Of a stretch of 64,000 nucleotides of DNA, positions 1-64,000 are shown in pieces. The stretch lies in the NCBI GenBank assembly GCA_022606425.2, contig JAHDVF020001045.1:744001-808000 (forward strand), written 5' to 3'. The DNA is from Lepidostoma basale. Lineage: Eukaryota > Arthropoda > Insecta > Trichoptera > Lepidostomatidae. The translations under genes were made by a program, and so were the position numbers. The notes under the pieces were generated by a model. That model ran no database searches. It worked only from the letters and a program-made list of their open reading frames with translations, and was not told where the DNA came from. Within the stretch, counting starts at the first letter, position 1; every line of letters begins with the position of its first letter.

Positions 1-310
1 TGATTGCATCATAAATAATTTAAAAAAGGTCTCTGAGATGGATGATAGATGAGATGGTTTGGATATATGAAACAAACAGACGAGAGAAGAATGGTTGCAA
101 ATTTTATACAAGCAGTGTGAGTGGAAAGAGAAGCCGTAGAAAACCAAGGAAATACTAAAAGGCGGCCTCATCCAAAATAGGTCAAATCGACGAGCGCACA
201 TGTTACGATGTTTGATGTAAAAGAATTTGCAGAGGTATGTCAAACAGGGTATGGCGATCCATCATCTCTGCATACATCTCTGGGAAAACGGCGTGATGTA
301 AGTAGTTAGT
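1..310 (+). mobile_element. LINE-A 3' fragment with tail
   Basis: Degenerate 3' end of the commonest non-LTR retrotransposon of the window. Read in pieces it gives RWFGYM, then a basic RSRRKPR stretch (RGRPRKTWHDQI in better copies), then the terminal block ending in gcgtgatg and a short TTAG-like tail. In the family this region lies downstream of the reverse transcriptase palm. Several indels and stops make it non-coding. The 5' part continues off the window edge or is truncated. Confidence 0.75.
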
Positions 311-520
311 AAAACTGTACATTAAATGATTCATACAAATAGAAACATCCGTTTCCTAGAAGTTTTATTATGATTAATGTGAATGACGTTTCGCCAGTCT
401 AAGGCATTATAAATAGTCTTTTAATGTTTGATAATGTATTAGAACGGCGACACATGTCATTTCCATAAATGACAATAAAACTTTTAGAAAACGGTCGTTT
501 TCATTTGTATTTATGATTAT
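311..520. repeat. HHR-T foldback, degenerate
   Basis: Inverted-repeat copy of the short hairpin family that recurs across the window. The left arm reads toward tttcgcc and the right arm carries ggcgacacatgtc, a mutated form of the GAAACATGTC ribozyme-like box. The outer arms contain the family's ttctagaa block and gttttcatt. Confidence 0.55.
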
Positions 521-1400
521 TGTGCCCTTTAGACAACATATTCACCCAGTTTTCTATGAAGTATTTCAAAAGTAAATTTTGACTTGTTTGGGTCCATGCA
601 CGCTAGAAAAAAATGTAATGTCATTATGGACATTCTGAAGTTTAGTAAATGATATTACATATTTACCAGGGATTGTATAATAGACATATAATTACTTTTG
701 ACTCAAGTACACATTAATATTTCGTCTTTATTTAAATAGTAGTTGTGCGTGTTTTTATGAATCAAAAAAATAATTCTATACAAAAAATTCTATCATATAA
801 TATGAACTTTACCAACGGTTTAAAACACGTTTGATATAAATGGATGTAGGAAAATTCAATAGCAATCAAGCAAGGGGTGTACGTGAAAAATCTCAATTAT
901 CTTAGTGAGTTTATTGATATTTTATCACGTAAATAATATATTATATAATTATTAAAAATATTATAAAAATAGAAATACTTTTCCAGATATCATAATAAAT
1001 ATGAATAATTGGGAAATTATAATATAGTGTTGTGTAAATAAAATCATGTGTATTTATATTTTTAAATAAATTTATTAATTTTCAGTGTTTAATAATAATA
1101 TAATGTTTTAAAATAAAGTTTACAATCTTTAGAATAAACTTTTACAGATCAATGTGGATGATAGGATAGTATCAAAAAGTCATGAAATAACTTATGTGAT
1201 TGCTAACTGATATTTTACCTAGTTTAAAAACGAATTTTTATTTTAACTGTTTATTTGTTTTGTGGCGGAGATTCAAGGATTAGAATGCATAAATATATTA
1301 GAAAAAAGGAACAATTAAATCACTCTCTTTTAAAAAACGATAAATTATATGATGGTTTGCCGGTAGTTTTAAACCGAAGTTAGTGATTGGTCTTTATATA
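521..1400. other. AT-rich unassigned
   Basis: Very AT-rich sequence with short A and T runs. No repeat family, ORF or RNA gene recognised. Confidence 0.5.
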
Positions 1401-1520
1401 GCATATGAACTTTGTGAAAATATTGCATAAGAACTTTGTGAAAATATTGCATAGGAACTTTGTGAAAATATTGCATAGGAACTTTGTGAAAATACTGCAT
1501 AGGAACTTTGTGAACATATC
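1401..1520. repeat. 24-bp tandem repeat, 5 units
   Basis: Five head-to-tail units of 24 bp, each starting gcata(g/a/t)gaac and containing tttgtgaaaata. They differ at only one to three positions. There are no spacers, so this is a minisatellite and not a CRISPR-like array. Confidence 0.9.
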
Positions 1521-1959
1521 ACAAACCTCCGCTTCATGCTTCACTCCTTTATACTAATTTGTACCAAACATTCAGCTCCGGGCATTAGTTATGCACGAGC
1601 CGTGGCATAAGATAAAAATAATTACTCCCTCCTCTGGTACGAGTATTATTATAAAACCTGTGTAGACAAGCACAATTTTTGTTTGCTTTCATATCAGATA
1701 ACTTATTACTGTAATTTGCAACAGAAATCGATGCTGACAAATAAACGAAGTTTATAAAAGGTAAATTATACTGAAACATTAAAACTTATAATGGTATAAT
1801 AACTAACTAACTTAACATCATGCCATCTCTTTGGAGAGCTAGTCAGTGTCAGTGAGGCAGTGTTCATAAAAAATATATTACAAATTCTGGAAAAAGTACT
1901 GTCTTATTAACTTCAACATATTTGGGATCATTCTAAGATGTATATTATCTCTAAGTTTT
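1521..1959. other. AT-rich unassigned
   Basis: No recognised feature. Small open frames here show no family motif. Confidence 0.4.
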
Positions 1960-2007
1960 ATCTTCTTCTCTGGTTTCAATCCTGGGATTGGTTTGCAGCA
2001 ATTTCCA
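1960..2007 (-). mobile_element. RTE-type LINE 3' tip
   Basis: A ~48 bp stretch starting ttcttctctggtttcaatcc that matches, on the same strand, the 3' untranslated tip of the longer RTE-like fragment near 11.7 kb. Only the terminal piece is present, so it is either an extremely 5'-truncated insertion or a leftover. Confidence 0.6.
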
Positions 2008-2075
2008 GTTTTATATACCTAGATATATTTTTTGTTGAGCTCAAGTGTTCAAATATGTTGCCAAAATATTTAACT

Positions 2076-2330
2076 AATAATTAAATAAAACGATGTTTTT
2101 TAACTACTTCCACTTTTGTCTTTATTTAGACAGCTACCGGTTTCGCCAGGCTCGCTGGCATCGACAGACAGACTATCGATGCCAGCGAGCCTGGCGAAAC
2201 TGGTCGCTGTCTAAATAAAGACAAAAGTGGAAGTAGTTAAAAAACATCGTTTTATTTAATTATTATTTAAAATGAACTTCCATCAAGAGATTTCAGTAAA
2301 ATCATTTGATTATCTTAAAAAATATTTAAC
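2076..2330. repeat. HHR-P foldback element
   Basis: Near-perfect hairpin with arms of roughly 90 bp meeting near 2172. Each arm carries the ribozyme-like core in opposite orientation: ATCGATGCCAGC and CCTGGCGAAAC on the right arm, with the complement on the left. Core flanks are tctaaataaagac, gtggaagtagtt and acatcgttttattt. The right side continues into aacttccatcaagagattt, a block that recurs beside other HHR-P copies (for example about 22.15 kb). It looks like paired, inverted LTR-like ends. Confidence 0.8.
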
Positions 2331-2410
2331 GTTTGTTATTTTACAATTGTGTTTTACATTTGTGTATAAGAAAAATAAATTAAAGAATTATAGTCGATCA
2401 CGTAAGGAGT

Positions 2411-2506
2411 CTGAGAAATGTCAGGTTTGATTCCCGTGATGGCAGTGATATTGTTACATTGTCTTTGGTCTGGTATATAATTGACGTGGCATGTTAATAG
2501 ATGGCC
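2411..2506 (+). mobile_element. SINE-1 fragment
   Basis: Truncated copy of the tRNA-derived SINE. It retains a decayed internal promoter B box (GGTTTGATTCCC) and the following gtctttggtctgg body block. The A-box half and the 3' tail are missing. Confidence 0.7.
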
Positions 2507-2554
2507 AAACTATCAAAGGGAACATGGTTGTATTTTTATTATTTGCCATAGATT

Positions 2555-2675
2555 CCTAAATCATTTAGTCGTTCGGTATTCTATTATACATTGTTTTTAT
2601 ACACATTATTTTAAATGTTTCCCGGCATTTATCCTACTTTTATCTTTCTTCTGCCAGCTCCAAGCTACACTTCTC
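2555..2675 (-). mobile_element. LINE-A internal fragment
   Basis: Antisense LINE-A from the region around YGSExW / RRMCGKT. It is recognisable from ctattatacattg and ctgccagctccaag, shared with the longer minus-strand copies at 10.4 and 17.8 kb. Confidence 0.65.
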
Positions 2676-2687
2676 CCTGACATCGAA

Positions 2688-2740
2688 AGCCGTCTGTCGA
2701 TGCCGGCGAGCATGGATGAAATAAAGACCAAGGTGGTATT
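2688..2740 (+). repeat. HHR-P core fragment
   Basis: Contains ctgtcgatgcc followed by ggcgagc and ataaagacc, as in the HHR-P plus-strand core, but GAAAC is mutated, so a functional fold is not expected. Confidence 0.5.
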
Positions 2741-3670
2741 AGTTATTACAAACCTTAGCTTAATTTCTAATTTCTTTGTCGTTTAAACAAATCATTGTTT
2801 GTTATGTATGATATACTACGAGTATATAGTATATATCCAAACACACACATATGTTATTCATGCACGATTTTATAATAAAATGATTCTTTTCACAAGAGCA
2901 CTAATAAGATTCCGAGCGCCCACGGCAGAAAGCAATTTTGCCTCATAACTTGTTTGTAGGTACATATTCATAAACATACTTAGGCGCCCCCTGATAGCAG
3001 ATTTTATCCACCAAAGGATCCTTTTGATATCGATGGGATAATAACGGGAAGCGCAGCCGGAAATACTAAATTGTTTCCTTTAAAAGTACGCAATATTTAC
3101 TTCACTGTAGAATATGAAATTCGATGCATTCATAAAGTACACTTATTTAATTTCAATACTTATAAAGTCTTTTTATGAGATTAATTCAATTTTGTTACCG
3201 GTAAAAAATAATCATATTTCGAGATATACAGCAGAAATATTTGTACGCAAAATATATGTATCACTTTAAAACGCTATACCATGCGAAACGATATACCTAC
3301 CACCCGAAAACGATAACAATCCATAAACAATGTCAAAATTTTGTTTATTAATATTTATATTATAGGAGGGTCCGATGTTCTGCGGGATACCCGCTTGTAC
3401 TGCGCGGGCCAAAACTGAAAGCTGTACGTCCCTTGCCTTTATTAAGCTTATGTTAGACTATAATGATCTCAGCGAAAAAATATTTATATATTATAGTTTA
3501 TAGACAACAGTTGATATTGTTAAATTGGTCGAAGAACTGGCCTTTTTTAATGTCATAAAATATATAACATAGAACCCTTTTTGATAAATCAATAGCATAA
3601 GTGTAATAAATTAATTCTAGCCTAAAGTTCCCGTGCCAAAATATAAAACATTTCATAATAATAAATAAAA
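2741..3670. other. Unassigned
   Basis: Mixed sequence including a slightly GC-richer patch near 2.9-3.06 kb and 3.37-3.43 kb. No homology, RNA or repeat recognised. Confidence 0.4.
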
Positions 3671-3671
3671 A

Positions 3672-3860
3672 CTCGATGTTTTTTTATTTACATCTACTTG
3701 AGTATTTATTTATAAAGCCATCTGTATTTCCATAACGACCGGTTTCGCCTTCCTGGGGAAACCAGTCGTTATCGAAATAAAGACAAAAATGGAAGTAGTT
3801 ATTCAATGTCATACTTATTTAAAATTAACTTCCATCAATTGATTTCAATAAAATCAGGAG
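3672..3860. repeat. HHR-P foldback, short-armed
   Basis: Hairpin around aacgaccggtttcgcc and ggggaaaccagtcgtt, flanked by aataaagacaaaaatgg and aacttccatca, as in the better HHR-P copies. The ACCGGT palindrome is kept on the left arm, but helix II is largely lost. Confidence 0.65.
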
Positions 3861-3924
3861 ATTTTCACGAAACGATAATTCATTATCTGTTGTTTAATGT
3901 TCTGTTCAAGGTACTCTATATAAT

Positions 3925-4135
3925 TTTTCTATTTAACTTTAACTTGCACATATAATATACTAATATTTGTATTTTTTGAAATGATTTGAGTTAGTTTATA
4001 TCCTTTTCCCGTTGATAAAGGTGTATAACCTTCGGAACATGCCGAGAATACTGAACTAAAACGTGGAAAAAAATGTGTTTTGATTGATTAAGAGAGAACG
4101 ACAGCTGTTTTGCCAGTCTTCATCAACACCTGACG
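3925..4135. repeat. HHR-like pair, degenerate
   Basis: Two decayed ribozyme-like cores. The plus-strand one near 4012-4046 has TTGATAA, a complementary aaggtgtataacctt hairpin, then CGGAACATGCC. The minus-strand one near 4090-4130 has TTGATGA followed by AAAACAGCTGTC. Helix II of the second copy is deleted, so neither should be active. Confidence 0.5.
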
Positions 4136-4682
4136 TTTTAATGATTGTATGAATTGTTTCCAGGAGTTGGCACAAGCAGCCATAGACAAGACCTGGCCTT
4201 CCAGTGAAGAGCAGTGTCTTTTCATTAGTCTGCCATTCATCATATGCGACCATCTCAAAGCAAAGGTACTACTCCTACCGCATGAACCCAAACTTCCCCT
4301 CTTTAATTGTGGGCTGGACATTTCAATGAGTTTTTGATCACAATTGGTATTAAAATAAAGCCAATAATTGTGAAAAGGTGCAAAGTGATTGCATAATATA
4401 GTGTAGTGTAAACATCACCCAAAAGATGTCACCCGTGGTGCATGATACGTATAACAATAAACAGTTTTTTCCTCTACTTCTTTGTTTTATGTCAAAACCA
4501 CATAGCACATTTGTAATAGTCGCCAGCCTTCAATTACAAAAAAAAATTAAACACAGTTTTTCCACTTTTTTAAAATAATGAATTAATGATCTAAAAATGA
4601 ATTATTGAGCTGTAAAAAAATATGTATATCATAAAACACAAATAGATATACATATATTATTAGTTTGTATTAAAGGACTGTT
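4136..4682. other. Unassigned, GC-richer patch at left
   Basis: The first ~200 bases are less AT-rich than their surroundings and stay open for 60-77 codons in both directions. No domain or family is recognised, and the open frames overlap each other. It directly abuts the HHR-like cores, so it could be internal sequence of the same element. The remainder is AT-rich. Confidence 0.35.
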
Positions 4683-4706
4683 TTTTTCCACTTTTGAGAA
4701 ATAGCC

Positions 4707-5145
4707 TTCTTTTTCTTACTTGTTTTAGACCTATGTGGTCTGTTCTCCAGAGTGTCGCTCCTCCTATGAAGTAGACTCCCAGCTATCCTTCCATTTTGTA
4801 GGAGGTCTTCCACGAGGACGAGTCCCATGAGCCTGATTATGCAATGCAATATAGGGGAGTCAGGTGGTGTCCATTCTTTGAACATGACCGTACCAGTCCC
4901 TTTTTCGCTGTCTACTTCATCTTATAATATCTTCAACCTCACATATCTCTCTTATTCTGGTGTTCCTCACGCGATCTCTCAGAGTTTTTTGTAAGTCTAA
5001 ATTGTTTTCAGCCATGATTATAGCATCGTCTGCATAACAGATTACATTGACAATTTGCTCTCCCATCCTATATCCCAGTTGTAGCGATTGGGTCTCCTCT
5101 ATAAGTTCGTCCATTATCAGATTAAACAGAAAATGAGACATAGTC
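4707..5145 (-). mobile_element. LINE-B with internal deletion
   Basis: Non-LTR retrotransposon fragment. The minus-strand frame (about 4917-5150) reads FNLIMDELIEE, then CYADDAIIMAEN (the catalytic YADD of reverse transcriptase), then LDLQKT fused directly to LRDRVRNTRIREIC, a block that normally lies much further downstream. The 3' half continues with EVEDII and ends at a (GAA)n-type tail seen as ttcttttt. The fusion removes most of the post-palm region in frame. Confidence 0.8.
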
Positions 5146-5735
5146 GCATATAAAAAAATTGTCCTCATATAAAAACATTCCACATAAAAAATTATCATTA
5201 TGGAATTCTACAGTGTTGCCTTAAGTTTATCAAAAATAAGATATTTTTACACAAAACATAAAAAAAATGTTTTATATATAAATTTAAATAATATTAAAAT
5301 AATGCCTAGGGAAAATAATTGTAATTGTACAGTAGCTTTCAAAAAGCAGTTACCAAACCACAAAGGTTCTCGATAGGAATAATAATTCTCTAGTTCCCCG
5401 CTGTGTTTTCGTTATCCAAATACGACACCCATTGCGATTCTCTCTAGTATGTAATTTGGTTTAGCACATCTCCCCGGGAGAGAAAAATGAATACAATGGA
5501 ACATAAGTATTATACTACATCAGTGTAAGTGTTCATATCAAAATCTAGTATTTTGTAGAGCTAATGGGACAGCGTATTTACAATTCAGTGAACAATTAAA
5601 TCAAACATAATTAATCGTATTATCACTTATCACAGATAAATAGGAAGGATTATAGCAATATTTTTCTTTCGTATGAAGCCTTTAATTTGTGGTGTGACAT
5701 TACTAAATATAATAATAATTCGCAGAACGACCGAA
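5146..5735. other. AT-rich unassigned
   Basis: No recognised element. A short stretch near 5.4-5.5 kb is less AT-rich but has no readable domain. Confidence 0.35.
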
Positions 5736-5945
5736 TCTCTAATGTTGATTTAAGAAAGGAATGTAGAGCGGAAGAAGGTATTATGAACAAAATTATGAAA
5801 TGACCGCTGCGCTGGTTCGGACTTATGGAGCGCATGGATGGAGAAAGAATGGTTAAGAAAGTATACGTTAATGATGAAAATGGAGTACGGAGTCAATAAA
5901 GACCAAGAAAAACATGGGATGACCAAATTAATTTATGGGAATGAC
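5736..5945 (+). mobile_element. LINE-A fragment
   Basis: Reads LRKECRAEEGIMNKIMK, a stop, PLRWFGLMERMDGERM, KKVYVND, then RPRKTWDDQIN. This is the typical LINE-A downstream region with two stops. It is cut at its 3' side by an HHR-T hairpin. Confidence 0.8.
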
Positions 5946-6058
5946 AAGTTTCGCCCTTCTAAGGTATTATCAAAAATCTAGAAAACTGACGTTTTCATTC
6001 GTATTAGTAATTTAATATGGAGTTTTTCCATCATTGTTCAAGAAACAATATATAAACG
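5936..6058 (+). repeat. HHR-T copy
   Basis: Begins with antisense gaatgacaagtttcgccc and continues with tctagaaaactgacg, ttttcattcg and tcattgttcaagaaac, in the order seen in complete copies. The inverted partner arm is missing. Confidence 0.65.
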
Positions 6059-6111
6059 GTTGGTTGTTGTTAGGAAGGATTTAAATACAAATTTAAAAGT
6101 GTATTATAAAA

Positions 6112-6595
6112 ACTAACTAACCGACTGAGAAAATAATGGACTGCCACACTTTTCTTTCCTAACACATTTCTCTTGCTTCCTCAACATTCATATATCGTGT
6201 CATGTAAGCGCGTCGTTTTCTCTGACTTCTCATATGGCCGACATTCAATATTTGATTTATTTGATCGTGCCACGTTTTTCTGAGTCTTCCTCTTTTTCTG
6301 GTTCCATTTACATCGTTAACATTCATTCTTCATTCATTCTTTCCATGGGTCTAAACCATCTTTATGATCCTTTCATTATTTTGTTCATAACACCATCATT
6401 CGCACCGCATTCACTTATTATATTTTCATTCGACACATTCATCATACACATTCATCATACACATTCATTCATCATACACAGTGTATTTTTCTTATATTTA
6501 ATATTTTTATCATATCTGAAACTATTCGACACTCTATCATATACAGTGTATTATTATTATATTTATTATATTTATCATATCTGAAACTATGAGAA
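6112..6595 (-). mobile_element. LINE-A minus-strand fragment
   Basis: Starts with the complement of the TTAG tail (aactaacta), then tggactgccacac, ttcctcaacattcat and ggccgacattcaatat. This is the reverse of the VxGRPRKTWHDQI / NRRACM region. From about 6.42 kb the sequence contains short internal duplications of cattcatcatacac and tcatatctgaaact. Confidence 0.75.
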
Positions 6596-6659
6596 ACGGT
6601 GAAAAAATATCGTATTAGAGCATTTGATTATGCCGTAATTGGAGGGATTTGTTTAAATT

Positions 6660-6895
6660 TACATCATCATCATCATCATCATCCCCCAGCCTATATCCGT
6701 CCACTCCTAGACGTAGCCATACTCCATCTGCTTCCATGTCTGTCTATCCTGAGCAACACGCACCCATGTCGTACCGCCGCGTCGGGACGGTCTCTTGAAT
6801 GTCGGCCTTCCATCGAAGCTAAGAACGTCCTGGGTTTCGGGTCGCAGATCTAGGACACCAGCAAAGGTGGCGTTTCGTACATCTTTCGTCATTTT
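6660..6895 (-). mobile_element. LINE-C (RTE-like) 3' end with (ATG)n tail
   Basis: On the minus strand it reads FDGRPTFKRPSRRGG, then TWVRVAQDRQTWKQME and EWTDIGWG, the hallmark C-terminus of an insect RTE-like LINE. A run of ATG repeats follows (CAT repeats on the plus strand, 6662-6682) and is the 3' microsatellite tail. The upstream reverse transcriptase is absent. Confidence 0.8.
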
Positions 6896-7119
6896 AACGC
6901 TGCTTATTTTTTTACGGTTTATGACGTCAGAATATACGAAATTTCATGTCAAACAAAAATATTACAACGTGATCACACAAATGGTTAACCATAAACTTCA
7001 TCTATATTACGGTGAATATTCGTGTTTCCCTTTTTTATATAGATATTCAATATGACTGATACTGGATTTGTTTCCATCTGATTGTGTATAAATCAAAATG
7101 AACCAGTTATTTTCACAAC

Positions 7120-7775
7120 ACTCATTTAAAAGTGACGCCCAAAGGGTAGGTAGCAAAGTGAATAAAGCTTTAAAAGCAGTAATTGAAAACAGAGGTGTGT
7201 CAATGAAAGCGAAAATGGCCGTTTACAGTGACGCTCTCGTTTAGATCCTTATCTATAAAAGCTTAGCATGGAACTGACATTGATTATTTATTATTTCTTG
7301 AATGATGTAAAACTTTTTATAAAATAATTAGTTATAACACGAATGAAAACGTCGGTTTTCTATAAGTTTTGTTATATTTTATGTGAATGACATGTTTCGC
7401 CTTTCTAAGGCATTATTTAACGTATTTTTTGTTTGATAATGATTAATACAAGATTTTAACATTTGATTATGGATACGACAGCCTTAATTACCTTAAACAT
7501 TTGATAATGCCTTAGACAAGCGAAACATGTTATTCCCATACAATATGATAAAACTTCTAGTAAACAGACGTTTTCATTCTTATCAATAATGAATACAGTA
7601 GATATATTATATAATTTCAAAATTTATATCAGAAAGGAAGAAAGTATTATGAACAACACTATTCACGGTTTACTGATTTGATTTGGACACAATGTGTGCA
7701 TGGATCAAGAAAGAATCGTTAAGAGAGTTTACGTTAATAATGAGAATAGAGTATGAGTCAAGGAAGTTAGTGCAA
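7120..7775 (+). mobile_element. LINE-A interrupted by HHR-T
   Basis: The first part reads RVGSKVNKALKAVIENR, MKAKMAVYSDALV, a stop, then ILIY (equivalent to VLVPTLIYGSE of the family). The second part resumes near 7.62 kb with the degenerate IMN / LIWFGHNVCMDQERI region and KRVYVNNENRV. The gap between them is an HHR-T foldback, so that element inserted after the LINE. Confidence 0.75.
7280..7612. repeat. HHR-T foldback inside LINE-A
   Basis: Inverted repeat. The left arm includes cttgaatgatgtaaaac, aaaacgtcggttttcta and gaatgacatgtttcgcc; the right arm includes gcgaaacatgttattccc and the complementary outer blocks. A ~60 bp spacer carries an additional tttgataatg copy. The GAAACATGTT boxes face opposite ways. 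Confidence 0.75.
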
Positions 7776-8078
7776 ATGTGAAGATAACCAAAGCAGCAGT
7801 CTAAGGCTATCACATGGCCAAACCCCTAGAGTCGCGTCCCTTTCAACTTTTTTGTTATAAGGACAACTTTAAAGTTGCCCTTATTATTTAACATGATCCA
7901 GTATTGACAACACTTGTTTATTATTTTATTATGTTTAATCTTATTTATAACAAAAGAAATCAAAATGCTTTATGGTAAATAAAAATGTTCTTATTTGTGA
8001 ATAAATCAAAATTATAAAATCATGCTTATAATAAGTACTTAGTAAAGACAGTTTTTTTTAAATGTGAATATACTATTG

Positions 8079-8262
8079 AGGACGGCCTGCATGGCAGACA
8101 ATAGCGATGACTGCCACACCGAAGGTCCCAGGATCGATTCTTGGAGGTGCCAGTGTGAAAAATAACATAATTCTCACGCTGCTTTTGCTCCGGTAGAATT
8201 CAAATTGTAATAAAAATGGCGATTGACTAGCTACTCATCGCATGTCATGAGAATCAATAGGT
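8079..8262 (+). mobile_element. SINE-1 copy
   Basis: The tRNA-like head is partly eroded (acggcctgcatggcaga in the A-box region, GGATCGATTCTTGG in the B-box region). The body follows: cagtgtgaaaa, gaattc, aaaatggcgattgacta and catgtcatgagaatca. The 3' tail is replaced by AT-rich sequence. Confidence 0.75.
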
Positions 8263-8920
8263 TAAAAAAAATCTTTACAATAATTGGGTTCAAATAACTT
8301 GTTGTATTCAAAAAAGAAAGGTCCAAGTGGCATCTCAAAATCTAGCAAAGATATTAGACTTAGCTTCAAACCGATACTTGACTACTAATACCGATATTTG
8401 ACTACTAATATATGTAAATAGGCAATACATGAAATACACAATCAAACGAATTAATTATTTGTTCTAATATCATACTAGTAAAAAATCTGATAACATCATT
8501 AAATAGTACACTTTACGCAAATGGTCTAGCTAAGCACCGTAGTTTGTAATTGCACTTATAAATCCATCAAGCGACGATGACTTTTTTCGAACGAACCCCA
8601 CTGTAGTGCCCTCGGGTAAACGAGGACTGTAACGCGACTTTAGTTTCTATCCTATAGGTTAGGTTAGATTACAAGTAGGTACTACTTTAGTAATGACACT
8701 TATCCCGGCTGCGTCCCCCCTTCTCCCATATCCCCCCTAACCTAACGTGTCGCAGTAAGTGATTAATGTCCGTTGCATGATGAGTTTTTCTTTCCCCTAG
8801 TTTACGTGGCGCAGTTAACTGATACACCGGAAAATTACATTACTGGATAGTTTAAAACTGATGCCTTCATATAGCGATCGCTTGATGATCGACGATAGCC
8901 TTGGTAATTATATACATGGA
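8263..8920. other. Unassigned
   Basis: Contains two short (TTAGG)-like pieces in opposite orientation (taggttaggttag near 8656 and cctaacctaac near 8737). Each is too short to call telomeric sequence. The rest is unrecognised. Confidence 0.35.
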
Positions 8921-9195
8921 TACAATATGAATAAAATATTTCGAGGACACAAATAATTTCGGTAACAAGAATGGAAAAAGGAAATTTAATACGTAATTCG
9001 GAAAAAAAAAACATTTTGACAATGTCAGAAGACTCTCAGAAACTAAAATATTTAATATACAATATGAATAAAATATTTTGAGGACACATGTAATTTCGTT
9101 AACACGAATGGAAAAGGAAATTTAATACGTAATTCGGAAAAAAAACTTTTGTCAATGTCAGAAGACTCTTAAGTACATAAAAAATATATATTTAA
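8921..9195. repeat. 137-bp tandem duplication
   Basis: Two adjacent copies both start acaatatgaataaaatatt and share ggacaca, aatttaatacgtaattcgg and caatgtcagaagactct, with a few substitutions and small indels. The content itself is unrecognised. Confidence 0.85.
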
Positions 9196-9514
9196 TAATT
9201 CAGTCCGTTTTCTTAAAGATGTAATATATTTAAAAGAAACTACCTGATTGGATAGTCAAATGTTTAAATATTGTAAATTTTAATGTCCTTGCCAAGTGAA
9301 GCATGTCAATTTCGTAATACATAATACAACTATAAGAACACTAAAAATATATACACTGAGGGAGAGTTTCTGTGGCATTGAATATTCTTGTAAAAAAATA
9401 AAAAGTGGTGTGAAAAAAAAAAGTTTTCATAAAATTATTCAAACTTAATATCAATTTATAATGAATATTTCTATATTGTTCATAAACCAATAAATTAAAA
9501 TGAATTATTACAAA

Positions 9515-9676
9515 TTTTAAAGGTTGGTCATGTCAGAAGCCGGAAGAATCGACATGCGTGTATGACTCGCTGTATGAATGTGGAGGAATCTAGAGAGGTA
9601 TGTCAGGATAGAGAAGTGTGACGGTCCATTCTCTCAGCCTACCCCTGCGGAGAAACGGCGTGATGGTTTGTTGTTG
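9515..9676 (+). mobile_element. LINE-A 3' end
   Basis: Reads through the RKNRHACMTRCMNVEES equivalent, then REVCQDREVxRSILSAYP. It ends in aacggcgtgatggtt, directly followed by a decayed GTTGTT tail. Clean 3' end, heavily 5'-truncated. Confidence 0.8.
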
Positions 9677-10386
9677 TTTATTTCAATCCACTGACGTTTA
9701 GTCATAAAGTATAGTTAGGCTGATATCTGATTAGAATTACTGTATTTTTTGCTTCTTATGAAATTATTAACCAATTTACATTTATACCATAAAAATATTA
9801 TTTTAAATTTATTTTCTTTAGCTCAAATTTATACAGTTTCGAAATACGTACCATACAAAAAAAATAGATTTTTTGCACGTCGATTATTTTACCAACAATA
9901 TGTACATGTACATAAAAAAAATTATTTGAATGTGCCACGCTTTCTGCGGTCTATTCCTATTCACAGAGTTATCGTTTAATTCTTCAATATTATTTTTCAG
10001 AACTGTAGAGTAATGTAAGTTTTTTTATGAACATGTACTACATACATACTTGTTTTTCCAGTAAACTTTATAATTTAATGATCAATAAATAAGCCGAAGA
10101 AAAAAAAATCGATTTACACCTTATTTTGCTAAAAAAATTAGCGCCTATTTGATTCTCCGGAAAAATCGATATCCGGAACAACTCCGATCCCAATAAGTCC
10201 AGATAAACGACCTTCTACTGCATTTGACGCTCACTTGTAAAACATTACCACTTGTTACTCGTCTTAGATGTCGCATTTCCACTGCATTTATTTTACTGTC
10301 ATCTTATTTATTGGCCTTGAGGTGATTACATCAAGAAATTGACGCTTATGAAAAGCATATAATTTGAAACCTTGACTTTTATTTTA
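9677..10386. other. AT-rich unassigned
   Basis: A 76-codon open frame at 9749-9979 has AT-driven composition and no recognisable motif. Nothing else seen. Confidence 0.35.
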
Positions 10387-10838
10387 TAACTAACTAACTA
10401 ACTAACCATCACGCCATTTACACGGAGGGGTAGGCAGAGAGGATGGATCGCCACAATGTTCTGTACTGGCATACCTCTAGGGCTTCCTCTACATTTATAC
10501 ATCGTACCATGCACGCACGTCGATTATTCCGACTTCGAGTGTGGCCGCCTTTTAGTAATTGATTAATTTGGTCATCCTCGGTTGTCCTCGGCTTCTTTTT
10601 CCATTCCCTTTTTAACCATTCTTCTCTCATCTATTCGCTTCATGTGTCCAAACTATCTCAGGGATCCTTTTTTAATTTTATCCATGATGTTGTCATCTGC
10701 CTTACATTTCTCTCTAATTTCATCGTTCGGTATTCTATCATACAACGTCTTCCCGCACATTCTTCTTAGTGATCTCATTTATACGGCGTTTATCCTGCTT
10801 TCATCCTTATTTTGCCAGCTCCAAGGTTCACTTTCATA
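10387..10838 (-). mobile_element. LINE-A minus-strand copy, 3' end intact
   Basis: Begins with a clean complement of the tail (taactaactaactaacc) and the terminal block. The minus-strand frame then reads SILSAYPSV at the C-terminus, preceded by NRRACMVRCINVEEALEVC and LKGGHTRSR. The upstream part continues to the YGSExW region and stops at ccaaggttcac, where a LINE-D fragment begins. Confidence 0.8.
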
Positions 10839-10844
10839 TTTGGA

Positions 10845-11200
10845 GGATGTTGGTATTTTTGTCCCCGATAGATATCTCCGACAGCGACAGCACATACTCG
10901 TATTGTTTTACCTACCGGCCGCCAGAACCAATCTGCCTCTGGTGACGCCGGTGGGAAGAGCAATTAGTCTGCTGAACGCGGTCTCCTCGGAGATCGACGT
11001 CTTTCACGTTAGTGAAAGAACGTTCAGGGGACAAATACTCTTGACTTTGGAATGTATCTTATCTTCCTAATGTCGAACCATCACTAATGCGTCCCTGGTA
11101 TTATATTTTACCTGTACTCAATAGATGCCTTAAATTTTTATGCTGTTTGTAATGTCTTTTGAATAAATAAACTGATTTGATTTGAAAATAAATAAATAAA
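10845..11200 (+). mobile_element. LINE-D 3' end
   Basis: The ORF (10582-11070 as an open frame, real homology from about 10845) reads VGIFVPDRYLRQRQH, FYLPAARTNLPLVTPVGRAI, SLLNAVSSEIDVFHVSE and RTFRGQILLTLE, then a stop. The 3' UTR contains tgtcgaaccatc, tgcgtccctgg and taatgtctttt, ending aataaactgatttgatttg. This is the C-terminus of a Jockey/CR1-type reverse transcriptase ORF. It lacks the polymerase domain. Confidence 0.85.
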
Positions 11201-11710
11201 TAATGAGGGTTGGCGTTTATTTTATATTAACTTTATATATACCCATAGCATATGCAGCATTCCATATTTTCTCTGGAAGTTGAGGTATATAGAAATAAAT
11301 GTATATCATACTTCACAATTTATATTTTCACGAATAAAAATATAACAGCAAAAATTCTAACACGAAACAGGTGAATATACTTGTTGTTTTTTATTATTAT
11401 TTGAACTTATAAACTTCGCCAACTTAAGTGATTCTGTTTTAATGTCTTATATAAAACTTTCAGTGGAACCAGCCCCAGCGTAGATACCATATTTTTTCAG
11501 AAATACGGTGTGCTAATATTATGAAGTTGGCGACCTTAACTAAAATTAATTGCTTTCAGTTTACTTTTGGCATGAAATAATTCAAATTGTTAAGAATTCT
11601 AGCAGCTTACACTTTATCAAAAACAAGCCGAGACGTCCAGTATTCATTATCAAAATAATTCAGCCATAAACAAAATGCACAATATTGTAAATGAGTACAA
11701 CAGTATAAAT
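11201..11710. other. AT-rich unassigned
   Basis: No family recognised. Confidence 0.35.
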
Positions 11711-12200
11711 GTCTTCTTCTCTGGTTTCAATCCTGGGATTGGTCTGCAGCAATTTCCTTTATTCTTCTCTTCCATTATTCCCTGTCTTGTGCGGCTCTTT
11801 TGAAATCTGCATATGATGAGCAGCGCACGTCCACCAACAAGTTCTCCAGGTACTCTCGGCGTGGGCGTCCCCTAGAGTTTGTCCCGTCGGTCATACCCTC
11901 CATTATGGCATGTAAGAGGCCTTCTTGTCGTATTTCATGGTCGATCCATCTTGCACGCCTTTCGGACAAGGTCCTGAGCAGGTGCCTTCCTCCTTCGATT
12001 CTTTGGAGAACCTCCTCATTTGTGATGTGGTCTCTCCAGGAAATTCCTAATAGTCTTCTATAGGACCACATCTCAAAAGCCTCAAATCTCCGATTATCTA
12101 TTTCGGATAGGCACCATGTCTCGCAGCCGTATATCAAGATACTCCATACATAGGTCTTGATGAGGAGTATTCTCAGTTTAAGGTCTATATTATTCAATTA
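11711..12200 (-). mobile_element. RTE-like LINE C-terminal fragment
   Basis: The 140-codon minus-strand frame (11775-12197) reads LKLRILLIKTYVWSILIYGCE, then TWCLSEIDNRRFEAFEMW, SYRRLLGISWRDHITNEEV and RGRPRREYLENL. These blocks follow the RT domain in RTE-clade elements such as BovB. The 3' side ends in a UTR starting cttcttctctgg. There is no RT palm or endonuclease, so it is 5'-truncated. The frame is open throughout, suggesting a fairly young copy. Confidence 0.85.
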
Positions 12201-12417
12201 TATTATTTTCGACCTATACTTACATATCGATGTTTGTACTTATATAGTAAATTGTAAGAGTAAATTATTAGTGCAGATTCAAGAAAGTGAGGTTATCTCA
12301 GAGATTTTTTTGTCTTAGAACAGGGGAAAATTAAATAAACAGTTTGTTCACAATATTAACGCATACTATCTTTGTCATTATTTTTTAATTCGCAGCAGAA
12401 TTTGGTCCCACTAGAAG
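12201..12417. other. Unassigned
   Basis: AT-rich; nothing recognised. Confidence 0.3.
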
Positions 12418-12562
12418 ATTAATGAAAATGTCTGTTTTCTTGTAAAAGCTTTTTTTATTTTATAGATTTTTTATAAATATTTTTCCTTACCATGCGTTTT
12501 CGATTATATTAATTATGAACAAACGTTTATGAAAATGACGTGTTTCGCCTTCATGTTCTAAA
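12418..12562 (+). repeat. HHR-T copy, degenerate
   Basis: Left-arm type sequence: taatgaaaatgtctgtttt, then a diverged arm and aaaatgacgtgtttcgcc (complement of GGCGAAACACGTC). The inverted partner is missing. Confidence 0.5.
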
Positions 12563-12575
12563 TTAAATTCTTAAT

Positions 12576-12860
12576 CAACTAACTAACTAACCACCACGCC
12601 GTCTCCCCGAAAGGGTAGGCAGAAAGAATGGACTGCCACACTTTAATCGATGCGGCACCTCATTCTTCTCTTTTCGCCATCGCGAGAGACGCGGTGTGAT
12701 GTGTTGCGAACCTCATCGCCACCAAAAGGCATCTCCCGCGCACACTTCGATCGTTCAACGTACATAATAAATCTAAAACAAATTATCTGAAATACAATGA
12801 TATAAAATAAAATAACAAACAAAAATAATTGAACACATAATGTTATTTTAGATGGTGCAC
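12576..12860 (-). mobile_element. NA-A non-autonomous element
   Basis: The left end is the LINE-A terminal block in complement (aactaactaactaacc, acgccgtctccccg, gtaggcagaaagaatgg). The rest is unrelated to LINE-A: cgcggtgtgatg, gttgcgaacctcatcgcc, a gcgcacacttcgatcg block, and a 5' end at gatggtgcac. A second full-length copy lies at 43.3 kb. No coding capacity. The shared 3' end implies mobilisation by LINE-A machinery. Confidence 0.8.
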
Positions 12861-13357
12861 TTGTCGTCAGCTGGACGATTAATTTTTATTCCACGTTATC
12901 CACTGTTTTTTTTTTAATTTACTGTAATTAGGCACTTAAAACAATCCAACACCAGCAATAACTTAAAAATATTATTGAAGAATTTATTCAAATTGTCATT
13001 GGAACAAATGAAAAATGTCTTTTTACACCTGTCAAAATTCTTTTTATAAACGAAAAAACTTTTATAGTTTTAACACCAAAACAGTAAAAACGTATTTTTT
13101 GTCACAAATAACTATCATAAAGAGCAGCAATAATCAAATTGACCAAAACAATTCGCATATACACGAAATATCTCCTAATTGACGGGAGCACCATATAAAC
13201 CAAACCAAATTTTCAAAATCAGAACCAAGAATCAAGTTTACATATTACTAAAATGTTCAAATTAAATGTATATATTGAACTAAGGTTTTTTATTATGATA
13301 TTTTTTTCAGCTCTGATCATTGAATTTAAATGTAATGTTAAAGGCATTTTCAATCAT
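12861..13357. other. AT-rich unassigned
   Basis: No recognised feature. Confidence 0.35.
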
Positions 13358-13448
13358 TTCATAATGTTTTAGAAAAGCGAAACTTGTTTGCCCATAAAAT
13401 GTAATAAATTTTCTAGAAAACATACGTTTTCATAAGTATTGATAATTT
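13358..13448 (+). repeat. HHR-T right arm
   Basis: Reads taatgttttagaaaagcgaaac, then ttgtttgcccataaaat, tctagaaaacatacg and ttttcat. The ribozyme-like box is GCGAAACTTGTT. Only one arm is present. Confidence 0.6.
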
Positions 13449-13451
13449 TTT

Positions 13452-13702
13452 TTTTTTTTTTTAGGTTGTTGAATCGTCGCTCTTTACATCATTACAGCGC
13501 AAGCCAAATCGATGTAAATTGTATAGCTATTATATTGATTATCGTGACATGTGAGAGGTAGCTAATCTATCGCCATTTTATTGTCACATAAATTTTGCAC
13601 CAGACCAAAGACAGTGTGACAAGCACACTCCCATTGCCGGGAATCGAACCCGAGACCATCGGGGTAGCAGTCAAAGCACTTACCACTCGGCCACGAAGGT
13701 CG
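13452..13702 (-). mobile_element. SINE-1, near full length
   Basis: Minus-strand tRNA-derived SINE. The head reads ACCTTCGTGGCCGAGTGG (A box), and the B box is GGGTTCGATTCCCGG. The body follows: gtgcttgtcacactgtctt, tggtctggtgca, aaaatggcgatagatta, then tttacatcgatttggctt and gatgtaaagagcgacg. A poly-A run (plus-strand T run) ends it. The promoter boxes are well conserved. Confidence 0.85.
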
Positions 13703-14340
13703 TCAATATTTGTCACATTCGCTTTTTGATAAATATTTGATCTAATAATGAGACTGCGCATTGCTGTTTATACATTGTATACATATTTCTTGAAAGCTGA
13801 ATAGAGAATTGAGTTCTCTGATCAGGTCACGTGTCTTATCTTATTTTATGGTTGGATTATGGGCGCAATCCAGATACAGCCGTGCTCGTCGCAAAAGTAA
13901 ATTGATGGCCCTCCAAACTCCTAAACTTGAAGTCGAGGAACATAATATATTCAAATGGGAAGCGGAAAGAAATGGTGGATGCACGCGAATATTTATTAAA
14001 ATGCAGTCTCGTAATTCGTCTGATGGCCGTTGAGATATCGAAACATTTCTCCACTTTCCCATATTAGATGATTGGAAGAAAAATTAAATTAGTATAAATT
14101 GTAAATTCCAGGATAATTGCATTCCCAGTTCAGTAACTCTGAAACATTAATTCAATTCTCTTTCCACTACTGATCCTCTATTGAAGATACAAGAATTGTA
14201 GTTTTAAAATAGTCGTGTTTATTTTTAATTCCACAGGTTCCTAAACTTATTTATCTGCCGCCCCTTTTACCATATACTCGTATTACATACTCGTACATCT
14301 ACAATATTTAACAGTTTGAATATACATTGCCTGGTATTTA
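13703..14340. other. Unassigned with GC-richer open patch
   Basis: About 13.83-14.06 kb is less AT-rich and open for 65-74 codons on both strands. I recognise no domain. Direction and coding status are undecidable from the sequence alone. Confidence 0.35.
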
Positions 14341-14487
14341 TTATTAATTTATTAATTCATATATTTAAAAAATAAATAAATAAAAAAATGTAATTTTTAT
14401 TTTGAGTGTTTTGATATACTAATATTAAAATTCTCATTCATACAGCGAGTCATACACATATCGATTCCTCAAATTTCTAACATACCA
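14341..14487. repeat. Direct repeat copy 1 (~140 bp)
   Basis: The segment from ttaattcatatatttaaaa through ttgatatactaatatt to tctaacatacca recurs at 14805-14940 in the same orientation. Its right part is antisense LINE-A (tacagcgagtcatacac). Confidence 0.85.
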
Positions 14488-14501
14488 TTTGAATATACAT
14501 T

Positions 14502-14664
14502 GGGAGATGCCTATTGGTGGCGATGAGGTTCGCAACCCATCACACTGCGTCTCCCGCGGAGCGAAAAGAGAAGGATGGAGTGCCGATCAGTAAAAGTGTG
14601 ACAGTCCATTATTTCTGCCTACCCTTTCGGGGAGACGGCGTGATGGTTAGTTAGTTAGTTAGTT
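14502..14664 (+). mobile_element. NA-A, 5'-truncated, with target duplication
   Basis: Starts gggagatgcctattggtgg and ends with a clean (TTAG)n tail. It is flanked by identical 14-bp direct repeats tttgaatatacatt at 14488-14501 and 14665-14678. The target duplication, 5' truncation and tail are the signature of target-primed reverse transcription. Confidence 0.9.
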
Positions 14665-14804
14665 TTTGAATATACATTATACAACTATTATGGAACATTT
14701 ACATTTTTTAACTTCAACTCCAATCCCACAGAGGTAATTAAGTTACGCCCTGTGTGAATAATTCTACGTTACAACCTGTCATGTAAATCTGTTATTAATA
14801 TCGT

Positions 14805-14940
14805 TAATTAATTCATATATTTAAAAAAAAAAAAAAAAAAATGGAATATTTATTTTGAGTCTTTTGATATACTAATATTAAAATTCTCATTCATACAGCG
14901 AGTCATACACATATCGATTCCTCAAATTTCTAACATACCA
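14805..14940. repeat. Direct repeat copy 2 (~140 bp)
   Basis: Second copy of the 14341-14487 segment, with a longer internal A run. It leads without a break into more antisense LINE-A. Confidence 0.85.
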
Positions 14941-15240
14941 ACCTTTAACATTTTATTTATTTATGCATACCATGTTTTCCATACATTCTTAATCATTCTT
15001 TCTTCGTCCGGGCGCTTTATATTTTTGAACCCACGCTGTGATTTTTCATAAGAATGGTCATAATACTTTCATACCCTCTACATTCTTTCCTTAAATCAGC
15101 ATTCAATATTCTGTCATACATCGTTCAATTACACACACGTCTTAGGAACCTTACCTTTACTGCATTTATTCTGCTCTCATCCTTCATCTCTCTATTTCAT
15201 GCTTCGTTTCAATACATAACTGTTGGAACCAGAAATTTCA
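14883..15240 (-). mobile_element. LINE-A minus-strand fragment
   Basis: Continues from the MTRYMNVEE-equivalent block through cattctttcttcgtccg to ctgtcatacatcg and tttattctgctctcatcc. The tail is missing and many changes are present. Confidence 0.65.
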
Positions 15241-15677
15241 TTGCTTAATGAAGCGATTCTCTAATAATGCCTGCCCTTTTTATGACTTTAGAGTTGCAAA
15301 TCAAAACCAGTCAAGGCACAAGGAACCAAGTATTAGAATGTTTATTATTATACTCATACACAATGTGAACAGACGTCCCGTTTTCAGCCAGCGCGTCCCG
15401 GTGTCCCCAAAAACAGCTTCGGGACGCCAAAATATCCCGTTTTCGAAAAGAAAAAACTCGCAGAAGAATTTTTAAAAATATATAAAAAGCGCGCAAATAA
15501 GAATCCTGCCGGTAGAATCTTGTACTAGTAGATGAAGACATGGGCATGTGCAGTAAAATAATACAGTATTATTATTTCGATTGCGGCTAAAATCTCATAA
15601 TGCATCTGACCATATACGAGTATAAATTTACCACAAGAGAAAACATGCTCTTCGCTCTTTGATAGTTAATAGTTATA
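15241..15677. other. Unassigned
   Basis: Contains gtcccgttttcagcc and repeated gtcccggtgtcccc-like words around 15.37-15.44 kb (a related ggtgtcccggtttag lies at 16.52 kb). These resemble fragments of an unplaced repeat; the identity is unknown. Confidence 0.3.
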
Positions 15678-16395
15678 GTAAATCAAATCAGTTTGTTTCA
15701 TCATATAGACATTACAAAATTGAGGTTTAAGGCATCTATTAAGAACAGGTAAAATAATATATTGTATATAGTATACTACCAGAAACGCCTGAGAGATGGT
15801 TCGACATTAGGAAGACAAGGTACTCTCCAAAATCAAGAATATTTGCCTTCTGAACGTACTTTCACTAATATGAAAGACGTCGATCTCTGAGGAAATTCGT
15901 TCAGCAGATTAATTGCACTTCCCACCGGTGTCACCAGAGGTAGGTGGGTTCTGGTGGCCGGTAGATAAAACAATCTTTGCTGCCGCTGTCGGAGATATCT
16001 ATCAAATTGTCAAAAAGCCGAATACCTTCCAGCACGGCTGAGTTCTCGAAATATCCCCTGAGTAATCTAAAGAAATGGGTCAAGAGATACCTATCTCTTC
16101 AAAGCTACAGAGAGTTGGTATCAAGCATTCCTGAAAGAAAAGCCGTGTGATAGAGCCACGAATAGCTACCATATTCCCTCATGTAGAGCTTTAAGCCTCT
16201 AGCAAATAGCTTGGCTGAAGCCGACAGTATCGCTACAGGTCTGAAGTTTTCCACTGACTCTTTTGCGCTGCTCTTGAAAATAGGACTGATCCTGGAAACT
16301 TTCCAGATATCAGGAAAAGTATTCGCACTTAACGATAGGTTAAATAGAAAATACAGTGGAGATATTAGGAGCTCTGACGTTTATAGGGTTGAGGT
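15678..16395 (-). mobile_element. LINE-D with in-frame internal deletion
   Basis: The 3' end at the left matches other LINE-D tails. Further upstream the minus-strand reading passes MREYGSYSWLYHTAFLSGML and, without a frame break, into LSANTFPDIWKVSRISPIFK and ENFRPVAILSASAKLF. The latter belongs to the N-terminal fingers of the reverse transcriptase (the NYRP(I/V)xLL motif). Comparison with the 36.8 kb copy puts the join near 16186-16200. The polymerase core has been lost in between. Confidence 0.8.
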
Positions 16396-16992
16396 GATTA
16401 ATTTTTTTTGTGTGTGAACCCTTAAAGCTTCAAAAATGCCAATTTTGTCCATTTTCACGAAAACAGCGCTATATAAGTTATCCAAATTTATTTTTAATAT
16501 TAAGTACCTACCTTTTTTTAAGGTGTCCCGGTTTAGAGAAAAAATAAATGGTCACATTACTTATACATCCCTCTTTCGAAATTCTACTCGAAGATTCAAA
16601 TTATTATTTCAGAAGATGTTCTTCACTTTGTAAAATAATTCTCGAGCCACGTGTGGTAAAGAATATACTTGACACGTGTGTGATTATTTAAAGTACTATA
16701 TAAATATATAAAAAAATCATATATTTCATTCATCTGTATTTTTGAAATATGGTATGTGATTATCTAATACTTCCTTCCATAACTTGAATATGTAAATTAT
16801 GAATATTAAATATTCATTGTATAAAAATATCATATAGAATTGAGTAATGAAAATAAAATAATTCATGGAATTTTCTTTGAAATATACGAGTATACCTATA
16901 TGAAGTTTTGTTCCACGTGTTTTTCAGTTTTGAGCGGATTCAGCAGCTGACTACCATCTTCAGTTCTATGGAAAGACGAAATAAAAACTGAA
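16396..16992. other. Unassigned
   Basis: Includes cgaaaacagcgctatataa near 16.46 kb, reminiscent of the 3' tip of the L2-like LINE at 48.0 kb. The rest is AT-rich and unrecognised. Confidence 0.35.
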
Positions 16993-17179
16993 GATGTATT
17001 TAAAAAATATGTAATTAACGTTGAACTGTTTAAAGACTTTTTTCTAAAAATTGGTTAGCTATTGCGCTTTCTTTCTATGACTATGGATGTATTAGAAAAA
17101 TATGTAATTAACGTTGAACTGTTTAAAGACTTTTTTCTAAAAATTGGTTAGCTATTGCGCTTTCTTTCTATGACTATGG
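16993..17179. repeat. 93-bp tandem duplication
   Basis: Two adjacent, nearly identical units starting gatgtatt and containing atgtaattaacgttgaac and gctattgcgctttctttc. Very few differences, hence recent. Confidence 0.9.
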
Positions 17180-17269
17180 ACGACTCTTAGGGGGTACTAC
17201 AGTGCTGCAAAATTCCATCCCGAAGTCAATTTCCTATGTCGTGCCCTCCCCTTGAAAGACGATAATTTT

Positions 17270-17735
17270 TTTACAGCTTCGAGGAGATGGGAATCCCATC
17301 ACCCATTTCTTTAAATGAATCAGGGTATATTTCAAGAACTCGGCCGTGCTAGAGGGTGTTGATCTTTTTGTCCCTGATAGATTTCTCCGACAGCGACACC
17401 ACAGATTGTTTGACTTACCGGCCACCAGAACCAATCTGCCTCTGGTGACACCGGTGTGAAGAGCAATTAGTCTGCTGAACGCGGTCTTCTCGGAGATCGA
17501 CGTCTTTCATATAAGTATCTTGTTTTCCTAATGTCGAACCACCTCTAATGCGTTCCTGGTATTATGTTGTATTTTAATAATATTTTACCTGTAGGAACTC
17601 AATAGATGCGTTAAACATTTTGCTGTTTGGTAATGTCTTTTGAGTTTATAAACTGATTTGATTTTATTTGACTTAATAAACTGACTTGACTTGACTTGAC
17701 TTGACTTGACTTGACTTGACTTGACTCGATTTGGT
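17270..17735 (+). mobile_element. LINE-D 3' end with (TTGAC)n tail
   Basis: Reads QLRGDGNPITHFFK, a stop, IRVYFKNSAVLEGVDLFVPD, RFLRQRHHRLF and TRTNLPLVTPV, then a stop. The 3' UTR follows. The tail first shows aataaactgatttgatttta, then a second aataaactgacttgac, expanding into about nine TTGAC units. Confidence 0.85.
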
Positions 17736-17786
17736 TAGCCTCTTTTCTTGATTTTTTTTTTAATATTTGTTATTTAACAATTTATA

Positions 17787-18228
17787 ACTAACTTACTAAC
17801 TAACTAACCACCACGCAGCTTCCGCGGAGGGGTAGGCAGAGAGGATGGATCGCCACATACACGCTCGTCGATTGTTCATATTTCGAACATGGCCGTCTTT
17901 CAGTAGTTGATTAATTTAATAAGTCTTCCTTAGCCTTCCTCGACTTCTTTTTCCATTCACACTACTTGTATATATCTTTTTAACCATTCTTCCTTTATCC
18001 ATTCGTTTCATATGTTCAAACCATCTTAGTGACACTTTCTTAATTTTATTTACAACGCATTCATCGGCATGCCTTTCTTACTTAATTATTAGATATTCTA
18101 TCATGCATTGTTTTTCCGCACATTTTTCTTAGTGACCTCATTTATACGGCGGTTATCCTACTTTAATCCTTATTCTGCCACCTCTAAGCTTCACTTCCAT
18201 ACATAAGGGTCTGCACTAGAAATCCGTT
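17787..18228 (-). mobile_element. LINE-A minus-strand copy
   Basis: Tail complement actaacttactaactaacta, then the terminal block (ggaggggtaggcagag), the NRRAC region (acgctcgtcgattgttc), and on to ctatcatgcattg and ttctgccacctctaagc. Stops and indels throughout. Confidence 0.8.
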
Positions 18229-18548
18229 GTGCCTATTTAGCAATTTATATTTAGTTTTAAGATTTAAGATTTCCTGAATACACCTACGTAAAATTGAATA
18301 AAATTTTACTTGCAGAATAATATTGTTTTGAATAACAAAGGAAAACTTACGTCATACATACACGCGTTGTGAAAAAATCTATTTCATGCTCCAGTACACC
18401 AGGTAGAGTAAACAACATTATAATTGGTTACTGCTATGTAAACGTGGTTGAAAAAATAAGGTTTTCTCGTAGACCTGAGAAATAACTGAAGCCAAAATAA
18501 TGTAGAACTTTTTATAGCTCTTCATAATTACTTACGGCAGTACAAGCT
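18229..18548. other. Unassigned
   Basis: AT-rich; nothing recognised. Confidence 0.3.
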
Positions 18549-18549
18549 A

Positions 18550-18800
18550 CTTCTTCTTCTTCTTACTGTAGGCCTTGTGGCCTGTTTCTTAAGAGGAATA
18601 GGCCTCCTACGAGGTCGTCTTCTAGGTGTCGATTCATCTCTTTTTTGTTCTGCCCGGGGGGTAGCATTGGGGTTGACCGTTCAAAACAATGAAGGGGAGT
18701 CTGGATGGATCCATTCTCCTCACGTGTGCATACCAGTATCTTCTCATTTGCCTTCCCCACCTAACGACATCCTCGTCCTCGCATATCTCTCTTACCAACA
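18550..18800 (-). mobile_element. LINE-B 3' end with (GAA)n tail
   Basis: Minus-strand reading: REICEDEDVVRWGRQMRRYW, YAHVRRMDPSRL, IVLNGQPQCYPPGR, then SSxETGHKAYSKKKK into a GAA-repeat tail (plus-strand ttcttcttcttctt). A diverged LINE-B relative with frame breaks. Confidence 0.75.
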
Positions 18801-18924
18801 AGTCAAAGTAAAATTAATAGCTGAATGATCAAAACATCCGTATATGCATATATTTTTTTAAATTTGATAGACTGAAGGCGTTATAACACCGTGGAATTTC
18901 GTTATTAAATTATTTATTAATTTA

Positions 18925-19097
18925 TGGATAATAAAGTATACGTTAACGATGTGAATGGAGTACGAAATCGAGGAAGACCGAGGAAAACATAACATAACCA
19001 AAATAATCCAACTTTTAAGGTCTGCCATATTATAAGTCGGAAGAATCGACGTGCGTGTATGACTCGCTGTATAAATGTGGAGGAATCTAGAGTAGGT
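18925..19097 (+). mobile_element. LINE-A fragment (plus)
   Basis: KVYVNDVNGVRNRGRPRKT, then the RRNRRACMTRCINVEESR block. It stops before the tail, where it meets an antisense LINE-A piece. Confidence 0.75.
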
Positions 19098-19258
19098 CAT
19101 ATATCGTTTACCGGCATATTCTTCTCAGTGATCTTAATTCGGCATTTATCCTAATTTCATCCTTTTTTTGCTTTCACGTCCATACGTATGGATTGGTACC
19201 AGAACTCCTGACTTTGAGAGCGCCATTTATTTTGTTTATAGCACCGACCCTTCTTTCA
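19098..19258 (-). mobile_element. LINE-A fragment (minus)
   Basis: Antisense of the upstream region (atatcgtttaccggcatattc, tcagtgatc, ggtacc). It is joined head-on to the plus-strand piece on its left. Confidence 0.55.
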
Positions 19259-19834
19259 ATATCTATTTAGATTCATTATTTAATAAATACAAAAATATTA
19301 CTGTGATTTAATTCATTCAAAATATGAAATAGTTAAGATTTCCGTTATCGAAGATATTTGTAGAAGAAATACAGATACAAAAAGTTATAATAACACCCAA
19401 ATATAATAGATGGTTTGTCTAATTTCTAATGATAAATAATTGAGCTTATCTAGTGATAATACATTTAGATGAAGGTCAAGGCGACTACTGTTTTCTTTAA
19501 GACACCTACAGAAAAATTCTAAATTTCTTACAAGTTTATCATATAAAATTAATAAGTGCAGTTTCTTTCTTTTCGTGTTTTAACTTTTGACATTGTTACA
19601 AAAAACTGTACAATGAAATATCGTGTTAGATTACAAGTCGTTCCAAGATTACGTCGTATTCAAGAAAAATATATGTCAGACACGTTGAACGTTGAACTGG
19701 CGGGAAGATGTAAGAAGTTACAATGTCAACTGCTGTTTTCTTGCCGCTGCAGTACGGAATGAAACACAATGTTCTCAACATTTTAGAAAAATACGTAAAT
19801 AAATAAATTTGTTATATTTAGGAAATTTTTTTTT
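19259..19834. other. Unassigned
   Basis: A 68-codon open frame at 19556-19762 has no recognised motif. Otherwise AT-rich. Confidence 0.35.
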
Positions 19835-19977
19835 TCGTCAGCCTGTCTCCATCCACAGCTAGACGTAAGCTTCTTCACCCCCACACCATCCCTCTTGGTC
19901 TCTCGCCAGTGTTTTCCAGGTCCTTCCCACCGTCCGCACAATATCATCGCTCCACCTGGTAGGCTGTCTCCCGACAC
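19835..19977 (-). mobile_element. LINE-C (RTE-like) 3' end
   Basis: Minus-strand reading RQPTRWSDDIVRTVGRTWKT, LARDQEGW and LWMETG. This is the usual RTE-like C-terminal PTRWxDDI / W block. It is cut on its 5' side by the LINE-D tail. Confidence 0.75.
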
Positions 19978-20800
19978 TTTCATTTCATTTCATTTCATTT
20001 ATTTAAAAAAAAATTACAAACATTACAGAAATATTTCCAGATCGTTTGCAATTACATTATAAGAATTTAAAAGAGAAGCATAAAAACATATAAATAAAAT
20101 AAAAAAGTTTAAGAATTATAAATAATCATAACATTGATATTGCATCCCTGAGGCAACTCATACTATCACGAAATATGTCGACCTCCGAGGCGATCCGATT
20201 AAGCAATAAGATTGCCCTACCCACAGGCATAACCATTGGCAGGTTGGTTCTGCAGCGTGGCAAATAAAACAATCTGTGCTGTCTTTGACGAAGGTAATTA
20301 TCAGGGACAAATAGGCCTACATCACTCATGACATCCGAGTTCTGTATACGGCCGCCAATCAGCTGAAAGAAGTGAACTCCCAAGTGAATGTTCCTCCTTC
20401 TCTCCAATGATTGGTAGCTTAGCATACCTAGCAAGAATTCAGTCGGAAAGAGCCATGGGTAATAACCGCGCTCCCTGAGGTAAAGAAAGCGCAGAAATTT
20501 TTTCTGCACTCGCTCCACCATCAGAGAATATCGGATCCCAGGCGGTGACCAAATAACGGAACTATATTCCAGCCGACTTCTTACCAGAAAATTATACAAC
20601 ACCCGAAGTACCGGTGTGTTCGAAAATATCTTGGCATTCCTAAAAACAAATCCAAGCATTTTAATGGAACTATTACATAGAGCAACTATGTGAAGATTGA
20701 ACGATAATTGAGCATCGAACAGAACTTCTGCGACCCAATCTTGGCCTCTATTCAGTGATCCTCTGGCTCCATCTTCCATCATCCCGTCGGCACACATGTT
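19978..20800 (-). mobile_element. LINE-D copy with (AAATG)n tail
   Basis: Longest LINE-D copy. Its 3' end at the left is a CATTT array on the plus strand, followed inward by the UTR and the open frame. It abuts the LINE-C 3' end exactly at the tail, consistent with insertion into or beside it. 5'-truncated just upstream of the thumb region. Confidence 0.85.
20126..20797 (-). CDS. LINE-D reverse transcriptase C-terminal ORF (partial)
   Basis: A 223-codon open frame without internal stops, the longest believable coding stretch in the window apart from simple repeats. Residues ~24-40 read WVAEVLFDAQLSFNLHI (the DLGVxFDxxLxFxxHI block after the RT palm). Residues ~66-84 hold LYNFLVRSRLEYSSVIWSP, the thumb signature of Jockey/CR1-type elements. 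VERVQKKFLRFLYL follows, and YLRQRQHRLFYLP and RTNLPMVMPVGRAI lie near the end. The annotated Met is only the first in frame; the true protein began far upstream. The catalytic palm and the endonuclease are missing, so it cannot self-mobilise. Confidence 0.8.
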   Translation of the reverse strand: MCADGMMEDGARGSLNRGQDWVAEVLFDAQLSFNLHIVALCNSSIKMLGFVFRNAKIFSNTPVLRVLYNFLVRSRLEYSSVIWSPPGIRYSLMVERVQKKFLRFLYLRERGYYPWLFPTEFLLGMLSYQSLERRRNIHLGVHFFQLIGGRIQNSDVMSDVGLFVPDNYLRQRQHRLFYLPRCRTNLPMVMPVGRAILLLNRIASEVDIFRDSMSCLRDAISML

Positions 20801-21079
20801 CAGCCTTAAATGCTGATCACAATTTAATATAATATATAATTTTGATCAAATCATCGATCTTCCAAATGTTTCATTATAATTTATAGAATTCACTCATATG
20901 GAAAATTTTCCTATAAAACTAACGTTTTTATCAACATGAAACTAGTTGATAGTGTTCAAATAAAATATCCATGATGACATTTTTATTATTATTTTGAAAA
21001 TCTCATGGCATTCAAAATTGGCAAACGATATAAAGGAAACACAAAAAACCATGATAAATTCTAACAAGAAGACAATCAA
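20801..21079. other. AT-rich unassigned
   Basis: Nothing recognised. Confidence 0.3.
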
Positions 21080-21360
21080 ATAATTAATGTGTTTAATTGA
21101 AATTTCTTGGTAGAAGTTCGTTTTAAATAATGAAAACAAAAAAAATTTGATACAAAATTTCGTTATTATTATGTATTTAGTGTGCTTAGATTTGTGTTTA
21201 TGTTCGACCGGTTTCGGCAGCAAGCTGCACAGAAGAATTGACCAGAAGATGGCAGCAAGCTGCCGAAACCGGTCGAACATAAACACAAGTGGAAGCACAC
21301 TAAATACATAATACTGAAGAAATTTTGTATCAATTTTCTTTTTGTTTTCATTATTTAAGA
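21080..21360. repeat. HHR-P foldback (ACCGGT type)
   Basis: Hairpin with arms about 21155-21225 and 21249-21320: atgtatttagtgtgctt, gttcgaccggtttcggcagc and its inverse. The right arm reads AGAAGA, ggcagcaagctgcc (helix II) and GAAACCGGTC. Core position C3-U4 is altered, so activity is doubtful. The flank gaaatttcttgg resembles the ccatcaagagatttc block of other HHR-P copies in reverse. Confidence 0.7.
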
Positions 21361-21389
21361 TAACAATCCATAAACGCCATAGGATATTA

Positions 21390-21735
21390 TCAAATTAAAT
21401 CAGTTTATTCTCTCAAAAGACATTACAAACAGCAATTATAGTTTAAGACGTAGAGAGATGGTTCGACTTTAGGAATACAAGATACTCTCCAAAGTTAATA
21501 GTATTTGTCTTCTGAACGTACTTTCAAGAAAATAAAAGACGTCGATCTCCGAAGCTATCATGTTCCGCAGTTTGATTGCTCTCTCCATATTGGGAGATAA
21601 AACAGTCTGTTCTGACGCTGTCGAAGATAACCATCCGTAACATAAAGATGGATACCTTCCAAGATGAATTCTCGAAGAATCCCCTGACAAGTCTGAAGAA
21701 ATGGGTTCACTGTAAAAAGATTCACATCAAAAAGT
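21390..21735 (-). mobile_element. LINE-D 3' fragment
   Basis: Left end aaattaaatcagtttattc is the 3' UTR. Minus-strand coding scraps read LYVTDGYLRQRQNRLFYLP, MIASEIDVFYF and STFRRQILLTLE. Frame breaks fall between them. Confidence 0.75.
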
Positions 21736-22130
21736 AAAAAGTTGGAGAAGGCCGTGTTCCTTATCACGTATCACTTACGAATAGAGACAAACAAAATGTC
21801 GTTACCGCACCAGCGACCGTCCGCCACCCGACCCGCCCTCTACGGGTCTCGCCCGCAAACTACAAACAGAATAGTGTGACCGGACCCTAATGCAATAAGG
21901 CTATATTTACACTACTTCAGCTTGGAAGCTCCGTAACCTGTAACTTTAGCGACGAATTGATAAAAATGTACGGGGAACTCTACTATAGCACACTCAAAGT
22001 ATATTATTAGTATACTTGTAATCATTGCAATTAATAGATTAATAAAATATTAAAAGTGGTATACATGTATATGATAAAGTATAAAATGCAAATAAATATA
22101 AGTAATGAATGAAAGAAAATAGTACATTCA
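21736..22130. other. Unassigned with CpG-rich patch
   Basis: About 21.80-21.89 kb (ccgtccgccacccgacccgcc and following) is strongly GC- and CpG-rich against the AT-rich background. It ends in gtgtgaccggaccc. Possibly the end of an unplaced DNA transposon; not identified. Confidence 0.35.
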
Positions 22131-22810
22131 AAGTATTTAAGATAATCAAATGATTTTACTGAAATCTCTTGATGGAAGTTCATTTTAAATAATAATGAAA
22201 TAAAACGATGTTTTTTAACTACTTCCACTTTTGTCTTTATTTAGACAGCGACCCGTTTCGCCAGGCTCGCTGGCATCGACAGACTGGTAACACTATTGTA
22301 AACTTAGTCCTTTATATACATACAGATCAGGGGTGGTAAACATGATTCTATACAAAAATATTCTTCAAATATTTATGTAAAATTTTCTGAATTTAACTAT
22401 TGGTATTACAGGTATTCTTGGAGGTTCGTATTTAATACAATGGGTTTTAATTTAATTTTGTTTTAAATTCAGTAATAATTAAAACAAAATTACCATTTTT
22501 TCAAACATTATATATGAATATGTAAGAGATAATAAAAATTAAAACCCATTGTATTAAATACGAACCCCCAAGAATACCTGTAATACCAATAGTTAAATTC
22601 AGAAAATTTTACATAAATTTTTGAAGATTATTTTTGTATAGAATCATGTTTACCACCCCTGATCTGTATGTATATAAAGGACTAAGTTTACAATAGTGTT
22701 ACCAGTCTGTCGATGCCAGCGAGCCTGGCGAAACCGGTCGCTGTCTAAATAAAGACAAAAGTGGAAGTAGTTAAAAAACATCGTTTTATTTAATTATTAT
22801 TCAACGTATT
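22131..22810. repeat. HHR-P long foldback (605 bp hairpin)
   Basis: Arms at 22195-22456 and 22535-22800 are inverted copies of each other with few mismatches. They are separated by a ~78 bp AT-rich loop that contains a smaller palindrome of its own. Each arm contains a ribozyme-like core, the ataaagacaaaagtgg flank and ~170 bp of extra sequence (ggtggtaaacatgattc) absent from the short hairpins. The left outer flank carries the complement of ccatcaagagatttc. Confidence 0.9.
22703..22743 (+). ncRNA. Hammerhead-like core, ACCGGU type
   Basis: Order of elements: CAGT (helix I), CTGTCGA (consensus CUGANGA; A6 is U here), helix II GCCAG / CTGGC, GAAA, then the self-complementary ACCGGT and C as the predicted cleavage nucleotide, then GCTG pairing with CAGT. 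The A6 change would be expected to impair catalysis. The inverted arm has a mirror copy near 22248-22288. Confidence 0.55.
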
Positions 22811-22837
22811 TGTTATTATTGTTTTCATGGGCACGCT

Positions 22838-23460
22838 AAGGTCACCCCTAATTGGCTACAGTAAAGATTTCGAAAAAGAAGAAATCATACAGTCTGCAAC
22901 ATTATAGTAAAATCGGATCGAATTTTTTCCGCATTTAAAATCAGGTAATTGTTCTCACGAACGGATTTCAATTTCAATTTCAATTTATTTTTTTAAATCA
23001 TAAACATTACAGTATATAACCAAAGCGCTTATGACTATACAGGTAGGTAAGAAAAACTATTTTAGGATACTCTCCACTATCATAAAATGAACCAACGGTC
23101 CGCTTCAACACACTTTTATCAAAATCGTCAATATTGGTGACAGTTTCTGGTTTCTTAAAATTTGCTCTTGGTGTACAGGGCCTGCCGAATTGCAATAATT
23201 CAGTCTTTATTCGGTCCACTGTCGCTCTACTCACACCACAAATAAACGCGGCCGTGCATACGTTGTGAATCACTGTTGGAGTTTGAGGGCTAATATCGCC
23301 ATGTAATTTCTTCAAATCAACGTTAAAAAATAAACTATCCATAGTGCGCAACGAGTGGTGACACACGAATGTATTTATTTAATTGCTGTAAACACATTTA
23401 TAGCAACAACAAAAAAAACACGCACTGCAATTGGTAAAAACCAATCATTAGTGACCCATC
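22838..23460 (-). mobile_element. Tc1/mariner-superfamily (IS630-like) element remnant
   Basis: Surrounds the transposase fragment. Imperfect inverted ends: ggtcacccctaattgg at 22840-22855 against ccaatcattagtgacc at 23441-23456, 12 of 16 positions complementary. Most of the gene between them is missing, so this is an internally deleted copy. Confidence 0.5.
23007..23366 (-). pseudogene. DDE transposase N-terminal fragment
   Basis: The 119-codon minus-strand frame reads VIHNVCTAAFICGVSRATVD, RIKTEL and later NIDDFDKSVLKRTVGSFYDS, GEYP. The first part looks like a helix-turn-helix (GVSRATV) and the second like the DxFDxxxxRRxxxxFY linker that precedes the catalytic domain in IS630/Tc1/mariner-like insect transposases. 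The DDE domain is absent and the frame ends in unrelated codons. I am fairly confident of the superfamily, not of the family. Confidence 0.55.
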
Positions 23461-23569
23461 ATACATATCATAACGTACAGATCATATAAAATCATTATAG
23501 TCGATCGTATCGTATATCGATCGACGAAAAAATCGATAACGGTCGCTTCCCATCCCTATCTCTATTGAC

Positions 23570-24237
23570 ATTTATGGCCCCAAGACTCAGTTTAAAACGG
23601 CCAGAGTATAGTGTGAATGGTGAAAATCTGGAACAAGTAGATGAGTTTATATATTCAGGTAGTATGTTTACAGAGGATGGGCGAGTGGAGAGGGATATTG
23701 AAAGACGGGTGGGGCAGCAACCAAGTGAAAGGTGCACTTAAAGTTGTCAGCGCAAACAATAGCCCATTCAAAAAAACTAAAATGACAATGCACAATGGTG
23801 TTCTTGTACCGACCCTTATTTATGGAAGCGAACCATGGAACAGGCAAAATAAGGATGAAAGTAGCATAAATGCAATAGAAAAACTGTGTATAATAGTGTT
23901 GAATGAAAATATAAGAAGTGAATGCGGTGCGAATGAAAGTGTTATGAACAAAATAATGAAAGGATCATTTAAATGGTTTGGACACATGAAAATAATGAAT
24001 GAATAAAGAATGTTGAAGAAAGTTGAACAAAACGACGTGAACGGAGTTAGAAATAGAGGAAGAACAAAAAAAACGTGGCATGATCGTATATATAGTATAT
24101 ATAGAGTCGGAGAAATCGACGTGCATGACACGAAGTAGAAAGTTGGGAAAGCTAGAGAAATATGTCAGAAAAGAACAGTGTGGCGATCCATTATTTCTGC
24201 TTACCCCTTCAGAGAGATGGCGTGATGGTTAGTTAGT
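23570..24237 (+). mobile_element. LINE-A C-terminal copy
   Basis: Contains VNGENLEQVDEFIYSGSMFT, EDGRVERDIERRVG, then MHNGVLVPTLIYGSEPW, INAIEKL, SVMNKIMKGSFKWFGHM, and a decayed 3' block ending gagatggcgtgatggttagtt. The 121-codon frame at 23641-24006 covers the middle. Several stops and frameshifts. Equivalent to the post-YADD part of the RT ORF. Confidence 0.85.
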
Positions 24238-24499
24238 CACACAAGATAATATAAAAGTGTATGTTTCAACGCAAAACGTTGCATATATTTTATTAATTAT
24301 TTTATCTTGTTACACATGGAAAAATTCTTGCAGAACGTAATTGAAGAGACAGATACAAATGGAGTGGTATTAAGCTGGAGACGGGAAATAGAACAACATA
24401 GAGGCTGTGTGCACGACGTGTGTGCTACGGTATTAGAAAAATCTTGCAAAATATATTTTTTTCATGAATTAGAAAAATGTTTTTTGCACTATTGAGATT

Positions 24500-24640
24500 A
24501 TTTTTCTCGTTTTTATATTATAGTTTCATACCTTCATCATCGGGAGAACAATTAATAAACATTTTATATCGTATTTATTGTTTCCTCAACAATGTTTTTT
24601 AAACTCTATTGTAACAATGGTGCAAATATCTAAAGCATTT
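24500..24640 (-). repeat. HHR-like remnant
   Basis: The minus strand reads CGATGATGAAGGTATGAAAC, so core and GAAAC are juxtaposed with helix II collapsed. Flanked by cgagaaaaataa-type sequence seen at other copies. Confidence 0.45.
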
Positions 24641-24850
24641 TTAAATTTCATTTGATAATACCTTGTCATTCACATAAATTATATTATAACATCTGTCAAA
24701 ACTGACCATATTTGTAAACAATTTTATAATATTTTTAATATTTATATAATATCACTGATGAAGGGCTGTTTAGTCCGAAAGATGTTTGATATTTAATTTT
24801 TTAATAAATGTGAGTGTTGTATACAAAGCATATAAAAAAAATAAACATTA
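24641..24850 (+). repeat. HHR-P-like element (GATGTT type)
   Basis: Shares blocks with the 61.9-62.1 kb copy: acatctgtc, ttgtaaacaa, attttataatattttt, the ribozyme core, tttaattttttaataa, and tatacaaagcatata. The two copies define a family of at least ~200 bp with the ribozyme near its middle. Confidence 0.7.
24748..24793 (+). ncRNA. Hammerhead ribozyme-like motif (best in window)
   Basis: All core parts are in order: AATATCA (helix I strand), CTGATGA (exact consensus), helix II GGGCT / AGTCC closed by GTTT, GAAA, a short GATGTT replacing the usual self-complementary ACAUGU, then TGATATT, which pairs over seven bases with AATATCA. Helix III would be minimal, as in dimer-forming hammerheads of Penelope-like elements. 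Pairings are read directly; cleavage is inferred. Confidence 0.75.
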
Positions 24851-25030
24851 AAAATCTACAACACAAAGTAGATATAATTAAACTACTTGAAAGTATTAAT
24901 TGTTTATATCGTTCTCGATGATGAAGGTATAATACCTTCGAAACATTTCGAGAAAATAAACTCGTGTGTGAAAAAAACAGTTTTTGGGTTAATAAAAATA
25001 TATATTATAGTGTTTTATTATACAAGAATT
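24851..25030 (+). repeat. HHR-P-like element (CGATGATGAAGG type)
   Basis: Core near 24917-24958: TTCTCGA, TGATGA, hairpin aaggtataatacctt, CGAAACATTTC, with outer TTCTCGA / TCGAGAA pairing. The nucleotide before UGAUGA is A rather than C. Followed by aaaataaactcg and a gtg(t)gaaaaaaacag block shared with the 4.0, 48.7 and 52.1 kb copies. Confidence 0.65.
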
Positions 25031-25194
25031 TTCCTTGGAGAATTCTGCAAAATAAAAAATATATTACGGTTTTTAATTCATGGTTAAAATAATTTATACA
25101 TGAGCTCGTGTTGTCAATATTTTTAACCAAATAACGAAGTGGTTGGTAGTCCATTGTTTTGACCGAAAGACTACGATACTTCAATATTATTAAA

Positions 25195-25345
25195 TGTATT
25201 TTTTACAACACTTATAATATCACAATTTTTAAATGTACGCTTTTTGAGAATGCCGCGATAACTGTTTCGCCAAGCGATGTTGGCATCATCAGGTGTTTCA
25301 AACAATTACTACTGTTGCGTGTAACACCTGATAACGCAATGAAGT
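25195..25345 (-). repeat. HHR-P-like element (GCCAAC type)
   Basis: Shares ttataatatcacaattttt and the core with the inverted pair at 36.0 kb. Single arm, no inverted partner close by. Confidence 0.65.
25247..25296 (-). ncRNA. Hammerhead ribozyme-like motif
   Basis: Minus strand: ACAC, CTGATGA (exact), helix II GCCAA / TTGGC with a six-base loop, GAAAC, then AGTTATC in place of AGCTGTC. The helix III palindrome is therefore damaged while core and helix II are intact. Confidence 0.7.
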
Positions 25346-25852
25346 TAAACATTTAGAAATGCTTTATTTTATAGAGCGCATCGTTTTTAAAAGTGCAAAG
25401 AAGGTGTTAAGCCATTAAACGAGTTGAAAATAACTAATTAATACAAATTAGCTAACAGAAAAACCGTTGCGTGTTCCAGCGAGATAACCCTAATTATCTA
25501 TTAAGCTAACACAACACACTCTGCGTAATTAAAACGAATCCTTTGTTTCTTAGATTCACCACCGGGTAACAACCGCCTCCTCGAGAAGCGAAAAGGGTCC
25601 TTAATGACGAAACAATCGCGATAAAAGTCCCTCCTTAGCGGGATAACCAAAAGGGCGACTTTTCCGAAACATTTCAATCTTGTTTTACACCCCATTTGTG
25701 TTGAGAGTCATCTTCGCGTGAAATTGGAGCCCGGATGGATGGTCCAGACACTCCGTTGTGAGAAGAAGCGGATATTTTCAATACGATAAGCAAAATCCGC
25801 ATCCATGGGTCAGAGTAGAGATGTGAGTAAAATGTGTATGAGAATTTAAAAT
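25346..25852. other. Unassigned
   Basis: Less AT-rich than average around 25.5-25.8 kb. A 64-codon minus frame has no recognised motif. Confidence 0.35.
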
Positions 25853-25863
25853 ATTAAAAAACT

Positions 25864-27026
25864 TTTTAATTGTATCTCAATAGAGACGAAGAAACAAACT
25901 GGAAACTGAATATGGATGATCAAGGTGTTTACAGGACTTATGACCTGTCATTGGTTGGGTTAAGCGCACGCTTTATGTAATTACAACATTCCCCATTCCA
26001 CCATTGTTATTATGATCATGTATGATACATTTTTTGAAGTTGTATATATACTCCAAATTCATACTTATCTTCACGTGGCAGTTCCAGTTAGCCATCTATG
26101 TAGATTTGATTGTACTAATTAATTTTTTATGATTAATCTATACAATCCATCCACTAACGCCATCTATGAAGAATGATTGTTTAGCATTTAGCAAACTACT
26201 TTATTAACACAATGCGAAGAGGCTACCGCCTCCTATCGCACTGTTAGAAGTCGCCTGGAGTATCCACTCCTATTTTATACGCCAAATAATTGACCAGAAT
26301 ATTTACAAATATTTTGTGAAATGTATACTTACATCTGTATACGAATCCTGGATTTTCACCTGTGGGTGGTTAATTTAAATTTTTAATTGTATCTCAATAG
26401 AGACGAAGAAACAAACTGAGACAAAAAAAAAAAAAAAAATTTAAATTAACCACCCACAGGTGTAAATCCAGGATTCGTATACAGATATAAGCATACATTT
26501 CACAAATATTTGTAAATATTCTGGTCAATTATTTGGCGTATAAAATAGGAGTGGATACTCCAGGCGACTTCTAACAGTGCGCTAGGAGGCGATAGCCTCT
26601 TCGCATTGTGTTAATAAAGTAGTTTGCTAAATGCCAAACAATCATTCTTCATAGATGGCGTTAGTGGATGGATTGTATAGATTAATCTTAAAAAATTAAT
26701 TAGTACAATCAAATCTACATAGATGGCTAACTGAACTGCCACGTGAAGATAAGTATGAATTTGGAGTATATATACAACTTCCAAAAATGTATCATACATG
26801 ATCATAATAACAATGGTGGAATGGGGAATGTTGTAATTACACAAAGCGTGCGCTTAACCCAACCAATGACAGGTCATAAGTCCTGTAAACACCTTGATCA
26901 TCCATATTCAGTTTCCAGTTTGTTTCTTCGTCTCTATTGAGATACAATTAAAAATTTAAATTAACCACCCACAGGTGAAAATCCAGGATTCGTATACAGA
27001 TATAAGTATACATTTCACAAATATTT
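25864..27026. repeat. PAL-1 palindromic element, long
   Basis: A ~526 bp unit (start tttaattgtatctcaatag, end cacctgtgggtggttaattt) runs forward at 25867-26392. A second unit begins in direct orientation (26393-26420) and collapses into an A run. An inverted copy follows at 26437-26955, itself followed by the end of another inverted unit to 27026. The unit-to-unit junction sequence is the same on both sides. The direct repeat attaaaaaact lies at 25853-25863 and 27027-27037 and may be a target duplication. No coding frame. Class unknown. Confidence 0.85.
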
Positions 27027-27039
27027 ATTAAAAAACTAC

Positions 27040-27240
27040 TTAATACAAATTAAAACGTCTGTTGTCTAGAAATTTTATTATTATAACGAGTCATTTCCAT
27101 AAATTATAATAAAACTTCAAGAAAACAGACGTTTTCATTCGTATTAATTATTAAATATAGAGAATTGCATCGTTGTTCAAGAAATGATAAAAAATATATA
27201 TTATTATACCTAACTGTTTGTTTTAATACTTGTATTATAA
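27040..27240. repeat. HHR-T foldback
   Basis: Arms meet around 27106: aaacgtctgttgtctagaaa and cttcaagaaaacagacg. The central box cgagtcatttcc has lost GAAAC. Outer block gttcaagaaatgat on the right only. Confidence 0.65.
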
Positions 27241-27324
27241 ATATTAACTCAAAGAGCTATTTATAAACGTGTTATGTTCGTTGATTTTACTTATTAATGT
27301 ATAAATCACTCTTCCGTTTATAAC

Positions 27325-27615
27325 AAACTAACAAACTAACCATCCCGACAGTTATCCGAAAGGGTGGGAAGAGAGAATGGACCGCCACACCATTATTTCC
27401 GTACTTACTTCTCTCTGATTTCTCTCCTCCATCTTCCTATATTTCCTGTTCCATTCGCATCGTTAACGTATATTTTCTTCATTCTTTCTTTCCATGCATC
27501 CCAACTATCTTAATGAATTTGCATTTGACATCTATCATATTTCTCAAAAAGATACATTTTTACTGCATTTCTTCTAATTTCATTCATATTTTGCCAGTCA
27601 CACGTACAGCACTCC
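27325..27615 (-). mobile_element. LINE-A minus-strand copy
   Basis: Tail complement acaaactaaccatcc, terminal block gggtgggaagagagaatgg, then the RWFGHM and upstream regions. Heavily deleted in the middle. Confidence 0.7.
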
Positions 27616-27984
27616 TAGAGCCGAAACCATCCCTACAGCTAAATATTCATCAATAGAATGATTTTTTTGAAAGCACCCAACCCTGCAGTAGATTGTGTTC
27701 TGGGCATCTACTTGGAAAATTAGTATGGAGATCTATTTTTAGAGAGAAAACAAAAAATATGTATATTTTTCACGTTACTTTCTATTTCCAAACATTGTTT
27801 ATTAAATTCACGCATGTTAAACAATATGAAAGATTTTTTAATATTTCTTTTTAATTCACATTATTGAGATAACTACTTTTTGGAAGGAATTATAATATTG
27901 GGTTTTTCGGAATTAGTTTTTTTATGAAAATAAAACACAATTTTCTTAAAGTAAATAATTTTTTTATTTAATTATGTTTTGTCT
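27616..27984. other. Unassigned
   Basis: AT-rich. No clear element. Confidence 0.3.
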
Positions 27985-28738
27985 TTTTTGGTCCAATATT
28001 TTTTGCCATCTTTCTGGCAGTAGCATGATTCCAAACTCACATTTTTTTCGTTTCTTCTAGTGATTTTTTACCTGCTCATTTGAAGTAAAGGTTTTACTGT
28101 CTAAAAAAAATTATAGAGACCGAAACAAACAATAATCAGAAGGTACAATATCTGGATAATATGGTGGGTGTGGCAGTATAACCCAACCAAGCTCTAAATT
28201 TTTTGGCCAGTTAACAAATTTGTTTGAGGTCTTGCATTATCTTGGTGGAACACTAGACCTTTTCTATTGATCAATTCTGGGCTTTTTTGTTTAAGTGAAT
28301 CATTCAATTTGTCCAGCTGATGATAGTAGATTTTTAAATTGATCGTATCGTAGAAACTAAAAAAAACGATTCCTTTGAAATCCCACCAAATAGAAAGCAT
28401 CACCTTTTTTCGTTTATATCGGTTTACGAAGTGCTTTGAGCCGGTTCACCTGTTTACTCCATAAGCTCTTGCTTTTAACATTGTTGTAGATGATGCGCTT
28501 CAAAATGGAACGAAAACTCATATTTCGAGCTTTGAGATTAAATCTAGGTGTTTCAAATGATCATGAACGGTCTGATTTGTTAAATTTAATCGCTCAGTGA
28601 TTTCACGAGATGTCATAAGCCGGTTTGCTTCAACTAATGCCTTTATTGTGTCTTCATCAGCTTAAAATGACCTTCCAGAACGTGATCCATCTTCAAACAC
28701 ATGGGATATTTTTTTTCTTGCTTGAACAGCATTTTAAC
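27985..28738 (-). mobile_element. Degenerate mariner element
   Basis: Minus-strand mariner lacking recognisable terminal inverted repeats. It contains the transposase pseudogene described separately. The left boundary is set by the last transposase residues (complement of IMLLPERWQK near 28.03 kb), the right by the EDGSRSGR linker. A gatggttagttagtaag scrap immediately right of it may be a LINE-A tail. Confidence 0.75.
28000..28735 (-). pseudogene. mariner transposase pseudogene
   Basis: In order on the minus strand: EDGSRSGR linker; ADEDTIKALVEANRLMTSRE and ITERLNLTNQTVHDHLKHLD (second helix-turn-helix); a decayed middle; MLSIWWDFKGIVFF; LNDSLKQKSPELINRKGLVF; HQDNARPQT (second catalytic Asp). 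After a frameshift come LPHPPYYPDIVPSDYCLF, where the third Asp follows PS, and finally CYCQKDGKKY / LPERWQK. The PHPPYSPDxxPSDYHLF form places it in the SETMAR/cecropia-like branch of mariners. First Asp region lost. Many stops. Confidence 0.8.
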
Positions 28739-29049
28739 CTCTTGATGGTTAGTTAGTAAGTTTAGTTTGAATTGACCGATTTCAGCAACACGATCGTGTC
28801 AATTGTAATTTCATCATCACAAACAAGTCAATTGTAACGTAAACTTAACTAAACTAATACTGAATAAACAAGTAAAATATTACAATAGATGAAAAGGAAA
28901 TTGGTTTTTTGTTCACTTTACGAACTGTATTTTGCCATAATTTGACCATGAAAAATATTTTTTCTTTACGAAATATGGTTATTATATCTATTTTGTATTA
29001 TTTTAATAATTATTCGCTTCCACTCAAACTTCATTAGAGCAATATATTA
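28739..29049. other. AT-rich unassigned
   Basis: Apart from the TTAG-like scrap at its left edge nothing is recognised. Confidence 0.3.
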
Positions 29050-29051
29050 TT

Positions 29052-29478
29052 ACTTCTTCTTGTTCTTCCTTGTTGTAGACCTATGTGGTCTGTTCTTCAG
29101 AGTATTGCTCTTCCTGTGAGGTAGACTCCCAGCTGTCCTTCCATTTTTTAGAAGGTCTTCCATGAGGACGAGTCCCATGAGGCTGATTATGTAGTGCAAT
29201 ATAGGAGAGTCTGGTGGTGTCCATTCTTTGAACATGACCGTACCAGTTCCTTTTTCGCTGTGTGCTCCATCTTATAATATCCTCAACCTCACATATCTCT
29301 CTTATTTTGGTATTCCTCGCGCGATCTCTCAGTGTTTTTCCTGCTATCGTTCTCAGTGTCTTCATCTCGGAAGTCCTCAAAACTTGTTTGGTCTTTACTG
29401 TTCCTACCTTGCTTCGACACCATATGTTATTATTGGTCTTACGCATGCTTTATAGATTCTCATCCTACTCTTAATGGT
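29052..29478 (-). mobile_element. LINE-B 3' end
   Basis: The 121-codon minus-strand frame (29081-29446) reads KQVLRTSEMKTLRTIAGKTL, RDRARNTKIREICEVEDIIR, WYGHVQRMDTTRL, IALHNQPHGTRPHGRPSKKW and SWESTSQEEQYS. This is the intact version of the block that is fused to YADD at 4.7-5.1 kb. It ends in a GAA-type tail (plus-strand ttcttcttgttcttcc). Open across its length. Confidence 0.85.
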
Positions 29479-30727
29479 TTATTATTACCGGTGTCTTAAA
29501 TACAAAGTGTTTGATTCTTTTTAAACTTCATGAATTAAAAAAATGTTTACGCTAAATCCAAATGTATTTTACGGTATAACGTTAGGATCAAAAACAAAAT
29601 TATGTTACGGAAAACACAAATGATTTTTTTAAGGGCAAGTTATTGCCTATATTACGTGCTACAAATGACAAATGTAAACAAAATGTCGAGAATTTTTACA
29701 TTACCTATAGTCAGCGACCAAGGAGCAAGGGTGCTTTCTGTTAAAAAAATATATAGCCACAGTCCAGCATCATTTTGAGCTTATTGGACAAAAATTATTT
29801 TATGCTCTCCCAGAAAAGCTTGAAACAAGTGTCAAGAAATATAAACTTTCAATAAATAACTAAAAAACTTAGTGAACTTTAACAGACAATAATTTAGTGA
29901 CATTTAAGAGAAATCATCCGGATGAAAAATAAAAATTGCGCATATATATAATTTACATACAATAATACAATATTTAAAAAAAATTCTATGGGTAGAATAA
30001 AAAGACTCAACATTTTTTTTTTCGTCCATATATTTATAAAACACCAATATTTTAATGTAAACGAACAAACCGCAAAACACTTCACAAACTCGAATAAATT
30101 ATTCGGCAACATTTGTTTTACTACTTTCACTATCCATCTCATTTAAGTGAAGGGTATAAAGAACTGTTTGATATTCAAAGAGGCCGCACTGAAACCTCAA
30201 CTAAATAAACGCTTTTCTATGGAACATAGTTTTATATAATGGGCAAAGATAAAGAAAACGAAGAAGGTAAATCCAGATTAAGTATCTTTGTTCAATTTAG
30301 TGAGAGCTAATTTTCGATTTTAGTCCAAAAGCTAATGAGAAAATCGGGAAAAAAAACTCAAAGTTTTTATTTCTGATTAGTTCGATGGAATTACAACATT
30401 TCATTTCAACGACCCTTGACTTGAACGTTACGAGATGAATAAGCATTTAAGAACCAGGTTTAAAAAGAACTACTGGGTTTGATTGCTCTATCATTTACAT
30501 TTTTCATTATCTAAAATTTTAATTCGCATTAGTAGAGGATAAATCATTGATGAAAAAAATTACCAATCTTCATTATTTGTAGAGCAAACATAGTGACTAG
30601 TTATCTTATAGTTTAGTCTATATAGAGCAACAATCAAGTAATTAAAATCTTCCTTAAAAATAAACTCGTTACTAAAACGTAGGCTTAACCGGACAATAAT
30701 TTCATCCAGGGGACTTTGGATCTCTTC
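29479..30727. other. Unassigned
   Basis: Over 1.2 kb of AT-rich sequence without a recognised repeat, gene or RNA. Small open frames look random. Confidence 0.4.
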
Positions 30728-30731
30728 TTAA

Positions 30732-31515
30732 CCCTTAACGTACCGTGTTCAAAACAAAACGCTCGCTCCCATGTGGTAAATTCAGTTTACCGCTAACTTT
30801 ATCTAAATATCAAGCATATGACTCGATGAATCAAAATTTAATTTATGTCATCTTGTAGGGAATTTCATTAGGAATAGATCGATATCTATAACATACATGG
30901 ATTATTTGAAAAACATATCATTATTAATTTTTTTCTGGAACCATGCGATATCTGATATTGAATGCGTCACAGCATACGAGCAACTGGACACCAAGTATAA
31001 ACATGTCTCCGCGCAGCGGCCGGCGGGGCGAGACTTTACGAGATTTTACGTATGATAAAGGCACCTAGGCAAAATGTATAGTACGTTCAAGACAACGAGT
31101 ACGTATTAATATTTGTCCCTTTTGGTAAAGTGTTAATATTTTCACAGTTCTGATATTATTAAGTTGCGTGCTGCGTTTCCATCCACAGTCGGTATTATTA
31201 CGTACCTATTGAAAAGGCCAAAGATATAATTTATAATACGTTCAAAACAGCGAGTAAGTATTTGTCACTTTTGATAAAGTTGTAAATATTAGCAAAACAA
31301 ATTCTACCTTAACACGAATGAAGGTGAGGGCAGTCTTAGAAAATATTTTTTTTTGGGATGAAGGAAGTAATTTTTTGCTTTTTTTATTACGAAATATTGA
31401 GAACACTTCAATGGAGGATTACAATTTTTTTTATAATATTAGGGTCCATAGGTTTTAAGAAAATCAACTTTAAATTGGCAGTGGAAACTCAATTGACCAC
31501 ATGGCAACGCGACGG
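30732..31515. mobile_element. Candidate piggyBac-like non-autonomous element
   Basis: Flanked on both sides by TTAA (30728-30731 and 31516-31519), the piggyBac target. The left end reads CCCTTAACG and the right, inverted, CCGTCGCG. Both lead to a matching subterminal inverted repeat: CCATGTGGTAAATTCAGTTT at left (from 30769), and its near-complement within 31478-31505. It contains a local duplication of a ~70 bp block (31070-31140 and 31219-31292, sharing acgttcaa and agtatttgtc). No transposase. Confidence 0.5.
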
Positions 31516-31797
31516 TTAAACTATGTTCTGCTCATATTGTAGATTATATAATAAAATAAATTTAAATATTATTGTTTTAAATCTTTTATTTCAGTTCTAA
31601 AAATATTTAGTTTGGCTTTGCGCCTTACATTCGAAAAAATACCGATTCCTCTTCTGAAAATCAAATAAATAGATTTACAATTTTTTTGAGTTAGTCAACT
31701 TTTTCAATAGTAATTAAATAGGCACCTCTTCAGATTTATTATATATGAATTATTTTTAAAGAGAAGCTTATATGGGCCCAGAAAAAAGTATTGTTTA
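31516..31797. other. Unassigned
   Basis: AT-rich; nothing recognised. Confidence 0.3.
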
Positions 31798-31880
31798 TCA
31801 TCGAAGGTTGCAGCAGCTGCCGAAACCGGTCAAAACCAAAAATAAATTGATTAAATTCAAATATGTATAAAATAAGTGTA
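31798..31880 (+). repeat. HHR-P core fragment (ACCGGT)
   Basis: Contains ggttgcagcagctgcc (helix II-like palindrome), then GAAACCGGTC and aataaattgattaaattc. The CUGANGA strand is lost. Related to the 21.2 kb hairpin. Confidence 0.6.
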
Positions 31881-32057
31881 TTTTTATTTATTAATTTGTT
31901 TTAAATAATAAAAATAAATATATATCTTTAATATTCGCTCACTTTATGTAGTGGATTCACATTTTCATTAAAACATTGTATTTTTACTACAATTTTTAGC
32001 CCTTCCACAAACATGAAAAGTGTAAAATTGTTGGGAAAACATATTTTTTTTAAAACC

Positions 32058-32180
32058 AAACCATCTTAGTGACACTTTCTTAATTTTATTTAGGACGCGT
32101 TCATCCGCCTTATATTCCTTCTTACTTCATCATATTTATATCATACCATGTTTTTTCACGCATTCTCCTCAGTTTCTAAA
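32058..32180 (-). mobile_element. LINE-A internal fragment
   Basis: Antisense accaaaccatcttagtgac, ttaattttatttaggac, cattctcctcag. No tail. Confidence 0.65.
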
Positions 32181-32296
32181 AAAAAAAAAATCATAAAATA
32201 AAGATAAAATAAAGATAAAATGAAAAGTACAGATATAATAACTATTGCGATGCATAAAAAAAAATGCTTACAGTTTAGAATTTATTATAAATTTAG

Positions 32297-32830
32297 TAAC
32301 TAACTAACTAACAAACCATCACGCCGTCTCCCCGAAGGGGTAAGCAGAAAGAATGGGCTGCCACACTTTTCTTTCCTGATATACTTCTCTCGCTTTCTCA
32401 ACATTCATATATCGTGTCATGCACGCGCGTCAATTCCTCTGACTCCTCACATGGCTGACATTTAATATTTGATTTATTTGATAGTGCCACGTTTTCCTCG
32501 GTTTTCCTCTTTTTCTGATTCCATTTACATCGTAAACATATATATTTTTTTTACCATTCTTTCTTCATTCATTCTTTCCATGTGACCAAACCATCTTAAT
32601 GATAATTTACTTCTGATATTCATTCGATACTCTATCATACACAGAGTATCCATACATTCGTCTAAGAGATCTCATTTCTACTGCATTTATTCTACTTTTA
32701 TCCTTCTTTTTCCAGTTCCATGGTTTGCTTCCATACATAAGGGTCGTTACAAGAACACGTCCAAACCATCTAAATGATCCTTTCATTATTTAATTCATTA
32801 CACCATCATTCGCATACATGCATGATTCCA
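32297..32830 (-). mobile_element. LINE-A minus-strand copy
   Basis: Clean tail complement (gtaactaactaactaac) and terminal block, then complement of AREVYQERKVW, NRRACMTRYMNVE, RGRPRKTW and upstream to MPTLMYGSKPW (ccatacataagggtcg). A short repeat of the ccaaaccatctaaatgatcc block follows. Confidence 0.8.
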
Positions 32831-33476
32831 GTAACAACCAGTAATGTATAATACATATGAGGATTACCTGTGTTTACCATTAAGAGTAGACGAAAGTAAT
32901 GAGATATTATTAAAAACACTAGTTTGTTAGTTTAATTAGTTTCATGAAGTCATAAACAATTACTTTATACGAGAAAGAAGCGATACAAAGTAGGAACATA
33001 ATCTATGAAACTTTACCGACTTTCATCGCGGTGCTCTGAACTGCGGGTTTTTAATTATTCTAGGAATTAAATTGCGGGAGCACGTATTTCAATCGTTTTT
33101 TGTTCAAACTTAATTCTGTCATGAGCAGCCTCCCCGTACAAAGGAATGTTTTTTAATAAATCTATTTATTTTGCCTCCGACAACCATACTTTAATATCCC
33201 CCCCAGCGTACATTCAAAGTGCTTCGGATACTTCTTGTCTTCTACATTAACGATATACGTTACCCACTGCCGCTACTAAAGCTAGCGTGATTAAAATTAC
33301 TATTCACGACAGAAGCCAAAGCAACCTTTGCGTAATTCGCCATTCGTTTTTTTTTAAGCACGATTTTAATAAAATCACTTCCCCATAGTGTCATCTATAC
33401 GAGACTCGAATGTAAATTAATAAACAAATTTTAAAATCAGGTCAGTAAGGTTAAAATTGTCATAACTTATATATTA
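32831..33476. other. Unassigned
   Basis: Mixed composition, less AT-rich than neighbours around 33.15-33.35 kb. No identifiable gene or repeat. Confidence 0.35.
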
Positions 33477-33675
33477 TGACGTTTTTCATATTAGTGAAGG
33501 TACGTTCAGGAGACGAATACTCTTGACTTTAGAAAGTATCTCGTCTTCCTAATGTCAAACCATCTCTAATGCGTTCCTGGTACTATGTTGTATTTTTATA
33601 ATATTTTATCTGTACTCATTAGATGCCTTAAACATTTTCCTGTTTGTAATGTCTTGAGTTAATAAACTGCTTTTT
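33477..33675 (+). mobile_element. LINE-D 3' tip
   Basis: Starts in VFHISEGTFRRRILLTLES and continues through the UTR (aatgtcaaaccatctc, tgcgttcctgg) to ttaataaactgc. The pentanucleotide tail is lost. Confidence 0.8.
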
Positions 33676-33737
33676 TTTAAAGACTTAAATTAAAAGACCA
33701 AAGATTTAAATTAATGATATTAGAATTTATTTTACAA

Positions 33738-33853
33738 TCTTCAATGTGAGCAGAAAATAGCTTATTATTATGAAGAAGGAATCTGGTCGTGTCTAGGTTC
33801 GAACCCAAGTCCCCTTGATCAGAAGCCAAGCGTTCTAACCCCTAGACCACCAC
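33738..33853 (-). mobile_element. SINE-2 copy
   Basis: Minus-strand tRNA-derived head: GTGGTCTAGGGGTTAGAAC (A-box region), a CTTGG / TCAAG stem-like anticodon arm, then GGGTTCGAACC (B box). The shared body is cacgaccagattccttcttc. Distinct from SINE-1; a second copy lies at 59.2 kb. Confidence 0.75.
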
Positions 33854-33894
33854 CCGATTTGATTTGATTATATGTGTGTGAATTAATCAAACAA

Positions 33895-34000
33895 ATTTAT
33901 ACGTTAATCAAATTATTCTACTGAAATCTTTCAATGGAAGTTCATTAAAAATGTTTATTAAATAAAATGTTTTTTTTTATTATCATTTAAAACGAACTGA
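33895..34000 (-). repeat. HHR-P flank fragment
   Basis: Carries ctactgaaatctttcaatgg and gaagttcatt, the block that flanks the HHR-P cores at 2.3 and 22.15 kb, but no ribozyme core. Confidence 0.5.
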
Positions 34001-34013
34001 AACTTTAGACCAT

Positions 34014-34085
34014 GGGTCGGCAACCTTTTGTTGTGAAAAGGCCAAATATTTGACGCGGGGATTAGTGTGGGCCGGACTCAGGTCA
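34014..34085 (+). mobile_element. hAT-like terminal fragment
   Basis: Begins CATGGGTCGGCAACCTTTTG, close to the CAGGGGTCGGCAACC-type termini of many hAT elements, then aaaggccaaatat and gtgggccgga. The other end and any transposase are missing. Confidence 0.45.
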
Positions 34086-34117
34086 CATGTCATTACACAT
34101 AATACCTACAATAGTTA

Positions 34118-34282
34118 ACCTAACTAGCCAACCACCACGCCGTCTCTCCGAAGGGGTAGGCAGAAATAATGGACTGACACACGTTATCCGATGTGGCAGT
34201 CCATCCTTCTATTTTCGCCCCCGCGGGGGACGCGGTGTGATGGGTTGCGAACCTCATCGCCACCAATATGCATCTTCCACTC
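34118..34282 (-). mobile_element. NA-A, 5'-truncated
   Basis: Complement of the LINE-A-type terminal block (ccaccacgccgtctctccg, gtaggcagaaataatgg), then the NA-A specific part acgcggtgtgatgggttgcg and acctcatcgccaccaa. The AT-rich 5' third is missing. Confidence 0.8.
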
Positions 34283-34334
34283 CTACAATAGTTGTGTACA
34301 AATATTTTTTTTCAAAAATAAAATGTTTTTTTTA

Positions 34335-34662
34335 AACTGTTAAATTAAATAACTTTGTTTTTGTATCACAATTGTATTTTATTTTACGAGACAGCTATTT
34401 CAGCAACCTATGTTGACATCATCAGGTGTTACAATAATATATTAAATGTCAAATTTTCGTGATTTTTCGAATCTTTTTGTGTTCGTATGTCAATGCGAAT
34501 AATTTCTTTGATATAATTTTGAAGTTCTTGCTGAAATTGGGTTAGGTACCTAAATATTTTAATTAAAAGAACGGTTAGTTACTATTTATAACTAGCGTGA
34601 ATCGCTATCTTAGTAATACAATTGTGATACAAAAACAAAGTAATTTAATTTAACAGTTTAAA
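34335..34662. repeat. HHR-P-like foldback
   Basis: Outer arms 34335-34380 and 34615-34662 are inverse copies (aactttgtttttgtatcaca and complement). The left arm leads into a ribozyme-like core; the right arm has lost it and retains only agcgtgaatcgctat. Confidence 0.7.
34388..34430 (-). ncRNA. Hammerhead ribozyme-like motif
   Basis: Minus strand: ACAC, CTGATGA (exact), imperfect helix II GTCAAC / GTTGCT with loop ATAG, GAAA, then TAGCTGTC. One mismatch in helix II and one in the helix III palindrome. Confidence 0.6.
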
Positions 34663-34904
34663 ATGTTAAGGTATCATAGTGTTTCGGCCAAAACAATGAT
34701 TATTGTATATTTTTTCGACATTTATTATAGTTAATAAAATTAATGAGATTTTTGTGGCTGCATTTGACTTGCAAGTTTTTTATGTTACCTTGCTTTTTTG
34801 AGACTAGACGCGTAGAATTGCGTCCAAATTTGAATCTGATAAACGAGAACAGTGTTTGTTTTTTCGATAATTCAGAGTTGACAAAGTTATCGTATGATAT
34901 CGTC

Positions 34905-35335
34905 CGTCACGTGGAGCAAGAATGGGCAAGCATCCATAGCACCCCAGCGTATCGTTCCAGGTCATCTCTCCACCTCATTTGTGGTCTTCCTACCCTTCTT
35001 TTCGTGCCTCTCGGCCTCCAATTCAGCAGTATTTTGGACCATCTTTCGTCTGCAGCTCTAGCGACATGCCTTGCCCATTTTCATTTTTAAGTCGTCATCT
35101 GGTGGATCACGTCTGTGACTCTTGTTTCATCCCTCGCCATTTCGTTCCTGACTCTATCTCTAAGAGACAGGCCTAGCATGGCTCGCTCCATCGCTCGCTG
35201 CATGACTCTTAGTCTCTCTGCACTGTGCTTTGTCAGAGGGCAGTTTCAAGACCATATGTACTTACTGGCAGAACACAAGCTTCATATACTTTCTATAGTA
35301 TCTATTTATATACTTTCGATAATGTTCTAGCAATG
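34905..35335 (-). mobile_element. LINE-C (RTE-like) C-terminal fragment
   Basis: Minus-strand scraps in several frames: region equivalent to ERLRVMQRAMERAMLGLSLR and RVRNEMARDE, then KMKMGKACR, RPPMRWRDDLERYAG and LWMLAHSC. The order matches RTE-like elements; frameshifts abound. Confidence 0.7.
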
Positions 35336-35425
35336 TAAAATATGTCTTACCCTTATAATAAAATAAAACGACTAGAAAACGGACGTATTCGTCAATATTT
35401 TATATTCAATGTGGAATTTTACATC
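35336..35425 (+). repeat. HHR-T right-arm fragment
   Basis: tgtcttacccttataataaa, gactagaaaacggacg, then atgtggaattttacatca. No GAAAC box. Confidence 0.5.
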
Positions 35426-35950
35426 ATTAAAATACAATCATGGTAGGTTTTAATCCTGTTTATTATTCTACAAACAAATTTTGTAACATTGTGAACTACT
35501 GTGGTAAAACAAATTGGCCTCCGTTTATCGTAGAATTAAAATCGTATATTTTATTCTCTAGTCCTATTATGCATTGTTTAATAGCAGTACACTGTTTTAT
35601 TATGTAAATAAGTCGATTTGGTAATGTGCCGTCTACTTCTTTTAGCTTGGCAAGTCACCAACAGTTTAAATTAATTTACCCGATTCCAAATATATTATTT
35701 GGCGTCGTTTTGGTTTGCTTTCACAACCATTTCAATATTCTACAATGTATGAATACTCGAATATGGCACGACATAACCAAAATAACAATTCGTAAAAATT
35801 CTAACTATTTGACCTCTTACTTAATAAAAGGAGGTCTAAACATTCATATAATACTATGTTAGTTGCAACTGGTGAAATATTCACGAAAATAAAAATTTCT
35901 TACCATTTAAAAACTTGGCCGAAACACAATGATACTTCAACTTTATTGCT
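35426..35950. other. Unassigned
   Basis: AT-rich; 67-78 codon open frames without motifs. Confidence 0.3.
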
Positions 35951-36003
35951 GCTAAAATTTAAAACACTGTTATATTATCACAATTTCTTTTTATTCACTG
36001 AGA

Positions 36004-36052
36004 GTGTTGCGACAGCTATTTCGCCAACCGAAGTTGGCATCATCAGGTGTCA
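36004..36052 (-). ncRNA. Hammerhead ribozyme-like motif
   Basis: Minus strand: GTGACAC, CTGATGA (exact), six-base-pair helix II GCCAAC / GTTGGC capped by a TTCG tetraloop, GAAA, TAGCTGTC, then GCAACAC. Helix I could form one closing pair, a 3x3 internal loop, then GUG/CAC, like natural hammerheads with loop contacts. The core is complete. Confidence 0.75.
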
Positions 36053-36082
36053 CAATTAACTCTTTCAAGTTTATTGTAAAAC

Positions 36083-36128
36083 GTGATGATGCCAACATCG
36101 GTTGGCGAAACAGCTGTCGCGACACTCT
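36083..36128 (+). ncRNA. Hammerhead ribozyme-like motif (ACAGCUGU)
   Basis: Plus strand: GTGATGA (first core C replaced by G), helix II GCCAAC / GTTGGC with ATCG loop, GAAAC, then AGCTGTC, so that ACAGCTGT is fully self-complementary and GTC is the predicted cleavage site. Best preserved helix III palindrome; the C3 change would weaken activity. Confidence 0.65.
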
Positions 36129-36233
36129 CAGTGAATAAAAAGAAATTGTGATATTATAACAGTGTTTTAAATTTTAACAGTAATAATTTAAAAACTTGGT
36201 TTACTGTATGATAGTAATCATGTAAATCAAAGT

Positions 36234-36424
36234 GCATTAACTGTCACCCCGAAGGTTCCGGGTTCGATTCCTGGCGAGGGCAGTGTGATTGTCACACTGT
36301 CTTTGGTCTGGTGTAGAATTCACGTGACAATAAAATGGCGATAGACTAGCTACCTATCACATGTCATGAGAATCACTTTGATAGCTTTAATACCCTTTAC
36401 ATCGATTTGGCTCATACTGCCATG
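36234..36424 (+). mobile_element. SINE-1, left part
   Basis: Starts in the B box (GGGTTCGATTCC), then gtgattgtcacactgtcttt, gaattcacgtgacaataaaa, and up to ctcatactgccatgat. The rest of the SINE resumes at 37031, beyond a LINE-D insertion. The A-box half is truncated. Confidence 0.85.
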
Positions 36425-37030
36425 ATCAAATCAAATCAAATCAAATCAAATCAGTTTATTAACTCAAAATACATCACAAACATGAAAATGTTTAAGGCAT
36501 CTATTAAGTACAGGTAAAATATTATAAAAATACAACAAAGTACCAGGAACGCATTAGAGATGGTTCGACATTAGGAAGACAAGATAATTTCTAAAGTCCC
36601 CTGAACGTATCTTCACTAATATAAAAGACGTCGATCTCCGAGGAAACCGTGTTCAGCAGACTAATTGCTCTTCCCACTGGTGTCACCAGAGGCAGATTGG
36701 GTCTGGTGGCCGGTTGGTAAAACAATCTGTGATGTCGCTGTCGGAGAAATCTATCAGGGACAAAAAAAAACAACACCCTCTAGGACGGCTGAGTTCTCGA
36801 AATATCCCCTGATTAATTTAAAGAAATGGGTTATGAGATGCCCATCTCTTCGAAGCTGTAAAGAATTGGTTCCGAGCATTCCTAAAAGAAATGCCGTGGA
36901 ATAGAGCCTTGGATAACTACCATACTCCCTCATATAGAGATACCTCAGAAATTTTTTCTGAACTCTCTCCAGCATAACGGAATATCTCGCCTCGTGAGGA
37001 CTCCATATCACAGAACCACTTTCAAACTTG
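36425..37030 (-). mobile_element. LINE-D inserted in SINE-1
   Basis: Starts with the complement of a (TTGAT)n tail (five CAAAT units), then the UTR and coding remnants. Minus-strand frames give MIWSPHEARYSVMLERVQKK, FLRYLYMREYGSYP, AFLLGMLGTNSL, then PDRFLRQRHHRLFYQP and PVGRAISLLNTVSSEIDVFY. A frameshift lies near FFCP. It truncates at ctttcaaacttgt, directly before SINE-1 sequence. Confidence 0.85.
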
Positions 37031-37060
37031 TTGTAAAGAGCGATTCAACAATTTCAATAA
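37031..37060 (+). mobile_element. SINE-1, right part
   Basis: ttgtaaagagcgattcaaca is the 3' block that normally follows ctcatgctgtcatga. It shows the LINE-D landed in this SINE. Confidence 0.75.
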
Positions 37061-38277
37061 AAAATGTTGAGGAAGCGAAAGAAGTAAACGTAAAGTACAA
37101 AATTGAACAGTGTGGCGGTCACTATAGTGTGGTAATGTTATTTAACAATTTACCCTTGATCTTTTCATAATAATGTGATTGTTTTGTAAAATAAACTTCA
37201 TTTAATGTGGCAGTCTTAATGCAGACCCCATTGGTAGGAAAAAGTATCAAATATGAAATCATTAATACCTATCATCTCCAAAGAACCGGTCATCAGTTCT
37301 GTCGCGATCTGTGTGCGCTGAGGGCAGCTCGAGGCGACATAATGATTCCGCAGATGAAAGCGCGGGATCAGCAAAGAAAGAAATAAGATGAAAAATCGCT
37401 TCCAAATGGATACAACTTGTCATTTTATAACGCTTAAGAAAAATCTTGTTACTACGAAAATTCGCTGTCTTAGTGGTTTTATGAGAAATGTTAAATACAA
37501 AGTTCTGCACTACCACTTACTCTACTTTTATTGTATGTTACTCTACTGGTTAACTAATTGGCGGGAAAAGGAGTGTCGGGAGAAGAAGAAAATCCTGGCT
37601 AGAAAACCTTCGAGAATATTTCAGTTGTAGCCGATCACCCCTGTTGAGAGCTGCAGTATACTTGTATAATAATTAGTAATAGTCGCCATATTGTCTAATC
37701 TCAAACAGGAGAGTAAAAGAAGATAAATAAAAAGTGATTTTATGGAAAACGCCAATTTCATATGTAAGGACCTAATATATTTCCTGTCACTCTGACAAAT
37801 GCGTGTGTAGAGCGAGTAATCACGCGTAAATGCGTGATTGGCACTCCAAGCACCTTCTTCATCCATTACGCACAAAGGCGTAATCCGCCGTCAAGCAGTT
37901 AACAATAGGGAAAAGTTTTCATTTTTATGCATCTAAGAGCCAGCAAACACAATGCGCCCGCTTTGTATGGTTTATTTACAAGAAAAACATCTCAAAGGAA
38001 CTTTCTGTTTGCTGTAAACAGTTAGTAGCAACAAACTAAAAGAAAATGGTTCTGAACAAGTCCAAAGAAATTTGTGAAGACAAAAATGGATTATTCCGTT
38101 AAAATTAAGAACAACTAATTTAAAAAAGCTCATGGTGACTTGAAGCCTATATTTATCTTACAAATTGTAGAATTACGTAGGTTTGTTCCCAATACATAAT
38201 ACGAACCGTTTTTTTATTTTTATATATCCTTTATCTTTATCAGGACGGGCAATCTGTTTTCCTTTGAGATGTGTAAT
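37061..38277. other. Unassigned, possible small TTAA element
   Basis: Includes a GC-richer patch at 37.27-37.37 kb without a readable domain. Between TTAA at 37550 and TTAA at 37900 the ends are loosely inverted (CTAATTGGCGGG against CTGCTTGACGGCGG), with a perfect hairpin aatcacgc / gcgtgatt at 37819-37840. A ~350 bp piggyBac-like MITE is possible but weak. Confidence 0.3.
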
Positions 38278-38370
38278 ATTTGAGTATTGGTATATTGAAG
38301 TATTGGTATATTGGAGTATTGATATATTGGAGTATTGATATATATGAATATTGGCAGATAGGAGTATCGG
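38278..38370. repeat. 16-bp tandem repeat
   Basis: Five to six imperfect copies of gagtattg(g/a)tatattg. Confidence 0.8.
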
Positions 38371-38404
38371 ATATAAGGTAGGAATGTGAAATGAGAATTG
38401 TTAA

Positions 38405-38722
38405 ATAAAAATAATATGAAAGAAACGCTGCGTTGGTTAAAAACACATGGAACGCATGGATGACGAAAGAATAACTAAGAAAGTATACGTTATCGATGTA
38501 AATGGATTTCGGAGTCGAGAAAGACCAAGGAAAATATGGCATTACCAAATTCATCAAATATTAAATGTCGGCCATTCTAGAATTCGGAAGAATCGACGTA
38601 CTTGTATGACTTGCTATATAAATGTAGAGGAAGCTAGAGAGGTGTGTCAGGGTAGAGTAGTGTAGCGGTCTATTCTCTTTGGTTTACCCTTACGAGGATA
38701 CGGAGTGGTGGTTTATTTTGTG
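38405..38722 (+). mobile_element. LINE-A 3' fragment
   Basis: The ORF at 38447-38665 reads MERMDDERITKKVYVIDVNG, RERPRKIWHYQIHQ, then NRRTCMTCYINVEEAREVCQ. Terminal block acgaggatacggagtggtgg. The tail has drifted. Confidence 0.8.
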
Positions 38723-38812
38723 ATGTTCGTATTTTTGTTGTATACAACAAAAAATACAAACGGGTAGTTTGAACCCAATTACTCTATACAATTTGTTTTT
38801 AGCAATTATTCT

Positions 38813-38950
38813 GATTCTTATGACATGTGATAGGTAGTTAATCTATCGCCATTTTATTATCACGTAAATTCTGTACCAGACCAAAGACAGCGTGAGCCCG
38901 AGACCTTTGGTATAATCAGGGTTCTTACCACTCTACCACGAAGGTCATCT
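38813..38950 (-). mobile_element. SINE-1 fragment
   Basis: The minus-strand head ACCTTCGTGGTAGAGTGG is kept. A deletion removes part of the B-box region (gtctcgggctcacgctgtct). The body extends to catgtcataagaatca. Confidence 0.75.
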
Positions 38951-39082
38951 ATTCTGGGTATATTGAGTTATCATTGATCAGATTTACCATTTCAGACTGT
39001 TTGTGAGATTTTATATGATACTATTCACAGTAAGATTTAAATACGGATCTTAATCCATAATTTTCAGTTTAAATTAAAATAA

Positions 39083-39500
39083 TTCACTAGCTAACCATCA
39101 CGTCGTCTGCCCAAAGAGGTAGGTAGAAATAATGGCCGGCCACAATTTTCTTTCCTGACATATTTATCTCGATTCCTCAACATTCATACATCGTGTCAGG
39201 CATGCGCGTCGATTTCTCTGCCTCCTCAAGTGGCCGACATTCAATATTTGATTAATTCGTGCGTCATGCGCGCACGTCGATTTTTCCGACTCCTCGCGTG
39301 GCCGACATTTAATATTTGATTGATTTAATCTACCACTTATTCCTCGGTCTTCTCCTATTTCTAGTTCCTTTTACGTGATTTTTTTAAACTTTCTCCTTCA
39401 TTCATTTTGTCCATGTGTCTAAACCATATATACGATCTTTTCATTATTTTGTTCGTAACATTTTCATTCGCACTCCATACACTTCTTGATAATCTATCAT
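39083..39500 (-). mobile_element. LINE-A minus-strand copy with internal duplication
   Basis: Terminal block complement ctaaccatcacgtcgtctgc and onward. A ~65-bp block (NRRACM to INQILNVG region, cgtcgatttctctgcc and tggccgacattcaatattt) is present twice in tandem. Confidence 0.75.
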
Positions 39501-40296
39501 TTTTTAAATATGTTTTTATTATACATAATATGTACATTTATAAGTTAAATTTAAAAAAATAACAACATTTATAAGTTACATAATATGTACATTCATAAGT
39601 TAAATTTCAAAAAATACATATTTAAACATTTATTTATTTATTTGCGTTTCTCTTACTCTTCTTATAAATAAAACATCTTGTGTTTAGGAGAGGAGATATT
39701 ATATACAGATTAACTACATATTAGTTTAAGGGATCTTAATAATTTACTGTATTTATTCTACTTTCATTTCCCTTTGCCAGTTCCATGCTAAAACATGCAA
39801 TTTATTCCTTAATAAAATTACTGTGAAATGGGAAATCCTTGTAAATACACCGCACTCAATACTAATTAGTCTAACCGCACCAAAAAATTAACACAACAAA
39901 AAATAAAAAGTGGGTCAAAACAATTAAAAGTATCACAAAATCCTGTCCCAGCCGACAGTACAAATATGCCCCAATTGAAAAGGGTTAATACAGCGGTGCG
40001 AATTTTTGGATTTGTTTTAATTACTTCTAGATTTGCACCGGATCTTGTGCCCTTTGAAGTCAGGGCTCAAATTTCATCTGAATAAGCTACTTAAGATTAA
40101 AATGGCTTATTTTAAGACAACTTTGATTACTTTCTGTTTGACTTGAGTGTCGGCCCAATAGACCATTCCCAAGGTCCTTAACTCAGTGGTGGAATACAGA
40201 ACAAATGTTTTCGTTCTTGAATTTCAAAGAAATATTTAAATATACGTGAAATGTTTAACTCTTACGTACGTTTGCTTGTAATTTGAATCATTATAA
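39501..40296. other. Mostly unassigned
   Basis: Short direct repeat of catttataagttacataatat / gtacattcataagttaaatt at 39.53-39.62 kb. A LINE-A scrap (ttattctactttcatttccc) near 39.75 kb. The remainder is unrecognised. Confidence 0.35.
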
Positions 40297-40422
40297 TCTA
40301 CTTTAGTGAAGACCACTCCTGGACAAAGGCCTCCTCCATTCGCTTTCATGTCATTCTGTCCTGTGCAGACTGCATCCAGGTTATTCCGACGTGTCTGTTC
40401 AGATCATCCTCATATCAAAATA
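40297..40422 (-). mobile_element. LINE-C 3' end
   Basis: Complement of DLNRHVGITWMQSAQDRMT and WKRMEEAFVQEW (plus-strand cactcctggacaaaggcc, catccaggttattccgac). Same subfamily as 46.6 kb. Confidence 0.75.
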
Positions 40423-40424
40423 TT

Positions 40425-40517
40425 ATGATAAAATCACAGCAAGACGAAACATATCATTTTCATAACCTATCTTTAAACTTCTAGAATACCCACGTTTTCA
40501 TTAGTGTTTTTTATTAA
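40425..40517 (+). repeat. HHR-T copy, left of mariner
   Basis: Contains caagacgaaacatatcatttt, cttctagaatacccacg and tttcattagtg. It continues on the far side of the mariner at 41831 (agtatggagttt, aaacaataaatat), so the mariner split it. Confidence 0.75.
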
Positions 40518-40519
40518 TA

Positions 40520-41828
40520 CGAGGTCTGTTCAAAAAGTATCGCGAATTTTGAATTTCCGCTGGCTACGTATATTTGATTTTTGATTTTTTTGTAGCGTTA
40601 TGTTGGTACTCATGTCCCTTACTTATGCTGACAAGGTCGGCCATTTTGAATGTTTAGTTAATTTTTGACAGCTGTTTTGCTTGGATGTGTTTTGGCTCGT
40701 CTTCGATTTTTGCCTATTCCAAAAAATGGATCAAAGAATCTGTATCAAATTTTGTGTGAAAAACAAAATAAAGTGCGCGGACGCATTTCGAATGTTGACT
40801 GTGGCATATGGTGAAGCTACCTTGGACCAAAGCAACGTTTATCGGTGGTACAAAATGTTCTCAGAGGGCCGAGAAGATATGAACGACGAAGAGCGTGCCG
40901 GACGCCCGAGCACGTCAACAACAGACGAAAACATTGATAAAGTGAAGAAAATGGTATTAGCCAATCGTCGAATCACCGTTAAAGAAGTTGCTGAGGACCT
41001 AAACATATCGATTGGCTCGTGCCATTCGATTTTAACCAATGATTTGGGCATGAGTCGGGTCGCCGCGAAATTCGTGCCAAAATTGCTCAATTTCGACCAA
41101 AACAGCATCGCGTTAACATTGCTCAGGAGATGTTGGACTCGGTCCGTGACGACCCAAATGTGCTCCAGAGGGTCATAACTGGTGACGAATCATGGGTTTA
41201 TGGTTATGACGTGGAAACCAAAGCTCAATCATCCCAATGGAAGCTGCCGCATGAGCCAAGACCAAAAAAAGCGCGCCAAGTTCGGTCGAACGTGAAGGTT
41301 TTGCTCACAGTTTTCTTCGATTGCAGGGGCGTGGTGCATCATGAGTTCTTGCCACAGGGTAGTACGGGTCAATAAGGAATATTACCTGCAAGTTATGCGC
41401 AATTTGCGCGAAGCAATCCGCCAGAAACGCCCGGATTTGTGGAAGAACAAAAACTGACTTTTGCACCATGATAACGCCCCTGCTCACACATCGTTGCTTG
41501 TGCGCGAATATTTGGCCAAAAACAACACAGTAGCCACCGTATTCCCAGACCTGGCCCCCTGTGACTTTTTCCTGTTTCCAAAACTGAAGAGGCCCATGAA
41601 AGGACGACGCTACGCCACGATTGAGGAGATAAAGACGGCATCGAAGGAGGAGCTGAACAAGATCACAAAAATGATTTTTTTAAGTGCTTCGAGGATTGGA
41701 AAAAACGTTGGCATAAATGTATTATATCCGAGGGGAATTACTTTGAAGGGGACAAAATAGATATTCATGAATAAATAAATACTTTTTGAAAAAATATAAA
41801 ATTCGCGATACTTTTTGAACAGACCTCG
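40520..41828 (+). mobile_element. mariner element, full length, inactive
   Basis: 1309 bp between TA dinucleotides (40518-40519 and 41829-41830). Terminal inverted repeats begin CGAGGTCTGTTCAAAAAGTA, continue cgcgaattt, and match at both ends. Length, TA target and transposase all fit mariner. It is inserted in an HHR-T repeat whose halves can be read on either side. Confidence 0.95.
40726..41772 (+). pseudogene. mariner transposase pseudogene
   Basis: Starts MDQRICIKFCVKNKIKCADA (first helix-turn-helix), then EDMNDEERAGRPSTST linker and VKEVAEDLNISIGSCHSILT (second HTH). Frame 1 fails near 41095. Frame 3 carries VITGDESWVYGYD (first Asp at 41184) and VKVLLTVFFDCRGVVHHEFL. After another slip near 41367 come VNKEYYLQVM, an in-frame TGA at 41455 where Trp is expected, HHDNAPAHTSLL (second Asp at 41470) and PDLAPCDFFLFPKL (third Asp at 41563). 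Spacing between the last two is 30 residues rather than the mariner-typical 34, a 12-bp deletion. A last frameshift near 41668 precedes SEGNYFEGDKI. Not functional. Confidence 0.95.
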
Positions 41829-41830
41829 TA

Positions 41831-41870
41831 TAAGTATGGAGTTTATGCTAAATAAACAATAAATATCTTC
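41831..41870 (+). repeat. HHR-T copy, right of mariner
   Basis: Second half of the split HHR-T (agtatggagttt, aaacaataaatat). Confidence 0.65.
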
Positions 41871-42600
41871 AAAAGGCGTTTTCGATCTAAACAGATTTTT
41901 GTCAAGTAAATAAAACAAACAGTTTATTTTTTACCTTGCCGAAAGTCTGGTTGGAGTTAAACCTGTCAAAAAAGAAAGTGAAGTTCTATTAAAACAAAAT
42001 CTAAAATTATTTTATTTATATTTAAAAATGTCACACCACAAATAATGCCCTTTTACAATAGTGAAAGTATTTTAGGTATCTATTCACGTAGATCGAGGTT
42101 CATTACGCCCTTGCTATCAGATATAACTTTCAATCATTTTACAATCAAACGTTCATCTCGTTATGCTCCTGAATAATAATTAGTCTCCTGATATTTGAAA
42201 ACTTTTAATTAGTATTTTGTTCCAGCGGAAGTTAAATGCTTCCAGTCAAAATTAATTTGTTTGTCCAAAAATTGGCACAAATTGACGTAGAAAGGAAGCC
42301 CCTTTGTGACTTGAAACCCATTCGTCCCGGCTTTCTTAATTAAGAAGTTGCCACGATCGTAATTGATTAGGTGACGGCAGACGTGACAAACAATCCCAGC
42401 TAATTACATATGTGCATTACAGCGAGCAGTAATCCTCAAAGAGATTAAGCTGTGATTAAGGAAGCACATTTGATCACATTGCACATTCTATATAGATAGA
42501 ACTTCCTTCACAAAAGATATCCGTCTGCACAAATTATTTCCTCGTGGAGTTGAATACTTTAAACGTAAATAGGGCGTAGTTTCAACGTTATATTTTCATC
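41871..42600. other. Unassigned
   Basis: AT-rich to mixed. No recognised element. Confidence 0.35.
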
Positions 42601-42604
42601 CTTC

Positions 42605-43015
42605 TTCTTCTTCTCCCTCTTTTAATAGATCTGTGGATCTGTTTTTATGGCGTCGAGGTCTCCTGGGACACAGAATTCCAACTGTCTCGCCATCTCTTCG
42701 CAGGTCTTCCGGGTTGGCGAATTCCCATTGGCAGGTTGTTTGCGGCTGCTTGGGGGAGTCTATCATCGCTCATTCGTTCTACGTGGTCGCGCTAGAAGCG
42801 TCTTCTTTTCCTGCCCCATCCGACAATATCTTCGGTATCGCAGGTCTCAGGTATAACTGTGTTTCTGTTTCTATCCCTCAGTGTTAGGTCCAGAATAGCA
42901 CGGAGTGTCTTCATTTCGGCAGTTTGTAATATTGCTTTGGTTCTATTTGTGTCAGCCCTCGATTCTATACCATAAGTTATTATGGATCTGACACATGTCT
43001 TATAAATTCGCACTT
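42605..43015 (-). mobile_element. LINE-B relative, minus strand
   Basis: Minus-strand reading MRIYKTCVRSIITYGIESRA, KAILQTAEMKTLRAILDLTL, RDRNRN, CDTEDIVGWGRKRRRF, DHVERMSDDRL, then QPGRPAKRWRDSWNSVSQE and a GAA-type tail (ttcttcttcttct). More diverged from the 4.7 and 29 kb copies than they are from each other. Confidence 0.8.
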
Positions 43016-43054
43016 TTTATCCTATCAAAGGTAATTTTTAGAATTCTGTTATTG

Positions 43055-43290
43055 ACGTACACAATTGATGACATAGTGAGATGGAGAAGACGGAGAAGAC
43101 GATTGTGGAGGGACCACATTGAGATTCCCAAGATCGTGATGCACGAGATTCCAGAAGGCCGCTAACAACCAAGACGACCACCAAAGAGTTGGAGAGAAAG
43201 CTATACATCTTCAACACAGGACGAAATTAGATATCCTGTCTAAACAGATTGCAAGATCTGCATTAAGGAGAAGAAGAAGAAAACTGAATA
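43055..43290 (+). mobile_element. LINE-B relative, plus strand
   Basis: Reads IDDIVRWRRRRRRLWRDHIE, then PEGR, RPPKSWREKAI and QDEIRYPV, ending aaggagaagaagaagaaaac. It lies next to the minus-strand copy, so the two 5' truncated ends face each other. Confidence 0.8.
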
Positions 43291-43325
43291 ATAAAACGGT
43301 GGATACGTGGAACATAAATTAAATA

Positions 43326-43612
43326 GACAATATGTGCACCATCTAAAAAGAACATTAAATGTTAAATTATTTTTATTTTATATCATTGTATTTTATATTA
43401 TTTGTTTTAGATTTATTTTGTGAATGTTTTACGATCGAAGTGTGCGCGAGAGATGCCTATTGGTGGCGATGAGGTTCGCAACCCATCACACCGCGTCTCC
43501 CGCGAGGTGAAAAGAGAAGGATGGAGTGCCGCATCGGTTAAAGTGTGACTGTCCATTCTTTCTGCCTACCCTTTCAGGGAGACGGCGTGATGGTTAGTTA
43601 GTTAGTTAGTTT
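43326..43612 (+). mobile_element. NA-A, full length
   Basis: Starts gtgcaccatctaaaa, AT-rich first third, then gatcgaagtgtgcgcgagag, ggtggcgatgaggttcgc, accgcgtctcccgcg. It ends with the LINE-A type terminus gtccattctttctgcctacc, ggagacggcgtgatgg and a (TTAG)n tail. GGTTCGCAACC resembles a pol III B box, but no A box is seen. Confidence 0.85.
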
Positions 43613-43885
43613 AAAATACTATGCTATTGCTATCGTCAGTGTTAAATTACCAAAGGTGTTAAAACAATGTTATTAGACCCATCAAACCATAAATATTCGG
43701 TAACCTATACATGCCAAAACATGTCCAGGCCTTTGTACAGAATATATTATTTATATAGGTGAGACATATGAATGACACGCTGTGCTTTCCTCATAAAGGG
43801 AAGCAACTGTTCATTTCAGCTATGTTCTTACTCCACACTCGGCCAAAACCTTCCAGAGGTCTATCGACTCGATCATACCTTTTTG
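43613..43885. other. Unassigned
   Basis: No recognised element. Confidence 0.3.
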
Positions 43886-44007
43886 GAAATTATTATTATT
43901 ATTATTATTATTATTTTGTTTAATCGCTCTTTACATCATTACAGCACAAGCCAAATCGATGTTAAGAGTATAACTATCATATTGATTCTCGTGATATGCG
44001 ATATGTA
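43886..44007 (-). mobile_element. SINE-1, 3' half
   Basis: Minus strand. Complement of an (AAT)n tail (43889-43913), then cgctctttacatcattacag, agccaaatcgatgtt and the atcatattgattctcgtg block. The head half resumes at 44328. Confidence 0.85.
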
Positions 44008-44019
44008 GCTATTGATGAT

Positions 44020-44220
44020 GTCTAACATCATCCCCATCATCAAGTGAGATCTGCTGCTTTAACCTCGTCCTGCAGAGCTCTTCTTCAGGTGGCTCTAGGT
44101 CTGCCCTGCTTCCTCTTTCCCCCCATAGAGAGCCAGTCTAGTACACCATGAGCGATGCAGGCTGGGTTCCGTCTCAGAGTGTGACCGATCTACAGCCATT
44201 TGCGTCTAACGACTTGCGCT
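44020..44220 (-). mobile_element. LINE fragment (TWRR type) inside SINE-1
   Basis: Minus-strand scraps HTLRRNPACIAHGVLDWLSM, GGKRKQGRPRATWRR and ALQDEVKAADLT, the C-terminal region of another non-LTR family (HTLRR / GKRKxGRPxxTWRR). One frameshift. It lies between the two SINE-1 halves. Confidence 0.65.
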
Positions 44221-44327
44221 GTAACAAGTCGCTGATATTAATTATGAATGGTTAAAAATTTATATACAAACAGTGTGAATGTAAAAAGTAGCTGAGAACG
44301 GCTGAGGAGAATACTTCGTGACCAAAG

Positions 44328-44437
44328 TATACATAGACCAAAGACAGTGTGACAATCACACCGCCATCGCTGGGAATCGAACCCAAGACCTTCAATATGA
44401 CAGTCAAAGGAATTATCACTTGACAATGAAGGCCTAT
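44328..44437 (-). mobile_element. SINE-1, head half
   Basis: Contains complement of the B box (GGGTTCGATTCCCAG) and of gtgtgattgtcacactgtct. The A-box side has drifted (cttcattgtcaagtgataa). Confidence 0.85.
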
Positions 44438-45000
44438 CAACGTCCAGAATAGTTTTCGACCTTTAGTCTAAAATTACTCTGTTCGATTGCGGGATGCGAA
44501 AATCTGGTCCATGCTTCTACGTCCACTCAAAAATAAGCTCATTAGAATCTCATTTATAATTTTACGAAAACATTTAATAAATTGAATATTGCAATTTTAG
44601 TTTGTTTAATCAAAACTACTGTCGATTCAAAAATAAATTCATTCAAATAACACAAAGGATTTGTTTCGTAGCAAATTTAAGTAAGAACTTTCGAAGGCGC
44701 CACGCCATTTGAATTTTGAATCTAATTGAGTTCTAAATGACCTCAAGGCAACGAAATGAAATCTGAGTAACTCCATCGAGTCAAGTTCTTCGGAGACCGA
44801 TCGTAATTATTGCTGGGAGGAGGCGGGAATGTAAAGACGAAATGTCGATTTGTCAAATAATTTACAACGCGTCCCACGCTCGAAAAAGTGATTCTTAGAG
44901 ACTTTAATAGAGAAGTCGTACTGTGACAAAAGTTTTTAATTTATACAGAAATTTCATTCTCTTTATTCAACATAATAATCACTTTTTTAATTATCTGTAT
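44438..45000. other. Unassigned
   Basis: Mixed composition, no recognised element. Confidence 0.35.
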
Positions 45001-45114
45001 TACTAACCATTCAACCATCACTCCCTTTATTCGAATGGGTAGGCTGAGTGACAGCAGCACAACACTAGTCTATCATGACAATATTCTGTAGCCTCTTCGT
45101 CATTCACATATGAA
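45001..45114 (-). mobile_element. LINE-A 3' tip, minus
   Basis: Complement of the terminal block with drift (aaccatcactccctttattc, gggtaggctgag). Confidence 0.65.
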
Positions 45115-45117
45115 CGT

Positions 45118-45330
45118 AAAATTTTAACGTTTAAGATTTTATTTATTGTTTCTTGAACAATTATGTAAATTTAATACGAATGAAAATGTCTGTTTTAAAG
45201 AAGTTTTCTATTGGAAAAGTATGATTTTTGATAATGCCTAAGCATGGCGAAATATGTCGTTTCCATTAAATATAATAACACTTCTAGAAAGTTGAAACTT
45301 TCATTCTTAATAATTATTTGAGATAATTAT
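45118..45330. repeat. HHR-T foldback
   Basis: Left arm ttattgtttcttgaacaatt, acgaatgaaaatgtctg. Centre tttttgataatgcctaagc then ATGGCGAAATATGTC. Right arm tctagaaagttgaaac. The left GAAAC box is deleted. Confidence 0.75.
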
Positions 45331-45352
45331 GATATAATATTTTTACATACAA

Positions 45353-45384
45353 AACTAGCTAACTTACCATCACGCCATTTAAAA
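45353..45384 (-). mobile_element. LINE-A 3' tip scrap
   Basis: ctagctaacttaccatcacg only: complement of the tail and last bases. Confidence 0.55.
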
Positions 45385-45930
45385 ATTAGCAAAATTAGAA
45401 TAGTGGGGGAAACAAAACCCTAATTAAACTTTAATCAATGAACAAACTAATATACATACATACATTCATCCCCGCACCTTTGTAGTTCCGACATATATAA
45501 TAAGATTCAAAGAACTCCTGATTCTGCACTGTAGGTATTTATTTCACATTTCAGATACAGAAGAGTACAAACATCGATTGAGTCTACGCACACGAGAAGG
45601 TGATTTTAAGTTATTTTATATATAATACTTAGAATCATTACTTACCTTGAAATTTATAAAATCATTTGTAAACAATTTTTAAAATGTTTTTCTCAGAAAC
45701 AATTTATTTCGTCCTACCTCAAATAACTTATTTTTGATGTAAATAATATCCCTTAACTATGTAATCATTGTCATTAAATATTAAAAATAGTGTTCCAAGA
45801 AACACTTTCCGGTATTTCTGGGCCTACCCAAATAATTATTTGTTAAAAATGTATAAAGTCACATCAATTCTCGTTTATTACCATATTCTGCTCCATTTAC
45901 TAGTATATATAAACAGCAACGAGCTGAAAT
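45385..45930. other. Unassigned
   Basis: AT-rich; no recognised element. Confidence 0.3.
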
Positions 45931-45934
45931 TTCG

Positions 45935-46030
45935 TCATATTTGATAATGCCTCAGAAGGGGGAAACACGTCATTCCCATAAAATATTATAACACTTCTAT
46001 AAAACTAGCGTTTTCATTCGTATTAATAGT
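45935..46030 (+). repeat. HHR-T right arm
   Basis: Clean half-element: tttgataatgcctcagaagg, GGGGAAACACGTC, attcccataaaat, cttctataaaactagcg, tttcattcg. One arm only. Confidence 0.7.
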
Positions 46031-46095
46031 GGGAAGAGATTCCTGGATTCAGCCAGGGCCCACCCAAGACTGTCAAGGTTATGATGATGATGATC
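46031..46095 (+). mobile_element. LINE 3' tip with (ATG)n tail
   Basis: gattcagccagggcccaccc, aagactgtcaaggtt, then four ATG units. Same tail type as the RTE-like copy at 6.7 kb. Confidence 0.5.
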
Positions 46096-46329
46096 CATAA
46101 CAAATACGTTGATCCAATACAAACCCTTGTATTGCCATTTCAACTAAACAATTTGCTAAATTATTCACTTACACCATAAAGCACTTAGCAAGACTGTAAT
46201 TAATAGTTATTACTATATAGGAACTCCATCAACATAACTTGTCCAAATATGTAAATTGATATTAACCTGCATCCAAGTCTCTTAGATAAACATAAGATAT
46301 GTAACAATATAAATAATATATACATCTTA

Positions 46330-46572
46330 CACTATCATAATATTTATTTTGTCATGAACAATGATGTAAAACTCCATATAAAAATAATTAATACGAATTA
46401 AAACGTCTGTTTTCTAAAATATTTATTATATTTTATGTAAATGACATGTTTCACATGTCTAAGGCACTATCAAATGAACTATTTGAGATAATGCCTTATA
46501 CAGGCGAAACTTGTTCTTTTAAAAAAAAAAAAACTTCTAGAAAACAGATGTTTTCATTTGAATTCTTCTTGT
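46330..46572. repeat. HHR-T foldback
   Basis: Arms: cgaattaaaacgtctg, tttctaaaatatttattat, gacatgtttcacatgtctaagg; and gcctta, CAGGCGAAACTTGTTC, cttctagaaaacagatg. An A run replaces part of the right arm. Confidence 0.75.
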
Positions 46573-46574
46573 TC

Positions 46575-46895
46575 TTCTACCTCAGCCTATTCCCGTCCAC
46601 TCCTGGACAAAGGCCTCCTCCATTCGCTTCCATGTCACTCTCTCCTGTGCAGACAGCATCCAGGTTATTCTGACGTGTCTGCTCAGATCATCATTCCACC
46701 GTAGTTGCGGTCGCCCTGCACTTCTCTTTGCCGTTCACGGTTTCCATGGCTCTTTGGGTCACTCTTAGTTTCTCGGCACTTTGTTTGGACAATGTAACAG
46801 TTTCAAGACCATAAGTACCAACTGGCAGAATACATCTTGTATTAATATCATAACATGTTTGTCCGAAAATGTATGCTTGTATAGGTGTGTGCACA
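46575..46895 (-). mobile_element. LINE-C (RTE-like) C-terminus
   Basis: Minus strand: AYIFGQTCYDINTRCILPVG, TYGLETVTLSKQSAEKLRVT, QRAME, then a deletion, CRATATTVE, DLSRHVRITWM, SAQERVTWKRMEEAFVQEW and TGIG. The LRVTQRAME block shows it belongs with the 57 kb copy. Confidence 0.8.
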
Positions 46896-47455
46896 ATTTG
46901 TAAATTCTACGAATTTGTATGCAATTCTACATATATTGAAAGTGTTAAGTAAACAAATTCCAATTCGAATTGGAAATATTCATAGTTAAGTGAATTTTCT
47001 GATTAAATTGAATTTAGAAACAAATAATAAAATTTCAGTGTTCTTTATTTAGATAAATTCAAATATTATTTTATAACCAAATTCGCTTATAGCAATTGCA
47101 ACCAATGGAGATTTTATTTCTCAAGAAAAGATGAGTGTATTATTTTATGTGCCTTATATTATAATTTTCTATATTTGAAAGCAAGTATATTAAAAAAAAA
47201 GAGAATTTACTAAGCGTATTTGAATATTATTCCAATATCATAACACAAAACAAAATGAATCCCTTGAATGAAAGATGTTTTTCTAAGAAAACATTATATT
47301 TTAATGTACCTTAAGTACTTTAATATTTGTATAACGCAATTGGAAGTCTTTAAGTGTATAAGCGTTGTAAATTAGTCATAAAATTCGTTAATTGATTCGA
47401 AGAAGTGCTTTTCTGTAATTTGTAACTTTCACCTCGTAACTATTGTAAACAAATT
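46896..47455. other. AT-rich unassigned
   Basis: No recognised element. Confidence 0.35.
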
Positions 47456-47457
47456 CA

Positions 47458-47546
47458 TACGAATGAAGAAGTCTGTTCTCTAGAAGTTTTATTATATTTT
47501 ATGGGAATGACATGTTTCGCCCTTTGAAGGCATTATCAAATGTATA
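47458..47546 (+). repeat. HHR-T left arm
   Basis: acgaatgaagaagtctg, ctctagaagttttatta, gggaatgacatgtttcgccc, ttgaaggcattatcaaa. Intact arm in minus orientation of the core. Confidence 0.7.
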
Positions 47547-47547
47547 A

Positions 47548-47626
47548 CTAATTAACTTACCATTACGGCGTTTTCCCGGATGGGTAAACAGAGAAGATGG
47601 ACCGTCACACTGTTCTCTCCTGACAT
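47548..47626 (-). mobile_element. LINE-A, left of L2-like insertion
   Basis: Complement of tail and terminal block (cggcgttttcccggatggg) up to ttctctcctgacata. Resumes after 48034. Confidence 0.8.
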
Positions 47627-48034
47627 AAGCGCTTCACGGAATGGCACCAGCCTATATATCTGAACTTTGTGTTGCTGATAGCCCTAACTTGCGGCGATCT
47701 ACGCTTCGATCAGCAAACTCCTCGGCAATAGGCAGATTAGTTGAGCCAAAGCGCAACCCCCGGACAAATTTCGGAGATCGGGCCTTCGCAGTGGCAGGTC
47801 CGTCCGCCTGGAATATGCTTCCTGCACGCCTCAGATGCATTGACAATCCGACAGACTTTAAATCTCACCTAAAAACCCACCTTTTCAAAATATCCCATAA
47901 AATGTAAACAACAATTATCTGATTGCTGGTGTCACATGCAGCTCTCATGACTAAAAACATTGTCAAAGCGCCCTTGAGGTGAGCTATTCACGAAAACGGC
48001 GCTATACAAATTAGCCTAATTATTATTATTATTA
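47627..48034 (+). mobile_element. L2/CR1-like LINE inserted in LINE-A
   Basis: The 88-codon frame (47641-47907) reads MAPAYISELCVADSPN, LRRSTLRSANS, FGDRAFAVAGPSAWNMLPAR and FKSHLKTHLFK, the terminal region of CR1/L2-type ORF2 proteins. The 3' UTR ends gcgctatacaaattagcc and a short (ATT)n tail. The frame is open, so it is the youngest element at this spot. The polymerase domain is absent. Confidence 0.85.
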
Positions 48035-48262
48035 TATATAACTCTCGCGCATTTTCTATATTCACACATCGTGACATGCACGCTCATGGATCGTTCCTAC
48101 TTCGAACTTGACCGCCTTTCAATTATTGATTAATTTGGTCATACCATATACCATGTCATTCTTCCTTAACTTATTTTTCCATTCACATTACTTGTATACT
48201 CGTATATATTTTTAACCATTCTTCCCTCGTCCATTCGTTCCATATGTAAAAACCATTTTAAT
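48035..48262 (-). mobile_element. LINE-A, right of L2-like insertion
   Basis: Continues tataactctcgcgcattttc exactly where 47626 stopped, judged by the uninterrupted copy at 50.1 kb (cctgacataactctcgcgc). Then NRRACM and upstream regions. Confidence 0.8.
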
Positions 48263-48515
48263 GATATTAACTGTTTCTTGAACAATGATGTAAAATTCCA
48301 TATTAAATAATTAATACGAATGTAAACGTCAGTTTTCTAGAAGTTTTATTATATTTTGTTGGAATGACTAAGGCATTATCAAATGTGCCTTAGAAGGGCG
48401 AAACATGTCATTCCCATAAAATATAATAAAACTTCTAGAAAACTGACCTTTTCATTCGTATTAATGATTTAATAGTGAGTTTTATATCATCGTTCAAGAA
48501 ACAATAAATATTGTA
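48262..48515. repeat. HHR-T foldback, complete
   Basis: Best-formed example. Left arm ttaactgtttcttgaacaat, tgatgtaaaattcc, acgaatgtaaacgtcag, tctagaagttttatta. Right arm CTTAGAAGGGCGAAACATGTC, attcccataaaat and the full complement to aagaaacaataaat. Arms ~105 bp. The core on the right arm is TTGATAA-like in siblings, with helix II GCCTT / AGGGC. Confidence 0.85.
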
Positions 48516-48589
48516 AACTATTTCAATTGCCGTAATTACCATATTCTATTACTTAAACTGGGGTATATAAATGATCCCGCAATTGATTC

Positions 48590-48815
48590 TCGCCACATTT
48601 GATAATGCATTAGAACGGCGAAACATGTCATTCCATATAAAATTTAATAAAACTCCTAGAAGACAGACGTTTTCTTTTATATTATTTAAGAATCCACAAC
48701 ACAAAGTAAAGGCGAATATGGAAGTAAATGTATTTATATCGTTATGCCGATGATGAAACATGCCGAGAAAAATGAACTCAAAAGTGGAAAAAAACGTGTT
48801 TTAATTCGTAAGAAT
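48590..48815 (+). repeat. HHR-T right arm and HHR-like copy
   Basis: First part: ttgataatgcattagaacgg, CGAAACATGTC, attcc, ctcctagaagacagacg. From 48685: atccacaacacaaagtaaa, then ccgatgatgaaacatgccg, where the core and box are fused without helix II, and gaactcaaaagtggaaaaaa as at 4.0 and 52.1 kb. Confidence 0.65.
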
Positions 48816-49167
48816 TTTGCCAGTCGTTGATTTATGTAATATTTATGTTTTTGAAGGACATGTTTCAAGAATTTCAACGTGCTCTCCTTTATAAATTGAG
48901 ATTTAAGATGAAAAACAATTCTTGACTGTTTATTTCAATGAGAAGGCTTACGGCATCACAATAGATTACCTTCTTTGAAATATTTGCCTGCCATCTGTAT
49001 TGAAAACAAAGCAAAAATGATTAATTGTTCAAACACTTTATTTTTTACATCACTGAATCGAGGGGCACTTAAAATCTACAAACGCCCCAAGGTAATCGTT
49101 TGTGCTACGAATTAAAAGGAACCACATTAATTTTGGGACCTTACGAGAATTTATATAATCTTTGATA
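48816..49167. other. Unassigned
   Basis: No recognised element. Confidence 0.3.
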
Positions 49168-49222
49168 TTAACTAACTAACTTACCATCACGGCGTTTTCC
49201 CGGAGGGGCATACAGAGAGATA
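49168..49222 (-). mobile_element. LINE-A 3' tip, minus
   Basis: actaactaacttaccatcac, ggcgttttcccggagggg. Only the terminal ~50 bp, followed at once by plus-strand LINE-A. Confidence 0.75.
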
Positions 49223-49224
49223 GG

Positions 49225-50062
49225 TAGACCCTCATATATGGAAGTGAAGCTTGGAGCTGGAAAAGAAGGATTTGTCAGTCAGCTGTTAGTTATATGCAGA
49301 CGATGCTGTGTGAATCGCTGACAGTAGAGAAAATTTGCAAGTCTTAGTATCAAGGATGTATGAGGCATGCAAAAAGAGTGACCTGGTGATGAATGTGTCT
49401 AAATCTAAAGTGATGGTTTTCGAGAAAGAAGAATGTATGACCATTTGTGATATAAGAGCGATGGGCGAGACATTGGAGCAAGTTACCGAATTAGCGTATC
49501 TGGGATGCATGTTTACAAGAAACGGAAAAATGGAGAAAGACATCAAAAGAAGGATTGGTGCTGGGAATAAAATAAATGGCGCACTCAAAGTCATAACTGT
49601 AAATAGAAATATATCCACAGAAGCAAAGATGGCAGTACACAGTACACAATGGAGTTCTAGTGCCAACCAACAATAAACGCCGTAGAAATGAGATCACTAA
49701 GAATAATGTGCGGGAAAACGTTGTATGATAGAATACCGAGGGATAAAAAAGAAAGAAATGTAAGGCAAATGACTGCATCATGGATAAAATTGAAAAAGGA
49801 TCCCTGAGATGGTTTGGACATATGGAACGAATGGATGAGAGTAGAATGATTAAAAAGTTGTACACAAGCAGCGTGAGTGGAAAAAGAAACCGAGGACGAC
49901 CGAGGAAAACATGGCATGACCAAATTAATCAATTACTAAAAGGCGGCCACATTCGAAGTCGGAATAATCGACGTGCGTGCATGGTACGAAGTATGAATGT
50001 AGAGGAAACACGACAGGTACCCCTGCGGGTAAATGGCATGATGGAAAGTTAGTTAGTAGTTA
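49225..50062 (+). mobile_element. LINE-A with YADD box to tail
   Basis: Most complete copy. A short YGSEAWSWK scrap comes first. Then LYADDAV, a stop and IADSRENLQVL (catalytic YADD of the reverse transcriptase, near 49291-49302), SRMYEACKKSDLVMNVSKSK, VTELAYLGCMFTRNGKMEKD, IKRRIGAGNKINGALKVIT, a small deletion, NAVEMRSLRIMCGKTLYDRI, MDKIEKGSLRWFGHMERMDE, RGRPRKTWHDQINQLL and NRRACMVRSMNVEE. It ends ggcatgatgg and agttagttagtag. A handful of frameshifts. Confidence 0.9.
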
Positions 50063-50450
50063 GATTGATAGACAGAGGATGGACCGTCATATTGTTCTAT
50101 CCTGACATAACTCTCGCGCATCTTCTACATTCACACATCGTGACATGCACGTTCGTCGATTGTTCCTACTTCGAATATGGCCGCCTTTCATTTATTGATT
50201 AATTCGATCATACCATGTCTTCCTTGGCCTTTCGTGAATTATTTTTCTATTCACGTTACTTGTATACATATTTTTAACCATTCTTTCCTCATCCATTCAT
50301 TCCATACATGTACGTAAAAACCATTTTAGTGATCCTTTCTTAATTCATCATTAGGTATTCTATCACACATTGTTTTTCCGCACATTCTTCTTAGTGAACT
50401 AATTTCTACGGCATTAATCCTATTCTGCCAACTCCAAGTTTCGCTTCGAA
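50063..50450 (-). mobile_element. LINE-A minus-strand copy, tail to tail
   Basis: Starts at the terminal block (gacagaggatggaccgtc) and runs through cctgacataactctcgcg, acgttcgtcgattgttcc to ccaactccaagtttcgctt. It abuts the tail of the plus-strand copy. Confidence 0.8.
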
Positions 50451-50599
50451 GTTTTTTTCCTTATTGAGTTTGATTACGTTTATATTTGTCATCCGTAGAC
50501 CAGTAATTGGGTTCAAACGACCCGTTGTATATAAAAAGGAAAGAAAAAACATTTTACTTTTTATATTCCGCAGCTGTAAACAAATATGCTTTAAAATAA

Positions 50600-50790
50600 T
50601 ATAATTATATACTTGTAAAATACATACGTAAGCCACTTTATTCGTTACAAACACCAACCGGTTTCGCTCCCGCCGGAACTTCGTCAGGGTAACAGAACAT
50701 GCTGATTAGAAACTCCGGCGGGAGTGAAACTGGTTGATGCTTATAACAAATAAAGTGGTTTACATAAAAAATTACAAGTGTATTATTATT
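50600..50790. repeat. HHR-P-like foldback
   Basis: Arms 50628-50680 and 50707-50762: gccactttattcgttac and complement, caaccggtttcgctcccgcc and complement. The left arm core is complete on the minus strand. The right arm core (CTGATTAG, then aaactccggcgggagtg, GAAACTGGTT) carries an inserted base run. Confidence 0.85.
50645..50693 (-). ncRNA. Hammerhead ribozyme-like motif (CUGACGA)
   Basis: Minus strand: GTTACC, CTGACGA (fits CUGANGA, as position 7 is free), helix II GTTCC / GGAGC with GGCG loop, GAAA, then ACCGGT (self-complementary, sharing the last A) and T before GGTG, which can pair with TACC. All conserved core positions are present. Confidence 0.75.
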
Positions 50791-50834
50791 ATATTTAATA
50801 ATGCCACACCACAATTTAAGTACTGAACCGAAGC

Positions 50835-51212
50835 CTTTGAGATGTGGATACACCGAAGGATGATACGCATCTCCTGAACTGACATGGTCAGCAACACAAA
50901 CGTTCTCCATAGAGCCAGAGTTGACAGAGAGTTGCTGAATAACAGCAAAGTCCGTAAGGTGTCCTACTTGGGCCACGTTCTGAGAAGCTAAAAGTACGCA
51001 CTGTTACAACTGATCTTGGAAGGTAAGATTGAGGGTCGACGAGGTGTGGGAGAAGGCAGGTTTCCTGGCTGTGGAAAATCCGAGAGTGGACAGGGCTGAG
51101 GACCGTGGAGGAGCTGTTCCGAGCCTCCTCAGGACAGGGAGGCCTACTCAAGGGTGATAATCAACGTTGGGGGGACCTGACAGGACACGGAAAGAAGAAG
51201 AAGGATAAAAAA
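50835..51212 (+). mobile_element. LINE-F 3' end
   Basis: Reads TRARVDRELLNNSKVRKVSY, LGHVLRS, a stop, KYALLQLILEGKIEGRRGVG, RRQVSWLWKIREWTGL, TVEELFRASSGQ and GDLTGHGKKKKD into a GAAGAAGAAG tail. C-terminal part of a LINE RT ORF, class uncertain. The minus-strand relative is at 62.7 kb. Confidence 0.8.
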
Positions 51213-51284
51213 AATTACTTTAGTTTAATAATAATTCAATCTAAAAAAAAACATAAACGGTTTTAGTACTACACAAAATTACAA

Positions 51285-51390
51285 TCGAAATCTACAGACT
51301 GGTCTGTCAAAGCCAGGCAGCCTGGCGAAACCGGTCTCTGTCAAACTAAGAAGTTATGAAAAACATCATTTTATCAAATTGTTAATATAT
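51285..51390 (+). repeat. HHR-P core fragment
   Basis: gactggtctgtcaaagcc, aggcagcctggc, GAAACCGGTC, tctgtcaaactaag, aaaaacatcattttatc. Helix II and GAAACCGGTC are intact. The first strand reads CTGTCAA rather than CUGANGA. Confidence 0.65.
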
Positions 51391-51808
51391 TCGTATTATG
51401 AACCAATTTGAAGAACCGTTTTAGAGATATTGTTGTGAAAGTACTTTCAAGGCTGAATTTCCCAATTATTAAGTGTATTTATCATTTATCAGCCAGCATC
51501 CCTCGGAAAAGATTAATTTATAATAAAATTAACGCTTTATATTAAACGATTCGGAAGTGTGACCTTTGCATCGCAAAAACAATTTTCGTTCCGTTCGGCT
51601 ATCAAAGAAAGTTTCAACTTTTGTGCTTTAATTAAAAACGAGATAGCTATGAGAATTTTAATTACACCTTTACAGGGAGCATTATTTATAACAAAATAAT
51701 TAAACGCCCGTAAAATCTAATGAATGCCATTTTTAACTAAATATTTTTTTAAATTATCAAATGTTTTTCCTGAATTATTTTGATAAAAGTTTACTTAAAT
51801 TAATAATG
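51391..51808. other. Unassigned
   Basis: AT-rich; no recognised element. Confidence 0.3.
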
Positions 51809-51809
51809 A

Positions 51810-52012
51810 AATAAAACGAACTTCTTTAATAACCACTTCGATTTTTTGGCGTTATTTCGACAGCGACCGGTTTCTCCAAGGCTAGAAACAGACTTGTATG
51901 TTAATGACAGCCTGATCAGTCTGTCGATGCCCTTTAGCCTGGCGAAACCGGTCGCTATCTAAATAAAGGCAAGAGTAGAATGAGTTATCAAAACAAATAG
52001 TTTTATACAATT
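51810..52012. repeat. HHR-P foldback, asymmetric
   Basis: Left arm aaaacgaacttctttaataa, tttcgacagcgaccggtttc. Right arm CAGTCTGTCGATGCCC, ttta, gcctggc, GAAACCGGTC, gctatctaaataaaggc. Arms have diverged. A ~50 bp spacer contains aacagacttgtatgttaatg. Confidence 0.75.
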
Positions 52013-52029
52013 ATTACATATGTTTTAAT

Positions 52030-52175
52030 TCACTGCCAACATTTTCACACCAGTGTATATCATTATCCGAATGATGAAAGTGGAAAACCTTCGAGACATG
52101 TCGAAAAAAATTATCTCGGAAGTGAAAAAACCGTGTTTAAATTCATAAAAAATCGTCATTATTGAATTCCAGTGT
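52030..52175 (+). repeat. HHR-like element (AAGTGG type)
   Basis: ccgaatgatgaaagtgg, aaaaccttcg, AGACATGTC, then aaattatctcggaagtgaaa. GAAA has become GAGA while ACATGTC is kept. Confidence 0.55.
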
Positions 52176-52239
52176 GAATGTAACAAATCATGTAACATAT
52201 CATATCTGATTATTGTTACCTGCCAATTCCGTCTTTAAC

Positions 52240-52534
52240 GGATAGTAACAAACAAAGTGAATGGAACTTTGATAACGGTTTTCGGAAAGAAGTATTTATC
52301 AATGGAAGCCAAAATGGCCGTACACAATAAAGTTCTAGTTCCAACCCTTATGTATGAAAGCGAAACATGGACCAGGCCTGACCAGGCATGAATCCTTTAG
52401 ACGTATTTGCGGTAAAATGATCTACGACAGAATTTAAAATGCTGTTATCAGGAAGAAATGTAGAGAAAGAAAGAAAGGATCACAGCGATGGTTTGGACAC
52501 AACGAAGAAGGAAAAAATGTTAAGAAAGCATACG
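52240..52534 (+). mobile_element. LINE-A, left of SINE-1
   Basis: SNKVNGTLITVFGKKYLSME, AKMAVHNKVLVPTLMYESET, then WFGHNEE and LRKAY. It breaks exactly at the SINE and resumes with VNDVNGV at 52801. Confidence 0.8.
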
Positions 52535-52795
52535 ACCTTCGTGGCCGAGTGGCAAGTGCATAGACTACCACCCCGAGGGCTCCGGGTTCGATTCCCGGCA
52601 AGGGCTGTGTGATTGTCACACTGTCTTTGGTCTGGTGTAGAATTCACGTGACAGTAAAATGACGATAGATTAGCTACCTATCACATGTCACGAGAATCAC
52701 TATGATATCTATAATAACCTTTACATCGATTTGGCTCATGCTGTCATGATGTAAAGAGCAATTCAACAAAATAATAATAATAATAATACGTTAAC
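52535..52795 (+). mobile_element. SINE-1, full length, with target duplication
   Basis: Type copy. ACCTTCGTGGCCGAGTGGC (A box), GGGTTCGATTCCCGG (B box), tgtgattgtcacactgtctt, gaattcacgtgacagtaaaa, acatcgatttggctcatg, gatgtaaagagcaattcaac and an (AAT)n tail. It is flanked by atacg at 52530-52534 and 52796-52800. It sits in LINE-A, giving relative age. Confidence 0.9.
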
Positions 52796-52800
52796 GATGT

Positions 52801-52945
52801 AAATGGAGTAGAGAATTGAGGATGACTGAGAAAAACATGGCATAACCAAATTAATACAATATATTTATTAAGATCGGCCGTTAGGTTAGAAATCGGACGA
52901 AGACATGCATGTATGACGCACTGTATGAATGTGGAGGACTAATGG
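52801..52945 (+). mobile_element. LINE-A, right of SINE-1
   Basis: ttaacgatgtaaatggagta, the RMTEKNMA-equivalent of RPRKTWH, then the RRHACMTHCMNVED equivalent. Truncated before the tail. Confidence 0.75.
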
Positions 52946-53002
52946 CTGATGATGATGATTACTGCTTATTTTGATAAATTCGGAGAAAAATGCAAAAAAA
53001 AA

Positions 53003-53040
53003 ACCTTCACGCCGTTTCTCCAAAAGGGTAGGCAGAAATA
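53003..53040 (-). mobile_element. LINE-A 3' tip, minus
   Basis: cacgccgtttctccaaaagg, gtaggcagaaataat only. Confidence 0.65.
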
Positions 53041-53490
53041 ATTAATGGTAGTGAAGCTTGGAGTTGGAAGAGGAAGGATGAAAGGAATAGGATGAATTCC
53101 GTTCTTCTTAGGTCACTAAGAAGAATGTGCGAAAAAACAATGTATGATAGAATATCTAATGATGAAGTAGGAAAAGAATGTAAGGTGGATGAATTCGTTT
53201 AAAATAAAATTAATATAGAGTCACTAAGATGGTTTGAACATATGGAACGAACGGATGAGGGAAGAATGGTTAATAAATACAAGTAGTATGAATAGAAAAA
53301 GAAGTCGAGGAAGGCCAAGTAAGACATGGCATGACTAAATAAATCAATTACTGAAAGGCAGCCATGTTCGAAGTAGAAACAATCGAAACAATCGACGAGC
53401 GTGCTTGTCATGATGTGTGAATGTAGAAAAGGCGCGAGAGTTATGCCACGATGGTTTAATGTGGTGATGATGATGGTTTAATGGCGTGAT
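53041..53490 (+). mobile_element. LINE-A C-terminal copy
   Basis: GSEAWSWKRKD, SVLLRSLRRMCEKTMYDRIS, SLRWFEHMERTDEGRM, KRSRGRPSKTWHD, LKGSHVRSRNNR (with a short duplicated aaacaatcg), then a drifted end ggcgtgatggtgag. Confidence 0.8.
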
Positions 53491-54246
53491 GGTGAGTAGA
53501 TTTTTTTTCTTAAAATCAATTTAATAGGGTACAAATACTAGATATTATTAAGAAAAATGTTATATTGCTTCAATATTGGTAATTTATCTTCAGTCAAGCA
53601 GTACTTCTCGCGACAAATTTTTCGAATGCAGTATAAATGTGCCCAATTTCAAACTCAATAACGTGAAAAAAGAGAAAAATGGCAAATAAATCTAAATTTC
53701 AAATGGTAGAAAAATATTGTCGGGATATTCCGCAAAAACAGAAAGCTCAAAAATTGGAAATAAATGCGCCCTTATCGAATTTCGAATGAGAAGGGTTTTC
53801 CGTGTTGCTTGAATTTTTAATTTCGATTTGAGATTTTTCATATTTTTTTTCCGGGTCGGTATGCTTGGCGCATTGTTCAACTATTTATGTCAACCCTTTA
53901 GAACACACGTTCGATCAAATCATTATATATTATCATATTTTTTTATATGTGATATGTCATATTTTTTACGTTTTTGTATTGTGACATTAGATGCATTTAC
54001 CGAATATATATTTTTTTAATTTATTTACTTGAAATAGTACATATTCTAATAAAAGCAATTAAACATTCAATTATAATAATCCACATACACATCAAAATAT
54101 AAAGTTACATTTTGTTGACATATTTATTTAATTCTATTCAAAAAAATATTATGCTCTGCACACTTTTGACATCCTCCAGTATATCTTCATAAATTTTATA
54201 TATGAAATAGAATATAACTAACTAAAATATATGATATATAATATTA
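53491..54246. other. AT-rich unassigned
   Basis: No recognised element. A 63-codon frame is low-complexity. Confidence 0.3.
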
Positions 54247-54475
54247 CTAACTAATTAACTAACCATCACGCCGTCTCCCCGTAGGCAGAAATAATGAACT
54301 GCTACACTTTTCTTTCATGACATACTGTCCTCGCTTCCTCAACATTCATTCAACATGTCATTCATGCATGTCGACTTCTCCAACACCTCACGTATTCGAC
54401 ATTCAATATTTGATTTATTTTCCTCGGTATTTCTGTTCCATTTACATCGTTTACATTATTTCTTTATCAATTCGC
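54247..54475 (-). mobile_element. LINE-A minus-strand copy
   Basis: Tail complement actaactaattaactaacc, terminal block, ttcctcaacattcattc, then a deletion to ttttcctcggtatttctg and ttccatttacatcgttta. It adjoins the mariner remnant. Confidence 0.75.
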
Positions 54476-54489
54476 TTGGAGAGATCCAA

Positions 54490-55553
54490 GCCCACAAACC
54501 ATTGTTTCTTTTTGTTCATCATTCAGGATAACACCTTTCCGATTGACGAATGTAGGTGGTTTCACAGTAGTTTTTCGTGAACTCTTTGCAGCTGTTGAAT
54601 GCATGTATCGGCAGTATTAATCATTTCGTTGTGCTTCATCAACTCGTAGGGGATTATTCCTCAATGATCCCACCATAAACACAATAAAGTTTTCTTGCTG
54701 TGAATATTGACTTTAGAGTCCGGTAGAGGTGGTTGATCCTTATCCAACTATTGTCTATTGTGGACAATATTTTCATACGTGATTTTTTTTTTAATCGCCT
54801 TTCTTTTCATCCTGTCCAAAAATACTCGATTTTATGCCGTGAGAGGAAACTTGTGGCAACACACATTCGCTCTGCCTTATTCCGGTCACTGAGATTACAT
54901 GGTACTCATATGCCTAACTTAATGACTTTCCCTAAATTTTCCAGGTGGCAATAAACTGTAGATTGTGACGTATTGAGTCTTTCGGTCAACTCCTTTGTCT
55001 TATGACGTGAATTTTGTTTCAATATCACATTTAAAATGTCGTCATCGAAGTCGGAAGGATAATCCACCCTTGGTTACTCTTTCAAGGACTCATCTCTGGA
55101 ACGAAATTTCACAAACCAATTTCTAACTGCCCTATTGGTTATCAAACTTTCACCGTATACCCTGCATATATACCCTCATACCCCTGGTGACACCGGTGGG
55201 AAGAGCGATTAGTCTGCTGAACTCGTTCTCCTTGGAGATCGACGTCTTTCATATTAGTGAAGGTACGTTCAGGAGACAAATACTCTTGACTTTAGAAATC
55301 TGTATCTTGTCTTCCTAATTTCGAACCATCTCTAATTCGTTCCTAATACTATGTTGTATTTTTAACCTGTACTAATATTTAACCTGTACTCAATACATGT
55401 CTCAAACATTTTCCTGTTTGTAATGTCTTTTGAATTAATAAACTGATTTGATTTGATTTGATTTGATATATTTTCGACATTCGCTCTAGAATTAGTGTTT
55501 TCTTTGAATTTCCAATGCATCACAAGACGAATGTGCACTTTTTGATTCTCCAT
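54490..55553 (-). pseudogene. mariner transposase pseudogene
   Basis: MENQKVHIRLVMHWKFKENT and SRANVENI, then the LINE-D insertion, then ICRVYGESLITNRAVRNWFV, KFRSRDESLKE, a stop, FDDDILNVILKQNSRHKTKE, LTERLNTSQSTVYCHLENLG (second HTH), LSDRNKAERMCVATSFLSRH, then a decayed catalytic region with SKKTLLCLWWDH and GIIPYELMKHNE and INTADTCIQQLQRVHEKL. The second and third Asp are not recoverable. Different lineage from the 40.5 kb element, closer in style to the 28 kb copy. Confidence 0.8.
55176..55469 (+). mobile_element. LINE-D 3' end inside mariner
   Basis: Begins at cccctggtgacaccggtggg (TPVGR), then AISLLNSFSLEIDVFHISEG, TFRRQILLTLE and the UTR. A short duplication of aacctgtact follows. 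Ends aataaactgatttgatttg with about four TTGAT units. Host mariner sequence is readable on both sides. Confidence 0.85.
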
Positions 55554-55640
55554 TTTAAGGGTTCGCAATAACACACTGTTACTTCCACCACATTAAATAG
55601 TTGTCGAATGACTGATAGGCTACTTATTTTTCTACTGAAA

Positions 55641-56400
55641 ACAAAAACCCCCTTGTCGGGTGACTGTAAGTAAATCCAAAAAATAAAAACTGCCTACCTG
55701 ACTGGGAAGATATTTATGACTAAACCTAATAGTTGCAAAGATTAAGAACTCTCAGTTTTCTCGGATTCTAAACCTCTATTTAAACTAACGTTTTATCGTT
55801 ACAAAAAATGTTTAAAAGTTCAATCATACAGTATGGCACAACATTTATATTTTATGTAAAGCAACCATTGCAAGAAATGAAAAAATTCAATTTATTTTAA
55901 TTATGTCTGATTCAGGTCACTAAGGCAACTCGTGTATACTGTGGAGATAACAATATTGCAGAAGATTGAAAATTTGAGCGCCCGAAGAGACATCAAAACG
56001 AGTAATTATGTAAAAGATCTCCGCCGATAACTTCGTTCCGGAGGAAGACATTATCATTTTTGTTTTTTGTTCTCATTCTCGAGGTTTCGACAATGTTGAG
56101 ATAAAAAAAAAGAAATGCTCATTTTAAATAACACAACTGATTCCAGAATATAAAGAGAACAGAAGATAACAAAGGAACAGTATCACAATTCAAATGACTT
56201 GGAAAAAAAAACAATAGTTCGTGTAATGTATTGTGCTTCTTAGAACTGATCGTATTCGATTTTTTTTTCAAATAACGGAATTAAAATTGGTTTTGTGATT
56301 TTTAAGCAAAATGTTCGTTTCTTAAAATAATCCAACTTTATTTCTTTATACAAGATCTTTAAATGTAAGAAAACGTATTATAAAGCAAACATATAATTTC
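55641..56400. other. Unassigned
   Basis: Mixed, A-rich runs; no recognised element. Confidence 0.3.
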
Positions 56401-56612
56401 GATTTTTTATAAACTACAATACAAACGCTGTTTTTTTTCCCCATTCAGATTATTTTTCGAAGGTTTTACACCTTCATCATCAAGATAACTATATAAACTG
56501 AACATTTCCCGATTATGACGATATAAAACCTTCGAAACATTTAATAAAAATAAACTCAAAAGTAGACAAAATACTTTTTCATTCACAAAAATGTCATTAT
56601 GGAATACCACAA
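56401..56612. repeat. HHR-like foldback (AAGG type)
   Basis: Minus core near 56455-56490 (TGATGATGAAGG, tgtaaaacctt, CGAAAAA) and plus core near 56515-56550 (TGACGA, tataaaacctt, CGAAACATTT) with aaaataaactcaaaagtag. Inverted arrangement with weakened cores. Confidence 0.6.
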
Positions 56613-56639
56613 CGCCAGCCTTGACACAATTGACTCAAT

Positions 56640-56905
56640 TTCTTTATTGTTTCTTGAAATATGGATTAAAATAAAACTGAATATTACGCTTAGGAAATTG
56701 AAAATAACTTTGTTTAATCCACTATTTATTAAAAAATATTAAACGCAAAAACACGACATGTTTGGATACCTCCATCTTCAGGTGTAAAAATACTATTTTA
56801 CACCTAAAGATAGAGGTATCCTCCGAAACATGGCGTATTCTTTGATATTTTTTTTAATAAATAGTGGATTAACAACAAAGTTATTTTCAAATTTCTAAGT
56901 ATATT
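56640..56905. repeat. HHR-like foldback (GGAGGTATCC type)
   Basis: Arms of ~105 bp: taactttgtttaatccacta, ttattaaaaaatatt, acatgtttggatacctcc, and complement to ctccgaaacatggcg. The left arm on minus: CTGAAGA, GGA / TCC, AAACATGTC. The right arm on plus: CTAAAGA, gaggtatcctc, CGAAACATGGC. Spacer ~10 bp. Confidence 0.75.
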
Positions 56906-57044
56906 ACTATGGAATTCCACAGTTTCAATGCCTTGGCGTTCAATAAGTTGAATATTACGAGTACACCATTATTTTTTAATATTATATGCAGTATTATCAT
57001 ATATAAATACATTCTTGTTGAGTATATATTGTATATACATTCCT

Positions 57045-57402
57045 GTTGTGGCCATCTAATCCTAAACGTAGGCCTCCTCTTGTATTTTCCACTCCTTCTA
57101 TCCTGAGCGATCCGCATCCAGGTACTTCCCACACTCTTCCAGATATCGTCGCGCCAACGTAACTCCACGCTTTGGCGTTCTCTGGCACCACCACAGCAGT
57201 CGCCTTTTCACTTTTCATCTAGATCACGACTGACGTGTTTCGCCTAAAGCCTAAAGGGTTGCGGCCAACTTGATGACGTCGAAGACTTTTATCCTGGCTC
57301 GTATATCCTCATTCCTGACTCTGTCCCGCAAGCTAATACCCGACATCCATATTTCCATTGCTCTCTATGTTACTATCACTTTGTTGGCATTTTTTGTGAC
57401 AT
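57045..57402 (-). mobile_element. LINE-C (RTE-like), 3' part
   Basis: Minus strand: SQKMPTK, VIVT, a stop, RAMEIWMSGISLRDRVRNED, IRARIKVFDVIKLAATL, then a deletion, LRWRDDIWKSVGSTWMRIAQ and DRRSGK. It is joined to 57787-57945 once the TIR element is removed. Confidence 0.8.
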
Positions 57403-57786
57403 CGTCACCTGAGAGTAAGAAGATTCCAACTTTCAAAAGTAAAAAGCTGAGAAAAATCAAAGTCAAAGTTTTGTTGGTTTCGGGTGTGTATCTTGGAATA
57501 AAAAGTTTCCATCTGAAGCAGATGAAACTCTTTTACCAAGAAGCGTGTAAATTGTCTGGCGACAGTTGGAACAATAAAGTTCTAAGTGTAAATGAATCAT
57601 TCTTCAGCGAATCGTGTGTTTTGAATGATCAGATGGAACTTGATTCTTTTCGTAACATCAAAATGACGATACTATTACATGTTTTTTTTAATTGTACGTA
57701 TAAATAAGGTTAGTAATAAAGCTTTTCACAAAATAAGGCCAAATGTGAAATTTTGTTAATTGAAACCCTCTTACTCTCAGGTGACG
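57403..57786. mobile_element. Unknown 384-bp TIR element inside RTE-like LINE
   Basis: Perfect terminal inverted repeats CGTCACCTGAGAGTAAGA and complement, with an imperfect extension to about 27 bp. They are flanked by acat at 57399-57402 and 57787-57790. Removing the element plus one acat restores a continuous LINE frame (GIETVTMSQKMP). The plus-strand interior is open for ~100 codons (SKKLRKIKVKVLLVSGVYLG onward) with no family recognised. Superfamily unassigned: 4-bp duplication (or 5 bp, gacat). Confidence 0.8.
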
Positions 57787-57945
57787 ACATTGTGACTGTC
57801 TCAATACCATTCGTGAACAATGGCAGAACACAGGCGTTGAATAATCTGCTTTTGAAGTTGATAAGTACTTTCGAATTCTTCAAAATGTGGCCAAGGTTTT
57901 TGGACGCAGCCTTACTTAATCCGACTCTTCTTTCAAAATAGTAAG
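57787..57945 (-). mobile_element. LINE-C (RTE-like), 5' part
   Basis: Minus strand: YFERRVGLSKAASKNLGHIL, KNSKVLINFKSRLFNACVLP and LFTNGIETVTMS. Corresponds to the RxVFNQCVLPxLTYGxET block. Continues into the 3' part across the insertion. Confidence 0.8.
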
Positions 57946-57978
57946 TACTTGCTATCGTTATTTAATAACATTAATTAA

Positions 57979-58666
57979 TGAAATTGAATTATATCTCAAT
58001 AGAGACGAATATGCAAACTGGAAACTGAATATGGTTGATCAAGGTGTTTACAGGACTTATGACCTGTCATTGGTTGGAGATGTGTGAGACCCGCTTGGAG
58101 ATGTCACTCCTATCTATATGCCAAATAATTGACCAGAATGATTACAATATTTTTTTGTGAATGTATACTTATACTTGTATACGAATTCTGGATTCTGCAT
58201 TCTGGTCAATTCTTTGGCATATAGATAGGAGTGACATCTCCAGGCGGCTTCTAACAATGCGCTAATGGCGATAGCCTTTCACATTGTGTTAATAAAGATG
58301 TTCTGCTAAATGCTAAAATTAATCTCCATAAATGGCGTTAGTGTGTGGATTATATAGAGTAATCTTAAAAAGATTAACATATGTAATCAAAATCTTCATA
58401 GATGGTACATTGAAACTGACATGTGAAATTAGGCATAGATTTGTAACATATGTACAACTTCCAAAAAAAATTGTCTTACATGGTCATAAAGAAAAAGGTG
58501 GAATGGGGATTGTTGTAATTACATAAAGCGTGCGCTTAACCCAACCAATGACAGGTCATAAGTCCTGTAAATGTTCAAAAAGTATTTATTTATTCATGAA
58601 TATTTGTCCCCTTGATCAACCATATTCAGTTTCCAATTTGCATCTTCGTCTCTATTGAGATACAAT
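57979..58666. repeat. PAL-1 palindromic element with 16-bp flanking repeat
   Basis: Left arm (to about 58198) is an internally deleted forward unit. The right arm (58198-58666) is a nearly complete inverted unit. Shared landmarks with 25.9-27.0 kb include tatctcaatagagacgaa, acaggacttatgacctgtca, ttaagcgcacgc (right-arm complement). Identical 16-bp direct repeats taataacattaattaa flank it (57963-57978 and 58667-58682). The right arm contains a ~40 bp mariner-derived scrap at about 58572-58611. Confidence 0.85.
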
Positions 58667-58682
58667 TAATAACATTAATTAA

Positions 58683-59237
58683 ATTAAAATGCAATATTAT
58701 CTAAAGTGTCCCTTATTAGATTCAATGCAAACTCTGTATATTGAAGTCCAAAATGTATATAGACATAAATGTTTTAGTCACGTTCTACCCGGAGAATAAT
58801 TTATAAGTCTAATTCAAATGAAACCCTTCTTCCTAAAATATACATAAGTAAACCTTTTTATTAAAATCCCTACGTCAAGGTAAGTACTTCAGCCAGTTTA
58901 TAAAACGAGATGAAAACTTAATTTCAGGTCTACAATCAAGTTAAGTCGAGAAGTGAACAAGGAATTACATCAGCCGAGGAAATGAGAACGAGGTGATATT
59001 AGAGAGAGAAAGAGAGACAGTTATAAAACCGAATAAAGGCGACGATTAATGATACCAAATTTTACTGCTAGATAAGAAGGGAAAGATAAAGAGGATTGAA
59101 ATTGATGGCACACAGTTTCTAAAAATACATTTTTTAATTAATGACTCAAATAATATATCAAACTGAGATTCGAACTTATATTAAGAGAAGTGATTATGTT
59201 AAAAAAAAATAAGAAAAAAATGCTATGTATACATTGT
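58683..59237. other. Unassigned
   Basis: No recognised element. Short gagagagaaagagaga run near 59.0 kb. Confidence 0.3.
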
Positions 59238-59425
59238 ATAGTGGTGGTCTAGGGAATAGAATGCTTGGCTCCTGATCCAGGGGACTTGGATTCAAGCCTG
59301 GACACGACTAGATTCCTTCTTCATAGTAATGAACTATTTTCTGCACATATTGTATATTATATAATAAATTCTAATACCATTGAATAAAATCCTTGGTGTT
59401 ATTATTTTTTTTTAATAAAAATAAA
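59238..59425 (+). mobile_element. SINE-2 copy
   Basis: GTGGTGGTCTAGGGAATAGA (A-box side), CTTGG / TCCAG arm, ACTTGGATTCAAGCC (B box, drifted), cacgactagattccttcttc, then a body to ttctaataccattgaataa and a T-rich end. Slightly more decayed in the promoter than the 33.7 kb copy but longer. Confidence 0.75.
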
Positions 59426-59535
59426 ACTAACTTTTACCAGAATGTACTGAAATTGCATTTAACTATTAACTAACTAAATTGTATTTAAGTATTAACTCGT
59501 ATAGCTAACAGTTCCCCCGGTGCGGAATACGCGCA

Positions 59536-60113
59536 AAGAAGAAGAGGAGGAAGAGGAAGAAGAGAAAGAGGAGAAAGAGGAGAAAGAGAGAGAGGAAGAA
59601 GAGGAGGAAGAGGAGGAAGAGGAGGAAGAGGAGGAAGAGGAGGAAGAGGAGGAAGAGGAGGAAGAGGAGGAAGAGGAGGAAGAGGAGGAAGAGGAGGAAG
59701 AGGAGGAATAGGAGGAAGAGGAGGAAGAGGAGGAAGAGGAAGAAGAGGAAGAAGAGGAAGAAAAGGAAGAAGAGGAAGAAGATGAAGAAGAGGAAGAAGA
59801 TGAAGAAGAGGAAGAAGAGGAAGAAGAGGAAGAAGAGGAAGAAGAGGAAGAAGAGGAAGAAGAGGAAGAAGAGGAAGAAGAGGAAGAAGAGGAAGAAGAT
59901 GAAGAAGAGGAAGAAGAGGAAGAAGAGGAAGAAGAGGAAGAAGAGGAAGAAGAGGAAGAAGAGGAAGAAGAGGAAGAAGAGGAAGAATAGGAAGAAGAGG
60001 AAGAAGAGGAAGAAGAGGAAGAAGAGGAAGAAGAGGAAGAAGAGGAAGAAGAGGAAGAAGAGGAAGAAGAAGAAGAGGAAGAGGCAGAAGAGGTGGAAGA
60101 AGAAGAAGAAGGA
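59536..60113. repeat. ~580-bp purine tract, 9-bp units
   Basis: Pure GA-strand repeat. It opens with irregular gaggaagaag, then an array of GAGGAGGAA units to about 59735, then GAAGAGGAA units to the end. A few T interruptions (for example gaagaagatg) recur at regular spacing. Open frames here (polyGlu on plus, polySer on minus) are artefacts of the repeat. Confidence 0.95.
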
Positions 60114-60817
60114 GAGTACAAAGAATTTCTATAATGTAACAAAATGTTTTTATTTGTTCTCATTTATAAAGAACTCAAAATTCCCTGTAAGGAAATTTCC
60201 CCGGAACAGACCTAACCTGCGTGGAAATAACTTCGTAATATGAAATAATGTTACCAAGACCCAAAAACGTAATAGCGTTATGGGACTTTCCCAAATAGCA
60301 ATGTCGTAGGTGGGTGTAAGAAAGTAATGGATATTTTTAGACATTTTGTTTTTAAGAACTGAAATAAATTCTCTGTGTAATACTTCCACGCTTATGAATA
60401 TTCCCAAAGGGTTGCTTGTTGCGTCGGCAGAGTATTTATTCACTGGCGTATTTTTGAATGGGCCAACAGGATATTTGAAAGATTTGAATGGTGTCTGTTA
60501 ATTGGGTTTTAAGAATGAAGAAAAACGAAAAATCTCTCGAATAAAATACTGAAACATCAAATGAGGGTGTGTTTTTTATATATCATTTTAGTTATATACG
60601 AGTATTTAATAATTAAATACGATTTTAAAACGACCAATAAAAATTAAGAGTAAAACTTATGGAAATAAATAACTTACTAATGTTAATTATTTAATAATTA
60701 ATTTCAATTTTTCTTTTTTACACACTTTGTATGATAACACTGATATTTAAAAAAATTGTAGACATACCATGGTATTTCGGAAAAACAATCCTTCTTCAAT
60801 AAAGATACATATTTGTA
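60114..60817. other. Unassigned
   Basis: A 97-codon minus frame at 60150-60443 has no recognised domain. Remainder AT-rich. Confidence 0.35.
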
Positions 60818-60954
60818 TACAGTAGCGAGCAGAGAAATCTTTTCACCCTGAAAATATCGGTTTTTTGTAATTATATATATATTTTTGTGATTCCTTGATA
60901 GCTTTTCACTCCAAATTATTAAGCATGGAAAATGCATTGGAAAATGCACTCAAA

Positions 60955-61550
60955 AATATAAGAATGTGTCTAAGACCGACAGTGAAGCATCCTGCTGGAC
61001 AAATGGTCTGGGGATGCTTCTCCTTTTATGAAGTGGAGCAATTAGCATTCATGAAAGGAACTGTGAATGCAGAAATTTACAAAAAAAATCTGGAGGAGTT
61101 TTATCCCCGCCAATTGAAATGCACGAAGTGCACGCCAATTGAGTGCATTTTTCAAGATGACTCTGCACTGTGCCACCTAGCAAAAACTGTAAGTATTATT
61201 TTTTTCTGACACTGTGATGTTCACAAAACTATAATGTTCACAAAACAATATTTAAAAAATATAACACTATTAAAATAATTTTGAGGTCAAAGAATATATG
61301 AAAATTCATGGGATTCCAACACTGGATTGGCCCGGAAATAACTCTGACCTAAACCATATCGAGAACTTGTGGCATAAAATGGCAATTGAAATAAATAAAC
61401 TGAAGCCTCCGTCAAAGTAAAACCTTAAAACTTCATCGAAAAAGTGTGATTGAAAAATTTATCCAAGACTACATACATAATTTGGTGAAATCCATGCCTA
61501 AACGTATTGAAGCAGTTATTTTAAAAAAAGGAGGAGGAACAAAGTACTGA
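60955..61550 (+). pseudogene. Tc1 transposase catalytic domain, with probable intron
   Basis: Exon-like part 1: RMCLRPTVKHPAGQMVWGCF, SFYEVEQLAFMKGTVNAEIY, then ECIFQDDSALCHLAKT (second catalytic Asp). A 97-bp stretch 61189-61285 begins GTAAGT and ends TTTTGAG. Its removal joins LAKT to VKEYMKIHGIPTLDWPGNN and DLNHIENLW in frame. Across that join the Asp-to-Glu spacing is 34 residues, as in Tc1 (DD34E). One frameshift after KLKPPSK, then VIEKFIQDYIHNLVKSMPKR and KGGGTKY with a stop at 61548. The first catalytic Asp and the HTH domains are absent. Confidence 0.85.
61189..61285 (+). other. Candidate spliceosomal intron (97 bp, phase 0)
   Basis: Consensus 5' splice site GTAAGT, AT-rich body, 3' end ATTTTGAG. 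It falls between codons and restores both frame and DD34E spacing. Alternative: a small AT-rich insertion that happens to have GT-AG ends. Confidence 0.6.
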
Positions 61551-61874
61551 TTTTATTGGTTTTTGATCATTGTTAGTGTTATATACCTATGTTATTTAAA
61601 AAAAATATATGTGTTTATTTAAATTATGTGAGCATTTTGAATTTTTGTGCCAAAAATCGAAAATCTATAAATTAACTCTAAAATTAAGAAAAAAATTTTT
61701 TTGATCCCTAAGGAGGCACTTTTCTTGCAGATCATCTTTAAACAGTGTTGTTTAATAATTTGGAGAGAAAAGCTATCAAGGAATCACAAAATATATATAT
61801 ATATATATAATTACAAAAAACCGATATTTTCAGGGTGAAAATATTTCTGTGCTCGCTACTGTAAATATTATAAA

Positions 61875-62110
61875 ATTGTAGTTGTTTACATGATCTGACA
61901 GATGTTTAACATCTGTCTAACATCTGTCTGATCATGTAAACAACATCAATTTTATAATATTTTTATTAATATGTATCTTCACTGAAGAAGGACTATTTGT
62001 CCGAAACATGTCTATGTAATTTTATTTTTTTAATATCAGTGATATATATACAAAGTGCATAGAAATAAACCATCATAACAACACAAAGTATGGCGTATAT
62101 AGAAGAAATA
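61875..62110 (+). repeat. HHR-P-like element (ACATGTC type)
   Basis: Starts with a hairpin tgtttacatgatc / gatcatgtaaaca containing threefold aacatctgtc. Then attttataatattttt, the core, ttttatttttttaata, tatacaaagtgcata and caacacaaagtatgg. Partner of the 24.7 kb copy. Confidence 0.75.
61974..62020 (+). ncRNA. Hammerhead ribozyme-like motif (ACAUGU)
   Basis: CTGAAGA (U7 is free, but this reads A at position 7 with G8 kept, so it fits CUGANGA), helix II GGAC / GTCC with a TATTT loop, GAAA, self-complementary ACATGT (sharing the last A) and C as cleavage nucleotide. Core complete; helix I pairing is poor, which weakens the prediction. Confidence 0.65.
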
Positions 62111-62164
62111 TTTAATAATTGTTTATTCCTACTTTATATGAAATCTTACAGACAAATAGGGGAA

Positions 62165-62272
62165 AACGTTACACGATCAAATCAATCAAATATTGAATGT
62201 CGGTAGTGAGGAGTGGGCGGAGAGAAATCGACGTGCATGCATAAAACAATGTATACATGTTGAGGAAGTTCA
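62165..62272 (+). mobile_element. LINE-A fragment
   Basis: HDQINQILNVGSEEWAERNR, RACIKQCIHVEE. It stops at gttcattttg and joins a LINE-B end. Confidence 0.7.
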
Positions 62273-62274
62273 TT

Positions 62275-62420
62275 TTGTTGTACGACCAACCCCAAAGCAG
62301 ACGACCCCCGGGCACACCACCAAAGAGATGGATCGACAGTTTGAAATCGATCAATTCCTCTTGAGAAACAAGCCACAAGGCCTACATTAAGAAGACAAAG
62401 AAGAAGAAGAAGAATTAGAA
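62275..62420 (+). mobile_element. LINE-B relative, 3' end with (GAA)n tail
   Basis: PTPKQTTPGHTTKEMDRQFE, FLLRNKPQGLH, then gacaaagaagaagaagaaga. Corresponds to the 18.6 kb subfamily. Confidence 0.75.
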
Positions 62421-62600
62421 ATGAACAATATCTCAGTGAAAACCAGGAAATAAATATTTCGGGATTGAAAAAACATATCCACCCACGCTATAGGCAAGAA
62501 CATGGCCCCGTGACCTTTAACATCTGTGGAAATTTGTGGCTAGATTCCTATAAACATGTTTACCTACCATCAATAGATTCGATGAAATACAGTTTATTTA
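62421..62600. other. Unassigned
   Basis: No recognised element. Confidence 0.25.
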
Positions 62601-62604
62601 TAAA

Positions 62605-62721
62605 ATAATAAAACAATTTGTATTTTACCTCACAAGTATACAATGTTTTAAATTTTATATTGCCCTGAAGAAGCTTGGGTCCAAGCGAAACTATTATATT
62701 TTGCATCAATTATAATAACCA
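62605..62721 (+). repeat. HHR-like element, left part
   Basis: aataaaacaatttgtatttt (62608 onward) is inverted at 63061-63085 on the far side of LINE-F. The ribozyme-like core lies between. Confidence 0.7.
62665..62700 (+). ncRNA. Hammerhead ribozyme-like motif
   Basis: CTGAAGA (fits CUGANGA), six-base-pair helix II GCTTGG / CCAAGC with a two-base GT loop, GAAAC, then TATTATATT with no evident palindrome. Helix III and the cleavage triplet are not identifiable, so it is core-only. Confidence 0.5.
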
Positions 62722-63042
62722 TCTTCTTCTTTCGGTTCCGTGTCAGGTCCCCCAACGTTGGCGATCACTGCAGCAAAGGCATCTCTGCCCTGTGTCAATT
62801 GGAACAGGTTCTGAACTCTTGTTATTCCTGTCCACTATTTTATGTTCCGCACCCAGGACAGCTGCCTTCTACCAATTCCTCGGCGTCCCTCCACTTTACC
62901 CATTAATATCAGTCGAAGGAAGTGGTATTTTTCTCCCCTTAGCATATAACCTAAATATGAGTCCTTTCTAATTTTCACACTCGACAACAGCTCTCTATTG
63001 GCTCTGGCTCTCTGTAGTACGTATGCATTATTGACCTTGACC
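62722..63042 (-). mobile_element. LINE-F with 10-bp target duplication
   Basis: Minus strand: MVKVNNAYVLQRARANRELL, LGYMLRGEKYHFLRLILMGK, VEGRRGIGRRQLSWVRNIK, a stop, WTGI, AFAAVIANVGGPDTEPKEED, ending in a (GAA)n tail. Flanked by ataataacca at 62712-62721 and 63043-63052. Clean 5'-truncated retrotransposition. Confidence 0.9.
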
Positions 63043-63052
63043 ATAATAACCA

Positions 63053-63480
63053 TACCATGGTTAAATACAAATTGTTTTATTATTTTATATCTATAATTTT
63101 AAAAAGTCTAATCACAAAGTGAGTATTTCATATGAACTACTTATATTTATATTTTAAATTGACATAAATAAGATATTGTAGATTCATGATGTTTTATTTA
63201 AATTCATTTAAGTATTTATCCTTACAAATCATAAAAACGTATTTCATACATATGTGTAAATTGTTTCGGGACAATAAGTGTAGAACTGTAACACTTATTT
63301 TATTTGGAGGAAGATCTTCTGTGTCCCGAAACGAAACGTTTGTAAAAAGTGCAAATAAGTCTTGTGAAAATATAATATTTTCAAAAAGTTATTCAAATGT
63401 AAATGCACAACACGAAGTGATTAGAAAATATAATATAAACACTGTTTCGGTGTACAATGCAAACATTTAATTTTCGCAAC
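63053..63480. repeat. HHR-like element, right part and further hairpin
   Basis: Continues accatggttaaatacaaatt. At 63258-63322 another hairpin joins gtttcgggaca and tgtcccgaaac, followed by gaaacg. At 63403 aacacgaagtgattagaaaa resembles the caacacaaagt block of other copies. No complete core. Confidence 0.4.
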
Positions 63481-64000
63481 TCCGCGATGAAAACATTTTA
63501 ATCCTTTTAGAATTCTTATCGATCTTTTTAAAAGTACCTAATCATTAACAGAACAGGTGCGTTGAGCAAAGTTTTTAAAGATTTTATTTGGAAGTCCTAG
63601 AGACGATCGGTCGAAGTATTTTTTTTCAGGAACCTTCGAAGTTTGAGCGATCGCTTAAATAACGAGTTCAAACAACTTTATTTGGTGATGATTCAATATC
63701 ACAATTGAGTTTTGTTGGAGGTGAGCCATGGGGGAGGCACTTTACTTACGATGGAAGGAAACTCTTCGAAAAACTTGGAAATAAATATCCAAACAATCTT
63801 ACCCAAAAAACATTTCGAACTTTTATAGTGTATTACGTTTGCATTGTTAATACACGTATTTTTTCGATCAAGGTTCTATTATGTACACGTTTGAATTATT
63901 AATCAACAGTCAATGTCACGTAAAAAAAACTTTGGAATAAGAAGAATTGTTATTTTATTTTGAACCTTGAGTAACATTTTCAATAAAATTACATTTTGTT
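63481..64000. other. Unassigned
   Basis: No gene or repeat recognised. Confidence 0.3.

Follow-up and report, generated by a model that had tools for sequence, protein, structure and literature searches.

The 64,000-nt stretch of Lepidostoma basale DNA analysed here (the window) carries a family of hammerhead-like repeats, confirmed to be real, whose paired members are very probably copies derived from Penelope-like elements (PLEs), which lack a coding region and arose by reverse transcription at both ends of a cut. The observations beneath this reading are a covarying hammerhead consensus, nearest neighbours in head-to-head order, arms with and without a tail, and short target-site duplications at 4 of the 16 pairs. 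The original prediction had taken minimal type I hammerheads in an inverted layout as Penelope-related, and that reading is supported.

A structure scan of the window, in which helix I was left unscored, found 22 loci with a score of at least 22, where 20 dinucleotide shuffles averaged 1.6; at a score of at least 24 there were 13 loci, compared with 0.3 per shuffle. A covariance model (R1) built from 16 hand-picked cores with nine family labels returned 29 matches at E<0.01, namely the 16 training rows and 13 new loci, and 34 at E≤0.054. When the largest family, A, was excluded from training (R2), two A copies came back at E<0.005, another two at 0.028-0.05; six others reached only E 0.12-2.4, and 5 of the 15 A loci were unlisted at E≤3. 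The family G core at 62665..62696, which lay outside both training sets, was found by R1 (E 0.024) and by the leave-A-out model (E 0.012). The claim of at least twenty loci therefore holds. Decay is evident in many copies, and the copies extend a little beyond the span first given for them, 2076-62721 (about 316-527).

Simpler searches separated these loci less well. A strict hammerhead scan that allowed no extra nucleotide after A9 gave no match in the window, and the conditions were then loosened; with up to two core mismatches there were 13 matches, inside the range of 3-13 seen in 30 shuffles, so that only the better-scoring rows stand out, and separation from shuffles was better in the weighted structure scan. 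The exact pattern CUGANGA-N-GAAAC is weak alone, with 5 matches against 0.77 expected and 1 of 100 shuffles reaching 5. An exact CUGANGA match at 28317 had no fitting fold and was rejected. The scan with standard hammerhead models proposed in the original prediction lent no support, either across the window or at single loci: the Rfam 15 hammerhead models had no match at gathering in the window, no hammerhead was present among the 20 Rfam matches at E≤10 in the whole window or the 52 within 36000-36130, and 25249-25299 gave no Rfam match of any kind. The short helices, together with the extra nucleotide, are the probable cause. Other Rfam families, among them miRNA precursors and sRNAs, were matched only below the curated cut-offs, and such matches at the elements, which fit long foldbacks, were rejected. 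The family cores had no match in viral and genome contig collections, neither of which was made for animal genomes.

The loci form about nine families built alike, with a CUGANGA-type core, a helix II that covaries, GAAA, a mostly palindromic helix III and, in 16/16 aligned cores, one extra A or U after A9; the CUGANGA, GAAA and cleavage-site elements join three helices, as in a type I hammerhead. The exact CUGANGA occurs in D, E, F, G and one J arm, and the core is altered in A (UUGAUAA, where U3-A8 replaces C3-G8), B (CUGUCGA, A6 to U) and I (CCGAUGA-like, U4 to C). The changes in B and I may abolish cleavage. Each of the three recurring helix III palindromes that had been predicted is present: ACCGGU in B, C, E and H, ACAUGU in A, F, I and J, and ACAGCUGU in D. 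Helix II had also been said to differ between loci yet stay complementary. The covariation score of the cores was 0.449 against 0.182 (sd 0.026) and did not exceed 0.154 in slid controls. Helix I alone covaries as well (0.436 vs 0.188, sd 0.047; slid controls at most 0.221). Compensatory change thus conserves the helices, as expected of type I hammerheads, and the proposed fold with a tiny palindromic helix III was borne out, as that of minimal type I hammerheads, by the structure scan, the covariation and R1.

Table 1. Positions of paired elements, single cores and associated features in the window.
Feature	Position	Strand	Details
Element B1	2075..2318		head-to-head B arms; cores 2135-2167 minus, 2173-2205 plus; right-arm tail about 2266-2318
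B1 target-site duplication	left 2063..2074, right 2319-2330		left copy AAAATATTTAAC; 12/12; 1/200 and 1/100 displaced controls
Element B2	22139..22798		longer head-to-head pair; cores 22250-22282 minus, 22707-22739 plus; left-arm tail
B2 duplication	22126-22138 / 22799-22811		imperfect, 13 bp; controls 0/200, but 6/100 in wider test
TATATAAAGG box	22671..22680	plus	36 nt before B2 core; inverted copy 22309-22318 minus
Element D	35919..36185		head-to-head; left-arm tail; structure scan, R1
D minus core	36011-36046	minus	CUGAUGA, helix III AUAGCUGU
D plus core	36083-36118	plus	GUGAUGA, helix III ACAGCUGU
D target-site duplication	left 35905..35918, right 36186-36199		left copy ATTTAAAAACTTGG; 14/14; controls 0/200, 0/100
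Element J	56612..56907		head-to-head; cores 56755-56781 minus, 56804-56834 plus; left-arm tail
J duplication	56598-56611 / 56908-56921		13/14; 3/100 displaced controls; narrower-range test missed J
Element C	21123..21358		head-to-head; 21236-21282 plus (E 1.6e-06), 21198-21239 minus (E 0.49)
Element E	50594..50796		head-to-head; 50656-50687 minus (CUGACGA, ACCGGU), 50702-50735 plus decayed
Element B3	51796..52021		head-to-head B arms; 51921-51953 plus, 51857-51887 minus decayed (E 0.85)
Single B-like core, label H	51304..51336	plus	structure scan; R1 E 5.5e-06
Family A pair	7330..7590		head-to-head; cores 7389-7419 minus, 7501-7531 plus; tail sequence in left arm
Family A pair	316..527		head-to-head; matches 377-420 minus, 421-466 plus
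Family A pair	46374..46580		head-to-head; matches 46435-46480 minus, 46478-46524 plus
Family A core	47509..47539	minus	UUGAUAA-U-GCC..GGC-GAAACAUGUC, U3-A8 variant; E 4.3e-07; leave-A-out model E 0.0046
Family A single copy	48599..48629	plus	TATATAAA 35 nt upstream
Family D single copy	25249..25299	minus	CUGAUGA core; tail sequence resembles that of element D
Family F core	61982..62012	plus	CUGAAGA-A-GGAC..GUCC-GAA-ACAUGU-C; E 4.2e-07
Family F core	24755..24786	plus	helix I 6-bp AUAUCA/UGAUAU
Family G core	62665..62696	plus	CUGAAGA-A-GCUUGG..CCAAGC-GAAAC; helix III not palindromic
Family I core	24915..24949	plus	U4 to C type
Other family I copies	near 3993+, 24450-24568-, 52053+, 56452-56498-/56506+

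The inverted, paired layout likened to Penelope ends was recovered at short range. Among the 46 matches at E≤1, neighbours within 150 bp were head-to-head in 9 of 11 cases, as for inverted pLTRs, with two direct (each joining different families) and no tail-to-tail; within 700 bp all three orders occurred (10 head-to-head, 7 direct, 5 tail-to-tail). The inverted self-match of B1 (2069-2271) reaches 94.6%, and each B arm of B2 keeps about 164 nt of upstream sequence. By eye, the joints between paired arms look palindrome-rich. Duplications of 12-14 bp, their length varying by element, flank B1, B2, D and J; in the other 12 of the 16 pairs no duplication exceeded the displaced controls. The B2 duplication is borderline in the wider test (6/100), a result that chance alone would give about once in 16 pairs. 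In these same four elements the two arms end at different distances beyond the cleavage site, 59-73 nt for one and 92-143 nt for the other, the longer exceeding the shorter by 25-70 nt on one side only, in a duplication search that fixed one end near the inner site and left the other free; they thus bear the optional one-arm tail of PLEs. The A pair at 48297-48478 appears to be an exception, bearing what seems to be tail sequence on both sides. The ends of 28 non-reference arms fell at +53 to +75 (15), +80 to +88 (3), +96 or beyond (9) and +14 (1), a pattern that resembles the published geometry of reverse-transcription starts in a PLE. TATA boxes were found at -36 in both B2 arms and at -35 in one A copy (core 48599, TATATAAA); the TATATAAAGG box before the B2 core would place the transcript start at helix I. 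A stem-loop in the tail of an F copy, with an AC-rich loop near 24854-24873, recalls the published AC-rich start site, and the folds differ among families.

In line with the original prediction, Pfam scans of 20 of the 28 ORFs of at least 110 aa detected neither a PLE reverse transcriptase nor a GIY-YIG domain, and a crude motif search found none either. The pairs may represent a self-sustaining non-autonomous lineage or, alternatively, autonomous PLEs truncated at the 5′ end. A mariner relic and LINE relics lie within the window, as would suit an arthropod genome.

The features of the pairs agree with those described for PLEs. PMC3846280 describes inverted pLTRs, most often in head-to-head order, one of which carries 31 bp of tail at its 3′ end, together with duplications of 8-10 bp and a TATA box in the pLTR; minimal type I hammerheads are described in PMC7761336. 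According to PMC11167929, PLE reverse transcription starts at two internal sites with the tail between them, both strands of AT-rich targets are cut and extended, and the substrate is unprocessed RNA. In the accounts of the Penelope/Poseidon clade (PMC3846280, PMC11167929, PMC8969392), pLTRs share with our elements the inverted head-to-head order, the optional tail on one arm, short duplications, the minimal type I hammerhead, the TATA box before the start and the geometry of reverse-transcription starts. By contrast, no coding region was found here, almost nothing separates the inverted arms, and tails span about 25-70 nt versus the 30-40 given for published PLEs. The extra A or U after A9 also stands out beside these PLEs, though it may be usual in them. 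Terminons and Athena elements likewise carry PLE-type minimal hammerheads, but are telomere-linked giants, whereas no telomere-like repeat was present at the element ends examined here.

On this model, PLE protein supplied in trans would cut AT-rich DNA with a stagger, and each of the two 3′ ends would prime reverse transcription of the element RNA, one at an inner site about +60-70 from the cleavage site and the other at an outer site, giving the tail. Both cDNAs would extend to the RNA 5′ end, presumably fixed by a promoter whose TATA box precedes the core by about 35 nt, and would then be joined 5′-to-5′. The template would be uncleaved RNA, since the arms contain the hammerhead. Cleavage of tandem or paired transcripts by the predicted hammerhead is probably weak and would involve either dimers formed through helix III or assistance from a protein. 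In 2017, Lunse, Weinberg and Breaker reportedly found that small hammerhead variants of Penelope-like retrotransposons cleave as dimers; the tiny helix III seen here is probably alike. More tentatively, and as a possibility we would not yet favor, such two-armed mini-Penelopes could form a distinct, repeatedly arisen class of non-autonomous retroelements, with an RNA starting at helix I, bilateral target-primed reverse transcription, 5′-to-5′ joining and a core diversified (U3-A8, extra nucleotide after A9) while the fold was kept. Since joining would proceed from both ends of the target cut, each insertion would then be a palindrome recording bilateral target-primed reverse transcription.

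The strongest competitor accepts a PLE origin and has the pairs form by self-priming (snap-back) on an antisense template, as for Adineta Penelope elements. It was proposed in PMC3846280 from palindromes at joints, a property that the joints here share by eye. A snap-back would be expected to repeat the tail, whereas B1, B2, D and J are longer on one side only (in the search that left one end free), and for the PLE studied in vitro extension of the two cut strands begins at the same sites (PMC11167929); we consider this route unlikely, if a serious contender. Arm identity was dropped as a test of snap-back against two templates: it does not discriminate, because the differences in B1 and B2 look private to single arms.

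Explanations outside the PLEs fare far worse. The elements look like MITEs in being compact, palindromic and 240-300 bp long without a coding region, the window holds a mariner relic, and a MITE-rich insect genome is described in PMC8576890. Movement by a transposase, with terminal inverted repeats that resemble hammerheads by chance, is nevertheless very improbable: symmetric repeats with a fixed-length duplication were not found, the ends instead being asymmetric (one arm 25-70 nt longer in the four duplication-bearing pairs) and the 12-14 bp duplications differing in length between elements. Moreover, copies with one arm only exist, and the hammerhead core covaries across families that blast did not join. 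Marginally less probable still is descent from animal non-LTR retrozymes, tandem 170-400 bp repeats that spread via circular RNA. These too are small non-coding repeats with type I hammerheads, known from insects as well, and PLEs have been proposed as their movers (PMC7229834). Known retrozymes, however, form direct tandem arrays and circular RNAs, whereas our elements are head-to-head pairs and both direct neighbours within 150 bp differ in family; Tandem Repeats Finder showed no hammerhead-arm array, and no direct tandem 170-400 bp hammerhead repeats were found, in the window. Invertebrate retrozymes also have a more stable helix III, against the minimal PLE kind present here.

PLE-derived pairs are of a kind already known, and these compact ones may help to show how PLEs copy into the genome, a process that PMC11167929 describes as still largely open. 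With closely spaced, very short copies joined head-to-head, duplications, arm ends at two positions and a promoter-like box just before the ribozyme, the window makes the two-ended priming model directly testable, and the ribozyme variants found here (the U3-A8 pair, the extra base after A9) provide a set that could be assayed for activity.

The exact string CUGANGA-N-GAAAC was weakly enriched (5 matches vs. 0.77 expected, with 1/100 shuffles reaching 5), a strict scan permitting no insertion after A9 returned no loci in the window, and a loose scan allowing up to two core mismatches gave 13 rows, inside the range of 30 shuffles (3–13). Signal is told from noise by a weighted scan that scores core, helix II, helix III, and the cleavage-site base (C17) and lets one nucleotide separate A9 from helix II. 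At a score of at least 22 it yielded 22 loci, whereas 20 dinucleotide shuffles averaged 1.6; at a score of at least 24 there were 13, compared with 0.3. A single extra nucleotide followed A9 in 21 of the 22. The best loci look like minimal type I hammerheads, as in the core of element D (see table). Curated models did not lend support, as the Rfam hammerhead models gave no hammerhead match in the window.

For covariation analysis, 16 cores carrying nine family labels were hand-picked from the weighted-scan loci. With all three helices and the C3-G8 pair taken together, covariation was 0.449 vs. 0.182 (sd 0.026) for 500 shuffles; with slid partners it did not exceed 0.154. Because the core and both helix II and helix III had served to find the loci, helix I, which the weighted scan leaves unscored, is the fairer test; alone it gave 0.436 vs. 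0.188 (sd 0.047), with slid partners reaching at most 0.221. These values agree with the original observation that helix II varies between loci yet remains complementary. Helix I cells paired in 56% of cases, and the helix is therefore short. A covariance model built from the 16 cores produced 29 window matches at E<0.01, 13 of them outside the training set, although by the tool's own caveat its E-values are rough. Together with the weighted scan, this bears out the expectation of at least 20 loci. When family A was withheld from training, two A copies were recovered at E 0.004–0.005, two more at 0.028–0.05, and six further copies at 0.12 to 2.4; 5 of 15 A loci were absent from the matches at E≤3. 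The 34 matches at E≤0.06 of the full model, each taken with 60 nt of 3′ sequence, occupy 5.7% of the window.

Within-window blast grouped the loci into families A, B with H, C, D, E, F, G, I, and J, with no other joins among families in the family-by-family searches; family A had 21 hits, some of them partial. By eye, B, E, and J have short boxes in common on the 3′ side of the core (AATAAA ... AGTGG), C and I have similar letters there, and CAAGAAACAATAAA recurs in the tails of A and J. One family F copy has an AC-rich stem-loop (ATCTAC-AACACAAA-GTAGAT; 24820-24900) ~70 nt beyond the cleavage site, which recalls the AC-rich reverse transcription start loop reported for a Penelope-like element (PLE; PMC11167929). 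Core variants were family-wide: U3-A8 replaces C3-G8 in A, A6 is changed to U in B, and U4 to C in I. The predicted CUGANGA/GAAA core holds in the weighted scan, is weakly enriched as an exact string, and is altered in these three families. In a PLE hammerhead, another double change at the C3-G8 pair (C3G/G8C) is reported to partly restore activity (PMC11167929). The predicted tiny palindromic helix III was found, in palindromic or near-palindromic form, in A, B, C, D, E, F, I, and J, but not in G. Since such a helix is too short for a normal hairpin, cleavage as a dimer, the mode originally proposed, would be expected in those eight families. Lunse 2017, by its title, reportedly concerns dimer cleavage of small hammerheads.

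Each arm (core plus 3′ outward sequence) starts just 5′ of the core and runs outward. Using 46 matches (E≤1), neighbors within 150 bp were head-to-head in nine cases, direct in two (different families), and tail-to-tail in none, in keeping with the inverted paired layout originally described; the 29 matches at E≤0.01 gave four, one, and none. Within 700 bp, a range that mixes separate insertions, the counts were 10, 7, and 5, respectively. In local alignments to a reference arm, where chance overrun is possible, the 28 non-reference arms ended at +53 to +75 nt after the cleavage site (15 arms), +80 to +88 (3), at least +96 (9), or +14 (1). Target-site duplications exceeded displaced controls in 4 of 16 pairs (see table) and did not in the other 12. 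The duplication search fixed one end near the inner site and left the other free, so the asymmetry of the ends was not built in. In an exceptional A pair (48297-48478), tail sequence apparently occurs on both sides.

Head-to-head elements with target-site duplications, and the core of element D (ends in nt after the cleavage site)
Feature	Position	Strand	Core	Duplication	Displaced controls	Ends
Element D	35919-36185			14/14	0/100	+67 and +92
Hammerhead core, D	36011-36046	minus	CUGAUGA-U-GCCAAC-uucg-GUUGGC-GAA-AUAGCUGU-C			
Element B1	2075-2318			12/12	1/100	+60 and +113
Element J	56612-56907			13/14	3/100	+73 and +143
Element B2	22139-22798			12/13	6/100	+59 and +111

The longer element B2 retains ~164 nt upstream of each arm, including TATATAAAGG 36 nt 5′ of the core; its 82-nt center (22454-22535) is flanked by 98% inverted arms. 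In one A copy (48599), TATATAAA lies at -35. TATAWA occurred within 60 nt of 5/26 cores, many of the 26 lying in short pairs that lack upstream sequence. A start ~30 nt past the box would land in or beside the 5′ strand of helix I, where the short pairs join.

No PLE domain was detected in 20 scanned ORFs (of 28 ORFs of at least 110 aa), consistent with the original remark that no Penelope reverse transcriptase (RT) or GIY-YIG protein is visible, and a crude motif search revealed no PLE RT, just other RT relics. A LINE-type RT relic lies at 20126-20845 (60% identity to a JGI protein with PF00078), and YADD-type relics lie near 5025 and 49293. The window also contains a broken mariner/Mos1-type transposase relic (40669-41375; Pfam HTH_48, Transposase_1), a ~1.1-kb near-perfect palindrome (25860-26957; arms 98–99%) enclosing a 154-bp palindromic MITE-like unit (26333-26486), and an array of ~64 copies of the 9-bp unit GAAGAAGAG (59538-60111). 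A tRNA-like match slightly below the Rfam cut-off (33784-33854; 27.8 vs. 29 bits), with an 84% inverted relative at 59241-59407, is possibly a tRNA-derived SINE.

Minimal type I hammerheads are already known, dispersed by the thousand, with some mapped to PLE pseudo-LTRs (pLTRs; PMC7761336). Two-armed elements consisting solely of head-to-head hammerhead ends were not described in the titles and abstract openings of the literature matches listed; we do not claim that they are new to science. A TE curation guide (PMC8969392) counts both inverted pLTRs and short 3′ extensions among the traits of PLEs. Penelope copies in Adineta are reported to have inverted pLTRs, most commonly head-to-head, with a TATA box in the pLTR and palindromes at the joint. 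One of the pLTRs may carry a 31-bp tail at its 3′ end, and duplications of 8–10 bp occur, though not in every copy; with one such set of ends, an unrelated gene was mobilized in trans (PMC3846280). For an Anolis PLE in vitro, both target strands were reportedly cut and extended, AT-rich targets were preferred, and reverse transcription of the uncleaved RNA began at two internal sites bounding the tail; the hammerhead required protein help (PMC11167929).

We favor priming from both cut ends as the insertion mechanism. One end would prime reverse transcription at the inner start site and the other at the outer, both cDNAs would be copied as far as the RNA 5′ end, and they would then be joined 5′-to-5′. 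Snap-back on an antisense template, as suggested for Adineta Penelope (PMC3846280), is a possible source of head-to-head pairs, but does not readily explain a tail missing on one side. The layout of the window elements, their tails and duplications, and their AT-rich target sites resemble those of the Adineta and Anolis PLEs; no PLE coding part was found among the 20 ORFs scanned.
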